NCBI RefSeq assembly: GCF_900104025.1
Contig: NZ_FNIQ01000003.1
Coordinates: forward strand, 372,001-436,000
Length of the DNA: 64,000 nt
Origin: Geodermatophilus sp. DSM 45219
GTDB lineage: Bacteria; Actinomycetota; Actinomycetes; Mycobacteriales; Geodermatophilaceae
Direction of reading: 5' to 3'
The notes under the pieces are model-generated. The model saw only the letters and a list, made by a program, of their open reading frames with translations, was not told the origin of the DNA and ran no database searches. Shown piece after piece: positions 1-64,000 of the stretch. The position numbers and the translations under genes are program-made. The number at the start of each line of letters is the position of its first letter. Within the stretch, counting starts at the first letter, position 1.

Positions 1-1316
1 GCCGGCGGCTGGGTGTCCGGCGCTCCGCCGGGACCACCCCGCCGCTCCCGGCCGTCGGGGTCGAGGCCGTCGGGATCGAGGGCGTCGGGGTCGAGGCCGT
101 CGGGGTCGAGGGGGTCGGGGTCGAGAGCGCCTGCGGTGTCCGCCCAGCGCTGCCCGGACAGGTCATCCGGTGGCCAGTCGGGCTCCTCCAGCCCGCCGGC
201 CAGCAGCCGGGCCTCCACCTGGTCCCACCAGGCGCCCAGCTCGGCCTGCTCGGCCTCCTGCCAGGCCACCCCGGCGGGCTGGCCGGCCTCGGCCGGATCG
301 GCCGGGTCGGCCGCGTCGGCCATGGCCAGCACCTGCGCGTCGTCATCGGGCAGCACCACGCCGCGGCCGGCCAGGCCCTGCACCAGCCGGCGGACCATCT
401 CCGCGGGGATCAGCTGCCCGTCCACCTCACCGGGGGCGTCCCCACCCAGCAGGGTGCCCATCGACGCCACCACCGAGAGCAGCACCCGCACCGGCGGCAG
501 GTCGGTCTCCCCCGGGCGCAGCACCAGGTCCAGCAGCGCGTCGACCATCCGCTGCCCGCGCGTCCGCCGCGCGCCGCCCCCGGCGCCGTCGGCACCGCCG
601 TCCTCGTCGGCCAGCGCGTCGGCGTAGCCGGCCAGCGCCGCCTGCAGCGCCCGCGCCTCCGGCATCATGCACACCACCGTCAGCGCGGCCATCCCCTCCG
701 CGCGGTCGGGCCGCAGGTACACCCCGCGCTCGGTCAGCGCCCGGGCCAGCCGCCGCGCCGCGGCCGCGGCGTCCCGCCGGGCCACCACCCGCCGCGCCCG
801 GTCGCCCAGCTGCGCCGGGGAGGTCACCCGGTTCCGCCGGGCCAGCCAGGCGAGCAGGTCGGCCTCGATCTCCGCCCGCAGGGTGTCATCAGCCACCGGG
901 GCGACCTTGTCGATCAGGTGCCACAGGTGCCCGCGGTGCACCACCCCGCGCTCGAGGGCATCGAGGGTGCCGGGCAGCCGGTGCACCAGGGTCAGCGACT
1001 CGACCAGCAGCGCCTCGGCGGCCGGCTGGGTCAGGTTCACCGCGAACGCCAGCTCCGCCGTCGCCCACTCACTGACCGCCCGCAGCACCGCCGCCCGGGC
1101 CGCCCACCGCTCCGCCGACATCGCACCCCGCTCACCCTGTTGACGGTCCACCGACGCCGGCCGCGAGGCGGCGAACGCCGCCACCGCCCGCGCCTGCACC
1201 GCCGTCAACCGCGAGATCTCCCGGGCAGCGGCCTGCACCGCACCCAGCGGCCCGGACGCCCACCCCACCGTGGGCGCGTCAACAGCCGCCGCGCTGGCTG
1301 GAGTCGCTTCGTACAC
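1..1316 (-). CDS. DUF222 / 13E12-repeat family protein, C-terminus off the window edge
   Basis: A reading frame without stop runs on the minus strand from a GTG at 1316 to the left edge, about 438 codons; an in-frame stop lies just upstream of the start. The Ala/Arg-rich helical sequence, with stretches like LTAVQARAVAAFAASRP and YLRPDRAEGMAALTV, is typical of actinobacterial DUF222 (13E12) proteins, which usually end in an HNH nuclease domain. That domain is not visible and would lie beyond position 1. Near the visible end, positions 50-130 encode about five tandem LDPD(P/G/A) pentads, an acidic low-complexity linker. These proteins are multi-copy in Geodermatophilaceae and their role is unknown; a mobile or nuclease function is family-level guesswork. 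Confidence 0.8.
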   Translation of the reverse strand, partial: MYEATPASAAAVDAPTVGWASGPLGAVQAAAREISRLTAVQARAVAAFAASRPASVDRQQGERGAMSAERWAARAAVLRAVSEWATAELAFAVNLTQPAAEALLVESLTLVHRLPGTLDALERGVVHRGHLWHLIDKVAPVADDTLRAEIEADLLAWLARRNRVTSPAQLGDRARRVVARRDAAAAARRLARALTERGVYLRPDRAEGMAALTVVCMMPEARALQAALAGYADALADEDGGADGAGGGARRTRGQRMVDALLDLVLRPGETDLPPVRVLLSVVASMGTLLGGDAPGEVDGQLIPAEMVRRLVQGLAGRGVVLPDDDAQVLAMADAADPADPAEAGQPAGVAWQEAEQAELGAWWDQVEARLLAGGLEEPDWPPDDLSGQRWADTAGALDPDPLDPDGLDPDALDPDGLDPDGRERRGGPGGAPDTQPP

Positions 1317-1476
1317 GTGTTCGATTCTAGTGCCCAGAGGCGACGGTCACAAGCCGAAAGTGCAGGTCAGGTGATCGGACCAGGGACGCAGGGGGCGGTC
1401 GGGACGGGCCAGCGCCCCATGACCGGCGTCCACCCGACCGCGTTGCGCTGGACGACGGCACCCGGACGCCGCCAGC

Positions 1477-2064
1477 ATGGCCGCCGTGACGACGCCGTCC
1501 GACCTCCCGGTGCTGGCCTTCCCCGACCAGGCCGCCCTCGAGGAGTGGCTGGAGGCCGAGCACGCGACCGCGCCCGGTCTGTACGTCCGGCTGGCCAAGA
1601 AGGGCTCCGGCGTCCCCTCGGTGACCTACGCCGAGCTGGTCGAGTCGGTGCTCTGCTTCGGCTGGATCGACGGGAAGTCGCTGCGCTCCGACGACCGCTC
1701 CTACCTGCAGCGGATCACCCCGCGGCGGCCGCGCAGCGTCTGGTCGCAGAAGAACGTGGCGGCCGTCGAGGCGCTCACCGCCGCCGGGCGGATGCGGCCG
1801 GCCGGGCTGGCCGCGGTCGAGGCGGCCCGGGCCGACGGCCGCTGGGAGCGGGCCTACGCCGGGTCGGCCACCGCGACCGTCCCCGACGACCTCGCCGCCG
1901 CACTCGCGGCCGAGCCCGCCGCGCAGCGGGCCTTCGACGCGCTGACCGGGCAGGACCGCTTCGCGGTCCTCTTCCGGGTGCAGACCGCGGCGAGCCCGCA
2001 GACCCGGGCCAGGCGCATCGCCGCCGCGGTGCAGGTGCTCGCCGAGGGCCGCCGTCCGCACTGA
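1477..2064 (+). CDS. YdeI/OmpD-associated (bacteriocin-protection) family protein
   Basis: The 195-residue protein has the family pattern: an N-terminal EWLEAEHATAPGLYVRLAKK block, the FGWIDGKS motif near residue 60, then RFTPRRPRS-like RITPRRPRSVWSQKN, followed by a C-terminal YdeI/OmpD-associated helical domain (LAAEPAAQRAFDALT). Length is normal for the family. Homologues have been linked to stress or bacteriocin tolerance, but the biochemical function is unknown. ATG 1477 was chosen; a GTG four codons later is also possible. It ends head-on against the downstream permease gene with no gap, the two stop codons sharing the palindrome tgatca at 2062-2067. Confidence 0.85.
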   Translation: MAAVTTPSDLPVLAFPDQAALEEWLEAEHATAPGLYVRLAKKGSGVPSVTYAELVESVLCFGWIDGKSLRSDDRSYLQRITPRRPRSVWSQKNVAAVEALTAAGRMRPAGLAAVEAARADGRWERAYAGSATATVPDDLAAALAAEPAAQRAFDALTGQDRFAVLFRVQTAASPQTRARRIAAAVQVLAEGRRPH

Positions 2065-3525
2065 TCAGTCGGCGACGGCCGGCCGCTCCGCCCAGAACCG
2101 CGCGTCGCGCCGCCGCCACAGCAGCATGAGGACGACACCGGCGGCCATGATGCCCACGCCGATCACCAGCGGCGGCCCGAGACCGAGCCAGGCCTGTCCG
2201 GTGTAGCTGTTGGCCGGGTCGGCGAGGTCCCGCACCGAGAGGACCAGCAGCCAGACGAGCATCCCGGCGCCCACCAGCGGCCCGACGCCGAGCAGCAGCA
2301 GGTCCCGCACGCTGCGGGTCAGCCGGCGGCGGAAGTACACGGCGCAGGCGACGCCGGTCATCGCGTAGTAGAGCGCGATGAGCAGCGACAGCGCGGTGAT
2401 CGAGTCGAACAGCGCGTTCTCCGACACCGCGCTCACGCCGAGGTACCAGACCACCGCCACGCCGGCGACCCACCAGGTGGAGACGTCCGGCGTCCGGTGG
2501 CGGGGCGAGATCGAGCCGAACCGGGCCGGCAGCGCCGACCGCCGGGCCATCGACAGCCCGGTCCGGGACGCCGGGATGATCGTCGTCTGGGTGGAGGCGA
2601 TCGCCGAGGTGGCGACGGCGAGCAGCACCACCCAGTCCCAGCCGCCGAGGACCTGCTCGGACAGCAGCGCGAACACCGCCTCCTCCTCGCCGGCGTTCTC
2701 GGCGAGGTACTCCGTGCCGGCGAAGGAGACGACCGCGACCGCGACACCGAGGTAGGTGAGCAGCAGGACGACGGTCGAGAGCACGCCGGCCCGCCCCGGG
2801 GCACTGCGGCTGTCCCGGGTCTCCTCGGTCAGGTTGACCGCCGACTCCCAGCCCCAGTACGCGAAGACGCCGAGCAGCAGCCCGCCGGTGAGTGCCGCGC
2901 CGCCCGAGCCGAACGGGTCCAGCCACGACCACGCGGGGTCCAGCGCGCCGAAGGGGCTGTCCCCGCGGACCCCGCGCACCAGCGCGACGACGGCGAAGGC
3001 GGCGAGCGCGGCGGTCTGCGCGACGATCAGCCCGTTCTGCACCCGCGCGGACAGCTCGGTGCCCAGCACGCACAGCGTCGCCATGACCAGGACGAGCGCC
3101 ACGGTCAGCCCGAGGACGACCGGCGTCGAGGACTCCCAGCCGTCCAGCCCGGCGGCCAGCAGGGTGAACCGGACGCCGACCTCGGCCAGCGAGCCCACCA
3201 CCAGGACGCCGGTCATCGCGATCGCCCAGCCGCCGATCCACCCGGCCCACGGGCCCATCGCCCGGGTGACCCAGGAGAACGTCGTCCCGCAGTCGGGGTC
3301 GGCCCGGTTGAGCGCGGCGAACGCGGCCGCGATGAGCAGCATCGGCACGAAGGAGGCGAGCAGCACGCCCGGCGCGTGCACGCCGACCAGCGCCACGATC
3401 GGCCCGATCACCGCGGCCAGCGAGTAGGCCGGTGACGTCGCAGCCAGGCCGACGACGAGGGCGTCGCCGAAGCCGATCGCGTCGGGGCGCAGGGTGGTGG
3501 GCGGGGACTCCGCAGCCCGGGTCAC
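2065..3525 (-). CDS. APC-superfamily amino acid permease
   Basis: The 486-residue protein has about 12 hydrophobic segments. It opens with the APC signature region (IGFGDALVVGLAATSPAYSLAAVIGPIVAL) and the conserved DPDCGTTFSWVTRAMGPWAGWIGGW stretch that follows helix II in AA_permease_2 proteins. It should import or exchange an amino acid or related amine at the cytoplasmic membrane; the substrate cannot be told from sequence. The GTG start at 3525 precedes the first helix by about 20 residues. It is monocistronic as far as can be seen: its neighbour on the left is convergent and the gene upstream has its own terminator. Confidence 0.85.
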   Translation of the reverse strand: MTRAAESPPTTLRPDAIGFGDALVVGLAATSPAYSLAAVIGPIVALVGVHAPGVLLASFVPMLLIAAAFAALNRADPDCGTTFSWVTRAMGPWAGWIGGWAIAMTGVLVVGSLAEVGVRFTLLAAGLDGWESSTPVVLGLTVALVLVMATLCVLGTELSARVQNGLIVAQTAALAAFAVVALVRGVRGDSPFGALDPAWSWLDPFGSGGAALTGGLLLGVFAYWGWESAVNLTEETRDSRSAPGRAGVLSTVVLLLTYLGVAVAVVSFAGTEYLAENAGEEEAVFALLSEQVLGGWDWVVLLAVATSAIASTQTTIIPASRTGLSMARRSALPARFGSISPRHRTPDVSTWWVAGVAVVWYLGVSAVSENALFDSITALSLLIALYYAMTGVACAVYFRRRLTRSVRDLLLLGVGPLVGAGMLVWLLVLSVRDLADPANSYTGQAWLGLGPPLVIGVGIMAAGVVLMLLWRRRDARFWAERPAVAD

Positions 3526-3540
3526 GGTGCGCGACGCTAC

Positions 3541-3576
3541 GGCTCCCGCCCGCGGTGGGCGCGGCGGGCGGGAGCC
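3541..3576 (-). terminator. Rho-independent-like hairpin downstream of the NlpC/P60 gene
   Basis: A perfect 13-bp stem (ggctcccgcccgc at 3541-3553, complement at 3564-3576) with a 10-nt loop lies 8 nt beyond the stop codon of the minus-strand peptidase gene. No clear T-tract follows, as is common in high-GC actinobacteria. Confidence 0.6.
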
Positions 3577-3584
3577 GCCGGTCC

Positions 3585-4610
3585 CTAGAGGATCCGGCGG
3601 GCTCCGGCGTAGTCGCCCATGTCCACGCTGGTCACGGCGACCGGCTGGCCGAAGGTGCGGGCGTGCACCATCTTGCCGTTCCCCACGTAGATGCCCACGT
3701 GGTAGACCGGCGAGCCGAAGAAGACCAGGTCACCGGGCTGCAGCTCGCTGCGCGAGACCGCGGTGCCCATCCGCGACTGGGCCCGGCTGGAGTGCGGCAG
3801 GGAGACCCCGACGGCCGCGTAGGCGAAGCTGGTCAGCCCGGAGCAGTCGAAACCGCTGGGGGTGGAGCCGCCCCAGACGTAGGGGGTGCCGATCTGCGCG
3901 AGCGCGGCCTCGAGGACCCCGCCGACGTCCCCGCTGGGTGCCGCGGCCACGACCGCGTCGGTGTCCGGCACCGACAGCGTCGGCCCGGCGATGGAGGCGG
4001 TGACGGCGGCCTGCTCGGCGGCGGAGAGGCGTTCGAAGTCGGCCTCGTAGGCGTCGATGCGCGACTGCACCTCTGCGCGCTGGCGCTCCAGCTCGGCCAG
4101 GGCCGCGGTGGCCTCCTGGGCTGCGGCGTCGGCGTCGGCCCGGGCCTGCTCGGCCGCACGCTGGGCGATGGAGACCTCGGCGAGCAGGCCCTCGGTGTGG
4201 GCGGCGATGAGGTCGAGGGTGGTCATCTGCTGGACGACGTCGGCCGCGGAGTCGGAGGTGAGGAAGGCGGCCATGCGCGACTGGGAGGTGCCGGCGGTCT
4301 GCGCGAGGGCGGCCAGCTGCGGCTCGTAGCCGGCGAGGGCGGCCTCGGCGCTGGTGGCGGCTGCGGCGGCGTCGGCGGCCTCCTGCTGCTTCGCCGTGAC
4401 GGTCACCTGGCCCTCGTGGATCTGCTCGTCGAGCACCGAGAGCTGGCGGCCGGTCTCGGCGACCAGCCCGGCCGCCTCGTCGGCGGTCGTCGGGGTGGCG
4501 CCCGCGGTGGCCGGGGCCAGCAGCACGGCGACCGCTACAGCCAGGGAGATGGGGGCCCCGGCCAGCGTGGCGCTCGACCAGCGTCGGCTCGTCGTCCGGT
4601 TGCGGCTCAT
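3585..4610 (-). CDS. Secreted NlpC/P60 peptidoglycan endopeptidase with N-terminal coiled coil (RipA-like)
   Basis: The 341-residue protein starts with a signal peptide (SLAVAVAVLLAPATAGA, cleavage near residue 37). A long Ala/Glu/Gln-rich coiled coil of about 170 residues follows, then a C-terminal NlpC/P60 domain. The catalytic Cys is in FDCSGLTSFAY and the His in YHVGIYVGNGKMVHA. Such enzymes cut D-Glu-m-DAP bonds in peptidoglycan outside the cell and act in daughter-cell separation; the coiled coil resembles the inhibitory N-terminal region of RipA. ATG 4610 was preferred over an upstream ATG 22 codons earlier because it follows a gagaggggg ribosome site and directly starts the signal peptide. 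Confidence 0.9.
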   Translation of the reverse strand: MSRNRTTSRRWSSATLAGAPISLAVAVAVLLAPATAGATPTTADEAAGLVAETGRQLSVLDEQIHEGQVTVTAKQQEAADAAAAATSAEAALAGYEPQLAALAQTAGTSQSRMAAFLTSDSAADVVQQMTTLDLIAAHTEGLLAEVSIAQRAAEQARADADAAAQEATAALAELERQRAEVQSRIDAYEADFERLSAAEQAAVTASIAGPTLSVPDTDAVVAAAPSGDVGGVLEAALAQIGTPYVWGGSTPSGFDCSGLTSFAYAAVGVSLPHSSRAQSRMGTAVSRSELQPGDLVFFGSPVYHVGIYVGNGKMVHARTFGQPVAVTSVDMGDYAGARRIL

Positions 4611-4807
4611 GACCGGCCCCCTCTCGCGCGCCCCGCCCTGGGAAGTGGGCGGTGTTCCGAGCGCGTGTGCACGCACGGTAAGGAGGCAACGTCAAGGGGT
4701 AGGGGGCGGCGCGCGGGCCAGGCAGCAGCGCGGACGACTCATCCGTCCCACCGGTCCCAGCGATCCCGGGGACCGCAGCAGGAGCGCCGGACTGTCGGAG
4801 GTGGGCG

Positions 4808-5296
4808 CTAGCGGCGACGCGGCGGCGCGGAGCCCGAGGGGGTGCGGTCGGGCGCGAGCGGCACGAGCCGGTCGGCCACGGCGCCGGTGACGAAGGAGTA
4901 GACGGCCTTGCCCGCGAGGTCGACGACCTGGTCGCGGCGCGACCAGGTCCACGGCGGCGCGCCGACGCCCGTGGCGTTCTCCAGGGTCTGGTCGGTGGCC
5001 AGCCGGACCGAGGTGTGCCAGGCGGAGGCCCGCCAGCCGCGCAGACCGCTGGCCGACCAGACGCCGCGCAGGGCACCGACGAGCGCACCGGTACCCCAGT
5101 GCATGAGGTGGTTGCGGACCAGCGGGCGCGCGGACCCCGGCAGCCGCCGGCGCGTGGTCAGTGCCGTGAGGGTGCGTGCGGGCACGTAGGAGTCCGGCCG
5201 GTGCGTGACCGACTGCTCGGCCTTCTCGGCGAGGGTCATGGCGGCGGTGCCGGCCAGGCCCGCGAGTGCGCCGCGGAGAGCGGCTCGTCCCAGCAT
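4808..5296 (-). CDS. Hypothetical small membrane-associated protein
   Basis: The 162-residue protein is not recognised. The N-terminus (ALRGALAGLAGTAAMTLAEKAEQ) and central GTGALVGALRGVWSASGLRG are Gly/Ala-rich and could be two membrane-embedded helices. A third hydrophobic stretch follows near the end (VVDLAGKAVYSFVTGAVADRLV). The architecture recalls DUF1440/YagU-type small inner-membrane proteins, but I do not claim membership. ATG 5296 was chosen; the frame remains open upstream without better initiation signals. Confidence 0.5.
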   Translation of the reverse strand: MLGRAALRGALAGLAGTAAMTLAEKAEQSVTHRPDSYVPARTLTALTTRRRLPGSARPLVRNHLMHWGTGALVGALRGVWSASGLRGWRASAWHTSVRLATDQTLENATGVGAPPWTWSRRDQVVDLAGKAVYSFVTGAVADRLVPLAPDRTPSGSAPPRRR

Positions 5297-5346
5297 GGGG
5301 ACCGCCCTACCCGGAGCACCGCATGACACAACCGCCGGGGACGACA

Positions 5347-5380
5347 CCGGCCCGGTCCCGCGTGTACGGGACCGGGCCGG
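5347..5380 (-). terminator. Strong hairpin terminator of the small Cys-rich gene
   Basis: A perfect 14-bp GC stem (ccggcccggtcccg, 5347-5360, and its complement 5367-5380) closes a 6-nt loop. It lies 20 nt past the stop codon of the minus-strand gene at 5401-5700. Confidence 0.65.
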
Positions 5381-5400
5381 GAGATCAGGTGCGGCCGGGT

Positions 5401-5700
5401 TCAGCCGGCGAGCGGCTCGGAGGCGTCGAGGCCGGCGACGAGCTCCAGGTCGCGGACGATGGCGGTGAGCTCGTCGGCGGTCCACGGCTCGCAGCAGTCG
5501 CAGCCCTCCCGGTGGCTCACCAGGCCGAGCAGGCCCGCGGCCTGGTCCTCGGCGATGGCGAGCGTCCCGGCTGCGGGATGCCGGTGGCAGGCGCACGCCG
5601 CGAGGCAGAGGCCGAGGCCCCAGCCGGACACGACGACCGCGGTCCCGTCGTCCCAGACCCTGCCGATCTGGAACACCGACGGCTTCTGGCTCCTCGTCAC
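5401..5700 (-). CDS. Small Cys/His-rich hypothetical protein
   Basis: A 99-residue protein starting at GTG 5700, preceded by a strong ggggaggact ribosome site; the frame stays open much further upstream but without initiation signals. The N-terminal half contains CLAACACHRH and the second half HREGCDCCEPW, so seven of its residues are Cys in two clusters that could bind a metal. The C-terminus (LTAIVRDLELVAGLDASEP) is a plain amphipathic helix. No family is recognised; a small cytoplasmic metal-binding or regulatory protein is a guess. Confidence 0.55.
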   Translation of the reverse strand: MTRSQKPSVFQIGRVWDDGTAVVVSGWGLGLCLAACACHRHPAAGTLAIAEDQAAGLLGLVSHREGCDCCEPWTADELTAIVRDLELVAGLDASEPLAG

Positions 5701-6079
5701 GGGAGTCCTCCCCTCACCCAACCGGCATCGCGCCGGTGCTCGTCTGGAGTCGAGTGGAGGTGGATCCACCCGGTGCACGTCTCGGCGTGCGAGCGAGGTG
5801 GTGACGTCGAGAGGTCCTCGTTCCGATGTCCACCTTGCAGAACCGACGGTAGGGGCGCATACGCGGAACGTCACGATCGCCACGCCCGGGTGTGTGACGG
5901 ATCGGTTCTGGCGCACCGCCGGTCCCACGGGTCCCACCCGTGCACACGCGACCCCGGGGTGGCCGACCGACCGCACGGTGGGCGATGTGCGGGCATGGCG
6001 CACGTCCGCCTGGAAGACGTGCCACAGCCGCACATCACCCCGGCCCGGGCCGGGGAGGACGCCGGCAGCGGGTCTCCTG
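5701..6079. other. Gene-poor interval of about 380 bases
   Basis: No convincing gene is seen here. The right part lies downstream of tldE and the left part is the leader of the small Cys-rich gene. A perfect 12-bp palindrome, ggtggatccacc, sits at 5759-5770 and could be an operator for the gene starting at 5700. The remainder shows only short GC-rich inverted repeats. Confidence 0.5.
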
Positions 6080-7464
6080 TCAGCTGGCGGGGGACACCGA
6101 GCTCATGTTGTAGTCCGGCACCCGGACGGCGGGCATCGCGGCGCGGGTGAACCAGTCGCTCCACTCCCGCGGCAGCGTGCGCTCGGTGCGGCCGACCTCG
6201 GTGATCCGGCCGAGCAGGTCGACCGGCGACTCGTTGAACCGGAAGTTGTTCACCGCGCCGGTCACCTCGCCGCCCTCGACGAGGAAGACGCCGTCCCGGG
6301 TCAGGCCGGTGAGCAGCAGCGTCTGCGGGTCGACCTCGCGGATGTACCAGAGCGTGGTCAGCAGCAGGCCGCGGTCGGTGGCGGCGACCATCTCGTCCAG
6401 CGACGCCGTCGCGCCCGGCTGCTCGAGCACGAGGTTGTCGACGGCGGCCGTGGCCGGTGCCGTCGTCTTCAGCGCCCAGGCGCGCGGCCGGATCAGGTTG
6501 GTCAGCACCCCGCCGGAGATCCAGTCGACCGCCGGCGTCGCCATCCCGTTGTCGAACACCGACGCCGAGCCCGACGAGCCGCTGACCACCTGGAAGGGGC
6601 AGGCCTCCAGCCCCGGCTCGAACGGGTCGCTGCGCAGGGTCAGCGGCAGTGCGGCCAGCCGATCGCCGATCCGGTTGCCCCCGCCCGCCTTCGCGTAGAC
6701 GTTGCGGCCCTCGTCGGCGTCGCGGGCCTCCATCGTCCAGTAGGCGTAGATCATCAGGTCGCTGACCGCTGACGGCGGCAGCAGCGTCTCGTAGCGCCCG
6801 GCGGGCAGCTCCAGGCGGCGCTGCGACCAGGCGAGCTTGCGCTGGACGTCGGCGACCAGGTCGGCCACCGAGACGTCGAGGAAGTCGCGGGTGCCGACGC
6901 CGGACCACACCGACCGGCTCATGTCGGCGCTCTTGCCGTTGAGCTCCACCCGGCCGCTGGGCTGGTCGTGGCGCAGCCGCAGCCCGGTCGAGGTCCCCAG
7001 GTAGGTGGTGGCCATGCCGTGCTCGGCGTAGCCGAAGAGCAGCTCGTCGCGGTCGCGGGCGCCGCCGAAGGCCTCACCGAGCGCGGGCGCGACGTCGCGG
7101 AAGACGCCGATGGAGGTCTCCGCGGGTTCGGCGTCCCAGTCCCCCGCACCCGGCGGGGTCTCGCCCACCAGCGGGACGGCGTCCTCGGCGGGGCCGGCGT
7201 CGCGGGCGGCCTGCTCGCTGGCGGCCACCAGCTCCTCGACGTCCGGGTTGCCGGTGCGCGCCACCGTGCCGGTGGCCATCCCGGCGCCGCCGTCGACGAA
7301 GGAGACGACGACCACCCGCCGGGAGCGCATCGAGCCGTTCGTGGTCAGGCTGTTGTTCGCCCACCGGAGGTTGGCCTCCGAGCTCTCCACGACGAAGGCG
7401 ACCTGCCCGTCGGCGGTGGAGGCGGCCAGCGCCTTCTCGACGACGTCCTGCGGACGCGACCAGC

Positions 7465-7468
<4 letters not shown>
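6080..7468 (-). CDS. tldE: TldE/PmbA-family metalloprotease subunit
   Basis: The 462-residue protein matches the TldD/PmbA fold: an N-terminal domain with NNSLTTNGSMRSRRVVVVSF, a core with YETLLPPSAVSDLMIY, and the C-terminal GLTRDGVFLVEGGEVTGAVNNFRFNESPV stretch close to the family's ending. It lacks the HExxxH motif carried by its partner, as expected for the non-catalytic E subunit. TldD/TldE form a heterodimer that processes peptides (for example microcin B17 precursor and CcdA in E. coli). The gene begins inside the stop codon of tldD (ATGA at 7465-7468), so the two are translationally coupled. Confidence 0.92.
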
Positions 7469-8979
<1,511 letters not shown>

Positions 8980-10113
8980 CGCCCCTGTCTACCAGGGACC
9001 GCCGACAGCGCCCGGTGCACCCGGGCGGCCGTCCGGCGGGCGTCGCGGTCCACGCCGTCGACCAGGCCGGAGTTGACGCGGGTCTGCCAGGGCAGCCCCA
9101 TCCAGTGCAGCCCGGGCACCGGGGAGGCGCCGCGGTGGTGGCGGGGCGCGCCGTCGTCGTCCAGGGCGCCGGGGACGTCGACCCAGCCGGTGTCGGGCGC
9201 GAAGCCGGTGCACCAGAGCACGCTCGCGACCAGCTCGGTGCTGCCGTCGGACAGGCCCACCCGGTCGCCGGCCGCCGAGACGACCCGCTGCGGCAGCACC
9301 CGGACGGCGCCCTGACGGCGCAGCCGGTCCAGATCCCGCCCGACGACGGCGTCGCCGCGGGCCCGGATGCGCCGGGCCAGCGGCCGGTCCCGGTCGGCGT
9401 TGAGCACGCCGCTGACCAGCAGCCAGTCGAAGAGGCTCACCCCGAGCGCCCGCTCGGGCAGGTACCGCGGCTCCCGCGCGCTGGCGACGGTGACGTCGTG
9501 GCTCGCGGACAGCTCGACGGCGAGCTGCGCGGCGGAGTTGCCGCCGCCGACGACCAGCACGCGTCCGGGCGGGACGTCGTCCGGGCTGCGGTAGTCGGCC
9601 GAGTGCAGCTGGGGGACGGCGAGGTCGCGGGCGGCCGCGGGCACGTACGGGTGGCGGAACGCTCCCGAGGCGACGACCACCTGCCGGGCGCGGACCTCCC
9701 CGCCGGGCGTCTCGGCGCAGAAGCCGTCGCCGTCGCGGGTCAGCCGCCGCACCGGGGTCTGCTCGCGCACCGGCAGGCCCCAGCGGCGGGCGTAGTCGCG
9801 CAGGTAGCCGGCGATCTCCTCCCGCGACGGCGTGGGCGTCGGGCCGGACGGGAAGCGCAGTCCGGGCAGCTGGGAGAACCGGCGCGGGGTGAACAGCTGC
9901 AGGGAGTCCCAGCGGTCGAGCCAGCTCTGGCCGACCTCGCCGGCGTCCACCATGAGCAGGTCCCGGACGCCGAGTCGCTGCAGCCGGTACGCCGTCCCGA
10001 GCCCCGCCTGCCCAGCCCCGACCACGAGGACGTCGACGGTCTCCGGCACCCGGCGATCCTCCCCTGCCCGCCGGCGCGGCGCCGGGGTGGCCCGCTGCGC
10101 CTACCGTCGCGAC

Positions 10114-11529
10114 ATGCGCGGGCGACGGGACGACGACGTGTGGGACCTGCTGGTCATCGGCGGCGGGACGGCGGGGATGGTCGGCGCGAAGACCGCCGCG
10201 AGCCTCGGCGCGCGAGTGCTCCTCGTCGAGCGCGACCGCACCGGCGGGGACTGCCTGTGGACCGGCTGCGTCCCCTCCAAGGCGCTGCTCGCCGCCGCCG
10301 ACGCCGCGGCGAGCGCCCGCGCGGCCGGCCGGTTCGGCGTGGACGTCGGCGAGGTGCGCGTCGACTTCGGGCGGGTGCGCAAGCACCTGCAGGCCGCCAT
10401 CGAGCACATCCGGCCGGTCGACTCGGTCGAGGCGCTCGAGGCCGCCGGTGTCGCCGTCGCCACCGCCGACGCCGTGCTCACCGGCCCGGACACCGCCGAG
10501 GTCGGTGGCCGGACGGTCCGCTTCCGGTACGCCCTGCTGGCCACCGGCGCCGCCCCGCTGCTGCCGCCGATCGACGGGCTGGCCGACGCCGACCCGCTCA
10601 CCAGCGAGACCGTCTGGGACCTGACCGAGCTGCCCGGGCGCCTCGCCGTCCTCGGCGGCGGCCCGATCGGCTGCGAGCTCGGCCAGGCGTTCGCCCGGCT
10701 GGGCTCGGCGGTCACCGTGGTCGACGCCGCCGACCGGCTGCTGTCCGGCGAGACCGAGGAGGCCTCCGCGCTGGTCACCGCCGCGCTGCGGCGCGACGGC
10801 GTCACCGTGCGGACCGGCGCCGGCGTCACCGCGGTCCGCGAGGGGGCACTGCGGCTGGCCGACGGGTCCGCTGTCCCCTTCGACCGGCTGCTGGTCGCCG
10901 TGGGCCGGAAGGCCCGCACCGACGGCTTGGGCTGCGAGACGGCCGGGGTCGGGCTGCGGGAGGACGGCACGGTCGTGGTGGACGGCGCCCTGCGGACGAC
11001 GAACCCGCGGATCTGGGCAGCCGGCGACCTCACCGGGCACCCGCAGTTCACCCACACCGCCGGCGTGCACGGCAGCCTCGCCGCGGGCAACGCGGTGCTC
11101 GGCCTCACCCGGCAGGTCGACCCCGTCGTCCCGCGGGTCACCTACACCTCCCCCGAGGTGGCCTCGGTCGGCCTCGCCCCCGGCGAGGGGCACGGCGTGC
11201 AGCGGGTCGGCCACGGGTACGTCGACCGGGCGGTCGCGGAGGGTGAGACGGAGGGGTCCACCACGCTGGTGCTGGACCGGCGCCGCCGCATCGTGGGCGC
11301 CACCGTGGTCGGCCCCCGCGCCGGGGAGGTGCTCGGCGAGCTCACCCTCGCCGTCCGGAAGCGGATGACGACCAGCGACCTGGCCGGCACGACGCACGCC
11401 TACCCGACCTACAGCGGCGGAGCGTGGGACGCCGCGGTGGCCGACGTCCGCGCGCGGCTGGCCGGGCCGGTGCTGCGCCGGGTGCTCCGGGCCGTCGTCC
11501 GGCTGCGGGCTCAGCGCAGCGCGCGGTAG
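10114..11529 (+). CDS. Pyridine nucleotide-disulfide oxidoreductase (MerA/lipoamide-dehydrogenase-like)
   Basis: The 471-residue flavoprotein has an FAD motif (LLVIGGGTAGMVGAK). Its redox-active pair is Cys47/Cys52 in GGDCLWTGCVPSK. It also has an NAD(P)H fold (LAVLGGGPIGCELGQAFARLG), the second FAD motif IWAAGDLTG and the dimerisation domain with HAYPTYSGG. The N-terminal HMA domain and C-terminal Cys pair of true mercuric reductases are absent, so mercury specificity is not supported; a generic disulfide or soluble quinone reductase is equally likely. ATG 10114 was chosen because it directly precedes the FAD fold. Its last 19 bases overlap the convergent CDP-alcohol phosphotransferase gene. 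Confidence 0.85.
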   Translation: MRGRRDDDVWDLLVIGGGTAGMVGAKTAASLGARVLLVERDRTGGDCLWTGCVPSKALLAAADAAASARAAGRFGVDVGEVRVDFGRVRKHLQAAIEHIRPVDSVEALEAAGVAVATADAVLTGPDTAEVGGRTVRFRYALLATGAAPLLPPIDGLADADPLTSETVWDLTELPGRLAVLGGGPIGCELGQAFARLGSAVTVVDAADRLLSGETEEASALVTAALRRDGVTVRTGAGVTAVREGALRLADGSAVPFDRLLVAVGRKARTDGLGCETAGVGLREDGTVVVDGALRTTNPRIWAAGDLTGHPQFTHTAGVHGSLAAGNAVLGLTRQVDPVVPRVTYTSPEVASVGLAPGEGHGVQRVGHGYVDRAVAEGETEGSTTLVLDRRRRIVGATVVGPRAGEVLGELTLAVRKRMTTSDLAGTTHAYPTYSGGAWDAAVADVRARLAGPVLRRVLRAVVRLRAQRSAR

Positions 11530-12137
11530 CCCGCCCGGATCCGGTGCGCGGCGCTGACCCCGACCAGCGCCGCCCATGCCCACGCCACGTGCTCGGCGTA
11601 GACCGGCAGCAGCAGCCACAGGCCGTGCGCGACGACGGTCTCGGTGCCCTCGGCCAGCCCGCCGAGGAAGGACAGCGATCGGCCGTCGTCCAGCTGCCGC
11701 CCGGCCTTCTCCGCGATCGAGGAGAAGGCCAGGAACGCCGCGCCGTTGACGTAGTACGCCAGCAGGACGGCGAGGAACGGCAGCCACGAGGCGCCGAAGC
11801 CGGCCGTCGCCCCGATCGCCACCCCGACGACGCCCGCGCCGTAGACGACGAAGTCGGCCGTGATGTCGAAGAAGCCGCCGGCGCCCGCGTCCGCCGGGTG
11901 CCCGGCCGCCCGGCGGCGGCGGGCCAGCGGGCCGTCCAGGCCGTCGGCCAGCCGGCAGGCCAGCCAGAGCACCAGCGCGGGCACCCACAGCTGCGCCGCG
12001 GCCGCGCCGGCGCTGGCCAGGCCGAGCACCAGGTTGGCCCCGGTCAGCCGGTCGGGGGTGATCGCGGGCCGGTCGAGCAGCGCCGCGGCGCGGGCCAGCG
12101 GCGCGTCGAGCAGGGCCCGGGCGGTCGAGTCGAGCAC
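11511..12137 (-). CDS. CDP-alcohol phosphatidyltransferase family membrane enzyme
   Basis: The 208-residue membrane protein has the CDP-alcohol phosphotransferase signature: DGLDGPLAR (DxxDGxxAR) followed by GGFFDITAD (GxxxDxxxD), with 13 rather than the usual 8-9 residues between the two halves. It has about five to six hydrophobic segments. The reaction would transfer a phospho-alcohol from CDP-alcohol to an acceptor in phospholipid or inositol-lipid synthesis; the precise substrate is unknown. GTG 12137 follows a gggaggt ribosome site, which is why it is preferred over the GTG five codons upstream that lies within that site. Confidence 0.8.
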   Translation of the reverse strand: MLDSTARALLDAPLARAAALLDRPAITPDRLTGANLVLGLASAGAAAAQLWVPALVLWLACRLADGLDGPLARRRRAAGHPADAGAGGFFDITADFVVYGAGVVGVAIGATAGFGASWLPFLAVLLAYYVNGAAFLAFSSIAEKAGRQLDDGRSLSFLGGLAEGTETVVAHGLWLLLPVYAEHVAWAWAALVGVSAAHRIRAGYRALR

Positions 12138-12306
12138 GGCACCTCCCGGCACGGACGGTCACGGCGGGTCTCCGCCGCGCGAGCTCCGGACCGATGGTGC
12201 ACGATCCAGCGGGGCCGCACCGGGGCATCCGTTCGACCCGCCCGGATCGAAGGTCCCATGAGGCGGCCCGTCCGGCGTCCGCCGTCCCGACAGGAAGGCG
12301 GGCCCG

Positions 12307-13536
12307 GTGGCCGCAGGACGACGTCGTTCGATCACCGCGGGGGCCGCACTGCTCGCGCTCGCCGGCTGCGCCGCGCCCAGCAGCGAGGCGCCCGAGGCCG
12401 CCGACCGGCCGTGGGACGACGTGCTCGCCGAGGCCGACGGGCAGACCGTCGACCTGTGGATGTACGGCGGCGACGAGGCCGGCAACGCCTACGTCGACGA
12501 CGTCCTGGCCCCCGCCGCCGCCGGGCTCGGGGTGACCGTCCGCCGCGTGCCGGTCGCCGACACCGGCGACGCGCTGGACCGCGTGCTCTCCGAGCGGCAG
12601 GCCGGGGTGACCGACGGCGAGGTCGACCTGGTCTGGGTCAACGGGGAGAACTACGCCACCGGCCGGCAGGCCGGCGCCTGGCTGTGCGACTGGGCGCTGG
12701 ACCTGCCGAACCGGGAGCACACCGACCCCGACGACCCGCTGCTGGAGAACGACTTCGGCGTCCCGGTGGAGGGCTGCGAGTCGCCCTGGCACAAGGCCCA
12801 GTTCACCCTCGTCTACGACTCGGCGCGGGTGCCCGAGCCGCCGACGACGCTGGCGGGCGTGCTCGACTGGGCGCAGGCCAACCCCGGTCGTTTCACCTAC
12901 CCCGCCCCGCCGGACTTCACCGGCTCGGTGTTCGTCCGGCAGGTGCTCAGCAGCGTCGCCGCCGGCCCCGGCGAGGTGCCGCTGGAGTACTCGCAGGAGG
13001 CCTACGACGAGTACGCACCGGCGCTGTTCGACCGGCTGGCCGAGCTCGACCCGGCGCTGTGGCGGGGCGGGGAGACCTACCCGCAGTCGCAGCAGGAGCT
13101 CGACCGGCTGTTCGCCGACGGCGAGGTCGACATGACCATGACCTACGGGCCGGCCACGCTCACCGACCTGGTCGCCGACGGCACCGTCCCCCCGACCACC
13201 CGGGTGCTGACGCTGGAGGAGGGCACCTTCGGCAACGCCAGCTTCCTGGCGATCCCCTCGACCTCGGGCGACGCGGCCGGCGCGCAGGTCGTCGCCGACC
13301 TCGCGCTGAGCCCGGAGCAGCAGGTGGCCAAGGCCGACCCGGGCACCTGGGGGCAGTTCACCGTCCTCGACCTCGAGCGGCTCGACGAGGCCGACCGCGC
13401 TGCCTTCGAGCAGCTGCCGGCCTCGCCGGTCGTGCCGCCGTACGAGGAGCTGTCGCAGAACGCCCAGGCCGAGCTGTCCGCCGACTGGGTCGGACCGCTG
13501 GACGAGGGGTGGCGCCGCTCCGTCCTCGCGCCGTGA
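12307..13536 (+). CDS. ABC transporter substrate-binding lipoprotein (YnjB-like)
   Basis: The 409-residue protein begins with a lipoprotein signal (TAGAALLALAGCAAP; lipobox Cys near residue 21). A periplasmic-binding fold of the YnjB/thiamine-type class follows, with WMYGGDEAGNAYVDD, DLVWVNGENYATG and DMTMTYGPATLTDLV. It would capture a solute for the two downstream permeases; the ligand is unknown. The GTG start follows aggaagg. Its stop overlaps the next start (GTGA at 13533-13536), marking the first gene of a four-gene operon (12307-16272). Confidence 0.85.
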   Translation: MAAGRRRSITAGAALLALAGCAAPSSEAPEAADRPWDDVLAEADGQTVDLWMYGGDEAGNAYVDDVLAPAAAGLGVTVRRVPVADTGDALDRVLSERQAGVTDGEVDLVWVNGENYATGRQAGAWLCDWALDLPNREHTDPDDPLLENDFGVPVEGCESPWHKAQFTLVYDSARVPEPPTTLAGVLDWAQANPGRFTYPAPPDFTGSVFVRQVLSSVAAGPGEVPLEYSQEAYDEYAPALFDRLAELDPALWRGGETYPQSQQELDRLFADGEVDMTMTYGPATLTDLVADGTVPPTTRVLTLEEGTFGNASFLAIPSTSGDAAGAQVVADLALSPEQQVAKADPGTWGQFTVLDLERLDEADRAAFEQLPASPVVPPYEELSQNAQAELSADWVGPLDEGWRRSVLAP

Positions 13537-14372
13537 GCACCCGGCAGCGGGCGGTCCTGCTGGTCCTCCCCGCCCTGGTACCGGTCGCGGCCGTCGTCGG
13601 CGCCGCGCTGGTCTCCGCCGTCCTGCTCAGCCTGGGCCTGACCCCGCTGGTCGGGCAGCCGGAGCTGTCGCTGGACGCCTGGCGGGCGGCCGCCGGCGAC
13701 CTGGGGACGGCGACGCGGCTGTCGCTGGGCATCGCCGCGGCCGCCACCGTGCTCGCCGCCGGGGTCGGGCTGTGCCTGGCGCTGGCGGCGACCGCCGTCG
13801 TCCGCCGCAGCCGGCTGCTCGGCGCGCTGGCCGCGCTCACCATCCCGGTCCCCCACCTGGTCGGTGCCGCCGCCATCGGGCTGCTGCTGGCCGACAGCGG
13901 CTTCCTGCCGCGGCTGCTGGGCGTGGCCCCCGGCGACTGGCCCTCGCTGGTGGGTGGGCAGTGGTGGGTGGCGGTGGTCGCCGAGTACGCCTGGAAGGAG
14001 TCGGCGTTCGTCGCGCTCGTGGTGGGGAGCGTGCTGGCCTCGCGGGCGCGTTCCTACGACGAGACCGCCGCGCTGCTCGGCGCCGGCCGCTGGGCGCGGT
14101 TCCGGTACGTGACGCTGCCGCTGGCCGCCCCGGCGCTCGGCGTGGCCTCGGCGGTCACCTTCGTCTACACGCTGGGGTCCTACGAGGTCGCCGCGCTGCT
14201 CGGCCGGCCCTACCCCGAGCCGCTGCCGGTGATGGCCGTGCGGCTGGCCGGGTCCATCGACCTCGCCGTCCGCCCGCAGGCCGCCGCGGTCGCGGTGACC
14301 ACCGCGGTGCTCGCGCTGGCCGCCGTCCTGCTCGCCCTGCGCGCGCTGCGGAGGCTGTCGGCGTGGGACTGA
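13533..14372 (+). CDS. ABC transporter permease, first subunit
   Basis: A 279-residue inner-membrane protein with about six helices. The EAA loop (DETAALLGAGRWARFRYVTLPLAAPALG) contacts the ATPase. It starts at GTG 13533 overlapping the binding-protein stop and ends 10 bases inside the next permease. It pairs with that permease, whereas E. coli YnjC fuses both halves in one protein. Confidence 0.85.
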   Translation: MSTRQRAVLLVLPALVPVAAVVGAALVSAVLLSLGLTPLVGQPELSLDAWRAAAGDLGTATRLSLGIAAAATVLAAGVGLCLALAATAVVRRSRLLGALAALTIPVPHLVGAAAIGLLLADSGFLPRLLGVAPGDWPSLVGGQWWVAVVAEYAWKESAFVALVVGSVLASRARSYDETAALLGAGRWARFRYVTLPLAAPALGVASAVTFVYTLGSYEVAALLGRPYPEPLPVMAVRLAGSIDLAVRPQAAAVAVTTAVLALAAVLLALRALRRLSAWD

Positions 14373-15178
14373 GAAAGGACCCGCGTGCCCCCCACCACTC
14401 GCACGCTCGCGGCGGGGCCCTGCACGCGGGCCATGCGGCGCTGGCCGCCTGGCTGGTGCTCCCCCTCGTCCCGCTGGTGCTGTGGGCGGCGGCCGACCGG
14501 TGGACCGCCCCCGCGGTGCTGCCCCAGGCCTGGGGGACGGCGGGGCTGCGGGACGCCGTCGACGCGGGTGCCGGGACCGGCTTCCTGCGCTCGACGGTGC
14601 TGGGCCTGGTCGTCGCGGCACTGGCCACCCCGCTGGGCGCGATGGCCGGGCGGGCGCTGGCCACCCACCGCGTGCCGCTGGGCGGTGCGGTGCTCGCCGT
14701 GCTGCTGTCCCCGCTGGTGCTGCCGCCGTTCGCCGTCGCCCTGGGTCTCGACGTGCTGCTGCTGCGGCTGGGGGTGCCCTCGCCGGTCGGCGTCGTCCTG
14801 CTGCTCACCGTGGCGGCGCTGCCGTACACGACCGTGCTGATGCGCGCGGCCTACGCCGCCCACGACCGCGGGTTCGAGGACGAGGCGCGCACCCTCGGCG
14901 CGACGGCGCGGCAGACGGTGTTCCACGTGCAACTGCCGCTGCTGGCCCCCGCGCTGGCCGGTGCGGCGTTCCTGGCCTTCCTGGTGGGCTGGAGCGACTA
15001 CGTCGTCACCCTGCTCGTCGGCGGCGGGCAGCTGGTGACGCTGCCGCTGCTGGTGGCGTCGGCGGCCGCGGCGACGGGCAACGAGGCGCAGGTGGCCGTG
15101 CTGTCGCTGTCGTCGGTGCTGCCGCCGCTGGTGCTGCTGGTGGCGGTCGGCCTGGTCGGGCGGAGGGCACGGGCATGA
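14363..15178 (+). CDS. ABC transporter permease, second subunit, with N-terminus encoded by a repeat element
   Basis: A 271-residue permease with about six helices and an EAA loop (DEARTLGATARQTVFHVQLPLLAPALAG). The only start that keeps the first helix intact is GTG 14363, 10 bases before the upstream stop. Residues 4-23 (RKDPRAPHHSHARGGALHAG) are read from the dispersed palindromic element at 14374-14432. The mature membrane part begins at ALAAWLVLPLVPLVLW, and this leader is unrelated to other permeases. A downstream GTG or alternative start cannot be ruled out. The gene ends by overlapping the ATPase (ATGA, 15175-15178). Confidence 0.8.
   Translation: MGLRKDPRAPHHSHARGGALHAGHAALAAWLVLPLVPLVLWAAADRWTAPAVLPQAWGTAGLRDAVDAGAGTGFLRSTVLGLVVAALATPLGAMAGRALATHRVPLGGAVLAVLLSPLVLPPFAVALGLDVLLLRLGVPSPVGVVLLLTVAALPYTTVLMRAAYAAHDRGFEDEARTLGATARQTVFHVQLPLLAPALAGAAFLAFLVGWSDYVVTLLVGGGQLVTLPLLVASAAAATGNEAQVAVLSLSSVLPPLVLLVAVGLVGRRARA
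14374..14432 (+). repeat. Dispersed palindromic element, copy R1
   Basis: An element of about 59 bp starting aaaggac two bases past the stop of the first permease and ending gcgggcc. Outer arms cccgcgtgc and gcacgcggg are perfectly complementary. The inside carries the family core ccccccaccactcg...gctcgcggcggggccc. Here it is translated as part of the second permease. Confidence 0.85.
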
Positions 15179-16272
15179 GCGGCACCCTCGAGCTGCGCGG
15201 GCTGACCCGGGTGCACGCGGCCGGCCAGCCACCCGCGCTCGCCGGCTTCACCCTCGACGTCCCCGCCGGCTCCTGCGTCGCGGTGCTCGGGCCGTCGGGC
15301 TCGGGCAAGAGCACCGTGCTGCGGCTGACCGCGGGCCTCGACTCCCCGGACGGCGGCAGCGTGCTCCTGGACGGCCGCGACCTGGCCGGCGTCCCACCCG
15401 AGCGGCGCGGCATGGCGATGGTGTTCCAGCGGCCGCTGCTGTTCCCCCACCTGTCGGTCCGCGACAACGTCGCCTTCGCCGACCGGGTGCGCGGCGTGCC
15501 GCGGCGGCAGGCCCGGGAGCGGGCCGAGCACCACCTGGAGCTGGTCGCCCTGCGCGGCTACGGCGACCGGCCGGCCCGGGCGCTGTCCGGCGGGCAGGAG
15601 CAGCGGGTCGCCCTGGCCCGCGCGCTGGCCGCCGAGCCGCGGGTGCTGCTGCTCGACGAGCCGTTCAGCGCGCTGGACACCACGCTGCGCGAGGAGATGC
15701 ACGACCTGCTGGCCGACCTGCGGGTGCGGCTGGACCCGACGGTCCTGCTGGTCACCCACGACCCCGCCGAGGCCGATGCGCTGGCCGACACGGTCGCGGT
15801 CCTCGACGGCGGCCGGCTGCAGCAGGCCGGGCCGATGCGCGAGCTCTACGCGGCGCCGGCGTCGCTGGCGGTGAGCCGGCTGCTGGGCGGGCGCACCGAG
15901 GTGCCTGGCACGGTGCGGGACGGCGTCCACTCCTCGGTGCTGGGGGCCCTCGCTGTCCCCCGCCCGGTGCCCGACGGGCCGGGAGTGCTCGTCGTCCGCC
16001 CCGAGGCGGTGCGGGTGACCTCGCCCGCGGACCCGGCCGCCGACGCCACCGGCACCGTCGTCCGGGTGCGGCGGCGCGGGCTGCGCGCGCTGGTCGCGGT
16101 GGAGGTGCCCGGGCCCGGCGGGGCGTCGGTCGAGGCCGAGCTCGCGACCGGGGAGGAGCTGCCGGCCGGGCGCACGGTCGGCCTGGTGCTGCCGGTGGCC
16201 GACCGCGCGGTGGTGCCGCCCGTGGACGGCACGCCGTCCGACGCGGCGAGATCGCCGATCTCGCACGGCTGA
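15175..16272 (+). CDS. ABC transporter ATP-binding protein
   Basis: The 365-residue ATPase has Walker A GPSGSGKST (about residue 43), Q-loop MVFQRPLLFPH, signature LSGGQEQR, Walker B VLLLDEPFSALD and H-loop LLVTHDP. A C-terminal TOBE-like regulatory domain of about 120 residues follows, as in CysA/PotA-type importers. It completes the importer operon 12307-16272. Its final codons (SPISHG) run into the palindrome at 16245-16306, so that hairpin probably also terminates the operon. Confidence 0.9.
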   Translation: MSGTLELRGLTRVHAAGQPPALAGFTLDVPAGSCVAVLGPSGSGKSTVLRLTAGLDSPDGGSVLLDGRDLAGVPPERRGMAMVFQRPLLFPHLSVRDNVAFADRVRGVPRRQARERAEHHLELVALRGYGDRPARALSGGQEQRVALARALAAEPRVLLLDEPFSALDTTLREEMHDLLADLRVRLDPTVLLVTHDPAEADALADTVAVLDGGRLQQAGPMRELYAAPASLAVSRLLGGRTEVPGTVRDGVHSSVLGALAVPRPVPDGPGVLVVRPEAVRVTSPADPAADATGTVVRVRRRGLRALVAVEVPGPGGASVEAELATGEELPAGRTVGLVLPVADRAVVPPVDGTPSDAARSPISHG

Positions 16273-16306
16273 GCGGCCCCCAGCGTGCGAGATGGCCGAT
16301 CTCGCC
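16245..16306. terminator. Double palindromic element at the end of the importer operon
   Basis: Two 23-base arms (16245-16267 and 16284-16306) are complementary except for the three central bases. Each arm is itself a palindrome around gcgagatcg/cgatctcgc. It can form one long hairpin or a cruciform between the operon and the convergent radical SAM gene (stop at 16319), and probably acts as a two-way terminator. Confidence 0.65.
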
Positions 16307-16318
16307 GGAGAGGTGCGA

Positions 16319-17734
16319 TCAGACCACGGTGAGTGGCAGGAGCTTGCGCAGCTCGGCGTTCTCGCCGATGTCGAGCACCGAGTGCTGGGCGCAGGCGGGC
16401 ACCAGCTCGCCGGTCTCCGGGTGCGCCATCGAGTAGGTGCAGGCCGCCAGCCGCTCCTGGGTGGCCCGCAGCTGCGGGTCCTCGGCGACGACGCCGCGGC
16501 GCATCATGTCCCAGGCCGGGCCCACGTGCTCGGCGTCCATGAAGCTGTGCACCTCGAAGGTCATCAGCCCGAGCTGCTTCCCCCGGGCGGCCCCGGCCAG
16601 CGCCCGCAGCCCGCCCACCCGGCGCAGCAGGCTCCGCGCCCAGCCCAGCGCCACACCGACGTCGCCCGGGTGGGAGCGCAGCACGCGCAGCACCTTGACC
16701 GCCAGCAGCACCGGCGGGGTGTTGCTGAAGGCGATGCCGCCGAAGTGGGCGAAGAAGGCGTCGCGGGCGCGGAGCTCGGCCTCGGAGCCCGGGTCGACGA
16801 AGGGGTGCCAGGCGCCGTGGGCGAGGAAGCCGAAGCCCAGCCGGTTGCATCTCGGGTCGCCGAACTCGACCGCCTGGTACGGCACCGTGCGGCCCAGACC
16901 AGCCTCCAGCTGCGCCCACACCGCGTCGACGTCCACCGCGGTGTAGGACTCCTTCCAGCGGCGGTCGTCGCCGACGTGCGCGGCCGGCTGGAAGCTCATC
17001 ATCGAGTAGCCCATGGGCAGGACGGCGCGCACCGTCTCGGCCACCTGGTCGAGGTTGGCCGGCGTGACGGTCATGTTGTGGGCCAGGTAGGAGCGCAGCC
17101 CGGTCTCGGCCCGCAGGTCGCGGAACATCTGCACGAAGCGCTGCCGGAACGGGTGCAGCTCGGCCTCGCTCCGCGGGCGGACCGCGCCGCGGCGTCCGCG
17201 CATCAGCGAGTCGAAGTGCGCGGCGAAGCTCACCCGGTCCAGCCGCAGCCGGCCGTCGTCCCCCGTGACCAGGGCGCGCAGGTACTCCGGGTCGAAGTCG
17301 CCGTGGGTCATCGACATCGGCGAGCGGCCGTGCCGGCGCATCGTCAGCAGCGCCTCGGCGTGGTCGTCGGGGGCCAGCAGGCTGACCTCGCCGCCGATCA
17401 GCTGGGCGTGCGCGTAGGGGCCGCGGCGCTCGCGGGCGTAGGCCATCTGCGCGCCGACCTCGCGGACCGTGTGCGCGCCGTCGACGCGGACCTTGTTGGC
17501 GTCGGCCGAGTGGTAGCAGGGCGTGCAGGTCAGGTTGCACTTCGGGAAGACGCCGTGCGTGCCCTCGCAGCCGACCGCGTGCCGGCCCAGGCTCTGCGCC
17601 GGGGTGCGCACGTGCTCCGGCAGCACGGCCCACCGCTCGGCCAGCGCCCTCTCCGTCTCCGGGTGCACCGGCCGGGTCCGCTCCGCCAGCCGCCGCCACG
17701 CCGCCGCCAGGCGCCCGACCGGTCCGTCCGTCAT
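16319..17734 (-). CDS. Radical SAM protein of unknown function
   Basis: The 471-residue protein has the [4Fe-4S]/SAM motif CNLTCTPC (CxxxCxxC) near residue 66 in FPKCNLTCTPCYHSAD. A TIM-barrel-like core follows (AQLIGGEVSLL, AHNMTVTPANLDQV). Further Cys lie in GDPRCNRLG and the C-terminal LAACTYSM...LVPACAQHS, possibly an auxiliary cluster. No substrate-specific family is recognised. ATG 17734 was chosen because gagga lies about 9 bases upstream. It is divergent, 94 bases away, from the metallo-beta-lactamase-fold gene, suggesting a common theme. Confidence 0.8.
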   Translation of the reverse strand: MTDGPVGRLAAAWRRLAERTRPVHPETERALAERWAVLPEHVRTPAQSLGRHAVGCEGTHGVFPKCNLTCTPCYHSADANKVRVDGAHTVREVGAQMAYARERRGPYAHAQLIGGEVSLLAPDDHAEALLTMRRHGRSPMSMTHGDFDPEYLRALVTGDDGRLRLDRVSFAAHFDSLMRGRRGAVRPRSEAELHPFRQRFVQMFRDLRAETGLRSYLAHNMTVTPANLDQVAETVRAVLPMGYSMMSFQPAAHVGDDRRWKESYTAVDVDAVWAQLEAGLGRTVPYQAVEFGDPRCNRLGFGFLAHGAWHPFVDPGSEAELRARDAFFAHFGGIAFSNTPPVLLAVKVLRVLRSHPGDVGVALGWARSLLRRVGGLRALAGAARGKQLGLMTFEVHSFMDAEHVGPAWDMMRRGVVAEDPQLRATQERLAACTYSMAHPETGELVPACAQHSVLDIGENAELRKLLPLTVV

Positions 17735-17828
17735 GACAGGCATCCTCACCGCTGGTGTTCGACACGGCAGCTCCGGGCGGTTCACCGGCGCGGCGTGGCC
17801 GGACGGCGGCCGGGGTAGTCGGTCGGGC

Positions 17829-18659
17829 ATGTCTGCGCCGTCCTCGTCCGGGTCCCCGTCGTCCGCCGCCGACGACGTCACGCTGACCTTCGGCGGGAAC
17901 GCCACCATGCTGCTGCGGCTCGGCCCGTTCACCCTGCTGACCGACCCGAACTTCCTGCGCCGGGGCCAGCGCGCCTACCTCGGCAAGGGGCTGTGGGCCA
18001 AGCGGCTGACCGACCCCGCGCTGCAGCCGACCCAGCTGCCGGCGCTGGACTCCATCCTGCTGTCGCACCTGCACGCCGACCACTGGGACCGCATCGCCAC
18101 CCGCACCCTCGACCGCGACACCCCTGTGCTCACGACGCAGGCCGCGGCCAGGGCGCTGGAGCGGCGGGGGTTCCGGGACACCGTCGACCTCACCCCCTGG
18201 CAGCGGCACGAGCTCACCCGGGACGGCGCCACGCTCCGAGTCACCTCGGTCCCCGGCGTGCACGGCCCCGAGCCGATCGCCCGGCTGCTGCCGCCGGTGA
18301 TGGGCAGCGTGCTCGAGTTCGTGCGGGACGGCGAGGTCTCCTGGCGCGGCTACATCAGCGGCGACACCGTCTTCAAGCCGTGGCTCGGCGAGGTGCTGCA
18401 GCGCTGCGGGCCGCTGGACGTCGTCATCCCGCACCTCGGCGGCACCAAGGCGCTCGGGTTCACCGTGACCATGGACGGCCGGCAGGGCGCGGACCTGGTC
18501 GAGCTGCTGAAGCCACCGGTCACCGTGCCGGTGCACTACGACGACTACGACCGGTTCGCCTCGCCGCTGGGCGACTTCGTCCGCGAGGTGGCCGCCCGCC
18601 GCGCGCCCGGGGAGATCCGCCCCGTGACCCGCGGCGAGACGATCAGCCTGCGCGCGTGA
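17829..18659 (+). CDS. Metallo-beta-lactamase-fold hydrolase (UlaG/YfiP-like)
   Basis: The 276-residue protein carries the MBL metal motif HLHADHWD (HxHxDH, residues about 79-86). It continues with TSVPGVHGPEP, the YISGDTVFKPWL aspartate strand and VPVHYDDYDRF. This is the UlaG-like branch that includes L-ascorbate-6-phosphate lactonase and N-acyl-PE phospholipase-D-like enzymes; the real substrate is unknown. The N-terminus is Ser/Pro-rich (about 14 residues) with no clear signal peptide. It is divergent from the radical SAM gene. Confidence 0.85.
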   Translation: MSAPSSSGSPSSAADDVTLTFGGNATMLLRLGPFTLLTDPNFLRRGQRAYLGKGLWAKRLTDPALQPTQLPALDSILLSHLHADHWDRIATRTLDRDTPVLTTQAAARALERRGFRDTVDLTPWQRHELTRDGATLRVTSVPGVHGPEPIARLLPPVMGSVLEFVRDGEVSWRGYISGDTVFKPWLGEVLQRCGPLDVVIPHLGGTKALGFTVTMDGRQGADLVELLKPPVTVPVHYDDYDRFASPLGDFVREVAARRAPGEIRPVTRGETISLRA

Positions 18660-18668
18660 TCCTCCTGC

Positions 18669-18691
18669 CGATATCGCGACAAAGGCGGCGA
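18669..18691. repeat. Short atatcgcgacaa element
   Basis: The sequence gccgatatcgcgacaaaggc, lying between two convergent genes, shares the core atatcgcgacaa with 61608-61630 and resembles 52807-52828. Short complementary ends flank the core. It may be a small repeat or a weak terminator. Confidence 0.45.
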
Positions 18692-18699
18692 GGGACGCG

Positions 18700-19998
18700 T
18701 CAGGCGCCGGCCAGGCGGGCCGCCCGCTTGCCGACGTCGGCGCGCAGGGCGTCGGCGTCCACCGTCGTGCAGACGCCGTCGCGCACCACCTGCCGCCCGC
18801 CGACCCAGGTGTCGCGGACCAGCCGCGAGGCGCCCGACCAGACCAGGTGGGTGAGCACGTCCGGCGGGCTGAGGACCGGCTCGAACAGCAGGTCGCCGGT
18901 GTCGACGTGGACCAGGTCCGCCCGGCGCCCGACGGCGAGCTGACCGAGGTCCGGCCGGCCGATCGCGTCGGCCGCCGCGCCGGTGGCCAGCCAGAACGCC
19001 TCGGCGGCGGTCAGCGCGGTGGCCGAGCCCTCCCGGAGCCGGGCCAGCCCCGCGGCCAGCCGGACGTCGGCGAGCAGGTCCAGCCCGTCGTTGGACGCCG
19101 GACCGTCGGTACCCAGCCCCACCCGGATCCCGCGGTCGAGCATCGCCCGCACCGGCGCGATCCCGCTGGCCAGCTTGGCGTTGCTCGCCGGGCAGTGCGC
19201 CACCGCGACGTCGTACTCCCGCCACAGCTCCAGGTCGCCGTCGTCCACGTGCACCGAGTGCGCGGCCAGCACCCGGCCGCCCAGGACGTCGTGCGCGGCC
19301 AGCAGCGCCGGCACCGACAGCCCGTGGGTGGCCAGCAGGTCCGCGCCCTCCGCGGCGGTCTCGGCGACGTGCAGGTGCAGCAGCAGGCCGTGCTCCCGGG
19401 CGGCGGCCGCGGCGTCGCGGAGCACCGGCAGGGGCAGCGTGTAGGCGGCGTGCGGGCCGATGCCGTACTCGACGGTGCCGTCCCCGGGCGAGGAGCCCGC
19501 CAACGTGACGGCGTCGCGCAGCTGCTCGGCCAGCGGCGGCATCCCCGGCAGCGGCAGCAGCGGGGTCGCGACGACGGCGCGGGCGCCGGTGCGGCCGACG
19601 GCGGCGGCGATCCGCGCCGGGGAGAAGTACATCTCGACGCTGGTGGTGACCCCGCCGCGCAGCATCTCCGCCGACGCCGCGGTCATCGCGACCTCGACGT
19701 CCTCCGGCGTCAGCCGGGCCTCCCGCGGCCAGATGACCTCGCGCAGCCAGCGGGCCAGCGGCAGCCCCTCGGCCTGCCCGCGGAACAGCACCATCGGCGC
19801 GTGCGAGTGGGTGTTGACCAGCCCCGGCAGCAGCACCCCCGGGACGGCGACCGGCTCCGCGTCCCCGGCGTCCGGCGCGTCGGCGGCCGGGCCGACCCAG
19901 GAGATCGTGCCGTCGTCGACGTCGACCACCGCGTCGGGCACGACGGTGCCGACCCGGTCCCCGACGACGACGGCCCGGGCGGTGAAGCGCTGGCGCAT
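18700..19998 (-). CDS. Amidohydrolase (TrzA/SAH-deaminase-like metal-dependent hydrolase)
   Basis: The 432-residue protein shows the amidohydrolase fold: N-terminal beta-sandwich, metal motif GLVNTHSHAPM, the LLHLHVAETAAE His strand, LAAHSVHVDDGDLEL, and the GLGTDGPASNDGLD aspartate. The order matches S-adenosylhomocysteine/5'-methylthioadenosine deaminases and atrazine-type hydrolases, which hydrolyse amino groups from purine-like rings; specificity is open. The ATG at 19998 directly starts the beta-sandwich. It is divergent from the DedA gene (64-base gap). Confidence 0.87.
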   Translation of the reverse strand: MRQRFTARAVVVGDRVGTVVPDAVVDVDDGTISWVGPAADAPDAGDAEPVAVPGVLLPGLVNTHSHAPMVLFRGQAEGLPLARWLREVIWPREARLTPEDVEVAMTAASAEMLRGGVTTSVEMYFSPARIAAAVGRTGARAVVATPLLPLPGMPPLAEQLRDAVTLAGSSPGDGTVEYGIGPHAAYTLPLPVLRDAAAAAREHGLLLHLHVAETAAEGADLLATHGLSVPALLAAHDVLGGRVLAAHSVHVDDGDLELWREYDVAVAHCPASNAKLASGIAPVRAMLDRGIRVGLGTDGPASNDGLDLLADVRLAAGLARLREGSATALTAAEAFWLATGAAADAIGRPDLGQLAVGRRADLVHVDTGDLLFEPVLSPPDVLTHLVWSGASRLVRDTWVGGRQVVRDGVCTTVDADALRADVGKRAARLAGA

Positions 19999-20062
19999 GG
20001 GTGGCGAACCTACCCCCGGCGCCTTCGGGTCCCGGTGCGAGCGCGCCGTTACCGTGGGGTGC

Positions 20063-20749
20063 ATGTCGATCCTCGCCGCCGCGGCCTCCGACTCCGGCGG
20101 CATCACCGGCTTCCTGCTCGACCTGGTGGAGCGGCTCGGCGCCGTGGGCGTCGGCTTCGCCATCCTGCTGGAGACGGTCATCCCGCCCATCCCCAGCGAG
20201 GCGGTGCTCGGCCTGGCCGGGGTGCTGATCAACGACGGCCGGCTGTCCATCGTGCCGGTCGTCCTCTTCGCCACCCTCGGGTCGATCCTCGGCGCGGTCT
20301 TCTTCTACTACGTCGGCCGCGCACTGGGCCCGCGCCGCTCGCACGCCTTCCTCGACCGGCTGCCGCTGGTGGAGACCGCGGACGTGGACAAGACCTTCGC
20401 CTGGTTCGAGCGGCACGGGCGCTCGGCGGTGTTCTTCGGCCGCATGGTGCCGATCGTGCGGAGCTTCATCTCGGTGCCCGCCGGGGTCGTGCGGATGCCC
20501 TTCGGCCAGTTCGTCCTCTACTCCACGGCCGGCAGCCTGATCTGGAACAGCCTGCTGGTCGGCCTCGGGGTGGCCCTGGGTGACGTCGTCCACGAGTACC
20601 TGCAGTACTTCGACTACCTGATCGTCGCCGCCGTCGCGCTCGGCATCGGGTACCTGGTCTACAAGCGCTGGCACGACGTCCGCCGGCACCGGCGGGCCCG
20701 CCGGACCGCGGCTGCGACGTACGACGCCGACGACGCGGACCGCCGGTGA
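20063..20749 (+). CDS. DedA-family membrane protein
   Basis: The 228-residue protein has the DedA/SNARE-associated pattern: ETVIPPIPSEAVLGLAGVL with the conserved E and PP(I)PSE, YYVGRALG, then FGRMVPIVRSFISVPAGVVRMP with the two membrane-embedded arginines, and a C-terminal helix plus a basic tail. DedA proteins act in membrane homeostasis and lipid-carrier (undecaprenyl phosphate) flipping. It is the first gene of a coupled three-gene unit; its stop overlaps the next start (GTGA). Confidence 0.88.
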   Translation: MSILAAAASDSGGITGFLLDLVERLGAVGVGFAILLETVIPPIPSEAVLGLAGVLINDGRLSIVPVVLFATLGSILGAVFFYYVGRALGPRRSHAFLDRLPLVETADVDKTFAWFERHGRSAVFFGRMVPIVRSFISVPAGVVRMPFGQFVLYSTAGSLIWNSLLVGLGVALGDVVHEYLQYFDYLIVAAVALGIGYLVYKRWHDVRRHRRARRTAAATYDADDADRR

Positions 20750-21417
20750 GCGCCGTCCGGCCCGAGGTCGTCGCCTTCGACGTCAACGAGACACTGCTCG
20801 ACCTCGCCCCCGTGCGGGCCGCGCTGGTCGAGCTCGGGCAGCCCGCCGACCTGCTGACGGCGGTCTTCTCCCGGACCCTGCTCACCGGGTTCGCCGCCGC
20901 CACGGCGGGCACCTGGTGCCGCTTCCGGGACGCGTTCGACGCGGCCCTGGCCCAGACCACCGAGCTGGGGGACGACGACCGGGCGCAGGTCGCCGGCGCC
21001 TTCTTCCAGCTCGCCCCGCACCCCGACGTCGAGCCCGCGCTGCGCCGGCTGGTGGAGGGCGGCATCCGGGTGGTGACGCTGACCCACGGCTCCCCCGGCG
21101 TCGCCGAGGCGGGGCTGGAGCGCGGTGGCGTGGGGCCGCTGGTGGAGCGGTCGCTGTCCAGCGAGGTGATCCGGGCCTGGAAGCCGGCCCGCGAGGTCTA
21201 CCTGTGGGCCGCCGGCGTCTGCGACGTCGAGCCGGCCCGCCTGGCCCTGGTCGCCGCGCACGGCTGGGACGTCCACGGCGCCCTGCGGGCCGGCCTGACC
21301 GCCGCCTGGTTCCCCCGCGCCGAGCGCGTCTACCCGGCCGTGTACGACCCCCCCGCGATCGTCGCCGGCGACCTGGCCGGCGCGGTCGACGCGCTGCTGG
21401 CCCTGCCCGCGCGGTGA
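20746..21417 (+). CDS. HAD-family hydrolase, haloacid dehalogenase type II-like
   Basis: The 223-residue protein has motif I FDVNETLLD with nucleophile Asp11, motif II VVTLTHGSPG, the motif III Lys in AWKPAREVY, and motif IV AAHGWDVHGA. This matches type II 2-haloacid dehalogenase-like HADs, which hydrolyse C-halogen or phosphate bonds. The typical dehalogenase FDAYGTL is replaced by FDVNETL, so haloacid activity is doubtful. It is translationally coupled at both ends by GTGA overlaps. Confidence 0.85.
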   Translation: MSAVRPEVVAFDVNETLLDLAPVRAALVELGQPADLLTAVFSRTLLTGFAAATAGTWCRFRDAFDAALAQTTELGDDDRAQVAGAFFQLAPHPDVEPALRRLVEGGIRVVTLTHGSPGVAEAGLERGGVGPLVERSLSSEVIRAWKPAREVYLWAAGVCDVEPARLALVAAHGWDVHGALRAGLTAAWFPRAERVYPAVYDPPAIVAGDLAGAVDALLALPAR

Positions 21418-22091
21418 GCCGGCAGGTCGACACCCCGCTCGGCCCGGCCCAGGTCACCGCCACCGAGCCGGACGGCGCCGTCGTCGGCACGCTGGTGCTC
21501 GGGCACGGGGCCGGCGGCGGCCTCGGGTCGGCCGACCTGGCGGCCGTCACCGCCGACGCGGCCGCGGCCGGCTGGCGGGTGCTGGGCGTCGAGCAGCCGT
21601 GGCGGGTCGCCGGCCGGCGGATCGCCCCCGCGCCGCCGCGGCTGGACGAGGGCTGGCGCGCGGTGCTCACCGCGCTCCGGGACGGCGGCCGGCTGACCGG
21701 CCCGCTGGTGCTCGGCGGGCGCAGCGCCGGGGCGCGGGTGGCGTGCCGGACGGCGGCCGAGCACCGTGCGGACGGCGTGCTGTGCCTGGCGTTCCCGCTG
21801 CACCCGCCGGGCCGCCCCGAGCGCAGCCGCGCCGGCGAGCTGACCGCCGTGGAGCTGCCGCTGGGCGTGGTGCAGGGCGAGACCGACGCGTTCGGCCGCC
21901 CCGAGGAGCTCGCGGCGGTGCTGACCGGACGGCCGGGCGCCTCGCTCTACGCCGTCCCCGGCGACCACGGGCTGACCCGCGCCCCCGACGTCGCCGCCCT
22001 GGCCGCCGTGGACTGGCTGGGCGGGGTCGCCGGGACGGTGCCCGGCGACCCCGCGCGCGTCAGCGGCGCCGGCGCCGCAGCACGAGGGTGA
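21414..22091 (+). CDS. Alpha/beta-hydrolase (KANL3/Tex30 dienelactone-hydrolase-like)
   Basis: The 225-residue protein has the oxyanion region LVLGHGAGGGLGSAD, the nucleophile elbow GGRSAGARVA (serine), the acid strand LGVVQGETDAFG and the His in VPGDHGLTRAP. This arrangement fits KANL3/Tex30-type hydrolases. It is the third gene of the DedA-HAD-hydrolase unit. Its last 32 bases overlap the convergent coxG gene. The substrate is unknown. Confidence 0.8.
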   Translation: MSRQVDTPLGPAQVTATEPDGAVVGTLVLGHGAGGGLGSADLAAVTADAAAAGWRVLGVEQPWRVAGRRIAPAPPRLDEGWRAVLTALRDGGRLTGPLVLGGRSAGARVACRTAAEHRADGVLCLAFPLHPPGRPERSRAGELTAVELPLGVVQGETDAFGRPEELAAVLTGRPGASLYAVPGDHGLTRAPDVAALAAVDWLGGVAGTVPGDPARVSGAGAAARG

Positions 22092-22938
22092 CCACCAGCA
22101 CCAGCACCGCGGCACCGGCCAGCGGGCCGGCGTAGCGGGTCAGCGCGGCCCCGCCGGCGACCTCGAGCAGGTCGATCGGCTCGGGCTCGGCCTGCGTGGG
22201 ACCCGTCGGCCGAGCGGCGGGGGCAGCGGGGACCGTGGCGGGCGCGGCCGGGGCGGCGCTGGCGGCGATGGGAGCCGTGTCCGTCGCCCCCGGGGCCACC
22301 GCGGCGTCGGTGGTCGCCGCGGCGGTCTTCTTCGCCGCGGCCGCGGTCTTGCGGGCCTTCTCGGCCACCGCGTTGTCACCGGGCACCTGCTCGACGGAGG
22401 CGGCGACCTCCTCGGCGGCACCGGCCGCCGCGGCGGCGACCTTCTTCGCCGGGGCCTTCTTCGCCGGCGCGGGCGCCTCGGCGAGTCCCGCGTCCCCGGC
22501 ACCGAGCTGGGCGGCCAGCTTGTCGGCGAACTGGCCGAGCAGCTTGTTGCCCACGTCGGTCATCACGCCGCGGCCGAACTGGGCCGGCCGGCCGGTGATG
22601 TTCAGGTCGGTCAGGACGTCGACCCGCGTGCTGTCGCCCTGGGCCTTCAGCTGGGCAGTGATGAGCGCGTTGGCGGTGCCGTTGCCGCGCTGGTCCTTGC
22701 CCCGGCCGTCGATGACCGCCTTGTAGGCCGACTCGTCCTTCTCGACGAACGACGCCTTGCCCTGGTAGGTCAGGTTGATCGGGCCGAGCTTGACCTTCAC
22801 CCGGCCGGTGAAGTCGTCGCCGGTGACCGAGTCCAGGGCGGCACCGGGCATGCAGGGTGCGATCCGCTCGATGTCCAGCAGCACTCGCCAGGCTTCGTCG
22901 ATCGGCACGGGGACGGTGAACGAGTTCTCCAACTGCAC
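22060..22938 (-). CDS. coxG: CoxG-like SRPBCC protein with C-terminal membrane anchor
   Basis: The 292-residue protein starts with an SRPBCC/CoxG domain (MQLENSFTVPVPIDEAWRVLLDIERIAPCMPGA, about 145 residues). A long Ala/Lys/Pro-rich linker follows, then one C-terminal membrane helix (GPLAGAAVLVLVVTLVLRRRRR). CoxG recruits the CO dehydrogenase of Oligotropha to the cytoplasmic membrane, and the tail supports that role. It follows coxM on the same strand, separated by a 36-bp perfect palindrome and a dispersed element, so it may be a separate transcript. Its 3' end overlaps the hydrolase gene. Confidence 0.88.
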   Translation of the reverse strand: MQLENSFTVPVPIDEAWRVLLDIERIAPCMPGAALDSVTGDDFTGRVKVKLGPINLTYQGKASFVEKDESAYKAVIDGRGKDQRGNGTANALITAQLKAQGDSTRVDVLTDLNITGRPAQFGRGVMTDVGNKLLGQFADKLAAQLGAGDAGLAEAPAPAKKAPAKKVAAAAAGAAEEVAASVEQVPGDNAVAEKARKTAAAAKKTAAATTDAAVAPGATDTAPIAASAAPAAPATVPAAPAARPTGPTQAEPEPIDLLEVAGGAALTRYAGPLAGAAVLVLVVTLVLRRRRR

Positions 22939-22964
22939 GGTGCTACCTCCGAGGGTGCGGAACG

Positions 22965-23000
22965 CGGCCGGCCCGCTCCCGCGCGGGAGCGGGCCGGCCG
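22965..23000 (-). terminator. 36-bp perfect palindrome between coxM and coxG
   Basis: cggccggcccgctcccgc at 22965-22982 is followed immediately by its exact complement to 23000, giving an 18-bp stem with no loop bases. It lies between the coxM stop and the coxG start and probably terminates coxSLM transcripts. Confidence 0.6.
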
Positions 23001-23010
23001 AGTCGGGCGC

Positions 23011-23066
23011 GGCCCCGTCCAGGGCACCGCCCCGAGCCTGCGAGGGGTGGGGAGGACGGGGTCCTT
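23011..23066 (-). repeat. Dispersed palindromic element, copy R2
   Basis: Read on the minus strand it begins aaggacc four bases past the coxM stop and ends ggacggggcc. Arms ccccgtcc (23013-23020) and ggacgggg (23054-23061) pair perfectly. The core ctcgcaggctcggggcgg is the family core. Confidence 0.82.
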
Positions 23067-23070
23067 CAAG

Positions 23071-23928
23071 CTACAGCCCGGCGGCGGCGGTCACCGCCCG
23101 GCGAGTCAGCACCTGCACCAGGTGCTCGCGGTAGTCGGCCTGGGCGTTGAGGTCGCTGCTCGGGGCGGTCCCCTCGGCGGCCGACCGCGCCGCCTCGGCG
23201 ATCGTCTCCGGGCTGGCCTGGGCCCCGGCCAGCGCGGCCTCGACGGCACTGGCCCGCAGCGGCGTCGCGCCCATGTTGGTCAGCCCGATCCGCGCCTCGG
23301 CGATGTGCCCGTCCTCCCGGCGGACGACCGCGGCCACCGCCACGATCGACCACGCCTGCGCCACGCGGTTGAACTTCTCGTAGCGCATGCCCCACTCACC
23401 GGCCAGCTTGGGGACGCGGATCTCGACGAGCAGCTCCCCCTCCTCCAGCGCGGTGGTCAGGTAGTCGACGAAGAACTCCGACGCCGGCACCGTCCGGCGC
23501 CCCCCGAGGCCGGCGATCACGAAGTCGGCGTCCAGGGCGAGGGCCACCGCCGGCAGGTCGCCGGCCGGGTCGGCGTGGGCCAGGGCCCCGCCGAAGGTGC
23601 CCCGCGCCCGCACCTGCCGGTCGGCCACCGTCTCGGTCGCCTCGGCGATGAGGGGTGCGTGCTGCAGCACCAGCGGGTCGGTCATGACGTCGTGGTGGGT
23701 CGTCATGGCCCCGATGACGATGGCGTCGCCGTCGTCCCGGACGCCGCGCAGCTCGGCGACCCGGGTCAGGTCGACCACCGTCTCCGGCGCGGCCAGCCGC
23801 AGCCGCATGACGGGGATCAGCGACTGGCCCCCGGCCATGATCTTGACGTCGTCCCCGCCCTCGGCGATGGCCTGCAGGGCCTCGTCGACGGTGCTGGGAC
23901 GGGCGTACGCGAACGCAGCGGGAATCAC
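23071..23928 (-). CDS. coxM: CO-dehydrogenase-type FAD-binding (medium) subunit
   Basis: The 285-residue protein matches molybdenum-hydroxylase FAD subunits: [18 protein letters not shown] at the N-terminus, the FAD pyrophosphate loop [15 protein letters not shown], and the second FAD motif [16 protein letters not shown] (TIGGxxxxxDPxxD-like). It passes electrons from the iron-sulfur subunit to a quinone or other acceptor. GTG 23928 overlaps the coxL stop by 4 bases and follows ggaggtgacc. The order S-L-M is that of form II enzymes. Confidence 0.93.
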
Positions 23929-26420
23929 CGGTCACCTCCGAGGGAGGACGCAGGGGTGGAGACGCCGGCGGTGCTCTCGGTCTGGGCCCCGCCGTAGGCG
24001 TTGGTGCCGGCGGTGGCGCGGTCGCCGCCGTCCCCGCCCTGGTGCAGTGCCCGCCAGACCCGTTCGGGGGTCAGCGGCATCCGGATGTCGCTGACCCCGA
24101 GGTGCCGGACGGCGTCCAGCGCGGCGTTGACGACCGCCGGGGTGCTGGCGATGCAGCCGGCCTCCCCGACGCCCTTCGCGCCGATCGGGTTGCCCGGCGC
24201 CGCGTGCACCGTGTTGCCGGTGTCGAAGTGCGGCAGGTCCGCCGCCGAGGGCACCAGGTAGTCGACGAAGCTGCCCGTGGTCAGGTTGCCGTCGGCGTCG
24301 TACACGGCCTCCTCGAACAGCGCCTGGGCGATGCCCTGGGCCAGCCCGCCGTGGACCTGCCCTTCGACGATCAGCGGGTTGACGATCGTCCCGATGTCGT
24401 CCACGCAGGCGTACTTGCGGATCTTCACCATGCCGGTCTCGGTGTCGACCTCCATGGCGCAGATGTGCGTGCCGTGCGGGAACGAGAAGTTCACCGGGTC
24501 GAACGTGGCGTCCGCGTCGATCGAGGGCTCGACGTCCTCGGGGTAGTTGTGCGCGGCGAAGACCGCCAGGGCGATCTCCTGGATGCCGAGCTCGGCCCCC
24601 GGCGTCCCGCGGACGGAGAACTTCCCGCCGCTGAACTCCAGGTCGTCCTCGCTGGCCTCCAGCAGGTGCGCGGCGATCTTCCGGGCCTTGGCGACGACCT
24701 TCTCGGCCGCCTTGACCACCGCGGTGCCGCCGACCACCAGGGACCGCGAGCCGTAGGTGTCCAGGCCGCGGGTGGAGATGGCGGTGTCGCCGTGCAGCAC
24801 CTCGACGTCCTCGAAGGGGACGCCGAGCTCGTCGGCCACCAGCTGGCTCCACGCCGTCTCGTGGCCCTGCCCGTGGGGCGTGGACCCGGTGACGACCTCG
24901 ACCTTGCCGGTGGGCAGCATCCGGATGGAGGCGTGCTCCCAGCCGCCGGCGCCGAAGGACAGCGAGCCCAGCACCCGGGACGGCGCCAGGCCGCACATCT
25001 CGGTGAACGTGGAGAAGCCGATGCCCAGCTGCACCGGGTCGTTCGACTCCCGGCGCCGCTGCTGCTCGGCGCGCAGCTCGTCGTAGCCGATGAGCTCCAG
25101 GGCCTGCTGGGTGGCGGTCTCGTAGTCGCCGCTGTCGTACTCCAGCCCGGCCACCGTGGTGAAGGGGAACTCCGCGGCGTTGATCCAGTTCTTCCGGCGC
25201 AGCTCGAGGGGGTCCATGCCCAGCTCGACGGCGAGCTCGTCCATGATCCGCTCGATGGCGAAGGTCGCCTCCGGCCGCCCGGCCCCGCGGTAGGCGTCGG
25301 TGGGCACCTTGTTGGTGAAGACGCCGTCGCACTCGAACCGGTAGGCGGGGAACTTGTAGATGGCCGGGAACATGAAGGCACCGAGCGCCGGCACGCCGGG
25401 CGTGATCAGCCGCAGGTAGGCGCCCATGTCGGCGAGCAGCCGAACGCGCAGACCCTTGACGTGGCCCTCGCGGTCGGCCGCGACGTCGATGTACTGGATC
25501 TGGTCGCGCCCGTGGTGGGCGGTCATCAGCGACTCGCTGCGGGTCTCGGTCCACTTGACCGGCTTGCCGAGCCGGCGGGCCAGCAGGAGGGCGATGACCT
25601 CCTCCGGGTTGACCTGCAGCTTCCCGCCGAAGCCGCCGCCGACGTCGGGGGCGATGATCCGCAGCTTGTGCTCCGGCACCCCGGTGACCGAGGCGAGCAT
25701 GACCCGGAGGATGTGCGGCACCTGGGTCGCCGACCACATCGTGTAGTTGTCGCCCTGGGGCTGGACGACGACCGAGCGGGGCTCCATGAACGCCGGGATC
25801 AGCCGCTGGTTGACGAACCGGCGGCTGACGACCACCTCGGCGTCGGCGAACGCCTGCTCGGTGTCGGTCCCCGTGCCGGCCTCCCCGGCGTCGAAGACGA
25901 AGTGGTAGCTGGTGTTGGACTCGAGGTGGTCGTGGGTGAGCTGCGCGCCCTCGGCCACCGCCTCCTCCATGTCGAGGACGGGCGGCAGCACGTCGTAGTC
26001 GACGTCCACCAACTCGATGGCGTCGGCCGCGGCGGCCTTGCTCCGCGCGACGATCACCGCGACCGCCTCGCCGACGTGGTTGACCTCGTCCACGGCGATC
26101 GACGGGTGGCCCGGGTTGACCATGTCGGGGGTGACCGGCCAGGCGCAGGGGATGGAGCCCTGCTCGTCGGCGAGGTCCCGCCCGGTGTAGACGGCGACGA
26201 CCCCGGGGGCCTGCTGGGCGGCGCTCACGTCGATCGCGGTGATCTTGGCGTGGGACACGGGGCTGCGGACGACGGCCAGGTGCAGCATGCCGGGAAGGAC
26301 CATGTTGTCGGTCCACGTCGTCCGGCCGGTGATCAGCCGGGCGTCCTCCTTGCGGCGGCGGGCCTTGCCGACCTCGCGCTCCGGCGCGTCCGTTCCGGGC
26401 CGGTCCTCGACCGCGGTCAC
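23925..26420 (-). CDS. coxL: Form II CO-dehydrogenase-type molybdopterin large subunit
   Basis: The 831-residue xanthine-oxidase-family protein has the a/b hammerhead at the N-terminus and the molybdopterin blocks [22 protein letters not shown] and [11 protein letters not shown] with the catalytic Glu near the end. The active-site loop reads AYRGAGR (about residues 375-381), the form II signature. Form I CO dehydrogenases have AYxCSFR, with the Cys that binds copper, and that Cys is missing here. CO oxidation is therefore uncertain and other aldehydes or N-heterocycles are possible substrates. GTG 26420 overlaps the coxS stop (GTGA). Confidence 0.93.
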
Positions 26421-26959
26421 TGCTGGGCTCCCGCGACGTGCGGAGCGGCGGCGGTGTCGACCTCGGCCGGGGAGGCGTGCCCGTTGCCGCTGCCGCGCAT
26501 CTCGCCGGCGGCCTGCTGCACCGCTCGGACGATGTTCTGGTAGCCGGTGCAGCGGCAGAGGTTGCCCTCGATGCCCTCGCGGACCTCGGTCTCGCTGGGG
26601 TCGGGGTTCTCCTTGAGCAGGTCGACCGAGGCCATGATCATCCCTGGCGTGCAGAACCCGCACTGCAGGCCGTGCATCTCGTGGAACGCCTTCTGCATCG
26701 GGTGCAGGCCGCCGCCCTCGGGTGCCAGCCCCTCGATGGTGGTCACCTCGCCACCGTCGGCCTGGACGGCCAGCACGGTGCAGGACTTCACGGCCGCGCC
26801 GTCCAGGTGGACGGTGCAGGCGCCGCAGTTGCTGGTGTCGCACCCGACGACGGTGCCGACCTTCCCGAGCTGTTCCCTCAGGTAGTGCACCAGCAGCGTC
26901 CGGGGCTCGACGTCGTCGGTGTACGTCACCCCGTCCACGCGCACGTTGATCTGGGTCAC
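26417..26959 (-). CDS. coxS: CO-dehydrogenase-type [2Fe-2S] small subunit
   Basis: The 180-residue protein has the plant-type ferredoxin cluster ([16 protein letters not shown] plus Cys in KSCTV). The C-terminal four-helix cluster domain has CGFCTPGM and CRCTGY. A 25-residue Ala-rich tail extends beyond the usual end. It starts at GTG 26959 after ggaggaccc and is the first gene of the coxSLM unit, so the promoter should lie in 26960-27060, where it faces an iron-box-bearing divergent region. Confidence 0.93.
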
Positions 26960-27041
26960 GGGTCCTCCGCTCCTCTGCAGGGGTCGTGTGGCTGCGGACA
27001 CACAGCTCCGCTTGCCGCGAGTGTGTCGAGCACCACGTGAC

Positions 27042-27060
27042 TTAGGCCACGCTAACCTCC
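27042..27060. promoter_or_regulatory. Possible second, degenerate IdeR/DtxR iron box
   Basis: ttaggccacgctaacctcc matches 13 of 18 arm positions of the 19-bp consensus twaggttagsctaacctwa. It lies about 80 bases upstream of coxS and could influence either direction. Confidence 0.4.
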
Positions 27061-27243
27061 GGACCACGTCGTCTCTGCGAGTCGCAGCAGCGGAAGAATC
27101 AGCGGTCCTACCTCCGCAGGAAGGAGCGATCAATGCGTTTCGACCCCGCAGGTGCGGCAGGAGGGCAACGTTGCAGGCGGGTTGCACGGCAGCCGGCCCG
27201 ATGGGCCGGGACACCCGGGTGGAACCGCTCCAGGAACGTCGGC

Positions 27244-27262
27244 TTAGGTGAGCCTCACCTAT
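27244..27262. promoter_or_regulatory. IdeR/DtxR iron box upstream of the siderophore-binding lipoprotein
   Basis: ttaggtgagcctcacctat is a near-perfect palindrome (8 of 9 arm positions) matching the IdeR/DtxR consensus. It ends 14 bases before the ATG at 27277, so Fe(II)-loaded regulator would block the promoter or early transcription under iron sufficiency. Confidence 0.8.
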
Positions 27263-27276
27263 TCGGAAGGATCCAC

Positions 27277-28275
27277 ATGTCTGTCCGCCCGTTCCTGCGC
27301 GGCGCCGCCCTGCTCGCCGCCACCGTCCTGGTCACCAGCTGCGGCTCCGGTGACACCGAGACCCCCGAGGACGCCGCCGCGTCGGGCAGCGGCTCGGCGT
27401 CCGGTGCCTTCCCGGTGACCGTCGAGACCGCCTTCGGTCCGGTGGAGGTCCCCCAGGAGCCCCAGCGGGTGGTCGCGCTCGGCTGGTCGGACGCCGAGAC
27501 GGCGCTGGCGCTGGGCGTGCAGCCGGTGGGCGCCAGCGACTGGCTGGCCTTCGGCGGCGAGGGCGTCGGCCCGTGGGCCGAGGGGCTCTACGACGAGGCG
27601 CCGGAGATCATCGAGACGCTCGAGCCCAGCCTGGAGGCGGTCGCCGCGCTGGACCCCGACCTCATCCTCGACACCCGCTCCCCGGCCACCCAGGAGCGGT
27701 ACGACGCGCTCAGCCAGATCGCCCCGACCATCGGTCAGCCGGAGGGCGTCGGCGCGTACCTGACCACCTGGCAGCAGCAGCTGGACCTGGTCGGCCAGGC
27801 GCTGGGCCGGGAGGAGCAGGCCGACGAGCTGCAGGCCGAGGTGGAGCAGCAGTTCGCCGAGGCCGCCGCGGCCCACCCGGAGTTCGAGGGCACCGAGGTC
27901 GCCGTCGGCGCCTACACGTCGGAGGGCTTCGGCGCCTACGTCCGCGGTGACACCCGCGTCGACTTCATGGAGGCGCTGGGCTTCACCAACAAGCCCGCGA
28001 TCCAGGACCTCGCCGGGGAGAGCTTCTTCGTCTCGATCAGCGAGGAGCAGGTGCCGCTGCTCGACGCGCCGCTGACCGTCGTCTTCCCGATCTTCGTCGA
28101 CGCCGCGCAGATCACCGGCAACCCGCTGTGGCAGTCGCTGCCCTCGGTGCAGCAGGGCAACGCCCTGGTGCTGGAGGACCCGACGCTGTCCAACGCCTTC
28201 TCCAGCGGCTCGGCCCTGGGCACGCAGTACGCCCTGGAGAACGCCGTCCCGCTGTTCGCGGAAACCCTCGGTTAG
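27277..28275 (+). CDS. Iron-siderophore ABC transporter substrate-binding lipoprotein
   Basis: The 332-residue lipoprotein (lipobox LVTSCGS, Cys22) has a FepB/FhuD-type periplasmic-binding fold with the typical start of the mature fold ([26 protein letters not shown]), the long mid helix and [20 protein letters not shown] near the end. It should bind a ferric siderophore at the outer face of the membrane. No permease or ATPase gene is adjacent. ATG 27277 follows ggaagga. The IdeR box directly upstream predicts iron repression. The gene ends convergently, overlapping the MFS gene by 4 bases. Confidence 0.9.
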
Positions 28276-29564
28276 GCCTCCCTGCAGGGTCCCGCCGCGA
28301 GCTCGCGAGTGGTGGGGGGCAGGGAGGTCCTTCCTCGGGCCGGTGCGGGCGCCGTCCGCACCGGCCCGGTCCGCTCCTCCCTGCGGCGCAGCACCGCCGA
28401 GGCGGTGAGCGCCCCCAGCCCGACCGCGGCCAGCCCGGCGCCGACGACGGCCGGCGCGGTCCAGCCCAGGCCCGCGGCGATGACCAGCCCGCCGAGCCAG
28501 GCGCCCAGCGCGTTGGCCGCGTTGAGCGCCGAGTGGTTCAGCGCCGCACCGAGCATCTGCGCCTCGCCGGCGACCTCCATCAGCCGCAGCTGCAGCGTCA
28601 CGACCAGCACCGAGGCGGCCCCCGACAGCAGGAACAGGGTGGCCAGCAGCCCGGGCGCCCAGCCGGCGACGACCGCGATCAGCCCCAGCAGCACCCCCGT
28701 GGCGAGCATGGCCCCGACCAGGGAGCGGAACAGCGCCCGGTCGGCGAGCCGGCCGCCGACCGCCGTCCCCAGGACGCCGCCCACGCCGTAGACCAGCAGC
28801 ACCCACGGCACCGCGCCGCGCGCCAGCCCCGCCACCTCGGTGGACAGCGGCGAGACGTAGCTGTAGACGGCGAACATGCCGCCGAAACCCACGGTGGCGA
28901 CCAGCAGGGTCAGCAGCACCTGGGGACGGCGCAGCGCGGTGAGCTCGGTCGCGACGGTGACGTCATCCCGCCCCGGCGTGGACGGCACGAACGCCAGCAC
29001 CGCGAGCACCGTGGCCGCGGCGAGCACGACGACCGCCCAGTACGCCGCCCGCCAGCCCAGCTCCTGGCCCAGCCAGGTCGCCGCCGGCACGCCCGCCAGG
29101 TTGGCCACGGCGAGTCCCAGCATCACCGAGCTGACCGCCCTGCCCCGCAGCTCGGGCCGCACCAGCGAGGCGGCGACCAGCGAGGCCACCCCGAAGTAGG
29201 CGCCGTGCGGGAGGCCGCTGACGAAGCGGGCGACGAGCAGCGAGGGGTGGCCGGCGGCCAGCGCGCTGGCCAGGTTGCCGACCAGGAACGCGGCCATGAG
29301 GGCGACGAGCAGCCCGCGCCGCGGCAATCGGGCGCCCAGCGCGGCGATGACCGGCGCACCCATCACCACGCCCAGCGCGTAGGCGGAGATGACGTGGCCG
29401 GCGGTGGGGATGTCGACGCCCACGCCCTCGGCGATCTCGGGCAGCAGGCCGATCGTCACGAACTCCGTCGTCCCGAGGGCGAAGCCGCCCAGGGCGAGGG
29501 CGACGATCGCGGCGACGACCCGCCGGGCGCTGAGCAGGGGGACGCCGGACGGTGCGGAGGTCAC
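28272..29564 (-). CDS. MFS exporter (DHA1 family), C-terminus encoded by a repeat element
   Basis: A 430-residue 12-helix transporter with the DHA1 motif GFALGTTEFVTIGLLPEIAEG, motif A-like GARLPRRGLLVA and VSGLPHGAYFGVA, as in AraJ/sugar-efflux and CmlR-like exporters. The substrate is unknown; the position beside an iron-regulated binding protein invites the guess of siderophore export, but nothing in the sequence shows it. The last 20 residues or so ([18 protein letters not shown]) are read from the palindromic element 28275-28332 and do not belong to the family. The stop overlaps the convergent gene. Confidence 0.85.
   Translation of the reverse strand: MTSAPSGVPLLSARRVVAAIVALALGGFALGTTEFVTIGLLPEIAEGVGVDIPTAGHVISAYALGVVMGAPVIAALGARLPRRGLLVALMAAFLVGNLASALAAGHPSLLVARFVSGLPHGAYFGVASLVAASLVRPELRGRAVSSVMLGLAVANLAGVPAATWLGQELGWRAAYWAVVVLAAATVLAVLAFVPSTPGRDDVTVATELTALRRPQVLLTLLVATVGFGGMFAVYSYVSPLSTEVAGLARGAVPWVLLVYGVGGVLGTAVGGRLADRALFRSLVGAMLATGVLLGLIAVVAGWAPGLLATLFLLSGAASVLVVTLQLRLMEVAGEAQMLGAALNHSALNAANALGAWLGGLVIAAGLGWTAPAVVGAGLAAVGLGALTASAVLRRREERTGPVRTAPAPARGRTSLPPTTRELAAGPCREA
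28275..28332 (-). repeat. Dispersed palindromic element, copy R3
   Basis: Arms cctccctgc (28277-28285) and gcagggagg (28319-28327) pair over 9 bp around the family core, whose centre is the palindrome cgcgagctcgcg. It sits exactly where two convergent genes meet and doubles as the 3' end of the MFS coding sequence, so it may act as a terminator for both. Confidence 0.85.
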
Positions 29565-29623
29565 GGAACAGCGGCAAGGCCTCTGCCCTCAGCCGCATTC
29601 CCGGCCCGGTGACGTGCTGGAAT

Positions 29624-29683
29624 GGCCCTCCTGCAGGGGCCCGCCCCGAGCGACAGCGAGGGGTGGGGGGCAGGCGGGTCCTT
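29624..29683 (-). repeat. Dispersed palindromic element, copy R4
   Basis: On the minus strand it starts aaggacc directly at the TAA stop of the GAF regulator and ends gggcc, followed by the flank attccagcacgtcacc (29610-29623). That flank also follows copy R5. Arms ccctcctgc and gcaggcggg pair with one mismatch. Confidence 0.82.
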
Positions 29684-31010
29684 ACTGGAGCGGCCCGCGG
29701 GGGGTGCGGCGCAGGCGGTGCAGGTGCGCGGCGACGGCCGGCCGGCTCGGGGCGCCGGGCGGCAGGGTCTCCAAGCAGGCCTGCCACACCACGGCGTCGT
29801 CCTGGGCCTCGGGCAGCCGCGTGTAGCGCAGCAGCAGCTCCGGTCGGCGGCCGGCCAGCACCGCCTGCCGCAGGGCGGCGCCGAGGCGGTCGCGGGCGGC
29901 GACGACCCCCGGTGCCGACGAGCGGGGCAGCACGGCCCCGGGGTAGCGCTCCAGCGCCGGGCCGACGGCGCCGCGGGCGAGCAGCCGGCGCACCTGGTCC
30001 AGGTCGGTCTCCAGCGGGCCGGTGAGCCGGTAGGGCCGGGAGCCCAGCAGCTGCGCGCCGACCAGCCGGCGCAGCCGGGACAGCTCGGCGCGCACGGTGA
30101 CCGCGGCCGCGTCGCCGGCGTGGCACTCGGCGGCCAGCTGCTCGGCCGTGCGCCCGCCCCCGCCGGCCGCCGCCTCGGCGAGCAGCAGCAGCAGCTCGGA
30201 GTGGCGCAGCGAGAGCTCCGCGGGGCCCGACGGGAGCACCAGCCGGGCGCGCTCGCGGCCGAGGACCTCCAGCTGCGGCGCCGGCCGGGCCGCCGGGCGC
30301 GGAGCCGGACGGACCGGGCGGGCGGCCTCCTCGCGGTGCAGCCAGCGCAGCTCGGACTCCACCGCGGCCACGGTGGCGCGGACCAGGGTGAGCACCTGCG
30401 GGCTGGCCACGTGGTCGCCGCCGGTCACGTCGATGGCACCGAGCAGCACGCCGGTGACCGGGTGGTGCACCGGCGCGGCCGAGCAGCTCCAGGGCTGCAC
30501 CGGGCGCCGGTAGTGCTCGCTGCCGTAGATCTGGACGGCGTGGTCGAGGGCCAGCGCGGTACCCGGGGCGTTGGTGCCGGCGACATCCTCGGACCAGCAC
30601 GCACCCTCGACGAAGTGCATGACCTCGGCCCGGGCACGCAGCTGCCGGTCGCCCTCGACCCACAGCATCCGGCCGTCGGCGTCGCTGACCGCGACGATCA
30701 TCCGGTCGGCCTCGGCGTCCTCCACCAGCAGCCGGCGGATCACCGGCAGCACCGGCGCGAGCGGGTGCGCGGCGCGGTAGGCCAGAAGCTCGTCGTCCAG
30801 CAGGTCGACCGGCGGTGCGACGCCGTCGGGGTCGACGCCGCTGCCGAGGCTGCGCCGCCAGGAGTCCCAGACGACGGCGCGCACGGAGCCCGGCGCCGCG
30901 GGGCGGTCGGAGCGGGTGACGAGGGCTTCGTGGGCAGCGCGCAACCGCCCGGTGAGGGCCGGGTCGGGCAGGCCGTCGGGCAGCGCGACCCACGGGTTCA
31001 GCGTCGTCAC
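29682..31010 (-). CDS. GAF-domain transcriptional regulator with winged-helix/BTAD-like C-terminus
   Basis: The 442-residue protein has an N-terminal segment (VVWDSWRRSLGSGVDPDGVAPPV) and a GAF domain (MLWVEGDRQLRARAEVMHFVEGACWSEDVAGTNAPGTAL) typical of AcoR-like regulators of alcohol and aldehyde metabolism. The sigma-54 AAA domain is missing. Instead the C-terminus looks like a winged helix (LSLRHSELLLLLAEAA...LSRLRRLVG) followed by a BTAD-like helical region. It starts 10 bases after the mftF stop and so probably belongs to the mycofactocin operon, sensing a small molecule linked to alcohol oxidation. Confidence 0.75.
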   Translation of the reverse strand: MTTLNPWVALPDGLPDPALTGRLRAAHEALVTRSDRPAAPGSVRAVVWDSWRRSLGSGVDPDGVAPPVDLLDDELLAYRAAHPLAPVLPVIRRLLVEDAEADRMIVAVSDADGRMLWVEGDRQLRARAEVMHFVEGACWSEDVAGTNAPGTALALDHAVQIYGSEHYRRPVQPWSCSAAPVHHPVTGVLLGAIDVTGGDHVASPQVLTLVRATVAAVESELRWLHREEAARPVRPAPRPAARPAPQLEVLGRERARLVLPSGPAELSLRHSELLLLLAEAAAGGGGRTAEQLAAECHAGDAAAVTVRAELSRLRRLVGAQLLGSRPYRLTGPLETDLDQVRRLLARGAVGPALERYPGAVLPRSSAPGVVAARDRLGAALRQAVLAGRRPELLLRYTRLPEAQDDAVVWQACLETLPPGAPSRPAVAAHLHRLRRTPRGPLQ

Positions 31011-31020
31011 GGCTCTGCCG

Positions 31021-32586
31021 TCATGTCACGGTCCGCGGGCTCGGGTCCATCGTCCGCCCATCGTGACCGCTCGCACGCGTTTCCACCAGGGAGCCGGTCG
31101 TGCGCAACCGTTCCGGGGGAGCCGCCGTCGGCGCAGGCCGGGCGGGCAGCAGCGCCCGCGGGTCGCGCGCCCGCAGCGCGCCGGCCCACAGCCCGGCGCC
31201 GTAGGCGAGGTCCTCGAGCCGGCGTCCGGCGGCGAAGCGCAGCGGCCCCACCTGCTGCCGGTGCGGCCACCAGGCCAGGACGGCGTCGGCGGCGGCGACC
31301 GCGGCGACCCCGCGCCGGGCACGGCGGGAGACCGCGGCGGCGCCCAGGGCCAGCGGCCAGTGGTGGCGGGTGACGCTGCGGGCCAGGGTCTTCCCCGCGG
31401 CGGCGCTGCCGCGCAGCACCAGGGCCGCGGCCAGCCCGAGGGGAGCGCGCCGGCCGGGGCGGGCGAGCCGGGGGGCCAGCCGGCCGGTCGCGACGGCGAG
31501 CACCGCGGCGGCGGCGAGCGCGCCGGAGCGGCGGCCGGTCAGCGCGAGCGCCCACGCGGCGGCCGACCACGGCGAGACCACCACGGGGGCGACCACACCG
31601 CCGTGCCGGGCGGCCAGCAGCGCGGCGCCGGTGCCGTAGAAGGCGCGGCGGCGCAGCCACTCGCCGGTGGACGACCGGTGCTCGTGGGCGACCTCGGCCG
31701 CCGGCTCGTAGCGCACCCGCCACCCGGCGGCGACCAGCCGCCACACCAGGTCGACGTCCTCGGCGACCCGCATGGCCTCGTCGAAGCCGTCGCCGAGCGC
31801 CTCGCGGCGGGCCACCAGCGCCGCGCTGGGCAGGTAGGACACCGCGGTCCCCGGGGCCACCGGCGCGGGGTGCGGCCCCATGTCGAGCGCGCTGACCGCG
31901 GCCTCGTACGGCTCCACCCAGCCGGTGCCCTCGGCCGGCAGCGCGGTGATCCGCGGCGCGACGACCGCCAGCCGGGGGTCGGCGGTGTGCCGGACCAGCG
32001 GCCCGGACCAGCCGGGCAGCGGGACGCAGTCGGAGTCGAGGAACGCGACCAGGTCGGTGGTGGCCGCGCGCAGGCCGGCGTTGCGGGCGGCGGCGGGCCC
32101 GCGGGCGGTCCCGTGCCGCAGCACGCAGGCGCCGTGCGCCGTCGCGCAGGCGGAGACGGCGGCCGGGTCGGCCGACCCGTCGTCCACCACGAGCACCGGG
32201 ACGTCCGCGGTGTCCGGGTCGGCCCGCAGCGCGGCCAGCAGCCGGGCGAGCTCGGCCGGGCGGTCCCTGACCGGGACGACGACGGTGAGCTCCCCCGCCG
32301 GGCCGCCGTCGTGCTCCGGGCGGCCCTCGTGCTGCGGGTGACCCAGGCCGGCGTCGAGCAGCCGGGCGGCGAGCGCGGCCGTGGTGCTGTCGCGGACCAG
32401 GAGCCGGTCGTCGCGCAGCAGGTCGACGGCGCGGGGCGCGAGGCGGACCAGCCGCAGCGGCGACCCGCCGAGCAGCGTCGCGCCGTCGTCGAGGCGGCGG
32501 GTGCGGGGGTCCAGGCGGACGTCGGTGCCGTCGGGGAGCCGGTCGGGCGGGGGGATGGCGACCGTCGGCCCGGGTCGCCCGCTCAT
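31021..32586 (-). CDS. mftF: Mycofactocin glycosyltransferase MftF
   Basis: The 521-residue protein begins with the MftF N-terminal extension (VRLDPRTRRLDDGATLLGGSPLRLVRL). A GT-A glycosyltransferase 2 domain follows with LTVVVPVRDRPAELARLLAAL, VLVVDDGSADP, the DxD-type DSDCVPLPGW and RVAEDVDLVWRL. C-terminal hydrophobic segments follow. In M. smegmatis, MftF adds beta-1,4-linked glucose units to the mature cofactor. Its ATG overlaps the stop of the upstream hydrolase (ATGA), so the hydrolase is co-translated with it. Confidence 0.9.
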   Translation of the reverse strand: MSGRPGPTVAIPPPDRLPDGTDVRLDPRTRRLDDGATLLGGSPLRLVRLAPRAVDLLRDDRLLVRDSTTAALAARLLDAGLGHPQHEGRPEHDGGPAGELTVVVPVRDRPAELARLLAALRADPDTADVPVLVVDDGSADPAAVSACATAHGACVLRHGTARGPAAARNAGLRAATTDLVAFLDSDCVPLPGWSGPLVRHTADPRLAVVAPRITALPAEGTGWVEPYEAAVSALDMGPHPAPVAPGTAVSYLPSAALVARREALGDGFDEAMRVAEDVDLVWRLVAAGWRVRYEPAAEVAHEHRSSTGEWLRRRAFYGTGAALLAARHGGVVAPVVVSPWSAAAWALALTGRRSGALAAAAVLAVATGRLAPRLARPGRRAPLGLAAALVLRGSAAAGKTLARSVTRHHWPLALGAAAVSRRARRGVAAVAAADAVLAWWPHRQQVGPLRFAAGRRLEDLAYGAGLWAGALRARDPRALLPARPAPTAAPPERLRTTGSLVETRASGHDGRTMDPSPRTVT

Positions 32587-33125
32587 CCCTCGGCCAGCAC
32601 CTCGGCGGTCGTGGTGACCTCGACCAGCGGCGCGTAGCAGGCGAGGATCCGCATCGTGTCGTCGTGGGCCTCGTCGGTCGCGCCGGCGCAGGCGTCGGAG
32701 ACCACCCGCACCAGCAGCCCGGCGTCCGCGGCGGGCAGCACGGTCGAGAGCACGCAGCAGTCGGTGGCCACCCCGGCGACGGTGACCGGGCCGTCGCCGA
32801 CCAGCTCGGCGACCGCGGGCACCCACTTGCCGAAGGTCGGGGCGTCGACGACGGGGAGGCCGCCCGGGTCCTCGGCGAGCTGGAACAGCGGGATGGCGTG
32901 CGCCTGGGTGAAGTAGTCGTACTTGGCGTAGTAGTCGGCCCACGCTCCGGTCGGCCGGTCGGGGACGACGAACCGGGTGAAGACGACGCGGTCGCCGAAG
33001 GCCTCGACCAGGGTGCGGATGCGCGGGCGGATCTCGTCGAACCGGGGCGTCGTCCACGGTGAGCCCGGGTCGCGGAACACCTCCTGGTAGTCGACGACGA
33101 CCAGCCAGCCGGACGGGCTCCCCAT
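32583..33125 (-). CDS. Isochorismatase-family cysteine hydrolase in the mft operon
   Basis: The 180-residue protein has the isochorismatase-fold triad: Asp in LVVVDYQEVF, Lys in APTFGKWVPAV, and nucleophile Cys in GVATDCCVLSTVL, with the cis-peptide before it. Family members cleave amides or vinyl ethers (nicotinamide, isochorismate, N-carbamoyl compounds). It lies between mftE and mftF and overlaps mftF by 4 bases. It is not among the canonical mftA-F genes, so it may act on the peptide or cofactor, or be a passenger. Confidence 0.85.
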   Translation of the reverse strand: MGSPSGWLVVVDYQEVFRDPGSPWTTPRFDEIRPRIRTLVEAFGDRVVFTRFVVPDRPTGAWADYYAKYDYFTQAHAIPLFQLAEDPGGLPVVDAPTFGKWVPAVAELVGDGPVTVAGVATDCCVLSTVLPAADAGLLVRVVSDACAGATDEAHDDTMRILACYAPLVEVTTTAEVLAEG

Positions 33126-33162
33126 GCCCGGACCATAACCCCGCGTGGCCGGACGGGTTCCG

Positions 33163-33858
33163 TCAGCCGCGGAGCCGCCCGGCGGGGTCGACGTCCCACC
33201 CCCGCACGGCGGCGGCCAGCCGCCCGGCCATGCCGGCCAGCAGCCGGGCGCCCTCCTCCGCCGACGCGCCGGCCGGGTCCCCGAGCACCCCGGTGGGGCT
33301 GACGGCGCGCACGCCGCCGGCGCGCAGCCGGGGCAGCAGCTCGGCGACCGGCGTGGTGTCGCCGGCGACCGCGCGGTCCTCCCGGACGGCACCCGGTTCC
33401 ACGTGCAACATCACGGACGTCTCGGTGCGCCCGGCGTGCGCGTCGGCGCCGGCCACGCCGCAGGGGAACCAGGCGACGTCCCGCCCCTCGGTGCGCAGCT
33501 GCGAGCCGGCCGTCCGGAGGGCGTCCAGGTTGCCGCCGTGGCCGTTGACCAGGACGAGCCGGCCGGCCCAGCGGCAGGCCGAGCGGCCGTACTCCACGAG
33601 CAGCCCGGTGAGCGCCTCGGTGCCGATGGAGACCGTGCCGGGGAAGTCCTCGTGCTCGCCGCTGGCGCCGTAGGCGAGGGCCGGGGCGAGCAGGGCGCCG
33701 TCCAGGTCGCCGGCGGCGGCCTCGGCGACCGCGCAGGCGACGGTGGTGTCGGTGGCCAGCGGCAGGTGGTGGCCGTGCTGCTCGACGGCGCCGAGCGGCA
33801 CCAGCAGCAGCGGGCGCTCGGGCAGGTCGGGCCAGGTGGCGCCGGCGAGCGAGGTCAC
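33163..33858 (-). CDS. mftE: Mycofactocin peptidase MftE (creatininase family)
   Basis: The 231-residue creatininase-fold protein has metal ligands in GAVEQHGHHLPLATDT, NGHGGN and the ADAHAGRTETSVML strand. MftE cleaves the MftC-modified MftA precursor to release the Val-Tyr-derived dipeptide AHDP. GTG 33858 lies 14 bases after the OYE2 stop, consistent with one operon. It is followed by the cysteine hydrolase and mftF. Confidence 0.92.
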   Translation of the reverse strand: MTSLAGATWPDLPERPLLLVPLGAVEQHGHHLPLATDTTVACAVAEAAAGDLDGALLAPALAYGASGEHEDFPGTVSIGTEALTGLLVEYGRSACRWAGRLVLVNGHGGNLDALRTAGSQLRTEGRDVAWFPCGVAGADAHAGRTETSVMLHVEPGAVREDRAVAGDTTPVAELLPRLRAGGVRAVSPTGVLGDPAGASAEEGARLLAGMAGRLAAAVRGWDVDPAGRLRG

Positions 33859-33872
33859 CCGGTCGAGGCTAG

Positions 33873-35798
33873 TCAGACCGCCCGGCCGACCCGGTCGCCG
33901 TCCAGGGTGGCCGCTCCCGCCCGTCGCGGGGCGAGGCAGTCGCCGACCCGGTGCACCTCCAGGCCGCTGTCGCGCAGCGCCGTCCACAGCTCGTCGTCGG
34001 CCCGGGCGGGTGCCGCGACCACGATCCGGTCGACGGTGCGCTCCTCGACCGCGCCGGTGGGGTGGTGCAGCAGCCGCACGGTGCGGCCGTCGACCGCGGT
34101 GACCAGCCGCTCCGTCGTCCGCCGGATGTCCAGCGCGGCTGCCCGCCGCTCCCAGCCGGGCCGGTCGAGGGTGAGCCCGAGGTCCTGGCCGACGACCATC
34201 GCCGCGGTGACCACCTCGACGGTGCAGCCGCGGCCGGCGAGCAGCTCGGCGACCGAGGTCGCCGCGGCGGCGCCGAGGTCGTCGACGACGAGGACGGCAC
34301 CGGTCGGCTGCGCGGCGCCGGTGAGCACGTCGCGGACGTCGACCACCCGGGCGCTCGTGCCGGCCCACTCCGGCCGCACGGGACGGGCGCCGGTGGCGAG
34401 GACGACGACGTCCGGCGCGTCGGCGAGCACGGCTTCCGCGGTCGCTCGCACGCCGGTGCGGACCGCCACCCCCGAGCGGGCGCACTCGGCGGCGAGGTCG
34501 TCGACCAGCGGGCGCAGCCCGTCCCGTCCGGGGGCGGACGCCGCGACCCGGATCGCACCGCCGGTGCGGTCGGCCTGCTCCCACAGGGTGACCGCGTGCC
34601 CGCGGGCGGCGGCGGTCGCGGCGGCGCGCAACCCGGCCGGGCCGCCGCCGATGACGAGCACCCGGCGGCGGCGCCGCGGGAGCGGCAGCGGCGCCTCGCG
34701 GCCGGCCCGCGGGTTGACGACGCAGCCCAGCGGCCGGTTCAGGCCCACCCGGCCGACGCAGTCGGAGTTGCAGCCGAGGCAGCGGCGGATCTCGCCGTCC
34801 CGCCCGCCGACCGCCTTGGCGGCGAACCGGGGGTCGGCGATCTGGGCGCGGACGGCACCGACCAGGTCGCAGTCGCCGGCAGCCAGCGCCTGCTCCGCCT
34901 GCGCCGGCGTGAGGAAGCGGCCGACGCCGATCACCGGGACGCCGACGGCGGCGCGGACGGCCGCGGACAGGTACCGGGCGTACCCGGGTGGGGTGGTCAT
35001 CGGGGGGACGACGCGGTCGAGGGTCGCCGTCGCCACGCCGACCGTGGTGCTGACGTAGTCCACCAGGCCGCGGTCGGTGAGCAGCCGCGCGGTGGCCACC
35101 GCCTCCTCCAGCGTCGTCCCGCCGTCCAGGCCCTCCTCGTCGGCGAGCCGGACACCGAGGGCGCGGCCGGGCCCGAGCGCCTCGCGGACGGCGGTGAGCA
35201 CCTCGACGAGGAAGCGGACGCGGTGCTCGAGCGGGCCGCCGTAGCGGTCGGTGCGCCGGTTGGTGGCGCGGGAGAGGAACTGGCGCGCCAGCGCGGACTG
35301 CGAGCCCTGCACCTCCACGCCGTCGAACCCGGCCGCGGCGCACCGGGCGGCGACGTCGGCGTAGCCGGCGACCAGCCGGGCGATGTCGGCGGTGGTGGCC
35401 TCGCGCGGCACCTCGCGGAACAGCGGGTCGGGCACCGGGGAGGGCGCGGTGACCGGGGTCCGGGTGTGCAGCGAGTCGGACTGGCCGCCGTTGTGGTTGA
35501 CCTGGGCGAACACCGGCACGCCGTGCGCGTGGACGGCGTCGGCGACCCGTCGCAGCCCGGGCAGGACAGCGGGGTCGTAGCCGTGGACCAGCTTCTCGTA
35601 GGGCCGGTCGGCGGGGTCGGTGGCCAGTTCTTCCGTGATCACCAGCCCGGCGCCGCCGGCCGCGCGGGCCGCGTAGTAGGCGGCGTGCCGGTCGGTGGAG
35701 CGGCCGTCGACGGCGTAGTTCGTCAGGTGGGCCGGGAAGACGATCCGGTTGGGCAGCGTCACCGGCCCGACCCGGAACGGCGCCGTGAGGTGTCGCAT
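33873..35798 (-). CDS. Mycofactocin-system FadH/OYE-family oxidoreductase 2
   Basis: The 641-residue protein resembles 2,4-dienoyl-CoA reductase (FadH). An N-terminal FMN-binding OYE barrel (MRHLTAPFRVGPVTLPNRIVFPAHLTNYAVDG) ends in a Cys cluster (CLGCNSDCVGRVGL...GCVVNP) for an iron-sulfur centre. A C-terminal FAD/NAD(P) module follows (VLVIGGGPAGLRAAATAAARG). In mft loci this class is annotated as system-associated and is thought to use or regenerate the cofactor. ATG 35798 follows ggaggaggg. It heads the second half of the mft operon. Confidence 0.9.
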   Translation of the reverse strand: MRHLTAPFRVGPVTLPNRIVFPAHLTNYAVDGRSTDRHAAYYAARAAGGAGLVITEELATDPADRPYEKLVHGYDPAVLPGLRRVADAVHAHGVPVFAQVNHNGGQSDSLHTRTPVTAPSPVPDPLFREVPREATTADIARLVAGYADVAARCAAAGFDGVEVQGSQSALARQFLSRATNRRTDRYGGPLEHRVRFLVEVLTAVREALGPGRALGVRLADEEGLDGGTTLEEAVATARLLTDRGLVDYVSTTVGVATATLDRVVPPMTTPPGYARYLSAAVRAAVGVPVIGVGRFLTPAQAEQALAAGDCDLVGAVRAQIADPRFAAKAVGGRDGEIRRCLGCNSDCVGRVGLNRPLGCVVNPRAGREAPLPLPRRRRRVLVIGGGPAGLRAAATAAARGHAVTLWEQADRTGGAIRVAASAPGRDGLRPLVDDLAAECARSGVAVRTGVRATAEAVLADAPDVVVLATGARPVRPEWAGTSARVVDVRDVLTGAAQPTGAVLVVDDLGAAAATSVAELLAGRGCTVEVVTAAMVVGQDLGLTLDRPGWERRAAALDIRRTTERLVTAVDGRTVRLLHHPTGAVEERTVDRIVVAAPARADDELWTALRDSGLEVHRVGDCLAPRRAGAATLDGDRVGRAV

Positions 35799-35892
35799 GC
35801 ATCCCTCCTCCTGCCGGACCGGCTCCCCCCCAGGACGGTAGGAACTCCCACGACGGTGCCCGGACACGGCTCTGCTGGGTGATCATCCCCGT

Positions 35893-36321
35893 GTGCGGAC
35901 AGCAGCGGGCCAGGTCGCGGTGGCAGCCGGCGCGGTCGTCGGGGTGGCGCTGGTGGCGGTCATCCTGTTCCTCGCGACCTTCGACGGCCGCAGGCTCATC
36001 GACCTCGGCGCCTGGGTCGGGGCGGAGGACCCGTGGCGGCAGTCGATGGTGCCGAACGCCCGCTGGGCCACCGACGAGCTGTGCGACGCCGACCTGCCGT
36101 GCACCCAGGCCGTGCAGTCGGACACGCTGACGATGTACCGGTTCCTCGACCGGGACCACGCCGTGGCAGCGGCCCGCCGCTTCGCCGGGGAGTCCTACCT
36201 GTCCGGGTGGATCGTCGTCCGGTTCGAACCGGGCCGGCTGACCGCGGCGGAGCGCAGCGAGTTCGCCATCGGCTTGGACTGCATGCACGTGGGGACCACC
36301 GAGGACGGCGTCGAGTGCTGA
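35893..36321 (+). CDS. Hypothetical single-pass membrane protein
   Basis: The 142-residue protein has an N-terminal membrane helix (AVAAGAVVGVALVAVILFLA) and an extracellular-looking domain of about 110 residues with four Cys (ELCDADLPCTQ and LDCMHVG...VEC), probably two disulfides. No family is recognised. It is on the opposite strand to the surrounding mft genes and starts 94 bases from the divergent OYE2 gene. Confidence 0.65.
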   Translation: MRTAAGQVAVAAGAVVGVALVAVILFLATFDGRRLIDLGAWVGAEDPWRQSMVPNARWATDELCDADLPCTQAVQSDTLTMYRFLDRDHAVAAARRFAGESYLSGWIVVRFEPGRLTAAERSEFAIGLDCMHVGTTEDGVEC

Positions 36322-36346
36322 CCGCCGTCGGGAGAGACTCGCGGGC

Positions 36347-36724
36347 ATGGCCCCTCGACGCTGCCCCTGCGGGACCGGCCTGGCCTACGCGGAGTGCTGC
36401 GGCCGGCTGCACGACGGCACCGCGACGGCGGCGACCGCCGAGCAGCTGATGCGCTCGCGGTACAGCGCCTTCGCTCTCGGGGACGCCGGCTACCTCCTCG
36501 ACACCTGGCACCCGGCGACGCGACCGCCATCGCTGGAGCTCGACCCGACGGTGCGGTGGACCGGCCTGGACGTGCTGGCCGTGGCGGACGGCGGGCTGCT
36601 CGCCGCGGAGGGCACGGTCGAGTTCCGGGCCTCGTACCGGCACGAGGGCCGGACCGGCAGCCAGCACGAGGTCAGCCGCTTCGCACGTGTCGACGGCGCC
36701 TGGCGGTACCTCGACGCAGTGTGA
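36347..36724 (+). CDS. YchJ/UPF0225 family SEC-C protein
   Basis: The 125-residue protein has the N-terminal SEC-C-like zinc motif (CPCGTGLAYAECCGRLH). The YchJ domain follows with AEQLMRSRYSAFALGDAGYLLDTWHP and, near the end, SRFARVDGAWRYLDA (NTF2-like fold). The function is unknown; SEC-C motifs bind zinc and often nucleic acid or protein partners. It is 25 bases after the preceding gene and probably co-transcribed. Confidence 0.88.
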   Translation: MAPRRCPCGTGLAYAECCGRLHDGTATAATAEQLMRSRYSAFALGDAGYLLDTWHPATRPPSLELDPTVRWTGLDVLAVADGGLLAAEGTVEFRASYRHEGRTGSQHEVSRFARVDGAWRYLDAV

Positions 36725-36756
36725 GCGCGGGGCGACGGCGTCCGCGCACGCCCCGA

Positions 36757-36804
36757 CTCTCGCGCCGTTGTCCCCGCTGTCGCGCTGGTGCAACGGCGCG
36801 AGAG
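36757..36804. terminator. Perfect 14-bp inverted repeat
   Basis: ctctcgcgccgttg (36757-36770) and its exact complement (36791-36804) surround a 20-nt loop, 33 bases after the YchJ stop. A third partial arm (cgcgcgagggtcgg) follows. A terminator is likely. Confidence 0.55.
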
Positions 36805-36947
36805 CGGGGTGAACCGCGCGAGGGTCGGCGGGTTCCGCCGTGGGGGAGCGGTGGGGACGGTCCGTCATCGCTCCCGCGCGTGTGTCGGGCCACGGCGTCC
36901 TGGGCAGGAGGTGGGCGACACCGGATCGCGCACGACGAGAGGACGAG

Positions 36948-37427
36948 ATGAGCGCCGAGGACACCCGCAAGGTCGCCGAGCTGCTGAAGGGCGAGAGGTT
37001 CGGCTTCCTCACGACGACCACTCCCGAAGGCAAGCTGACCAGTCGCCCGATGACGCTGCAGGAGGTCGAGTTCGACGGCGACCTGTGGTTGTTCGCCGAG
37101 CGCAGCGCCCCCTGGCTGGCCCACATCGCCGCCTCGCCGCAGGTCAACGTCGGCGCGGGCTCCGGCGGCAACTGGATCTCCCTCACCGGTCACGCTGCGG
37201 TGGTCTCCGACGTGGCCAAGAAGAAGGAGCTGTGGAACAGCGGCGTCGAGGCCTGGCTGCCGCAGGGCCCGGAGGACCCGTCGGTCGTGCTGGTCAAGGT
37301 CGACGGCGACTCGGCGGAGTACTGGGACAGCCCCGGCAACCGGCTGGCCACCGCGTTCAGCTTCGTGAAGGCCAAGGCCACCGGCGACAAGCCCGACACC
37401 GGCGAGCACGCCAAGGTCGACCTCTGA
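36948..37427 (+). CDS. Pyridoxamine 5'-phosphate oxidase-like general stress protein
   Basis: The 159-residue split-barrel protein opens with KVAELLKGERFGFLTTTTPEGKLTSRPM and continues DLWLFAERSAPWLAHIAASPQVNV and WISLTGHAAVV. This matches the general-stress-protein-26-like PNPOx subfamily, which binds FMN or F420. The reaction is unknown. It lies inside the mft region on the opposite strand and ends convergently with OYE1, separated by a hairpin. Confidence 0.85.
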   Translation: MSAEDTRKVAELLKGERFGFLTTTTPEGKLTSRPMTLQEVEFDGDLWLFAERSAPWLAHIAASPQVNVGAGSGGNWISLTGHAAVVSDVAKKKELWNSGVEAWLPQGPEDPSVVLVKVDGDSAEYWDSPGNRLATAFSFVKAKATGDKPDTGEHAKVDL

Positions 37428-37434
37428 GCGACCG

Positions 37435-37466
37435 CGGGTGCGGCGGCCCGGCGGCCGCCGCACCCG
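37435..37466. terminator. Two-way hairpin between convergent genes
   Basis: A perfect 13-bp stem, cgggtgcggcggc (37435-37447) with its complement at 37454-37466 and a 6-nt loop, fills the gap between the stress-protein stop (37427) and the OYE1 stop (37471). Confidence 0.7.
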
Positions 37467-37470
37467 CCCG

Positions 37471-39291
37471 CTACGGGTCCGCCAGCAGCGTCTGAGCCGC
37501 GCGCCGGCCCTCCAGCACCGCCTCGAGCACGGTGCGCGGCGCGACGGCGTCCCCGGCCGCCAGCGCCCCGGCCGGGACGTCCCCGGGCAGCGGCGGGCCG
37601 GCGTCCACCAGAACGGCGCACGCCACGCGGCGCTCCGTACCGGTCCAGCGGTCGGCCAGCACCGCCACCCCGTCGGCCACCGCACGCAGCACCGACGACG
37701 TCTCCCGCCGCACCCCGGCCCGCGCCAGCCGCGCGTTGGCCGGGCCCAGGTCGCCGCCCAGCCGGACGCCGGCGACCTCGTCCGGCGTCACCAGCGCGAC
37801 CTCCCGGCCGGCCGCGGCGAGCAGCTCGGCCACCCCGACCCCGACCGGCCCCCCGACGGGGTCGTCCACGACGACCGGGCCGGGCGGCAGCGCCGCGCCC
37901 GCCAGCACGTCGGCGGCGGTCACCCCGTCGCGCGGCCGGGCGCCGGTCGCCACCACGTCACCGGACCGGGCTCCGGTCCCGAGCTCCACCCGCACCCCCG
38001 ACCGCACCACCTCCCCGGCCAGCCACACCGCGAGGTCGGCGAACCGCGCCCGCCCCGGCAGCGCCGCGACCGACCACAGCGCACCGCCGAGCCGGTCCGC
38101 ACGCTCCACCAGCCGGACGTCGGCGCCGGCGGCCGCCAGCACCCGCGCCGCCTCGAGCCCCGCCGGCCCGCCGCCGACGACGGTCACCCGCCGCCCCGCA
38201 CCGTCCGGCAGGGCCTCTCCCCCGGACGGGTCGGCGACGCAGCTGACCAGCGGGTTGCGGACGTCGCGCACCTGGCAGGCCTGGTTGCACAGCGTGCACG
38301 GCCGCACCGGGACGCCGGCCCGCGCCCTGGCCACCAGGTCGGCGTCGGCGATCTGCGCGCGGGTCATCTCCACCGCGTCGGCCGCCCCGTCGTCCAGCGC
38401 CCGCTGCGCGGCACCGACGTCGACCACCGAGCCCTGCAGCACGACCGGCGTCCCGCCCGCGGCCGCCCGCACCGCGCGGGTCAGGTCGGCGTTGAAGCCG
38501 GGCGGCGTGTGGCCGTCGGGCCGGTACGACGACGCGGCCAGGCCACTCCCCCGGACGACGACCAGCAGGTCGGCCAGCGGAGCCAGCCCACGGACGTGCT
38601 GCACGGCGAGGGACGGCGTGATCCCCGCCCACGGCGCCTCCTCGTCGCAGGACAGCCGCAGGGCGAGCACCCGGCCGGGCCCGAGCTCGGTGCGGACCGC
38701 GGCCAGCACCTCGCGCAGCAGCCGCGTCCGGTCGACGCCGTACGCGTCGGTGCGCAGGTTGGTCAGGCCGGAGAGGAACTGGCGCAGCAGCGAGCGGGCG
38801 CCCGCGTCGACCTCCACCCCGTCGACGCCCGCGTCCACCGCGACCCGGGCGGACGCCGCGAAGCCGGTGACCAGCGCGTCGACGTCCGCCTGCTCCATCT
38901 GAACCGGCACCTCGCGGGTGACGACGTCGGGCACGGCGGACGGCGCCCACAGCGCGGTCTGCGCGTAACCGGAGCTGCCCTGCGCGCCGGTGTGCCCGAG
39001 CGAGGCCAGCACCAGCGCGCCGTGCGGGCGGCAGGCGGCGACGACGTCCGCCCAGCCCGGACCGCACTCTGCGGCGAGCGGCGCCCGCTCGTAGGGGTGG
39101 TCGGAAGGGTGCACCGACGCGGTCTCGGGGACGACGATCCCGCAGCCGCCCGCGGCCCGGCGCGCGTAGTACGCGACGTGCCGCTCCGAGAGCGCCCGAC
39201 CGCGGCCCAGGTTGGTCTCGTGCGGGCCGAACAGCACCCGGGAGGGCGCCGTCCGGCCCGCCAGGACCAGCGGGCCGAGCAGCGAGTTCAG
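37471..39291 (-). CDS. Mycofactocin-system FadH/OYE-family oxidoreductase 1, probable CTG start
   Basis: About 606 residues: an OYE barrel with RVLFGPHETNLGRG, an iron-sulfur Cys cluster (CTLCNQACQVRDVRNPLVSC) and a C-terminal FAD/NAD(P) module (VTVVGGGPAGLEAARVLAAAG). The first beta strand of the barrel (LLGPLVLAGRTAPSR) is only encoded if translation begins at CTG 39291, which overlaps the mftC stop as CTGA. The first GTG, at 39237, would lose it. It is translationally coupled to mftC. The role in the mycofactocin pathway is inferred from context. Confidence 0.88.
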   Translation of the reverse strand: MNSLLGPLVLAGRTAPSRVLFGPHETNLGRGRALSERHVAYYARRAAGGCGIVVPETASVHPSDHPYERAPLAAECGPGWADVVAACRPHGALVLASLGHTGAQGSSGYAQTALWAPSAVPDVVTREVPVQMEQADVDALVTGFAASARVAVDAGVDGVEVDAGARSLLRQFLSGLTNLRTDAYGVDRTRLLREVLAAVRTELGPGRVLALRLSCDEEAPWAGITPSLAVQHVRGLAPLADLLVVVRGSGLAASSYRPDGHTPPGFNADLTRAVRAAAGGTPVVLQGSVVDVGAAQRALDDGAADAVEMTRAQIADADLVARARAGVPVRPCTLCNQACQVRDVRNPLVSCVADPSGGEALPDGAGRRVTVVGGGPAGLEAARVLAAAGADVRLVERADRLGGALWSVAALPGRARFADLAVWLAGEVVRSGVRVELGTGARSGDVVATGARPRDGVTAADVLAGAALPPGPVVVDDPVGGPVGVGVAELLAAAGREVALVTPDEVAGVRLGGDLGPANARLARAGVRRETSSVLRAVADGVAVLADRWTGTERRVACAVLVDAGPPLPGDVPAGALAAGDAVAPRTVLEAVLEGRRAAQTLLADP

Positions 39292-40529
39292 CGCAGGTCG
39301 AGCCCGGCCAGCGGCGACTCGTCGCAGAGCTTCGCCGGGGCCTTCGGGATCGACGGCATGCCGAGCAGCGTCGGCTGGCCGCGCACCGGCCCGGTGTGCG
39401 AGTGGTCCACGGAACTGCGCGGGGTGAGCAGCTCCAGGTCACGGGCGGCCAGCGCGCTCTCGCCGTAGCCCTGCACGCACTCGGGGTCGGGCCCGTCGAG
39501 CGGCAGGCCGGTGAAGAACTTCGCCGCCATGCAGCCGCCCCGGCAGGCGTCGAAGTGCGCGCACTTGGTGCACGCGCCGCCGGTCTGCGGGCTGCGCAGG
39601 TCGGCGAAGAGCTCCGACTGCTGCCACACCCGCTGGAAGCCGCCCTCGTCCCGGACGTTGCCCGCGAGGAAGTCCTCGTGGATGGCGAACGGGCAGGCGT
39701 AGACGTCGCCCACCGGGTCGATGAGGCACACCACCCGGCCGGCGCCGCAGAGGTTGAGCCCGGGCAGGGCCTCGCCGAACGCCGACAGGTGGAAGAACGA
39801 GTCGCCGGTCAGCACCTTCTCACCGTTGGCGAGCAGCCACGAGTACAGCTCGCGCTGCTGGGCCTGGGTCGGGTGCAGCTGGTCCCACACGTCGGCGCCG
39901 CGGCCGGACGGGCGCAGCCGGGTGATCCGCAGCTGGGCGCCGTAGCGGTCGGTGAGCTCCCTGAACTCGTCGAGCTGACCGGCGTTCTCCCGGGTGACGA
40001 CGACGGAGACCTTGAAGTCGCGCATCCCGGCCTCGGCCAGGTTCTCCAGCGCCCGGATCGCGGTGGCGTACGAGCCGGTGCCGCGGACCCGGTCGTTGAC
40101 CTCCGCGGTCGCGCCGTCGAGGGAGATCTGCACGTCGACGTAGTCGGTGCGGGCGAGCTGCTCGGCGCGCGCCCGGTCCAGCTTGACGCCGTTGGTGGAG
40201 AACTTGACACCCACGTCGTGGCCGATGGCGTAGTCGAGCAGGTGCCAGAAGTCCGGGCGGACGGTGGGCTCGCCGCCGCCGACGTTGACGTAGAAGACCT
40301 GCATCCGCTGCAGCTCGTCGATGACCGCCTCGGCCTCGGCGGTGGACAGCTCGCGCGGGTCCCGCCGTCCCGAGCTGGACAGGCAGTGCGCGCACGCCAG
40401 GTTGCAGGCGTAGGTGAGCTCCCAGGTGAGGCAGATCGGCGCGTCCAGCCCGTACTCGAACTGGTCGATCAGCCGCCCCCCGGTGGGGCGGGGAGGGGCG
40501 GCGGGTCGGGACGGCAGGACGGCGGTCAT
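39288..40529 (-). CDS. mftC: Mycofactocin radical SAM maturase MftC
   Basis: The 413-residue radical SAM/SPASM enzyme has CNLACAHC (CxxxCxxC, about residue 42), GGGEPTVRPDF, and a SPASM region with Cys in LCGAGRVVCLIDPVGDVYACPF and CTKCAHFDACRGGCMAA. MftC oxidatively decarboxylates the C-terminal Tyr of MftA and then forms a C-C bond with the preceding Val. ATG 40529 overlaps the mftB stop (ATGA). The window's precursor with C-terminal Val-Tyr fits this chemistry. Confidence 0.95.
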   Translation of the reverse strand: MTAVLPSRPAAPPRPTGGRLIDQFEYGLDAPICLTWELTYACNLACAHCLSSSGRRDPRELSTAEAEAVIDELQRMQVFYVNVGGGEPTVRPDFWHLLDYAIGHDVGVKFSTNGVKLDRARAEQLARTDYVDVQISLDGATAEVNDRVRGTGSYATAIRALENLAEAGMRDFKVSVVVTRENAGQLDEFRELTDRYGAQLRITRLRPSGRGADVWDQLHPTQAQQRELYSWLLANGEKVLTGDSFFHLSAFGEALPGLNLCGAGRVVCLIDPVGDVYACPFAIHEDFLAGNVRDEGGFQRVWQQSELFADLRSPQTGGACTKCAHFDACRGGCMAAKFFTGLPLDGPDPECVQGYGESALAARDLELLTPRSSVDHSHTGPVRGQPTLLGMPSIPKAPAKLCDESPLAGLDLR

Positions 40530-40912
40530 GCGGGCGGCTCCCGGAGCTCGATCATCTGGGAACGGGCGAGGTCGGCCAGCGCCCTGCGGTAGGCGGGGTG
40601 CTGGGCGGCGGGGACCCCGCACGCGACGAGGGTGGCGTCGGCGCTGGGGTGCTCGCCCAGCGACTCGACGACGGCGACCAGCGGCTTGGACTTCAGGAAG
40701 GACAGCTTCCGGTTGCCGAAGTGGTAGACCAGCGCGCCGAAGGGCTCCGGGCGCAGCGCCACGGAACGGGCCCGCCGCCAGGGCAGCGACGGGTCGAAGT
40801 CAGCGGTCGGGGCGGGCGCGGGCGCGCCGGAGCCCGGCAGTGGTGCGGCGCCGGCTCCGCTGGAGAGCTCGGCCGGCGCCGCGGCGGGGGCGTCGATCAG
40901 TACACCCCGCAC
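40526..40912 (-). CDS. mftB: Mycofactocin peptide chaperone MftB
   Basis: About 128 residues, with a Pro/Ala-rich N-terminus of 45 residues. The RRE-like MftB core follows (VALRPEPFGALVYHFGNRKLSFLKSKPLVAVVESL). MftB binds MftA and presents it to MftC. GTG 40912 lies inside the end of mftA, overlapping its last codons by 16 bases; no other start gives the full domain. It is coupled downstream to mftC. Confidence 0.88.
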   Translation of the reverse strand: MRGVLIDAPAAAPAELSSGAGAAPLPGSGAPAPAPTADFDPSLPWRRARSVALRPEPFGALVYHFGNRKLSFLKSKPLVAVVESLGEHPSADATLVACGVPAAQHPAYRRALADLARSQMIELREPPA

Positions 40913-41010
40913 ATGCCGTCGATGGAGACCTCCTCGACGAGGGACTCCTCGACCAGGGTCTCCTCGACCGCGGGGGTCTCTCCGGCCTGGGTGTCGTCGC
41001 TCTCGGGCAT
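40897..41010 (-). CDS. mftA: Mycofactocin precursor peptide MftA
   Basis: A 37-residue peptide ending in IDGMCGVY, the hallmark of MftA; the terminal Val-Tyr becomes the cofactor. The leader is acidic and carries three spaced copies of LVEE/AVEE-like units (AVEETLVEESLVEEVS). It starts at ATG 41010 with a strong aggagg site 4 bases away. It is transcribed from the mftA-mftR divergent region and is too short for most gene finders. Confidence 0.96.
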   Translation of the reverse strand: MPESDDTQAGETPAVEETLVEESLVEEVSIDGMCGVY

Positions 41011-41046
41011 GGCGCCTCCTGTGATCTGGGTTACGCGGTGCGGGGG

Positions 41047-41076
41047 AGGTTAGTGACACCCAGTGCCACCGGGCAA
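41047..41076 (-). promoter_or_regulatory. mftA promoter with embedded palindromic operator (probable MftR site)
   Basis: On the minus strand ttgccc (41071-41076) and taacct (41047-41052) are 18 bases apart and fit -35/-10 boxes. The spacer holds gtgacacccagtgccac (41053-41069), a GTGRCAC-N3-GTGYCAC palindrome with one mismatch. Such a spacer site would suit repression by the TetR protein encoded divergently. Confidence 0.6.
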
Positions 41077-41134
41077 CAGCGTCCCTGCGCCGCAGCGCGC
41101 CGTCCCCCGGTCGCCCGTGGCGCAAGATGGGGCG

Positions 41135-41734
41135 GTGACCGAGGCGCCCGTGGACGTGCGTGCGGACACCCGCGCCCGCCTCCAGCAGGCGGCCCTGGAG
41201 CTGTTCACGCGCACCGGCTTCGAGCAGGTCACGGCCGACGAGATCGCCGACGCCGCGGGCACCAGCCGGCGCACCTTCTTCCGCTGCTTCGCGACCAAGG
41301 CCGACGCGGTGTGGGGCGAGTTCGGCGCGCACGTCGCCCGGCTCGAGCGGCTGCTGGCGGCCACGCGGGAGGACCAGCCGGTGCTGGCCTCGATCTGCGC
41401 GGCCTACGTCGAGGTCAACGACTACGCCGACGGCGACCTGCCGATCCTGCGGCAGCGGATGGCGCTGATCCTGGGCGAGCCGGCGTTGCAGGCGCACGCG
41501 CAGGTGCGCTACGCCGACGTCGACCGGGTGGTCGCCGAGCACGTCGCCCGCCGCCTCGGCCAGACGCCGGACGCCCTGCTCCCCCGGCTGGTCGCGACGA
41601 GCACCCGGGCGGCGGCGACCACTGCCTTCGAGGTCTGGCTGGCCGACGGGACGACGACGCTCGCCGCGGCCCTGCACGCGGCCTTCGACCAGCTCGCGCT
41701 CGGCTTCCCCGACCTCCGCCCGCCGTCCGCGTAG
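41135..41734 (+). CDS. mftR: Mycofactocin-system TetR-family regulator MftR
   Basis: The 199-residue regulator has an N-terminal TetR helix-turn-helix (RLQQAALELFTRTGFEQVTADEIADAAGTSRRTFFRCFATKADAV) and a C-terminal ligand domain in the MftR/TetR_C class (AVWLADG-like FEVWLADGTTTLAAAL). In mycobacteria MftR represses the mft operon and responds to long-chain acyl-CoA. GTG 41135 places the HTH at the usual distance. It is divergent from mftA with 124 bases between. Confidence 0.9.
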   Translation: MTEAPVDVRADTRARLQQAALELFTRTGFEQVTADEIADAAGTSRRTFFRCFATKADAVWGEFGAHVARLERLLAATREDQPVLASICAAYVEVNDYADGDLPILRQRMALILGEPALQAHAQVRYADVDRVVAEHVARRLGQTPDALLPRLVATSTRAAATTAFEVWLADGTTTLAAALHAAFDQLALGFPDLRPPSA

Positions 41735-41740
41735 CGCCGT

Positions 41741-41805
41741 CCCGGTGATCAGGTGAGCTGATCACCGGGGCTCCTGGCTCACCACCGGTCGTGCGCCAGG
41801 AGCCC
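41741..41805 (+). terminator. Two successive hairpins after mftR
   Basis: First hairpin: cccggtgatc (41741-41750) with its complement at 41760-41769. Second: gggctcctggc (41768-41778) with its complement at 41795-41805. Both stems are perfect and they share two bases, so they could be alternative structures. They follow the mftR stop by 7 bases. Confidence 0.65.
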
Positions 41806-42001
41806 GGACGGTGAGCCCGGATGCGTCGGGACCAAGGCGACGCAGCACCCTCTCCGGTCGGGCAGGAGCACCTCCCCGGGCGGGCCGACCTGCTCTTCCG
41901 GACGGCCGGTTCCTCCCCGCCACCCCTGCCGTGACGTGTGACCCCGCTCATACCGTCCGCGCCGACGACTCCCCCGCCGGCAGCAGGAAGGACCCCCCGC
42001 C

Positions 42002-43294
42002 ATGAAGGTCGAAGAACTCCTCAAGCCCTTCCCCATCAAGGAGTTCCACCCGTTCCCCCGGGCCCTGATGGGCCCCGGCGCGCACGAGATCATCGGCCCC
42101 GAGGCGCTCAAGCTGGGCTTCAAGCGCACGCTGATCATGACGTCGGGCCTGCGCGGCACCGACATCGTGGACAAGATCGCCGAGTCCATGCGCTACCACG
42201 GCCTCGAGGTCGTCGTGTACGACAAGGTCGAGTCGAACCCCAAGGACTACAACGTCATGGACGCCGTGGCGATGTACCAGGAGAACGAGTGCGACAGCTT
42301 CGTCTCGATCGGCGGCGGGTCCAGCCACGACGCCTGCAAGGGCGCGCGCATCTCGGTGGCCCACGACGGCCGCAGCGTCAACGAGTTCGAGGGCTTCAAC
42401 CAGAGCGAGAACCCGAAGAACCCGCCGCACATCGCCGTCTCCACCACGGCCGGCACCGGCTCGGAGACCAGCTGGGCCTACGTCATCACCGACACCACGA
42501 CCGACCCGGACAACCCGCACAAGTACGTCGCGTTCGACGACACCTCGGTGACGACGCTGGCGATCGACGACCCGGTCCTCTACTACGACTGCCCGGTCGA
42601 CTACACCGCCCAGTGCGGCTTCGACGTCCTCGCCCACGCCAGCGAGCCCTACGTGTCGCGGCTGAACTTCGCACCCTCGCTGGGCAACGCGCTGTACGCC
42701 ATCAAGCTGACCTCCCAGCACCTGCGCCAGGCGGTGTGGAACGGCCAGGACCTCGGCGGCCGCGAGGGGATGATGTACGCCCAGTACATCGCCGCCCAGG
42801 CGTTCAACTCCGGGGGCCTCGGCATCATCCACTCGATCAGCCACGCGGTGAGCGCCTTCTACGACACCCACCACGGGCTGAACAACGCCGTCGCGCTGCC
42901 CCGCGTGTGGGCGTTCAACATGCCGACGCAGTACCAGCGGTTCGCCGACATCGCCGAGGCCATGGGCGTCGACACGCACGGCATGACCGCCCCCCAGGCC
43001 GCCGACGCCGCACTCGCCGCAGCCATCCGGCTGCTGCGCGACGTCGGCATCCCGGAGAAGTTCACCGACGTCACCCAGGACAGCTACTCGAAGAACCGGC
43101 TGGGCCAGGGCCCGACCAGGTTCTACGAGAACGCCCCGGTCATCGCCGGCGACGACAAGGACGTCGACCGGATCACCAACCACGTCCTCGGCGACGCCTG
43201 CACCCCGGGCAACGCCAAGGAGTGCACGTTCGAGACCGTCCGCCCGGTGGTCGAGCACTGCATGACCGGCGACCTGGACGACCTCCTCAGCTGA
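42002..43294 (+). CDS. mdo: NDMA-dependent methanol dehydrogenase-type nicotinoprotein (iron-type ADH superfamily)
   Basis: The 430-residue protein (MKVEELLKPFPIKEFHPFPRALMGPGAHEIIG) is the Mno/Mdo-type methanol:NDMA oxidoreductase. It has the nucleotide motif FVSIGGGSSHDACKGA, the TAGTGSETS stretch and metal ligands in GIIHSISHAVSAFYDTHHGL. The enzyme oxidises methanol and other primary alcohols to aldehydes with a non-exchangeable NAD(P) and needs a separate electron acceptor, for which mycofactocin is the known candidate. It starts at an ATG after aggaaggac, 267 bases from mftR. A terminator hairpin follows. Confidence 0.93.
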   Translation: MKVEELLKPFPIKEFHPFPRALMGPGAHEIIGPEALKLGFKRTLIMTSGLRGTDIVDKIAESMRYHGLEVVVYDKVESNPKDYNVMDAVAMYQENECDSFVSIGGGSSHDACKGARISVAHDGRSVNEFEGFNQSENPKNPPHIAVSTTAGTGSETSWAYVITDTTTDPDNPHKYVAFDDTSVTTLAIDDPVLYYDCPVDYTAQCGFDVLAHASEPYVSRLNFAPSLGNALYAIKLTSQHLRQAVWNGQDLGGREGMMYAQYIAAQAFNSGGLGIIHSISHAVSAFYDTHHGLNNAVALPRVWAFNMPTQYQRFADIAEAMGVDTHGMTAPQAADAALAAAIRLLRDVGIPEKFTDVTQDSYSKNRLGQGPTRFYENAPVIAGDDKDVDRITNHVLGDACTPGNAKECTFETVRPVVEHCMTGDLDDLLS

Positions 43295-43308
43295 GCCGTC
43301 ACCGACCC

Positions 43309-43342
43309 AGGGGCGGGGCGGTCCCCCTGCCGCCCCGCCCCT
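43309..43342 (+). terminator. Hairpin after the methanol dehydrogenase gene
   Basis: aggggcggggcgg (43309-43321) pairs perfectly with 43330-43342 around an 8-nt loop, 14 bases past the stop. It would attenuate, not necessarily abolish, read-through into the MoxR and VWA genes and could set their lower dosage. Confidence 0.7.
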
Positions 43343-43366
43343 GTCCTCTACGCCCAGGAGTCCTGC

Positions 43367-44599
43367 GTGACCGTCCAGCCCGTGCCCTCCGCCGCCGCCC
43401 CCTCCCCCGACTTCGAGTCCCCCGACGACGTCGCCCGCGCCTTCGCCGAGCACGGCTACATCGCCGACCGCCGGCTGGCGACGACGACCTTCGTGATGTC
43501 CCGCCTGGCCAAGCCGCTGCTGCTCGAGGGGCCGGCCGGCGTCGGCAAGACCGAGCTGGCCAAGACGCTGGCCGCGGCCACGGGGCGCCGGCTGCTGCGC
43601 CTGCAGTGCTACGAGGGCCAGGACGAGACCAAGGCCCTCTACGAGTGGGACTACGGCAAGCAGCTGCTCTACACCCAGATCCTGCGGGACAAGGCCGCCG
43701 AGCTGCTGCAGGACACCGACTCGCTGGCCGACGCCGTCGACAAGATAGCCGGCGCCGACAGCGCGTTCTTCAACGAGCGCTTCCTCGCCCCCCGGCCCCT
43801 GCTGGAGGCGGTGCGCTCCGAGGAGCCGGTCGTGCTGCTGGTCGACGAGGTCGACCGTGCGGACGAGGCCCTGGAGGCGGTGCTGCTGGAGATGCTCGCC
43901 GAGTACCAGGTGTCGGTGCCCGAGATCGGCACGTTCGTCGCGAAGTACGCGCCCTACGTCGTCCTGACCTCGAACAACACCCGCGACCTGTCCGCGGCGC
44001 TCAAGCGGCGCTGCCTGCACCTGTTCCTCGAGTACCCCGACGCCGACCGTGAACTGGAGATCCTGCGGTCCAAGGACACCGGCCTGGACGACGCCGCGGC
44101 CCAGCGGCTGGTGCAGATCGTGCGCGGGCTGCGCGGCCTGGACCTGCGCAAGGCCCCCAGCATCTCCGAGACCATCGACTGGGCGCGCACCCTGGCCGTC
44201 CTGGGCGTGAGCGAGCTGGACGCCCAGGTGCTCGGGGACACCGTCTCCGTCGTCGCCAAGTACGAGCGCGACGTGCAGCGCTCACGCGAGGCGCTGCCCC
44301 GGCTGGTCGACCCGAACGCGACGGTGCCGGCGTCCCTGGACCACGGCCACCCGCACGGGCCCGGCCACACTCACGCGCACGGGTCGCACACCCACGGCGG
44401 GCACACCCACGACCACGACCACGAGGACGACGGCCCCCGGGTGCGGGCGGCGAAGGACACCCCCGGCCGGCACGACGACTCCTTCGGCGCCCGCGGCGGC
44501 CCCGCGGACGCGCCGGCCGCTCCGCGGGAGGTCCGCAGCGGGCAGGGCGCCCGGTCCTTCGCCGCCAACCGCGGCGGCGCGCGGCGGCGGCCGGTCTGA
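43367..44599 (+). CDS. MoxR-type AAA+ ATPase with His-rich C-terminal tail
   Basis: The 410-residue ATPase has Walker A EGPAGVGKTELAK (about residue 50), Walker B VVLLVDEVDRADEALEAVLLEML and sensor 1 VVLTSNNTRDLSAALKRRC, as in MoxR/NorQ/CbbQ-like proteins that act on metalloenzymes with a VWA partner. Residues about 325-352 hold around 13 His alternating with Gly/Thr/Asp (GHTHAHGSHTHGGHTHDHDH), a likely metal-binding tail like those of HypB or zinc chaperones. A basic, disordered end follows. It is one base away from the VWA gene and directly downstream of mdo, suggesting a role in metal loading or activation of the dehydrogenase. Confidence 0.9.
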   Translation: MTVQPVPSAAAPSPDFESPDDVARAFAEHGYIADRRLATTTFVMSRLAKPLLLEGPAGVGKTELAKTLAAATGRRLLRLQCYEGQDETKALYEWDYGKQLLYTQILRDKAAELLQDTDSLADAVDKIAGADSAFFNERFLAPRPLLEAVRSEEPVVLLVDEVDRADEALEAVLLEMLAEYQVSVPEIGTFVAKYAPYVVLTSNNTRDLSAALKRRCLHLFLEYPDADRELEILRSKDTGLDDAAAQRLVQIVRGLRGLDLRKAPSISETIDWARTLAVLGVSELDAQVLGDTVSVVAKYERDVQRSREALPRLVDPNATVPASLDHGHPHGPGHTHAHGSHTHGGHTHDHDHEDDGPRVRAAKDTPGRHDDSFGARGGPADAPAAPREVRSGQGARSFAANRGGARRRPV

Positions 44600-44600
44600 C

Positions 44601-46112
44601 GTGGAGGGCGCCCTGCACCGGTTCATCCGGCTGCTGCGACTGCGCGGGATGCGGATCTCGACGGCGGAGGCGATCGACGCCTACGCCGCGGCGACCGCCG
44701 TCGGCGTCAGCGACCGGGCGGCGCTGGAGGCGGCGCTCGGCGCGGCACTGCTCAAGGACCGCCGGGACGCCGAGGTCTTCGCCGACACCTTCGCCCGCTT
44801 CTTCGCCCTGCGCGCGGTCGTCGAGACCGACGAGGGCCACGGGCACGCGCACGACGACCTGGCCGACACCGGCGCGCTGACGAGGATGACCTGGTCGCCG
44901 GATCCGGACGCGGAGGTGCAGGAGGGGCACAGCCACGGCAAGCCGGTCGACATCAAGGAGTTCTTCAAGGCCGAGGACCTGGCCACCCAGTACAACCTGC
45001 ACCAGGAGGCCAACAAGGTCGACCTGGCCTCGCTGACCCAGCAGATCGTGCTGTCGTCGGAGAGCAGCGGCGGGCCGATGGACGACGCGCAGAAGGTGCA
45101 GCTGGAGGTCACCCGGCTGCACGACCCGGGGCTGCCCGGCGAGCTGGTGCGCGGCGGGGGCACCCAGCTGGACCTGGAGCTGTCGGTGGCCCAGCAGCAG
45201 GCGCTGCGCGACTGGCTGGCCGACCCGGTCGGCGACCTGGACCCCGAGGTGGCCGAGGCGCTGCGCCGCCAGCTCGCCGGCGTGATCGAGGACCTGCCCG
45301 AGCTGCTCGCCGCGCACCTGCAGAAGCTCGCCGAGATGACCGGCATGGCGATCGAGGAGCGGGAGCTCGCGCGGGCGCCCGTGGAGAAGGTGACCGAGGC
45401 CGAGCGGGCGCGGATCGAGGAGTCGCTGCGCCGGCTGGCCACCTCGCTGCACGGCGGGCTGACCCACAAGAAGCGGCAGTCCCCGCGCGGCCGGGTCGAC
45501 GTGGCCCGCACGATGCGGCGCAACCTCAAGTACGACGGCGTCCCGTTCCGGCCGGTCACCACCCGGCTGGCCGAGGACAAGCCCCGGCTGGTCGTGGTCG
45601 CCGACGTGAGCCTCTCGGTGCGGACGACGGCCCGTTTCACGCTGCACGTCGTCCACGCGCTGCAGGACCTGTTCGCGCAGGTGCGCACCTTCGCGTTCGT
45701 GGACGACGTCGTCGAGATCACCGACCTGTTCGACGAGCACCCGCTGGAGCACGCGCTGGGCCTGGTGTTCGGCGGCGACGTGATCGACGTCGACGCCTCC
45801 AGCGACTACGGCTCGGTGTTCGCCACGCTCGCCGCCGACCACTCGGGGGCCTTCACCCGGCGCTCGACCCTGCTGGTGCTCGGCGACGGCCGCGGCAACG
45901 GCAACGCCCCGCGCCTGGACGTCTTCGCCGACCTCTCCCGGCGGGTGCGCGAGACGATCTGGCTGACCCCCGAGCCGAAGTACTCGTGGGCGCTCGGCGG
46001 CTGCGACCTGCCCGCCTACGCGGAGAGCTGCGACCGGGTGGAGGTCATCCGCGACCACTCGGGGCTGGAGACCTGGGCGACCGACGTCGTCACCCGCGCC
46101 GCCTCGCGCTGA
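44601..46112 (+). CDS. VWA-domain protein (CoxE/NorD-like), partner of the MoxR ATPase
   Basis: The 503-residue protein has an N-terminal helical region (FIRLLRLRGMRISTAEAIDAYAAA). A small His-rich stretch (EGHGHAHDD, about residue 80) echoes the neighbour's tail, and a C-terminal VWA domain carries MIDAS DVSLSVRTTARF (DxSxS) and LLVLGDGRGNG. MoxR-VWA pairs remodel or insert metals into enzymes such as nitric oxide reductase, Rubisco and CO dehydrogenase. GTG 44601 is one base after the ATPase stop. It is the last gene of the mdo cluster, convergent with the glucoamylase. Confidence 0.9.
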   Translation: MEGALHRFIRLLRLRGMRISTAEAIDAYAAATAVGVSDRAALEAALGAALLKDRRDAEVFADTFARFFALRAVVETDEGHGHAHDDLADTGALTRMTWSPDPDAEVQEGHSHGKPVDIKEFFKAEDLATQYNLHQEANKVDLASLTQQIVLSSESSGGPMDDAQKVQLEVTRLHDPGLPGELVRGGGTQLDLELSVAQQQALRDWLADPVGDLDPEVAEALRRQLAGVIEDLPELLAAHLQKLAEMTGMAIEERELARAPVEKVTEAERARIEESLRRLATSLHGGLTHKKRQSPRGRVDVARTMRRNLKYDGVPFRPVTTRLAEDKPRLVVVADVSLSVRTTARFTLHVVHALQDLFAQVRTFAFVDDVVEITDLFDEHPLEHALGLVFGGDVIDVDASSDYGSVFATLAADHSGAFTRRSTLLVLGDGRGNGNAPRLDVFADLSRRVRETIWLTPEPKYSWALGGCDLPAYAESCDRVEVIRDHSGLETWATDVVTRAASR

Positions 46113-46116
46113 TCCA

Positions 46117-48336
46117 TCAGTCCTCGCAGAGCGACGTCCCGAAGTGGCAGGCCACGACGGCCGGCGTGTCCACGGGACGGCCGGCGTCGATGGCGTGGGC
46201 CAGCCGGACGAAGCCGGCGTGGGACCAGGACAGCGGCGTCGCGGAGAACGTCGGCTCCCCCGGCTCGAACTCCGGCCCCTCGGCCGACGGCGGCTGGTCG
46301 TCCCACACCTGCTCGGCCATGAACAGCGACTCGTCGTCGGCCGAGCGGGCCATCGCGTCCAGCCGCTCCTGGGGCGGGGCAGCGACGGCGGCACCGGGCA
46401 CCAGCTCGTACTCGCCGCGCTCCCCGGTCAGCAGCGGCCAGCCGCGGCCGATCGTCTCCCGCGAGCCCGGGTCGACCGGCTCCCACTGGGTGCCGTCGGC
46501 CTTCTCCCCGTAGCCGTCGAAGCTCGACCGGTGCCAGAACCGGCCGTTGGCGGTGTCGTAGCCCAGCCGCTCGTCGATCAGCCGCAGCGTGTTCTGCACG
46601 ACCGGGTCGTCGGCCGGCACGATGCCGAGCCGGACCAGGTCCAGGAAGCTGGGGTCGAGCACCTCCCGCTGGTCGACCAGCGGGCCGCCGTCGGCGATCT
46701 GGATCTGCGTGCCGGCATCGGCGTCGCCGTCGGCGGTGATCCGCAGGTGGTACGGCTCGGCCGACAGCGGGCCGGTGGTGGTCACCGTCCACTCCGCCAG
46801 GCCGGCGCGCCACTCGTCGGCCGTGGCGAGGTAGGTGTCGGCCCGGGCGCCGTCGCCGTTGGCCCGCGCGATGTCGGCCGCGGTGACCAGGCCGGCGATC
46901 TCCGCGGCGATGGTGTTCGGCGACCACCCGCCCAGGTTCTCCCACCGCTCCTGCTCGGTGGCCGGCCCCTCGGCCACCAGGAAGTCGGCCGACAGCCGCA
47001 CCCGCTCCCAGTCCTCGGGCCCGGTGCGGCCGAGCTGCCAGGCGAGCACGATCGGCAGGGCGACCTCGTCCATCTGCAACCCGCCGAACACCGGCTCACC
47101 GTCGAGCCGCGCGTTCTGCGGGAACGACCCGTCGGGGCGCTGCTGCACCGTCCACAGGTGGTCCAGGGCCCGCTCGGCGGCCGCGACGTCACCCATCGCG
47201 ATCAGGGCGGTCGCGTGCTGGTACAGGTCGCGCGACCAGACCGCGTGGTAGACGGGGAGGTGCTGCAGCTCGTTCGCCCACGCCCACGGCCGGCCCGGGG
47301 AGGCGACGAAGCCCCCGCGCACGGTCTTGTCCTCCGACGCCGCGATCACCATCGCCGAGACGTCGTACTCCGTGCGCCACTGGGCGACGCTGGCCGGGGC
47401 GGGGGCGAGGGCGTCGAGGTAGTCGTGCCAGCCCGCGGAGTAGGCGGCAAGCGCCGAGTCGAAGCCGCGGCCCAGGGCCTGGTCGGCGGCCTGCACGGCG
47501 TCGTCCTCCGTCGTCCCGAAGCCGAGCGACAGGGTGAGCCCCTGCCCGCCGTCCAGCCCGGTCAGGCCGGTCCGCCCGATCTGGACGACGTTGCCGGGGG
47601 TCGGCGCGTCCCAGGCGTCGTCGAGGACGAAGTCCGCGCGCAGGTCGGACCAGCCGTCGCTGCGCTCGAGGTAGCCGCTGGACGTCCCGGTGAGGCCGCC
47701 CGAGGCGGTGACGGCACTGCTCAGCGCACCGTCGGTGGCCAGCAGCCGCCCATCAGCGGAGCGGCCGGTGTCGTCGTTGGCGTTGAGGCCCAGACCGACG
47801 TCGTGCAGCACGTACACCTGGTACGGCTGCCCGTCGAGGGACTCGAAGCGGACGTCGACGAGCACCGCGGCCCGGTCGGGGTCGGTGGTGTAGGTCTTGG
47901 TGATCCGGTACCGGCCGCTGGTCGCGGTGTTGACCTGCCGGTAGACCAGGGCGCGGGGATCGACCAGCTCGACGACGGAGTCGGTGTCCTCGTCCTCCCG
48001 GTCGGCGAACGTGGTGCCGTCGGTGACGACGAACTGCGTGTCCCGCGAGCTCTGCGTGTCGATCCGCGGGGCGAAGACCTCGCTGAGGGTCCCGTCCTCG
48101 AGCGTGTACCAGACCGTGCTGTCGAGAGCGCCGATCGCCGTCCCGAAGCCGTCCTTGTCCCCCGGTGCCCAGGTCGCAGCGGCGCCGGGGTAGCCCGGCG
48201 CCGGAGGCGCGGCCTGCGCTCCCGCCATCCCGACCCCGCCGCTCAGCACGAGGACGCCGGCGACGGCGGCCGCGCCGAGGGCCGCACGCGCCGGCACCCG
48301 GCGCTGCCTGCCATGGCGCACGTCTCCGCAGATCAC
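46117..48336 (-). CDS. Secreted GH15 glucoamylase/glucodextranase-like glycoside hydrolase
   Basis: About 739 residues with a signal peptide (ALGAAAVAGVLVLSGGVGMAGAQA) and an N-terminal GH15 beta domain. The (alpha/alpha)6 barrel shows YHAVWSRDLYQHATALIAMGD, PQNARLDGEPVFGGLQMDEVALPI (catalytic acid region) and GRGWPLLTGERGEYEL (second catalytic Glu). It would release glucose from alpha-glucans outside the cell. GTG 48336 follows ggaggaacg. It has no C-terminal starch-binding or SLH domains, unlike Arthrobacter glucodextranase. It ends 5 bases from the convergent VWA gene. Confidence 0.9.
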   Translation of the reverse strand: MICGDVRHGRQRRVPARAALGAAAVAGVLVLSGGVGMAGAQAAPPAPGYPGAAATWAPGDKDGFGTAIGALDSTVWYTLEDGTLSEVFAPRIDTQSSRDTQFVVTDGTTFADREDEDTDSVVELVDPRALVYRQVNTATSGRYRITKTYTTDPDRAAVLVDVRFESLDGQPYQVYVLHDVGLGLNANDDTGRSADGRLLATDGALSSAVTASGGLTGTSSGYLERSDGWSDLRADFVLDDAWDAPTPGNVVQIGRTGLTGLDGGQGLTLSLGFGTTEDDAVQAADQALGRGFDSALAAYSAGWHDYLDALAPAPASVAQWRTEYDVSAMVIAASEDKTVRGGFVASPGRPWAWANELQHLPVYHAVWSRDLYQHATALIAMGDVAAAERALDHLWTVQQRPDGSFPQNARLDGEPVFGGLQMDEVALPIVLAWQLGRTGPEDWERVRLSADFLVAEGPATEQERWENLGGWSPNTIAAEIAGLVTAADIARANGDGARADTYLATADEWRAGLAEWTVTTTGPLSAEPYHLRITADGDADAGTQIQIADGGPLVDQREVLDPSFLDLVRLGIVPADDPVVQNTLRLIDERLGYDTANGRFWHRSSFDGYGEKADGTQWEPVDPGSRETIGRGWPLLTGERGEYELVPGAAVAAPPQERLDAMARSADDESLFMAEQVWDDQPPSAEGPEFEPGEPTFSATPLSWSHAGFVRLAHAIDAGRPVDTPAVVACHFGTSLCED

Positions 48337-48388
48337 CGGCCGTTCCTCCGTTCCTCTCTGGCTCACCTGTCCCGCACGGTCGGCGTCC

Positions 48389-49381
48389 TCACCCCGGAGG
48401 ACGGCCGCCCGGGTCGCCGCCGACCCACGGGGGCCGGCCCCCGGAACCGCCTCCGCCCCACGCCGGGACACCGCCGGAGGGCGGGCCACCCATGGTCACG
48501 ATGCGGTCCAGCTCCTCGGTGTCGGCAGGACCGAGCGTCACCCCGCCCGCCGCGAGCAGCTGCTCCAGCTCGGCCACCGAGGTCGCACTCGGGATGACCA
48601 GCACGTTGGGTGAGCGCGCCAGCAGCCACGCGATGGCCACCTGCACCGGGCTCGCCCCCACCCGCTGCGCGACGGCCTCCAGGACCGCCGACTGCGGCGG
48701 CGACATCTCGCCCATGGGGAAGAAGGACGTGTAGGAGACGCCCTCCAGCGCCACGTAGGCGATGCCGTCCCGGGCCAGCTCCTCGACGAGGCGGTCGTCG
48801 GTGCGGTGGATCAGGTTGTAGTGGTTCTGCACGCAGGCCAGCGGGGCGATGCTCCGTGCCTCGGCGACCTGCCGGCTGGTGATGTGGCTGACCCCGAGCT
48901 GCCGCACGATCCCCTCCTGCTGCAGCCGCGCCAGCGCCTCGAGGGGCTCGGCCAGGGAGCGCTCCGCCGGCTCGCCCAGCCCCGGCATCCGCAGGTTGGC
49001 CACGTGCAGCGCGTCCAGCCCGAGGTGCGCGAGGTCCTCCTCGACCGACCGGCGCAGCTCGTCCGCCGTCAGGGCCTCCTCCCAGCCGCCCTCAGGCGTC
49101 CTCCGGGCGCCCACCCGGGTGACGACGACCAGGTCCTCGGGATAGGGGTGCAGCGCCTCGCGGATCAGGTCGTTCACCACGTGCGGGCCGTAGAGGCCGC
49201 TGGTGTCCAGGTGGTCGACCCCGAGCTCCACGGCCCGGCGGAGGACGGCGAGCGCCGCGTCCCGGTCGGCCGGTGGCCCGGTGACCCGGGGTCCGGTGAG
49301 CTTCATGCCGCCGAACCCGACCCGGTGCACGGCCCGGTCGCCGAGCAGGACCTGTCCGGACGCCGCCACGGTGCTCGTCAT
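48389..49381 (-). CDS. Aldo/keto reductase with Gly/Pro-rich tail
   Basis: The 330-residue TIM-barrel AKR has DHLDTSGLYGPHVVNDLI with Asp and Tyr of the catalytic tetrad, QLGVSHITSRQVAEA and VLVIPSATSVAELEQ (NADPH binding). The strand that normally holds the catalytic Lys reads VVVTRVGA, with Arg in that place, and the usual His is also not obvious (HVANLR). Activity may therefore differ from canonical AKRs. About 30 C-terminal residues (GGVPAWGGGGSGGRPPWVGG) are an unusual flexible tail. Confidence 0.83.
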   Translation of the reverse strand: MTSTVAASGQVLLGDRAVHRVGFGGMKLTGPRVTGPPADRDAALAVLRRAVELGVDHLDTSGLYGPHVVNDLIREALHPYPEDLVVVTRVGARRTPEGGWEEALTADELRRSVEEDLAHLGLDALHVANLRMPGLGEPAERSLAEPLEALARLQQEGIVRQLGVSHITSRQVAEARSIAPLACVQNHYNLIHRTDDRLVEELARDGIAYVALEGVSYTSFFPMGEMSPPQSAVLEAVAQRVGASPVQVAIAWLLARSPNVLVIPSATSVAELEQLLAAGGVTLGPADTEELDRIVTMGGPPSGGVPAWGGGGSGGRPPWVGGDPGGRPPG

Positions 49382-49488
49382 GCGACGGGAACCTAGGGCC
49401 GCGCGGACCCCGGGCGGCCGGGTCGCGCCGCGGCACCGGCGCGCCGGTCACGGACCGTGGAGCCGCTCCGGCGTGTCGGCTCGGCCGC

Positions 49489-50139
49489 TCAGATCAGCCC
49501 GAGCTTGCTGCCGGCGTAGACGGCCTCCGCGCGGCGGGTGACCGACAGCTTGCGCATCACGTTGCCGACGTGGAATTTGGCCGTCGTGGCCGAGATGAAC
49601 AGCTCCCGGCCGATCGCCTCGTTGGACAGCCCGCGCGCCAGCAGGGTGAGCACCTCGCGCTCGCGCGCGGTGAGGTCCGGCCCGCTCGCGGCGGGGGACG
49701 GCGGGGCGGCCAGCGACCGCACCACCATCGTCGCGCTGTGGCTGTCGAAGGCGCTCTCCCCGCGGCGCACCGCCCGGATCGCGGCCACCAGCGCGACGGC
49801 ATCAACGTCCTTGAGCACGTAGCCGCGGGCGCCGCGCTGGATCGCCTCCAGCACCAGCTGCTGGTCGAGGAAGGTCGTCACCACGAGCACGCCGGGCGCC
49901 GGGGTGGCCGCGGTGAGCTGGCCGCACAGGGTCAGGCCGGCGACGTCGGACCCGGCCGACAGCTTGAGGTCGAGCAGCACGATGTGCGGGCGGCTGGCGG
50001 CCACCAGGTCCAGCGCCTCGCCCGCGGACGCCGCCTCGCCGACCACCTCGATGTCCGGCTCGCGCTCCAGGATCGAGCGCAGGCCCTGCCGGACGATCGC
50101 GTGGTCGTCGACGATGACCAGCCGGATCGACTCACCCAT
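49489..50139 (-). CDS. LuxR/NarL-family response regulator
   Basis: The 216-residue regulator has a receiver domain (LVIVDDHAIVRQGLRSIL; phosphorylated Asp in HIVLLDLKLS; Lys in YVLKDVDA) and a C-terminal LuxR HTH (LTAREREVLTLLARGLSNEAIG). It starts inside the end of the kinase gene (8-base overlap), so the pair is coupled. It should activate genes in response to the kinase signal; the adjacent alcohol dehydrogenase is the obvious target. Confidence 0.92.
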   Translation of the reverse strand: MGESIRLVIVDDHAIVRQGLRSILEREPDIEVVGEAASAGEALDLVAASRPHIVLLDLKLSAGSDVAGLTLCGQLTAATPAPGVLVVTTFLDQQLVLEAIQRGARGYVLKDVDAVALVAAIRAVRRGESAFDSHSATMVVRSLAAPPSPAASGPDLTAREREVLTLLARGLSNEAIGRELFISATTAKFHVGNVMRKLSVTRRAEAVYAGSKLGLI

Positions 50140-51451
50140 CGACGGCCTCCCACGGCATCCGGACCTCCACCCGCACGCCGCCCATCCGGGCCCGCGTGAA
50201 CCGCACCGTCCCCCCCATCTCCGTGCAGCGGGAGGCGATGTTGCCCAGCCCGCGGTGGTACCCGTCGTCCCGGCGCCCGGACGCCCGCAGCGCCCGCCGC
50301 AGCACGTCGGGGTCGCCGTCGCCGTCGTCGGCGACCGAGAGCCGCAGCTCGTCGGGCCGGTAGGCCAGCCGCACGGTGCTCCGGGTGGCGTTCGCGTGGC
50401 GGGCGGTGTTGAACAGGCACTCCGAGGCGATCCGGAACAGCGAGTGCTCGACCTCGGCCGGCAGCTGCCGGGGGCGGCCCTCCACCCGGACGGCGACCGC
50501 GAGGCCGGGCACCGGCGCGACGTCGGAGAGCCGGGCCAGCATGGCCGGCAGCCCGTCGCCGTCCCCGTGCTCGTGGGTGGAGAGCGCGTGGATGGCGCCG
50601 CGCAGCCGCTCCACCGCCTCCCGGGTGAGCGCCTTGGCGTGCCCGAGCCGTTCGTAGACCTCGCCGTGGTGGGCCACCTCCGGCCGGCACCACTCGATGG
50701 TCATGCCAGCCGAGAGCACGTGCTGGGCCACGCTGTCGTGCAGCTCGCGGGCGATCCGGTGCCGCTCGGCGTCCACCGCCTCGCGCTGCGCGGCGACGTC
50801 GAGCCGCCGTTCGGCCTCGGCCAGCCGGGAGTGCCGGTCGGCGAGGTCGCGGGCGCGCTCCTCGGCCTCGGCGTAGAGCCGCTCGGTCTGCCGGCGCAGC
50901 GCCTCCGACCGCGCCAGCAGGTGCTCGGACAGCAGCGCCACCGCCGACTGGTTGGCCACGATCCGCAGGATGGCCAGGTCCGCGGGGGTCGCCGTCCGCC
51001 GGGGCCCGCCGCAGGCGACCAGCGCGCCGACCGGCTCGCCGTCGACCACCAGGGGGACGACGACCGCGCCGTCCGCCGTCTGCCACGGGTCGACGGCGTC
51101 GGCGGCCAGCGCCTCGGTGACCGGACGGCGGACCACCTCGGGCAGCAGCGCCATCTGCCCCACCCCGACCCCGGACGGGCCGCGGCCGAGCATCCGCGGA
51201 CGGGCCAGCGGCAGCGCCGTCCCGGACAGCGCGAGCACCGCCCAGGGCTCCCCGAGGTGTTCCGCGGTGGCGTCGACGACCGCCCGGCACAGCGCGTCGG
51301 CGCCCTGCCCGGTGGCCGAGAGCACGCGGGCGATGTGCTCGAGGGAGCCCAGCGCGCGGTCGAGGTCGTCGACGGTCTGCCGGTACTCGGCGTACCAGCT
51401 CGGCTTGGAGGAACGCAGCCCGGTGAGCTCGCTGATGCCCGGCGCGCGCAT
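50132..51451 (-). CDS. GAF-domain sensor histidine kinase (HisKA_3 type)
   Basis: The 439-residue kinase has no membrane helix. A GAF domain (ADALCRAVVDATAEHLGEPWAVLAL...ANQSAVALLSEHLLARSE) leads through a coiled coil to the H-box ERHRIARELHDSVAQHVL. A HATPase domain follows (FRIASECLFNTARHANAT; LSVADDGDGD; RGLGNIASRCTEMGG). The signal is cytoplasmic, perhaps a small metabolite or redox cue. Its ATG overlaps the stop of the upstream alcohol dehydrogenase by one base (TGATG), giving an ADH-kinase-regulator operon. Confidence 0.92.
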   Translation of the reverse strand: MRAPGISELTGLRSSKPSWYAEYRQTVDDLDRALGSLEHIARVLSATGQGADALCRAVVDATAEHLGEPWAVLALSGTALPLARPRMLGRGPSGVGVGQMALLPEVVRRPVTEALAADAVDPWQTADGAVVVPLVVDGEPVGALVACGGPRRTATPADLAILRIVANQSAVALLSEHLLARSEALRRQTERLYAEAEERARDLADRHSRLAEAERRLDVAAQREAVDAERHRIARELHDSVAQHVLSAGMTIEWCRPEVAHHGEVYERLGHAKALTREAVERLRGAIHALSTHEHGDGDGLPAMLARLSDVAPVPGLAVAVRVEGRPRQLPAEVEHSLFRIASECLFNTARHANATRSTVRLAYRPDELRLSVADDGDGDPDVLRRALRASGRRDDGYHRGLGNIASRCTEMGGTVRFTRARMGGVRVEVRMPWEAVDG

Positions 51452-52683
51452 CAGAGGGCGCTGCGGAAGAGCGCCGCGATCTGGGCGTGGTCGGCGTCGC
51501 GCGGGTTGGTCGACAGGCACGCGTCGCCGAGCGTGGTCGCGGCCAGCGTCTCGACGTCGGCCTCCCGCACGCCGAGCTGTGCCAGGCCGCGCGGGCAGCC
51601 CAGGTCCGCGGCCAGCCGGCCCACCTCCTCCGCGGCGGCGTCGGCGGCGACGTCGGCGGGCAGCCCGGTGACGTCGATGCCCATGGCCCGCGCGATCGGG
51701 ACGAACCGGTCCGGCCCGCTGCGGGCGTTGAACCGGATGACGTGCGGCAGCAGGACGCCGTTGACGACGCCGTGCGGCAGGTCGAGCAGCCCACCGACCT
51801 GGTGGCTCATCGCGTGCGTGGCGCCGAGGATCGCGTTGGTGAAGGCCAGCCCGGCCTCGAGGCTGGCCTGGGCCATCGCGGTGTGCGCGGCCGGGTCCTC
51901 GGGACGGGCGATCGTGCCGCGCAGCGAGCCGCAGATCAGCTCGATGGCGTGCAGCGCGTGGACGTCGGTGAGCGGGCCGGACGCCCGGGAGACGAACGCC
52001 TCGATGCCGTGGGTCAGCGCGTCCAGGCCGGTCGCGGCGGCCAGGTCGTCGGGCATCGTCGTCAGCAGCCGCGGGTCGGTGATCGAGATGTCCGGCACGA
52101 GAGCGCGGCCGATGAGGGTGGCCTTGAGCCGGCGGGTGGTGTCGGTGATGACGGCGAACTGCGAGACGTCGGCGCCGGTGCCGGCGGTGCTGGGACACAT
52201 CACGGTCGGCGGGATCGCGGCGGTGACCTTGTCCACGCCCTCGTAGTCGAGGATCTGCCCGCCGTTGCTCGCGACCACCGCGATCGCCTTGGCCGCGTCG
52301 ATCACCGAGCCGCCACCGAGGCCGACGATGACGTCGCAGCCGCTCTCCAGGTAGCGCTCGGCGCCCGCGGCGACCTCGTGGTCCTTGGGGTTGGGCGTCA
52401 GCTCCTGCCACACCGTCGCCCGCAGCCCCGCCTCGGCGAGGTGACCGGCGAGCTCGGCCCACCAGCCGGCCTGCACCAGCCCGGCGTCGGTGACGACGAA
52501 CGGCCGCTGCGCGCCCAGCCGCCGCGCCGCCCACCCGGCCTCCGACAGCGCCCCCCAGCCGAACACGACCTCGGGCACCAGGTACTTGCTGAACGCCGCG
52601 ACGGTCGGGGCCGGGCGCGGTTCCGCCGGCCGGACCCGCAGGCCGGCCGGGAGCGGGAGGCGGACCGGGGCGGCGGCGGTCAC
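51451..52683 (-). CDS. Iron-containing (type III) alcohol dehydrogenase
   Basis: The 410-residue protein has GGGSVIDAAKAIAV for NAD(P) binding, STAGTGADVSQFAVITD, and metal ligands in GATHAMSHQVGGLLDLPHGVVNGVLLPH, as in Fe-ADH family members. It would oxidise a primary alcohol or diol or reduce an aldehyde. It differs clearly from the methanol-type nicotinoprotein at 42002. It is the first gene of an operon with a sensor kinase and response regulator, GTG start at 52683. Confidence 0.9.
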   Translation of the reverse strand: MTAAAPVRLPLPAGLRVRPAEPRPAPTVAAFSKYLVPEVVFGWGALSEAGWAARRLGAQRPFVVTDAGLVQAGWWAELAGHLAEAGLRATVWQELTPNPKDHEVAAGAERYLESGCDVIVGLGGGSVIDAAKAIAVVASNGGQILDYEGVDKVTAAIPPTVMCPSTAGTGADVSQFAVITDTTRRLKATLIGRALVPDISITDPRLLTTMPDDLAAATGLDALTHGIEAFVSRASGPLTDVHALHAIELICGSLRGTIARPEDPAAHTAMAQASLEAGLAFTNAILGATHAMSHQVGGLLDLPHGVVNGVLLPHVIRFNARSGPDRFVPIARAMGIDVTGLPADVAADAAAEEVGRLAADLGCPRGLAQLGVREADVETLAATTLGDACLSTNPRDADHAQIAALFRSAL

Positions 52684-52806
52684 CGTCGCTCCGGTCGGGG
52701 AGCGCACGCGGCAGCGGACACGAGGGCCTCCCGGGGGTTCGGCGGTGCCGCCCAGACTAACCTCCCCGTGACCGCTGTCACACGGTTCGGTCGCGCACGA
52801 CCGAAC

Positions 52807-52828
52807 TGCCTTTATCGCGCTAAAGGCA
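52807..52828. repeat. Short perfect palindrome with tatcgcg-type core
   Basis: tgccttta and taaaggca flank tcgcgc. It lies between the aminotransferase stop and the alcohol dehydrogenase start. It resembles the elements at 18669 and 61608 and may act as terminator or operator. Confidence 0.5.
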
Positions 52829-52844
52829 CCTCGGGCTGCACCGG

Positions 52845-54047
52845 TCAGGTGTCGAGCCACTCCCCCAGCCCGGCCAGCAGCCGGTCGACGTCGGTGTCGT
52901 CGCTGTACGGCGCCAGCCCGACCCGCAGGCCGCCGGTGTCGCCCAGGCCGAGGTGGCGGGAGGCCTCGATCGCGTAGAACGACCCGGCCGGGGCGTTGAC
53001 CCCGCGCGCAGCGAGGAAGCGGTACGCGTCGGCGGCGTCCCGCCCCTCGAAGGTGAGCAGCAGGGTCGGCGTCCGCGTGCGGGCGCGGGACCGCACGGTG
53101 ACGCCGGGCAGCGCGCGGACGCCGACCTCGATGCGCTCCCGCAGCCGGTCCTCGTGCTCCTCCAGGGCTGCCATGCCGGCCTCCAGCCTCGGGCGACGGG
53201 CGCCCTCGGGGCCACCCAGACCGGCGAGGAAGTCGACCGCGGCGGTGGTGCCGGCCAGCAGCTCGTAGGACAGCGTGCCCAGCTCGAACCGCTCGGGGAC
53301 GGCGTCGGTCGAGGGCAGCAGCTTGTCCGGGCGCAGCGTCTCCAGCAGGCCGGGGCTCGCGACGACGCAGCCCAGGTGCGGGCCGAGGAACTTGTACGGC
53401 GAGCAGGCGTAGAGGTCGGCGCCGAGCGTGGCGACGTCGACCGCGGCGTGCGCGGTGAGGTGGACCCCGTCGACGTAGGTGAGGGCGCCGGCGTCGTGGG
53501 CCAGGTCGCTGATCGCGGCGACGTCCGGGCGGGTGCCGATGAGGTTCGAGGCGCCGGTGACGGCGACCAGCCGGGTGCGGTCGGACAGCAGCTCGCCCAC
53601 CGCCTCGGGCGCCAGCTCGCCGGTGGCCGGGTCGAACCCCGCCCAGCGCACGGTGGCACCGCGGGCCTGCGCGGCCTGCACCCACGGGCGGACGTTGGCG
53701 TCGTGGTCCAGCCGGGTCACGACGACCTCGTCGCCGGGACCCCAGCCGGCAGCCAGCACCCGGGAGAGGTCGTAGGTCAGCTGGGTCATGCTGCGCCCGA
53801 AGACCACCCCGCCGGGATCGCCGGCGACCAGGTCGGCGACCGCCTGCCGGGCGGCCAGGACGACGTCGTCGGCGTTGCGCTCGGCCTCCGTGGTCCGCCC
53901 GCGGTTGGCCATCGGGGCGGTCATCGTCGCGGCGACGGCGGCGGCCACCGACTCGGGGACCTGCGACCCGCCCGGGCCGTCGAAGTGGGCGGCCCCGGCG
54001 CGCAGCGCAGGGAAGCAGGCACGGACGGCGGCAACGTCGTAGCTCAC
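52845..54047 (-). CDS. Cysteine-desulfurase-like PLP aminotransferase (class V)
   Basis: The 400-residue protein has the class V fold: FDGPGGSQVPESVAAAV at the N-terminus, HDANVRPW, YVDGVHLTAHAAVDVATLGAD (PLP Asp/His) and the Schiff-base Lys in ACSPYKFLGPHLG. This matches the 'cysteine desulfurase-like protein' subfamily. The mobile-loop catalytic Cys of true IscS/SufS is not obvious, so sulfur transfer is uncertain. Monocistronic. Confidence 0.85.
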   Translation of the reverse strand: MSYDVAAVRACFPALRAGAAHFDGPGGSQVPESVAAAVAATMTAPMANRGRTTEAERNADDVVLAARQAVADLVAGDPGGVVFGRSMTQLTYDLSRVLAAGWGPGDEVVVTRLDHDANVRPWVQAAQARGATVRWAGFDPATGELAPEAVGELLSDRTRLVAVTGASNLIGTRPDVAAISDLAHDAGALTYVDGVHLTAHAAVDVATLGADLYACSPYKFLGPHLGCVVASPGLLETLRPDKLLPSTDAVPERFELGTLSYELLAGTTAAVDFLAGLGGPEGARRPRLEAGMAALEEHEDRLRERIEVGVRALPGVTVRSRARTRTPTLLLTFEGRDAADAYRFLAARGVNAPAGSFYAIEASRHLGLGDTGGLRVGLAPYSDDTDVDRLLAGLGEWLDT

Positions 54048-54068
54048 CGCGTCAGCATGCCCAACGAG

Positions 54069-54584
54069 TCAGGACGGCGGCTCGGCGAGCAGCTCCGCCC
54101 GCCGCTCCAGCCGGCGCGGGACGACGAGGACGGCGAACACGAGCACCGCGACGCACACCCCCGCGGCCGCCCACCACCACGGCGACCGGGTGACACCCCC
54201 GACGGCCGCGAGGAGGGCGAGACCGGACATCAAGACCGCGCTCGGCGTCCGGCTCGCCCGCACGACGGTCGAGCGGGCGAGCACCAGGTCGTACGCGGCG
54301 GCTCGCTCCTGCGGATCTGCGGGGACGGGGCCGCGCCGTGTCGCCCGGTCGACCCGGGCGTACGTCTCGGGCGGCATCCCACCGGCGTCCTCCCTGAGCC
54401 GCACGGTCGTGAGGGCACTCACGGCACCGCCGCAGAGCAGGCCGAGGACTCCGCCGAAGGTGATGGCAGCGCTCCAGCTCTCGTCCTGGGCGAACCGCTC
54501 GACGAGGACCAGTGCGATCCCGGCGGGGATCCCGTAGGTCAGGCCCACCACCCACCACCGGGCGCGCAGCAGCCAGGCGTTCAC
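54069..54584 (-). CDS. Hypothetical membrane protein, paralogue of its neighbour
   Basis: The 171-residue protein has four hydrophobic segments (two N-terminal, two C-terminal) around a soluble helical middle. It ends VVPRRLERRAELLAEPPS, almost the same as the neighbour's RRLARRAELLADP. The motif NRGPVP/RRGPVPAD is also shared. GTG 54584 overlaps the upstream stop (GTGA). The function is unknown; the two genes look like a tandem duplication that diverged. Confidence 0.7.
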   Translation of the reverse strand: MNAWLLRARWWVVGLTYGIPAGIALVLVERFAQDESWSAAITFGGVLGLLCGGAVSALTTVRLREDAGGMPPETYARVDRATRRGPVPADPQERAAAYDLVLARSTVVRASRTPSAVLMSGLALLAAVGGVTRSPWWWAAAGVCVAVLVFAVLVVPRRLERRAELLAEPPS

Positions 54585-55111
54585 CGCGGCTGCCGCGGGT
54601 CGGCGAGCAGCTCCGCGCGGCGGGCGAGGCGGCGCGGCAGCACACCGTAGGCGCCGGACGCGAACAGCGAGAGCCCCACCGCTAACCACCAGAACACGGC
54701 ATCGGCGCGCAGGGCGAGCCAGACCACGAGGGCGACCACCACGACGAAGAAGGGGATCCCCCACCGGCGCTGCCGGAGGACCTCACCCCGCTGGTGGAGC
54801 GCGTACCGCCGGGCGGCCTCGCGCAGCTCCCGGTCATCCGGTACCGGCCCGCGGTTGGCCACGCGCGCTGCCCGGCGGAGCTCGGCGGCTGAGCGGGTCC
54901 CGACGGCGTCCCTCGCTCGCCGCTGCTGCCGGGTCAGGACCGGCCCCATCACTGCGCCGAAGACCACCCCTCCGATGGCGCCGCCCACCGCGGCCTCGGT
55001 CCAGTTCTCCCCACCGATGAGACGCCCCGTCACGGTGTTGAGCAGGCCGAACAGCCCACCGCCGAGAAGCGACTGGACCCACGTCGGGGCGTTCAGCAGG
55101 CGGTCGCGCAC
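54581..55111 (-). CDS. Hypothetical membrane protein, paralogue of its neighbour
   Basis: The 176-residue protein has N-terminal SLLGGGLFGLLNTVTG and a Gly-rich GGAIGGVVFGAVMGPVL pair. A charged middle (TRQQRRARDAV...LREAARRYALH) and two C-terminal helices (FFVVVVALVVWLALR; FWWLAVGLSLFASGAYGV) follow. The ending RRLARRAELLADP repeats in the downstream gene. GTG 55111. Function unknown. Confidence 0.7.
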   Translation of the reverse strand: MRDRLLNAPTWVQSLLGGGLFGLLNTVTGRLIGGENWTEAAVGGAIGGVVFGAVMGPVLTRQQRRARDAVGTRSAAELRRAARVANRGPVPDDRELREAARRYALHQRGEVLRQRRWGIPFFVVVVALVVWLALRADAVFWWLAVGLSLFASGAYGVLPRRLARRAELLADPRQPR

Positions 55112-55147
55112 CCGGCCATGGTCGGTGGGCCCTCAGGTGGCGGCCAT

Positions 55148-55254
55148 CCGGTCACCCGGTCGGGTGACCGGAACTGCGTAGGTCGCGTGGCGAGCACGTT
55201 CCCGCGGGAACGTCTTCGAGCGTGCAGCCTCGACCGCGTTCCCGCGGGAACGCG
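55148..55254. promoter_or_regulatory. Cluster of three perfect palindromes upstream of the membrane-protein pair
   Basis: ccggtcacccg/cgggtgaccgg occupies 55148-55171, acgttcccgcgggaacgt 55196-55213 and cgcgttcccgcgggaacgcg 55235-55254. The last two share cgttcccgcgggaacg, centred 40 bases apart, which looks like a pair of operator sites for one dimeric regulator; terminators are the alternative. Confidence 0.5.
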
Positions 55255-55275
55255 AGCGACCCGCGACGAGTGCAC

Positions 55276-55310
55276 ACAGCGCGGTCCCCGAGCGAGCGGG
55301 ACCGCGCTGT
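55276..55310 (-). terminator. Hairpin after the 69-residue protein gene
   Basis: acagcgcggtccc (55276-55288) pairs perfectly with 55298-55310 around a 9-nt loop, 22 bases beyond the stop at 55332. Confidence 0.65.
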
Positions 55311-55331
55311 GCGCACGTGCGGCGGGGTGGG

Positions 55332-55541
55332 TCAGCGGCCGAGGAGACCGCCCAGGCCGCCGCCACCGCCGCCACCCAGCTTGCTGATCAGGTCCATGGG
55401 CGAGAGGCCCAGCTTCTCGAGGATCCCGGCGTGCTGGTCGGTGTCGACGGTGCCCGGCAGCTCCTGGTCGGCCTGCTGCGCCTTGGCGTCGTCGCCCTGG
55501 GAACGGAGGAGCTCGAGGATCTGGTTCTTGTCGATCTGCAT
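55332..55541 (-). CDS. Small conserved-type protein with poly-Gly tail
   Basis: A 69-residue protein (MQIDKNQILELLRSQGDDAKAQQADQELPG...GILEKLGLSPMDLISKLGG) ending in a Gly/Leu tail (GGGGGGGLGGLLGR). Two amphipathic helices precede the tail. Similar small proteins are common in actinobacteria and their function is unknown. It has its own terminator and an ATG start; the flavoprotein gene ends 37 bases upstream. Confidence 0.7.
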   Translation of the reverse strand: MQIDKNQILELLRSQGDDAKAQQADQELPGTVDTDQHAGILEKLGLSPMDLISKLGGGGGGGLGGLLGR

Positions 55542-55578
55542 GCACCGGCCCTACCCGCATCCCGCGCGTCCACGCGGC

Positions 55579-57024
55579 TCAGGACACCGAGAGCACGATC
55601 CGGTCGGGCCGGACCACCACCGCGACCGCCCGGCCGCGGCGCAGCCACGCGGTGAGCACCCCGTCGGCGTCGGCCACCACGACCTCGCCCGAGCCCTCCG
55701 GCCGCACCGCCAGCCGCCCGGGCGCGAGCAGCCGCACCCGCGCCGTCCCCGGGCCCAGGACGTCGTCCACCGGCACCGCCCGCCCGCCGAGCAGCACCCG
55801 GGCGCGGGGCAGCAGCGTGCCCGCGAGCCGGCGGCCGGCCCGGCCGCGGCGCACCACCAGCGGGCCGCGGCGCAGCGGCGGGGTGTGGCTGCCGGTGGCG
55901 AACCGCGCGACGGCGGGCACCCGGGCCGCCCCGGCCAGCACCACCCGGCGCAGCACCGCCGCGGCCCGCCCGCCGCCGGTCATCAGCCGGCCGAGCAGCA
56001 GGGCGAGGCGCACCAGCGCCCGGGCGTGCGGCTCCCGCTCGGCGCGGTGGGTGTCCAGCAGCCGCTCCGGCGCGCTCCCTGCCAGGACGGCGGCCAGCTT
56101 CCACACCAGCTGGTGCACGTCGCGCAGGCCCAGCCCCAGGCCCTGGCCGATGAACGGCGGGGTGAGGTGGGCGGCGTCCCCGGCGAGGAGCACGCGGCCG
56201 GCGCGCCAGCGGTCGGCCACCTGCGCGCGGTAGACGTACTCGGCGACCCGCACCACCTCGGCGTCCGCCGCCCCGTACGGCGCCAGCAGCCCGGGCAGCC
56301 GGGCGGCCAGGTCGTCGCGGGTCTCGCCGGGCAGCAGGCGGAACTCGAAGCGGTAGCGGTCGCCGGCCACCGGCATCGCGGTCGCGGCCCGGCGCGGGTC
56401 GCACACCTGGTGCACCCCGGGCCACAGCGGCAGCGGCGCGGCCGAGCGCAGGTCGGCCACCAGCCAGCGGTCGGGCCGGCCGAGGTCGCGCATGCGCGCC
56501 CCGATCAGCCCCCGCACCGCCGAGTTCGCGCCGTCGCAGCCGAGCACCGCCGCCGCCCGCAGTCGCGACTCCGCGCCCGACGAGCGGTCGCGCACGGTCA
56601 GCGTCACCCCGCCGTCCGAGGCCAGGTCCACGACCTCGCAGCCGGTCAGCAGGTCCACGGACGGCGAGCGGCGGACGGCGGCCAGCAGCAGCTCCTCCAG
56701 GTCGGGCTGGGAGAACATCGACGCCTGCGGCCAGCCGTGCGGTCCCGACGACGACGAGCGGGTGAACTCGGCGAGCACGCGGCCGCCCCCGTCGAGCAGC
56801 CGCAGCCCGCGCATCTGACGGCTGATGCGCAGGAAGTCCTCGGCGACGCCGGCGTCGGCCAGGGCCCGCAGCGCCTCGTCGTCCAGGTGCACCGCACGCG
56901 GCAGGCCGTAGGGCGCCGGCTGCCGCTCGAGGACGACGACCGCGAGCCCGCGGCGGGCGAGCAGCAGTGCCGCGGTGAGCCCCACCGGCCCGGCGCCGAC
57001 GACGACCACCGGGCGCCGCGTCAC
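55579..57024 (-). CDS. FAD-dependent aromatic hydroxylase-like monooxygenase (MhpA/PHBH class)
   Basis: The 481-residue flavoprotein has the FAD motif VVVVGAGPVGLTAALLLARRG, the DG motif VLGCDGANSAVRGLIG and the GD motif RVLLAGDAAHLTPPFIGQGLGLGLRDVHQLVWKL. A thioredoxin-like C-terminal domain follows. This is the group A flavin monooxygenase pattern of phenol-type and 3-(3-hydroxyphenyl)propionate hydroxylases. GTG 57024. No ring-cleavage genes are nearby, so the substrate is open; antibiotic-hydroxylating relatives exist. Confidence 0.87.
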   Translation of the reverse strand: MTRRPVVVVGAGPVGLTAALLLARRGLAVVVLERQPAPYGLPRAVHLDDEALRALADAGVAEDFLRISRQMRGLRLLDGGGRVLAEFTRSSSSGPHGWPQASMFSQPDLEELLLAAVRRSPSVDLLTGCEVVDLASDGGVTLTVRDRSSGAESRLRAAAVLGCDGANSAVRGLIGARMRDLGRPDRWLVADLRSAAPLPLWPGVHQVCDPRRAATAMPVAGDRYRFEFRLLPGETRDDLAARLPGLLAPYGAADAEVVRVAEYVYRAQVADRWRAGRVLLAGDAAHLTPPFIGQGLGLGLRDVHQLVWKLAAVLAGSAPERLLDTHRAEREPHARALVRLALLLGRLMTGGGRAAAVLRRVVLAGAARVPAVARFATGSHTPPLRRGPLVVRRGRAGRRLAGTLLPRARVLLGGRAVPVDDVLGPGTARVRLLAPGRLAVRPEGSGEVVVADADGVLTAWLRRGRAVAVVVRPDRIVLSVS

Positions 57025-57154
57025 GGCCCCACCCTGCCACCCGGCGCACCGGGGGGTAGCGCGGACGTTGCACCGGGCTTCCCCTGGTGTGACGTGGGAC
57101 ATAGCGTGCCCGGCACGGTCATGCACTCTGCATGCCACAGACGAGGAGGTCTCC

Positions 57155-58282
57155 GTGCCCGTCAACACCCGCGGCGCGATCCTGCGCTCCGCCCCCGGCA
57201 AGTACGAGGTCGTGGACCTGGTCGCCGACGACCCGCGCCAGGGCGAACTCCAGGTCAAGCTGGCGGCGTCCGGCATGTGCCACTCGGACGACCACATCGC
57301 CACCGGCGACATGCGGGTGGGCCACTACCCGTTCCTGGGCGGCCACGAGGGCGCCGGCGTCGTGACGGCGGTCGGTCCTGGCACCCCCGGGTTCAAGGAG
57401 GGCGACCACGTCGTCTTCTCGTTCCTCCCCGGGTGCGGCCGGTGCCGCTACTGCGCCAACGGTCAGCAGTACATCTGCGACTCGGGCGCCAACCTGCTGA
57501 TCGGCTCACGCTGGGACGACGCGGAGAGCTTCCGCTTCACCACCACGGACGGCACGCCGGTCGGCCAGATGTGCGGCCTGGGCACCTTCGCAGAAGTGAC
57601 CACGGTCGACGTCCGGTCGACGGTGAAAATCCCCGACGACATCCCGCTGGACGTGGCCTGCCTCGTCGGCTGCGGCGTCGGCACCGGCTGGGGGACCGCG
57701 GTCCAGGCCGGGGAGGTCAAGGCCGGCGACACGGTGATCGTCATGGGCATCGGCGGCATCGGCATCAACGCGGTCCAGGGTGCCGCGCACGCCGGGGCGA
57801 GCCACGTGATCGCCGTCGACCCGGTCGCGTTCAAGCGCGAGAAGGCCATGGAGCTGGGCGCGACGCAGGCCTTCGGCAGCATCGAGGAGGCCGCCGAGTT
57901 CGGCCGCAGCGTCACCAACGGCCAGGGGGCGGACAAGGCACTGGTCACCGTCGGCGTGCTGAAGGGCGAGCACGTCGCCCAGGCGTTCGAGGCGATCGGC
58001 AAGGGAGGTCGTGTCGTCATCACCGGCCTCGGCGACCTCACCGACGTGGGCATCCCGATCAACCCCAGCATGATGGCGCTGTTCACCAAGGAGATCCGCG
58101 GCGCCCTGTTCGGCGACCAGAACCCCAGCGCCGACATGCTGAAGATGCTGCGGCTCTACCAGGAGGGCAAGATCAAGCTCGACGAGCTGATCACCAAGCG
58201 GTACAAGCTCGACGACATCCAGCAGGGCTACGAGGACATGCACGCCGGCAAGAACATCCGCGGCGTCATCGTCTACGACTGA
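57155..58282 (+). CDS. NDMA-dependent zinc alcohol dehydrogenase (nicotinoprotein, MDR family)
   Basis: The 375-residue class III-like MDR protein has catalytic zinc ligands in SGMCHSDDH and GHEGAGVV, and the structural-zinc Cys set in CGRCRYCANGQQYIC. The nucleotide motif is GIGGIGINAVQGAAHAGA. The sequence closely follows the mycofactocin-associated NDMA-dependent ADH family. It oxidises primary alcohols with a bound NAD(H) that must be re-oxidised by an external carrier. GTG 57155 after gaggaggt. It is followed by a nested repeat (58285-58391), then MoxR and VWA genes on the same strand. Confidence 0.92.
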   Translation: MPVNTRGAILRSAPGKYEVVDLVADDPRQGELQVKLAASGMCHSDDHIATGDMRVGHYPFLGGHEGAGVVTAVGPGTPGFKEGDHVVFSFLPGCGRCRYCANGQQYICDSGANLLIGSRWDDAESFRFTTTDGTPVGQMCGLGTFAEVTTVDVRSTVKIPDDIPLDVACLVGCGVGTGWGTAVQAGEVKAGDTVIVMGIGGIGINAVQGAAHAGASHVIAVDPVAFKREKAMELGATQAFGSIEEAAEFGRSVTNGQGADKALVTVGVLKGEHVAQAFEAIGKGGRVVITGLGDLTDVGIPINPSMMALFTKEIRGALFGDQNPSADMLKMLRLYQEGKIKLDELITKRYKLDDIQQGYEDMHAGKNIRGVIVYD

Positions 58283-58284
58283 GG

Positions 58285-58391
58285 AAGGACCCCCCTGCCC
58301 CCCACCGCTCGTTGGAGGACCCCGTCCTCCCCACCGTTCGCAGGCTCACGGCGGGACCCGGGACGGGGCCGGCGGGGCCCTGCAGGGGGCC
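58285..58391 (+). repeat. Nested pair of dispersed palindromic elements, copies R5-outer and R5-inner
   Basis: The outer element (arms ccccctgc 58291-58298 and gcaggggg 58382-58389) starts two bases after the ADH stop. At its apical loop, after ccaccgctcg, a complete second element (58312-58370; arms ccccgtcc and ggacgggg) replaces the usual loop, after which the outer core ggcggggccc resumes. The flank gttccagcacgtcacc follows. Confidence 0.88.
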
Positions 58392-58465
58392 GTTCCAGCA
58401 CGTCACCGGGACCGGGGCGTCCCTCAACGAGGGGCGCCCCGGTCGCGTGTCCAGCGAGGAGCACC

Positions 58466-59359
58466 GTGAGCACACCCACCCAGGCGCGGCGCCTGGACGT
58501 CACCGGCATGGTCCGGGTCGCCTGCGAGCGGGTCGTCGCCCGCATCCGGGAGGCCGAGGTCGTCGCCGCCGCCTTGTCGGCCGGCCGCAACGTGCTGCTC
58601 GAGGGCCCACCCGGCACCGGGAAGACGACGCTGCTGCGGGCGCTGGCCGACGGCGCGGGGGTGCCACTCGTGCTGGTCGAGGGCAACGCCGAGCTGACCC
58701 CCACCCGGCTGGTCGGGCACCACGACGCCTCGCGGGTGCTCAGCGAGGACTACCGCCCGGAGAACTTCGTGCCCGGCCCGCTGACCCGGGCGATGACCGA
58801 CGGCGCCGTCCTCTACGTCGAGGAGTTCAACCGGGTGCCCGAGGAGACGATGAACGTCCTGCTCGGCGTGCTGTCCGAGCGGGAGATGCACGTGCCCCGC
58901 TTCGGCCGGGTGACCGCCCGGCCCACGTTCCGGCTGGTGGCGGCGATGAACCCGTTCGACGCCGTCGGCACCGCCCGGGTCACCCCCGCGCTCTACGACC
59001 GGTCCTGCCGCGTCGCGATGGGCTACCAGGACGAGGACGCCGAGCTCGCCGTCGTCGCCGCCGCGACCGGTGGCCCAGAGCCCCTGGTGGCGCGGGCGGT
59101 GCGCTCGGTGCGGATCACCCGCGACCACCCCGAGCTGCGGATCGGCTCCTCGGTGCGCGGGGCGATCGACACCGTGCTGATCGCGGTGGAGCTGGCCACC
59201 GTCCGCGGGCACGGCGCCGACGAGGACAGCACCGGCCTGGACGCCGCGCTCGCCGCCCTGACCGGCAAGGTCACCCTGGCCGACGGCGCGACGCGGCCGG
59301 TGGAGGACGTCGTCGCCGACATCTGGCGCCGGGCGGGTGAGGAGCTGGGAAAAGCCTGA
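58466..59359 (+). CDS. MoxR-type AAA+ ATPase (CoxD-like)
   Basis: The 297-residue ATPase has Walker A EGPPGTGKTTLLR (about residue 47), Walker B AVLYVEEFNRVPEETMNVLLGVLSERE and sensor 1 LVAAMNPFDAVG. It has the compact CoxD/MoxR form without the His-rich tail of the homologue at 43367. It is coupled to the following VWA gene (CTGA overlap). It lies downstream of the NDMA-dependent ADH and in a block with XdhC and CoxE-like genes, so it may serve the nicotinoprotein, the molybdoenzyme at 22-27 kb, or both. GTG 58466. Confidence 0.88.
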   Translation: MSTPTQARRLDVTGMVRVACERVVARIREAEVVAAALSAGRNVLLEGPPGTGKTTLLRALADGAGVPLVLVEGNAELTPTRLVGHHDASRVLSEDYRPENFVPGPLTRAMTDGAVLYVEEFNRVPEETMNVLLGVLSEREMHVPRFGRVTARPTFRLVAAMNPFDAVGTARVTPALYDRSCRVAMGYQDEDAELAVVAAATGGPEPLVARAVRSVRITRDHPELRIGSSVRGAIDTVLIAVELATVRGHGADEDSTGLDAALAALTGKVTLADGATRPVEDVVADIWRRAGEELGKA

Positions 59360-60372
59360 CCGCCGACGAGGCGGAGCAGGCCCCCTCCGGCGCACCGGCG
59401 CCCCCGCCGGGTGGCCGCCCGCCGCAGCCGGCCGCGGTCGAGGACCCCGCCGACGTCGAGCAGCTCCTCCGCGCCCAGGCCGCCCGCCGGGCCGGCCGCG
59501 ACGAGCTGAGCCGGGCGCACCCGGACTTCCAGCAGGTCTCCCCGCAGGCCGGGCAGCTCGACGAGCAGGCGCTCAGCGACCTCGCCGCCCGGGACCCCGA
59601 GGCGGCCTCCCGGCTGCTCACCGCGATGGGCCGGGCCTTCGACCCCGGGCTACGCGCCGCCGCCCGGTCGCTGGCCTCCCGGCTCCCGGTGGGCACCCCG
59701 CGCACCGGCGTCCCCGACCGGCCGGGCACCCGGCGGGTGGTGACCCGGCGGGACGACACCGGCAGCGACGTCGACCTGGACGCCACCCTGGCCGCCCGCG
59801 GCGCCGAGCCGCACTGGCGGGTCGACCACCTGCACACCCGCGGCTGGCGGTCCACCGGGCGGGCCTGCGTGCTGCTGGTCGACGCGTCGGGGTCGGTGGC
59901 CGGGGACGAGCTCGCGGTCGCCGTCCTGACCGCCTCGGCGCTGGCCCAGCGGATGCGGCCGGGCGACGAGCTGGCCGTCGTCGCGTTCTGGTCTCAGGCG
60001 GTGGTGCTGCGGCCGCTGTCGGCCGACCCGCGCAGCGACGTCGTCGTCGACCGGCTGTTCGACCTGCGCGGCGGCGGGACCACCGACCTCGACCTGGGGC
60101 TGCGGACCGCCGCCGCGCAGCTGACCCGCTCGCGCGCGGCGGCCCGCGACGTCGTGCTGCTCTCCGACGGGCTGGCCACCGAGAGCCCCGACCCGCTGCC
60201 CGCGGCGGCCGCCCTGGCCCGCGCCGGCGCCCGCCTGCACGTGCTGTCGCTGTCGGCCGAGCCGGACTCGGAGGCCGGCTGCGCCGCCCTGGCCGCGGCC
60301 GGGGGCGGCCGGGTGGCGCCGCTGCGGCGGCCGACGGACGCACCGGCCGCCGTCCGCGCGGTCCTCGGCTGA
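59356..60372 (+). CDS. VWA-domain protein, probable CTG start
   Basis: About 338 residues with a Pro/Ala-rich and then helical N-terminus (EQLLRAQAARRAGRDELSRAH) and a C-terminal VWA domain with MIDAS VLLVDASGSVAGDE and the Thr of GGGTTDLD. No ATG or GTG exists between the upstream in-frame stop (59338) and ATG 59626. CTG 59356 overlaps the MoxR stop as CTGA and has ggag 11 bases upstream, so initiation there is most likely; ATG 59626 would remove about 90 residues. Confidence 0.82.
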   Translation: MTADEAEQAPSGAPAPPPGGRPPQPAAVEDPADVEQLLRAQAARRAGRDELSRAHPDFQQVSPQAGQLDEQALSDLAARDPEAASRLLTAMGRAFDPGLRAAARSLASRLPVGTPRTGVPDRPGTRRVVTRRDDTGSDVDLDATLAARGAEPHWRVDHLHTRGWRSTGRACVLLVDASGSVAGDELAVAVLTASALAQRMRPGDELAVVAFWSQAVVLRPLSADPRSDVVVDRLFDLRGGGTTDLDLGLRTAAAQLTRSRAAARDVVLLSDGLATESPDPLPAAAALARAGARLHVLSLSAEPDSEAGCAALAAAGGGRVAPLRRPTDAPAAVRAVLG

Positions 60373-60388
60373 GCGGGCGGCGACCGGC

Positions 60389-61054
60389 TCAGCCGCCGAT
60401 GTCGGCGAGGTCCAGCGCGTCCTCCGGCGCGGTGATGTCCTGCTCCTCGCCGAACTCGCTGAGCCTCAGCGTGCCCTCGTCCTCCGTGCCGACGACCTCC
60501 AGCGGGTACGGCTCCCCCTCGCCCGCAACGACCAGCGAGCCGCCGCTGTCCTCGGAGACGACGACGACCGGCTCGCCGTCGCGCTCCTCGGTGGCGACCT
60601 CCTCCCGGTACCCGCCCTCGCCGGGCGAGCGCAGCTCGTCGGCCAGGCCCTGCAGCGTCAGCTCCTGGAAGCCCGCGGCGGCCTCGCCGGGGACGAGCAC
60701 CCAGCGGCCGTCGAGCTCGGCGGCGAACTCCTGCGGCACACCGGACCCGCCCCAGAACTCCGCCGGCGCCTGCATGTAGACCTGCCCGTCGACCGCGGTC
60801 AGCTGCACGTCCAGGCCGCCGAGCGACAGCGTGCCGGTGAGGTCGTCGCCCTGCACCTGCAGGTCGACCTCGCCGCTCTCGCCGTCCATCGCGTACTCGC
60901 CGCCGACCGCGGCCGAGCCGGCCTCCTCCAGCGCGGTCGCCGCACGGTCGGCCACCTCGGGACCGCTGAGCTCGGCCATGCCGTTGCCGTCCGAGCCGCA
61001 CGCGGTCAGCAGCAGGGCGGTGGTGCCCAGCAGGGCCAGGGTCCGGTTGCGCAC
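60389..61054 (-). CDS. Secreted lipoprotein of LppX/LprG-like type
   Basis: The 221-residue lipoprotein has lipobox LLTACGSDG (Cys about 20). A beta-rich acidic domain follows, with GEVDLQVQGDDLTGTLSLGG, VDGQVYMQAPAEFWGG and GRWVLVPGEAAAGFQ, resembling the half-barrel of LppX/LprAFG lipid carriers. The fold assignment is tentative. GTG 61054 after gaggggga. It would be anchored on the outer face of the membrane; its relation to the enzymes around it is unknown. Confidence 0.75.
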   Translation of the reverse strand: MRNRTLALLGTTALLLTACGSDGNGMAELSGPEVADRAATALEEAGSAAVGGEYAMDGESGEVDLQVQGDDLTGTLSLGGLDVQLTAVDGQVYMQAPAEFWGGSGVPQEFAAELDGRWVLVPGEAAAGFQELTLQGLADELRSPGEGGYREEVATEERDGEPVVVVSEDSGGSLVVAGEGEPYPLEVVGTEDEGTLRLSEFGEEQDITAPEDALDLADIGG

Positions 61055-61219
61055 GGGTCTCCCCCTCGTCCCCGGACCCGGCGGTCCGGCCGGGCGATCA
61101 TCCGGTACCGGCACGACCCCCGGGCCCATCGGGTGCCGCGTGTCGGGGGTGCGGCCGGCGGACGGCGTCCCCCGCGCGGGCCGGGTCCAGCGGGACGGCG
61201 CCGGCCACGCGCACGGGTC

Positions 61220-61275
61220 GGCCCCTCTGCAGGGTCCCGCCGCGAGCGCGAGCGGTGGGGAGCAGAGGGGTCCTT
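61220..61275 (-). repeat. Dispersed palindromic element, copy R6, at the break of the MOSC gene
   Basis: Arms cccctctgc (61222-61230) and gcagagggg (61262-61270) pair perfectly over 9 bp around the family core with cgccgcgagcgcgagcgg. It begins where the MOSC homology stops. Confidence 0.85.
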
Positions 61276-61588
61276 CCACCACGCAGCGCCTCCACCTCCG
61301 CACCCCGCAGGACGACGGTGCGCCGGGCGGGCAGCGGGTCGAACGGCGTCGAGCCGGTCGCGGCGGCCGCGGCCTCCAGCGCCTCGACCGCGAGCACGGT
61401 CAGCTGCGCGTCGCGGTGCGCCGGGCGGCCGGCGTAGCGGTCCCCCACCGCGCCGTACCCGGCCCGCACCTCGATCACCTCGCGCCGGTCGCCGTCCTGG
61501 GCCGGGACCGGGCCGCCGGGCCGCCGGGCCGGCCGTCGCAGCGGTGCACCGCCGAGGCCAGTAGCGCCACGACCCCGACGTCGTACAC
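61272..61588 (-). pseudogene. MOSC-domain protein remnant, frameshifted and 3'-truncated
   Basis: From GTG 61588 the frame gives VVALLASAVHRCDGRPGGP, the usual MOSC-family beginning, but stops after about 37 codons. The continuation (VIEVRAGYGAVGDRYAGRPAHRD, then FDPLPARRTVVLRGAEVEALRG) is in the next frame. The shift falls in a ggcccggcggcccggcgg tract (around 61508-61527). Homology ends abruptly at 61280, at the border of repeat R6, and the conserved C-terminal half is missing. A sequencing error could explain the frameshift but not the truncation. Confidence 0.75.
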
Positions 61589-61607
61589 GGACGGCAGCCC
61601 GGCACCG

Positions 61608-61630
61608 CCAATATCGCGACAATGGCGGGT
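61608..61630. repeat. Short atatcgcgacaa element
   Basis: ccgcca and tggcgg flank atatcgcgacaa in the gap between the MOSC remnant and xdhC. It shares its core with 18669-18691. Confidence 0.5.
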
Positions 61631-61638
61631 CGAGGAGC

Positions 61639-62760
61639 TCAGCGGTCCGCCGTCCGGTGGATGGGTCCCTCCGTGCCGGTCAGCCGCTCCCCCGAGCCGC
61701 CCCACCGCCCGGCGATGACCTCGGCGGCGATCGAGATCGCCGTCTCCTCGGGCGTGCGGGCGCCCAGGTCCAGCCCGATCGGTGAGGACAGCCGGGCCAG
61801 CTCCTCCTTGGACAGCCCGGCCTCCTCCAGCCGCACCAGCCGCTCCTCGTGCGTGCGTCGCGAGCCCATCGCGCCGACGTAGGCGACCGGCAGCCGCAGC
61901 GCGACCTCCAGCAGCGGGACGTCGAACTTGGGGTCGTGGGTGAGCACGCACAGCACGGTCCGCTCGTCGATGCGCCCGGCGTCGACCTCGCCCTGCAGGT
62001 AGCGGTGCGGCCACTCGACGACGACCTCGTGCGCGTCGGGGAAGCGCTTGGGCGTGGCGAAGACCGGGCGGGCGTCGCAGACGGTCACCCGGTAGCCGAG
62101 GAAGGCGCCGACCCGGGCGACGGCGGCGGCGAAGTCGATGGCGCCGAAGACGACCATCCGAGCGGCCGGGGCGAAGGCGTTGACGAACAGCGACAGATCG
62201 TCGCCGCGCCGCTCGCCGTCGTGCCCGACGTGCATCATCCCGGTGCGGCCGGCGGCCAGCATGCCGCGGGCGTCGTCGGCCACGGCGTCGTCCAGCCGCT
62301 GCAGGCCCAGGGTGCCCGAGCTGCGGTCGGGCCACACGACCAGCCGCCGTCCTACCCGGTCCTCCGGGCCGGCGACGCAGGTGACGACGGCGACCGGCTC
62401 GTGCGCGGCCACCGACCCGGCGACCTCGCCCAGCTCGGGGAAGGACTCGCGCGACACCGACTCGACGAACACGTCGAGGATCCCGCCGCAGGTCAGCCCG
62501 ACGGCGAAGGCGTCGTCGTCGCTGACGCCGTAGCGCTCGAGGGTGGGGACGCCGCTCTCGACGACGTCCCGGGCCTCCTCGTACACCGCGCCCTCGACGC
62601 AGCCGCCGGACACGCTGCCGACCGCGGTGCCGTCCGGCCCGACCAGCATCGACGCGCCGGCCGGGCGCGGGGCCGACCGCCAGGTGGCCACGACCGTGCC
62701 CATCCCGACGGTCTCCCCCGCCTGCCACCAGCCGACGAGATCGTCCAGTACGTCACGCAC
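61639..62760 (-). CDS. XdhC/CoxF-family molybdenum-hydroxylase maturation protein
   Basis: The 373-residue protein has the XdhC N-terminal CoxI-like domain (GTVVATWRSAPRPAGASMLVGPDGTAVGSVSGGCVEGAV, with the conserved Cys) and a second conserved block, GLTCGGILDVFVE. The C-terminal Rossmann domain has VVFGAIDFAAAVARVGAFLGY and AYVGAMGSRRTHEERL. XdhC proteins deliver sulfurated molybdopterin to xanthine-oxidase-family enzymes. The coxSLM product at 22-27 kb is the only visible client in the window. GTG 62760 follows ggagccc. Confidence 0.9.
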   Translation of the reverse strand: MRDVLDDLVGWWQAGETVGMGTVVATWRSAPRPAGASMLVGPDGTAVGSVSGGCVEGAVYEEARDVVESGVPTLERYGVSDDDAFAVGLTCGGILDVFVESVSRESFPELGEVAGSVAAHEPVAVVTCVAGPEDRVGRRLVVWPDRSSGTLGLQRLDDAVADDARGMLAAGRTGMMHVGHDGERRGDDLSLFVNAFAPAARMVVFGAIDFAAAVARVGAFLGYRVTVCDARPVFATPKRFPDAHEVVVEWPHRYLQGEVDAGRIDERTVLCVLTHDPKFDVPLLEVALRLPVAYVGAMGSRRTHEERLVRLEEAGLSKEELARLSSPIGLDLGARTPEETAISIAAEVIAGRWGGSGERLTGTEGPIHRTADR

Positions 62761-62789
62761 AGAAGGGCTCCTTTCGTCGGCAGGACGGC

Positions 62790-62892
62790 GGCCCCCCTGC
62801 AGGGCCCCCGGCCCTCTCCTGGCGCGCCCTGAGCGTGCGAAGGGCTCGGGGAGAGGGTCCTTGTACGAGCGGTGGGGGGCAGGGGGGTCCTT
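62790..62892 (-). repeat. Nested pair of dispersed palindromic elements, copies R7-outer and R7-inner
   Basis: The outer element (arms cccccctgc 62792-62800 and gcagggggg 62879-62887) begins at the stop codon of the VWA gene when read on the minus strand. The inner element (62810-62865; arms ccctctcc and ggagaggg) sits in its apical loop after ccaccgctcg, the same site as in R5. The first 27 bases of outer R7 and outer R5 are identical. Confidence 0.88.
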
Positions 62893-63971
62893 CACGCATG
62901 CTGGATCACTCCCGACAGTTCGTGGAACGCGGCCAGGCTGTGCCCGGCCACGAAGTGGTCGACCGACGGCAGCGCCGCCTGCATCCCCGCGGTGAGCGGC
63001 TCGTAGCCCTCCCGGCCCTTGTGCGGGTTGACCCACACGACCGCGTGCGCCAGCCGTTGCAGCCGGGCCATCTGCTCGGCGAGGACGTCGGTGCCGCCGC
63101 GCTCCCAGCCGTCGCTGCAGACCACCACCACCGCCCCCCGGGCGGTGCCGCGCTGGCCCCACCGGTCGAGGAACGCCTTGAGCACCTCGCCGAGCCGGGT
63201 GCCGCCGGACCAGTCGGGGATCGCCGAGCCGCTGGCGGCCAGCGCCTTGTCCGGGTCGCGCAACCGCAGCTCCCGGGTCACCCGGGTCAGCCGGGTGCCC
63301 ACCGTGAAGACCTCGGTCGCGGCCGGGCGCGCCCGGACGGCGGCGTGCGCGAAACGCAGCAGCGCGTCGGCGTAGGGGCTCATCGAGCCCGACACGTCGA
63401 CGAGCAGGACGACGCGGCGCGGGCGGGGGCGGGCGCGCCGGTGCAGCAGCCGGGTGACCTCGCCGCCGTCGCGCAGCGCCCGGCGCACCGTGCGGGAGGC
63501 GTGCACGGCGCCGTGCGGGCCGGGCCGGCGGCGGCGGGAGGCCCGCATCGGCGTGGCCGGGACCAGCAGGGCGAACAGCCTGCGCAGCTGCTCGCGCTCG
63601 GCACCGGTGAGCTCGGCGACGTCGCGGTGGCGCAGCACCTCGTCGGTGCTGGCCTGCCCGGCGAGCTCCGGCGGCGGACCGCCGTCGTCCTCCCCGGCGC
63701 CCGGCTCGAGCGGGGCCGTGGTGACCGTGCGCTGCTTCTCGTGGGCCGCGGGCGGCACCGGCCGCGGCGACTCACCGCCGAAGTACGCCGCGTAGGCGGC
63801 GTCGTAGCGCTCCAGGTCGTCGGGCCCGGCGCACAGGGTCAGCCGGCCGGCCCAGTACACGTCGGTGGCGTCGAGGACGTCGAGGGCGGCGACGGCGGCC
63901 AGCATCGCCTCGACCCGGTCCGGGGAGGCGGCCACGCCGGCGACGCGGAGCGTGCGCGCGAAGCCCAGCAC
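62892..63971 (-). CDS. CoxE-like VWA-domain protein, start near or beyond the window edge
   Basis: At least 359 residues: N-terminal helical CoxE domain (LGFARTLRVAGVAASPDRVEAML; FGGESPRP), a basic middle (RASRRRRPGPHGAV) and a C-terminal VWA domain with MIDAS LLVDVSGSMSPYADALL and VVCSDGWERGG. CoxE is a CO-dehydrogenase maturation factor working with the MoxR-like CoxD. GTG 63971 is a possible start. The frame remains open to the edge (DVVDTVLGFARTL), so a few N-terminal residues may lie outside. Its stop lies at repeat R7. Confidence 0.88.
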   Translation of the reverse strand: MLGFARTLRVAGVAASPDRVEAMLAAVAALDVLDATDVYWAGRLTLCAGPDDLERYDAAYAAYFGGESPRPVPPAAHEKQRTVTTAPLEPGAGEDDGGPPPELAGQASTDEVLRHRDVAELTGAEREQLRRLFALLVPATPMRASRRRRPGPHGAVHASRTVRRALRDGGEVTRLLHRRARPRPRRVVLLVDVSGSMSPYADALLRFAHAAVRARPAATEVFTVGTRLTRVTRELRLRDPDKALAASGSAIPDWSGGTRLGEVLKAFLDRWGQRGTARGAVVVVCSDGWERGGTDVLAEQMARLQRLAHAVVWVNPHKGREGYEPLTAGMQAALPSVDHFVAGHSLAAFHELSGVIQHA

Positions 63972-64000
63972 CGTGTCGACGACGTCGCGACGTGCTGGAA

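Follow-up and report, generated by a model that had tools for sequence, protein, structure and literature searches.

Palindromic repeats with covarying arms behind stop codons in Geodermatophilaceae: a candidate family of REP-like mobile elements

A stretch of 64,000 nucleotides from Geodermatophilus sp. DSM 45219, here called the window, carries a short palindrome in several places, often directly behind a gene, with outer arms that differ from copy to copy while remaining complementary. The locus raises the question of whether such a hairpin is an RNA signal maintained by its host or a piece of mobile DNA, and why it should lie so close to stop codons.

The repeat family in the window and beyond

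The original prediction described nine copies in seven stretches, and all nine are present: checked letter by letter, each stretch reads as first described. Its account of the outer arms also holds, in that these vary, the opposite arm follows, and the copy at 29624-29683 has one mismatch. The copies are listed below, the strand being the one that reads AAGGACC.

14374..14432, + strand: solitary copy; AAGGACC starts 2 nt past the TGA of gene 13533-14372 (BPD_transp_1); 72.6 bits
23011..23066, - strand: solitary copy of the GTCC-arm type, 4 nt past the TAG of gene 23071-23928 (CO dehydrogenase FAD-binding subunit); 79.5 bits
28275..28332, - strand: solitary copy within the 3' end of ORF 28272-29564 (MFS_1 transporter), which reads through the copy to a TAA immediately beyond it; 77 bits
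29624..29683, - strand: solitary copy whose first bases are the TAA stop of gene 29682-31010 (GAF domain); it has one arm mismatch, and the copy is followed by ATTCCAGCACGTCACC; 63.8 bits
58285..58391, + strand: outer copy, 2 nt past the TGA of gene 57155-58282 (zinc-type alcohol dehydrogenase); approximate halves 58285-58311 (5') and 58371-58391 (3')
58315..58370, + strand: inner copy, lying within the loop of outer copy 58285-58391; 77.2 bits
61220..61275, - strand: solitary copy with no recognised stop codon ahead, within the weakly scoring ORF 61098-61478; 72.9 bits
62790..62892, - strand: outer copy that begins on the final A of the TGA stop of gene 62892-63971 (VWA_CoxE)
62810..62862, - strand: inner copy, lying within the loop of outer copy 62790-62892; 49.6 bits

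With E values no higher than 7.6e-10, a covariance model built from 38 genome copies recovers seven of the nine in the window. The outer copies at 58285-58391 and 62790-62892, whose loops are replaced, were recognised by eye and by a nesting rule; four further matches, all weaker (E 0.18 to 6.9), were treated as chance. The claim that nearly all copies start 0-4 bases from a stop codon is correct for five of the seven solitary or outer copies (14374, 23011, 29624, 58285 and 62790) and fails for 28275 and 61220, both of which lie inside ORFs.

The genome-wide enrichment that had been set beforehand as a refutation test is present. The repeat, of about 56 bases with matched arms, has at least 151 covariance-model matches in the genome, a lower bound, and a strict pattern has 97 matches against none for the reversed control pattern. 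The strict pattern is found in 33 of 37 Geodermatophilaceae genomes (the exceptions being G028, G029, G032 and G034) versus none of 24 other genomes of the order; likewise, 57 loci of the family (1.03 Mb) contain 96 matches, versus none in 23 other actinobacterial loci (0.34 Mb). Nearly all copies (140/145) fall outside called ORFs. Their sequences are diverse, with 138 distinct forms among 145 copies, and since only 7 repeat another exactly, no recent burst is visible.

No known RNA family was recognised: Rfam release 15 gave no match in the window at gathering scores, nor any up to E = 1 for the copies within 22950-29800. Plasmid or phage carriage was also rejected, on the basis of one copy: an 81-base query containing it had no match at E 0.01 in either collection. 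The literature searched, including searches with four loop strings, held no published account recognisable as this repeat family, and the portion of PMC9686282 at hand treats palindromes only as CRISPR.

Covarying arms and the distance to stop codons

Arm complementarity no better than chance was the second refutation test set in advance, and the arms proved to covary far above shuffled and slid controls, with 74, 193 and 244 double-change cells versus shuffled means of 26.0, 54.3 and 69.8. The covarying arms are therefore real. At a single site, the spacer between the DUF503 gene and rbfA, the 85 paired double-change cells outnumber both one-sided wobbles (19) and mismatches (16), an excess that is expected if whole copies are replaced, and covariation by itself is no proof of selection on RNA. 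Compared with shuffles that keep its composition, the sense-strand fold stands out only moderately, with a median z of -1.72 and 65 of 145 copies below -2.

Placement relative to stop codons is precise. Within -2 to +5 nt of a stop lie 82 of 140 copies, and the commonest spacing is +2, with 53 copies at exactly that distance after TGA; uniform placement expects 21.8 of 119 where 81 were seen. The preference extends to the base ahead of the stop: C precedes TGA at 83 of 98 adjacent stops, compared with 139 of 231 background stops (Fisher p about 1e-5), and it precedes the stop in 50 of the 54 copies with a spacing of 2. TGA itself was rejected as a preferred stop type, as it shows no enrichment (98/118 vs 231/272). 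Copies sit between co-directional genes, for example those for IF-2, DUF503 and RbfA (Pfam assignments). Away from stops, a GT[AG]G motif stands directly ahead of AAGGACC in 13 of 63 copies (0, 0, 0 and 2 at shifted offsets), and in other species in 11 of 76 (0, 0, 1 and 0 at shifted offsets); only 3 of 82 stop-adjacent copies have it.

Nesting, turnover and the nature of the repeat

Copies lie inside one another far more often than in re-paired controls, both within an outer copy of the same orientation (21/145 vs 3.7) and within an inverted one (4/145 vs 0.2). The nesting rule was used for this count in place of a plain stem count around copies, which, because of the GC content, gave no separation from control below 10 bp. 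Sites also change between close relatives. Among 32 comparisons with flanks 94-97% identical, 12 share a copy in the same orientation, at a mean identity of 0.755, nine have an inverted copy only, and 11 have none. Copies thus turn over more quickly than the genes that flank them. At the DUF503-rbfA site, copy identity is scarcely related to gene identity (r = 0.136). Some copies there are nevertheless inherited, since for 18 of 31 the most similar copy comes from that same site. In the pairs compared, alignment of filled and empty sites revealed no consistent target-site duplication, with a possible GAGT repeat in L121 versus L086.

Together, these observations lead us to favour, with modest confidence, a REP-like, non-autonomous mobile DNA element, predicted to be copied via a folded single strand and to slow the terminating ribosome. 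Among the roles originally offered for the covarying hairpin, that of a mobile element is the best supported, because copies nest in two orientations and because inverted and missing copies occur at one site between close relatives; that of a sense-strand terminator is not borne out. We propose that a putative enzyme recognises and copies the repeat as a folded single strand, and that the turnover seen between relatives would be its transposition. The position behind stop codons may combine target choice, suggested by the C ahead of the stop, with the loss of insertions that break genes. A copy so placed would slow the terminating ribosome by analogy with stop-proximal E. coli REPs, for which such slowing is reported in the part of PMC12306157 available to us.

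The enzyme itself would probably differ from the one known to move such repeats elsewhere. We found no RAYT/IS200-type mobiliser in the host genome, and across 76 genomes of the family neither PF01797 (the Y1/REP transposase; E 0.001) nor NF047646 (E 0.1) has a match, while positive controls for the transposase models, E. coli included, do match. PF01797 is also without a match in five genomes with related repeats or loops (two g38, three g36), and a RAYT/IS200-type mobiliser was accordingly rejected for all of these genomes. We also rejected a 'REPtron', that is, a copy-flanked gene: in 14 hand-picked loci with two copies close together, the ten flanked genes scanned all hit ordinary Pfam families. 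A more specific and more tentative version of the mobile-element reading, which we consider less likely than not, is a REP-like world without RAYT, in which self-pairing repeats spread through the whole family are moved by a putative enzyme that reads the folded strand and picks stop codons and resident loops as targets, building Russian-doll hairpins where genes end. If the mobile-element reading is right, Geodermatophilaceae are rich in REP-like elements without their known mobiliser, suggesting that a different class of enzyme moves small hairpin elements. Since so many copies keep one fixed stop distance, and a given gene may have a copy in one species but not in its neighbour, natural pairs could serve to test whether stop-proximal palindromes tune translation.

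Three other explanations deserve discussion. The first is an RNA element maintained by the host, in which the hairpin acts in the mRNA 3' region (in ribosome release, stability or 3' end formation) and is kept by selection at particular genes, its movement being incidental. The covarying arms, the exact stop-codon distance and the recurrence of a sense-orientation copy in one position across many species, at 31 of 57 loci in the DUF503-rbfA spacer, fit this explanation. However, same-site copies are about as different from one another as copies at other sites (mean identity 0.741 vs 0.720), 20 of the 32 comparisons are inverted or missing despite their near-identical flanks, and the better pairing and the G.T wobbles are on the strand antisense to the upstream gene, which would not be expected were selection acting on the mRNA hairpin. 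We consider this explanation unlikely.

A second explanation, which we hold to be distinctly improbable, dispenses with a dedicated mobiliser: old palindromes would be rewritten by hairpin-tip cutting, arm-copying template switching and conversion, giving matched arms, swapped loops and nesting. It would account for the alternation of C-G, G-C and T-A at single pairs with few intermediates, for nested copies that replace part of the outer loop instead of simply interrupting it, and for the stems of L082 and L084 (rbfA 97.5% identical), which have common outer arms and differ only in the inner stem; the lack of any transposase model match in the family also fits. Alone, however, rewriting leaves new sites, inverted copies, the precise stop distance and the C ahead of the stop unexplained, and arm-copying should erase the one-sided internal loop, foot bulge and inner G.T position that most aligned copies keep.

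Least probable of the three is an antisense-facing or two-way terminator, in which the GGCC-to-GGTCCTT strand stops polymerases entering from the gene's 3' end or ends a convergent gene. Of the two folds, the antisense one has the lower energy in 144 of 145 copies, the next 8 nt contain at least four T in 50 of 145, and 51 of 140 copies separate convergent genes; yet the foot's AA and the TGA already dictate three of these T, five T are reached in only 3 of 145, and 69 of 140 copies have co-directional neighbours. We reject a sense-strand intrinsic terminator for want of a U-tract, only one of 145 copies having at least four T among the 8 nt that follow the hairpin; copies also lie between co-directional genes.

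Comparison with known systems

Intrinsic transcription terminators share with the repeat a GC-rich hairpin behind genes, but the elements described here have no sense-strand U-tract and can lie between co-directional genes, 2 nt from the stop. Another comparison is with CCCTTCGACARGCTCAGGG-type hairpins, which have a similar tip (TTCG..GCTCA with matched flanks) and 23 matches in G236, a genome of the same order and another family. These usually have four tip bases (ACAR) versus two here, and neither the AAGGACC foot nor the outer arms were seen at the four loci read. To our knowledge they have no published name.

Class 3 Y1-associated repeats, as described in the part of PMC6006769 at hand, have high copy number in common with the present family and carry a 5' CnGA foot, which resembles the CTGA ahead of most stop-adjacent copies here. 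Unlike in that class, this CTGA contains the gene's own stop codon, and we found no Y1 gene in the family.

The E. coli REP/TnpA_REP (RAYT) system, insofar as the portions of PMC6006769 and PMC12306157 available to us describe it, shares with the present family a short, imperfect hairpin with an irregular stem, many extragenic copies, sub-types, and frequent placement close behind stops; in E. coli, an earlier study that PMC12306157 cites counted 260 of 496 REPs no more than 15 nt from a stop codon. The GT[AG]G tetranucleotide of the REP foot gives a divided picture: it is enriched directly ahead of AAGGACC in copies away from stops and in other species, yet precedes only a few of those at stops. 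The two systems differ in that no Y1 transposase was found in the 76 family genomes, and most stop-codon copies have GA and two mostly purine bases where GT[AG]G is expected. Unlike REPs as described in those portions, the arms here vary freely yet stay paired, and copies nest in the loops of others.

Copy number, covariation and strand

All nine copies of the hairpin repeat claimed for the window are present where they had been placed, and the genome-wide enrichment that the original prediction had named beforehand as a check is borne out, with 97 matches to a strict, fixed sequence pattern in the genome and 0 in the reversed control. A covariance model built from 38 copies yields at least 151 genome matches at E ≤ 0.01, a lower bound, with 150 candidates scored and the weakest among the matches listed at E = 1.8e-9. 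The covariation of the arms likewise exceeds chance: double-change cells number 74, 193 and 244 in three alignments, versus 26.0, 54.3 and 69.8 after shuffling, and drop to 2-18 when the partner is slid by 1-3 columns, all in alignments biased towards pairing, the founding one having been chosen by eye for intact arms and the later ones retrieved with the model and fitted to it.

Oriented from AAGGACC to GGCC, a typical copy consists of AAGGACC, an arm, CCCCACC, two bases, TCGC-NN-GCTC, two bases and GGCGGG, followed by a short stretch with CCC, the matching arm and GGCC; the arms define two sub-types, GTCC and TGC. The complementary strand forms an outer stem, with a T bulging out at the foot, and an inner stem in which a G.T pair is common; its internal loop, [AC]GGG, is one-sided, and its tip reads GAGC-NN-GCGA. 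Folding favours the strand antisense to the upstream gene in 50 of 50 rows and in 144 of 145 copies, since each A.C mismatch of the sense strand becomes a G.T pair on its complement. With the commonest G.T position excluded, G.T outnumbers A.C by 18 to 6 (alignment A4) and 53 to 21 (alignment A3), one further inner-stem position contributing 8 and 18 of these. This bias may mark the DNA strand that is recognised, or an antisense RNA; alternatively, the irregularity that A.C brings to the sense strand may be a wanted one. Folding predicts a hairpin that is stable on the mRNA strand as well, with mean energies of -30.7 kcal/mol (sense) versus -36.9 (antisense) and median z against shuffles of -1.72 (moderately special) and -2.64.

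Placement behind stop codons

From 154 model hits (61 + 93) in loci picked around copies in this genome, a choice that biases the shares of spacer types, and in the window, 145 were usable once 7 hits at the edge of a locus and 2 duplicates had been removed; genes were called with our own codon-score script, and nesting rules and site comparisons are likewise our own scripts. Five of the 145 lie within called ORFs. Among the remaining 140, the upstream gene is co-directional for 120, and 82 begin between -2 and +5 nt of its stop (TGA 68, TAG 9, TAA 5), with 53 copies exactly 2 nt past TGA. Uniform placement in the same spacers would put 21.8 of 119 copies that near the stop; 81 of 119 are observed there. 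A second distance group lies at 23-36 nt; many of its members are the inner partners in nested pairs, the outer copy of which starts near the stop.

TGA is not enriched as a stop type (98/118 with a copy versus 231/272 in the background). CTGA makes up 83/98 TGA stops with a copy versus 139/231 without (Fisher p ~1e-5), and C precedes the stop in 50 of the 54 copies at spacing 2 (53 TGA, 1 TAA). The dinucleotide separating stop and element is mostly AG, GA, GG, CG or AA, versus GC, CC or CG in the background. Several further features were noted in the window and at other loci:

22060-23928 and 61639-63971, carbon monoxide dehydrogenase-type genes (CoxG, FAD-binding subunit; XdhC/CoxI, VWA_CoxE), with copies between genes at both places
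26136-26171, match to the Streptomyces sRNA Scr2736 in Rfam (27.1 bits, below the gathering threshold of 43), probably chance
28272-29564, MFS transporter ORF reading through the entire copy at 28275-28332, which would give the protein a repeat-encoded C-terminal tail
3' of 29624-29683 and of 58285-58391, and in loci L011, L027, L028, L058, L063, L196, L198 and others, a second repeat, G(T/A)TCCAGNACGTCACC, immediately behind the GGCC end of part of the copies and sometimes running on into another copy's 3' half
infB-DUF503 spacer of nine loci (L075, L080, L082, L084, L092, L094, L098, L105, L118), inverted copy abutting the apparent DUF503 start codon, which would place the well-folding strand in that mRNA's leader

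Distribution, nesting and turnover

The best named matches to the protein of a neighbouring gene come from Geodermatophilus, which makes this very likely the genus of the window. The strict pattern, on which copy numbers in relatives rest, is present in 33 of 37 Geodermatophilaceae genomes, including all 26 of the genus (own counted), and in 0 of 24 other genomes of the order. Run over 296 class genomes under tighter filters, with the scoring of 19 candidates in each, the model matched three: our own and two of another family, G112 and G387, the better reaching 41.3 bits. These two carry a related repeat (loci L148-L154) in which the core is CCCAACCCTCGCAAGCTCGGGCCGGGGCCCTCG and the arms differ; seven of its loci were read, and in two of them, L148 and L153, the match starts right at the end of a called gene, behind its stop. 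In loci centred on rbfA, the model matched 96 times within the 1.03 Mb of 57 Geodermatophilaceae records (E ≤ 0.001); the 0.34 Mb of 23 records outside the family gave no match (E ≤ 0.1). A similar hairpin tip, CCCTTCGN(2-4)GCTCAGGG, has at least one match in 30 of 296 phylum genomes: 23 in G236 (L160), and one to a few in each of the others.

The nesting rule places 21 of the 145 genome copies inside an outer copy of the same orientation, versus 3.7 with re-paired flanks, although two of these rows (L047 and one of two from L231) look false by eye; a further 4/145 lie inside an inverted outer copy, versus 0.2 in the control. Other species gave same-orientation nesting in 3/96 (control 0.7; L114 looks false) and inverted nesting in 0/96. 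A sense-orientation copy occupies the DUF503-rbfA spacer in 31 of 57 loci. At this site copy identity tracks rbfA identity weakly (r = 0.136), mean copy identity is 0.741 versus 0.720 for copies from other sites, and the nearest relative lies at the same site for 18 of the 31. Across all sites, 32 comparisons with flanks 94-97% identical comprise 12 with a same-orientation copy, 9 with an inverted copy only and 11 with none detected, and shared copies average 0.747-0.755 identity in each flank-identity class from 80 to 97%; these comparisons are mutually dependent, and degenerate copies under the model cut-off score as none. At L093 and L100, where GGACC adjoins a (G/C)-TCCAG tail, the sequence looks like that of a hairpin deletion site. 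The 145 copies comprise 138 distinct sequences, which counts against a recent burst.

Relation to REP elements

A mobile hairpin of the REP kind best accounts for the many copies, for their nesting and inversion, for their fast turnover and for the fixed place at which they land. The element cannot be filed as REP, since searches of 76 family genomes with two models detected no REP-defining transposase. GT[AG]G, given as the REP guide sequence in PMC6006769, stands immediately 5' of AAGGACC in 13 of the 63 copies that lie away from stops (0, 0, 0 and 2 at shifted offsets), in only 3 of 82 stop-adjacent copies, and in 11 of 76 copies from other species (0, 0, 1 and 0), 20 of 96 hits having been excluded there for want of a GGACC foot or sufficient flank. 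E. coli REPs at most 15 nt from a stop codon are reported, in PMC12306157, to stall ribosomes and reduce translation; by analogy, the stop-adjacent element would act on translation as these REPs do.
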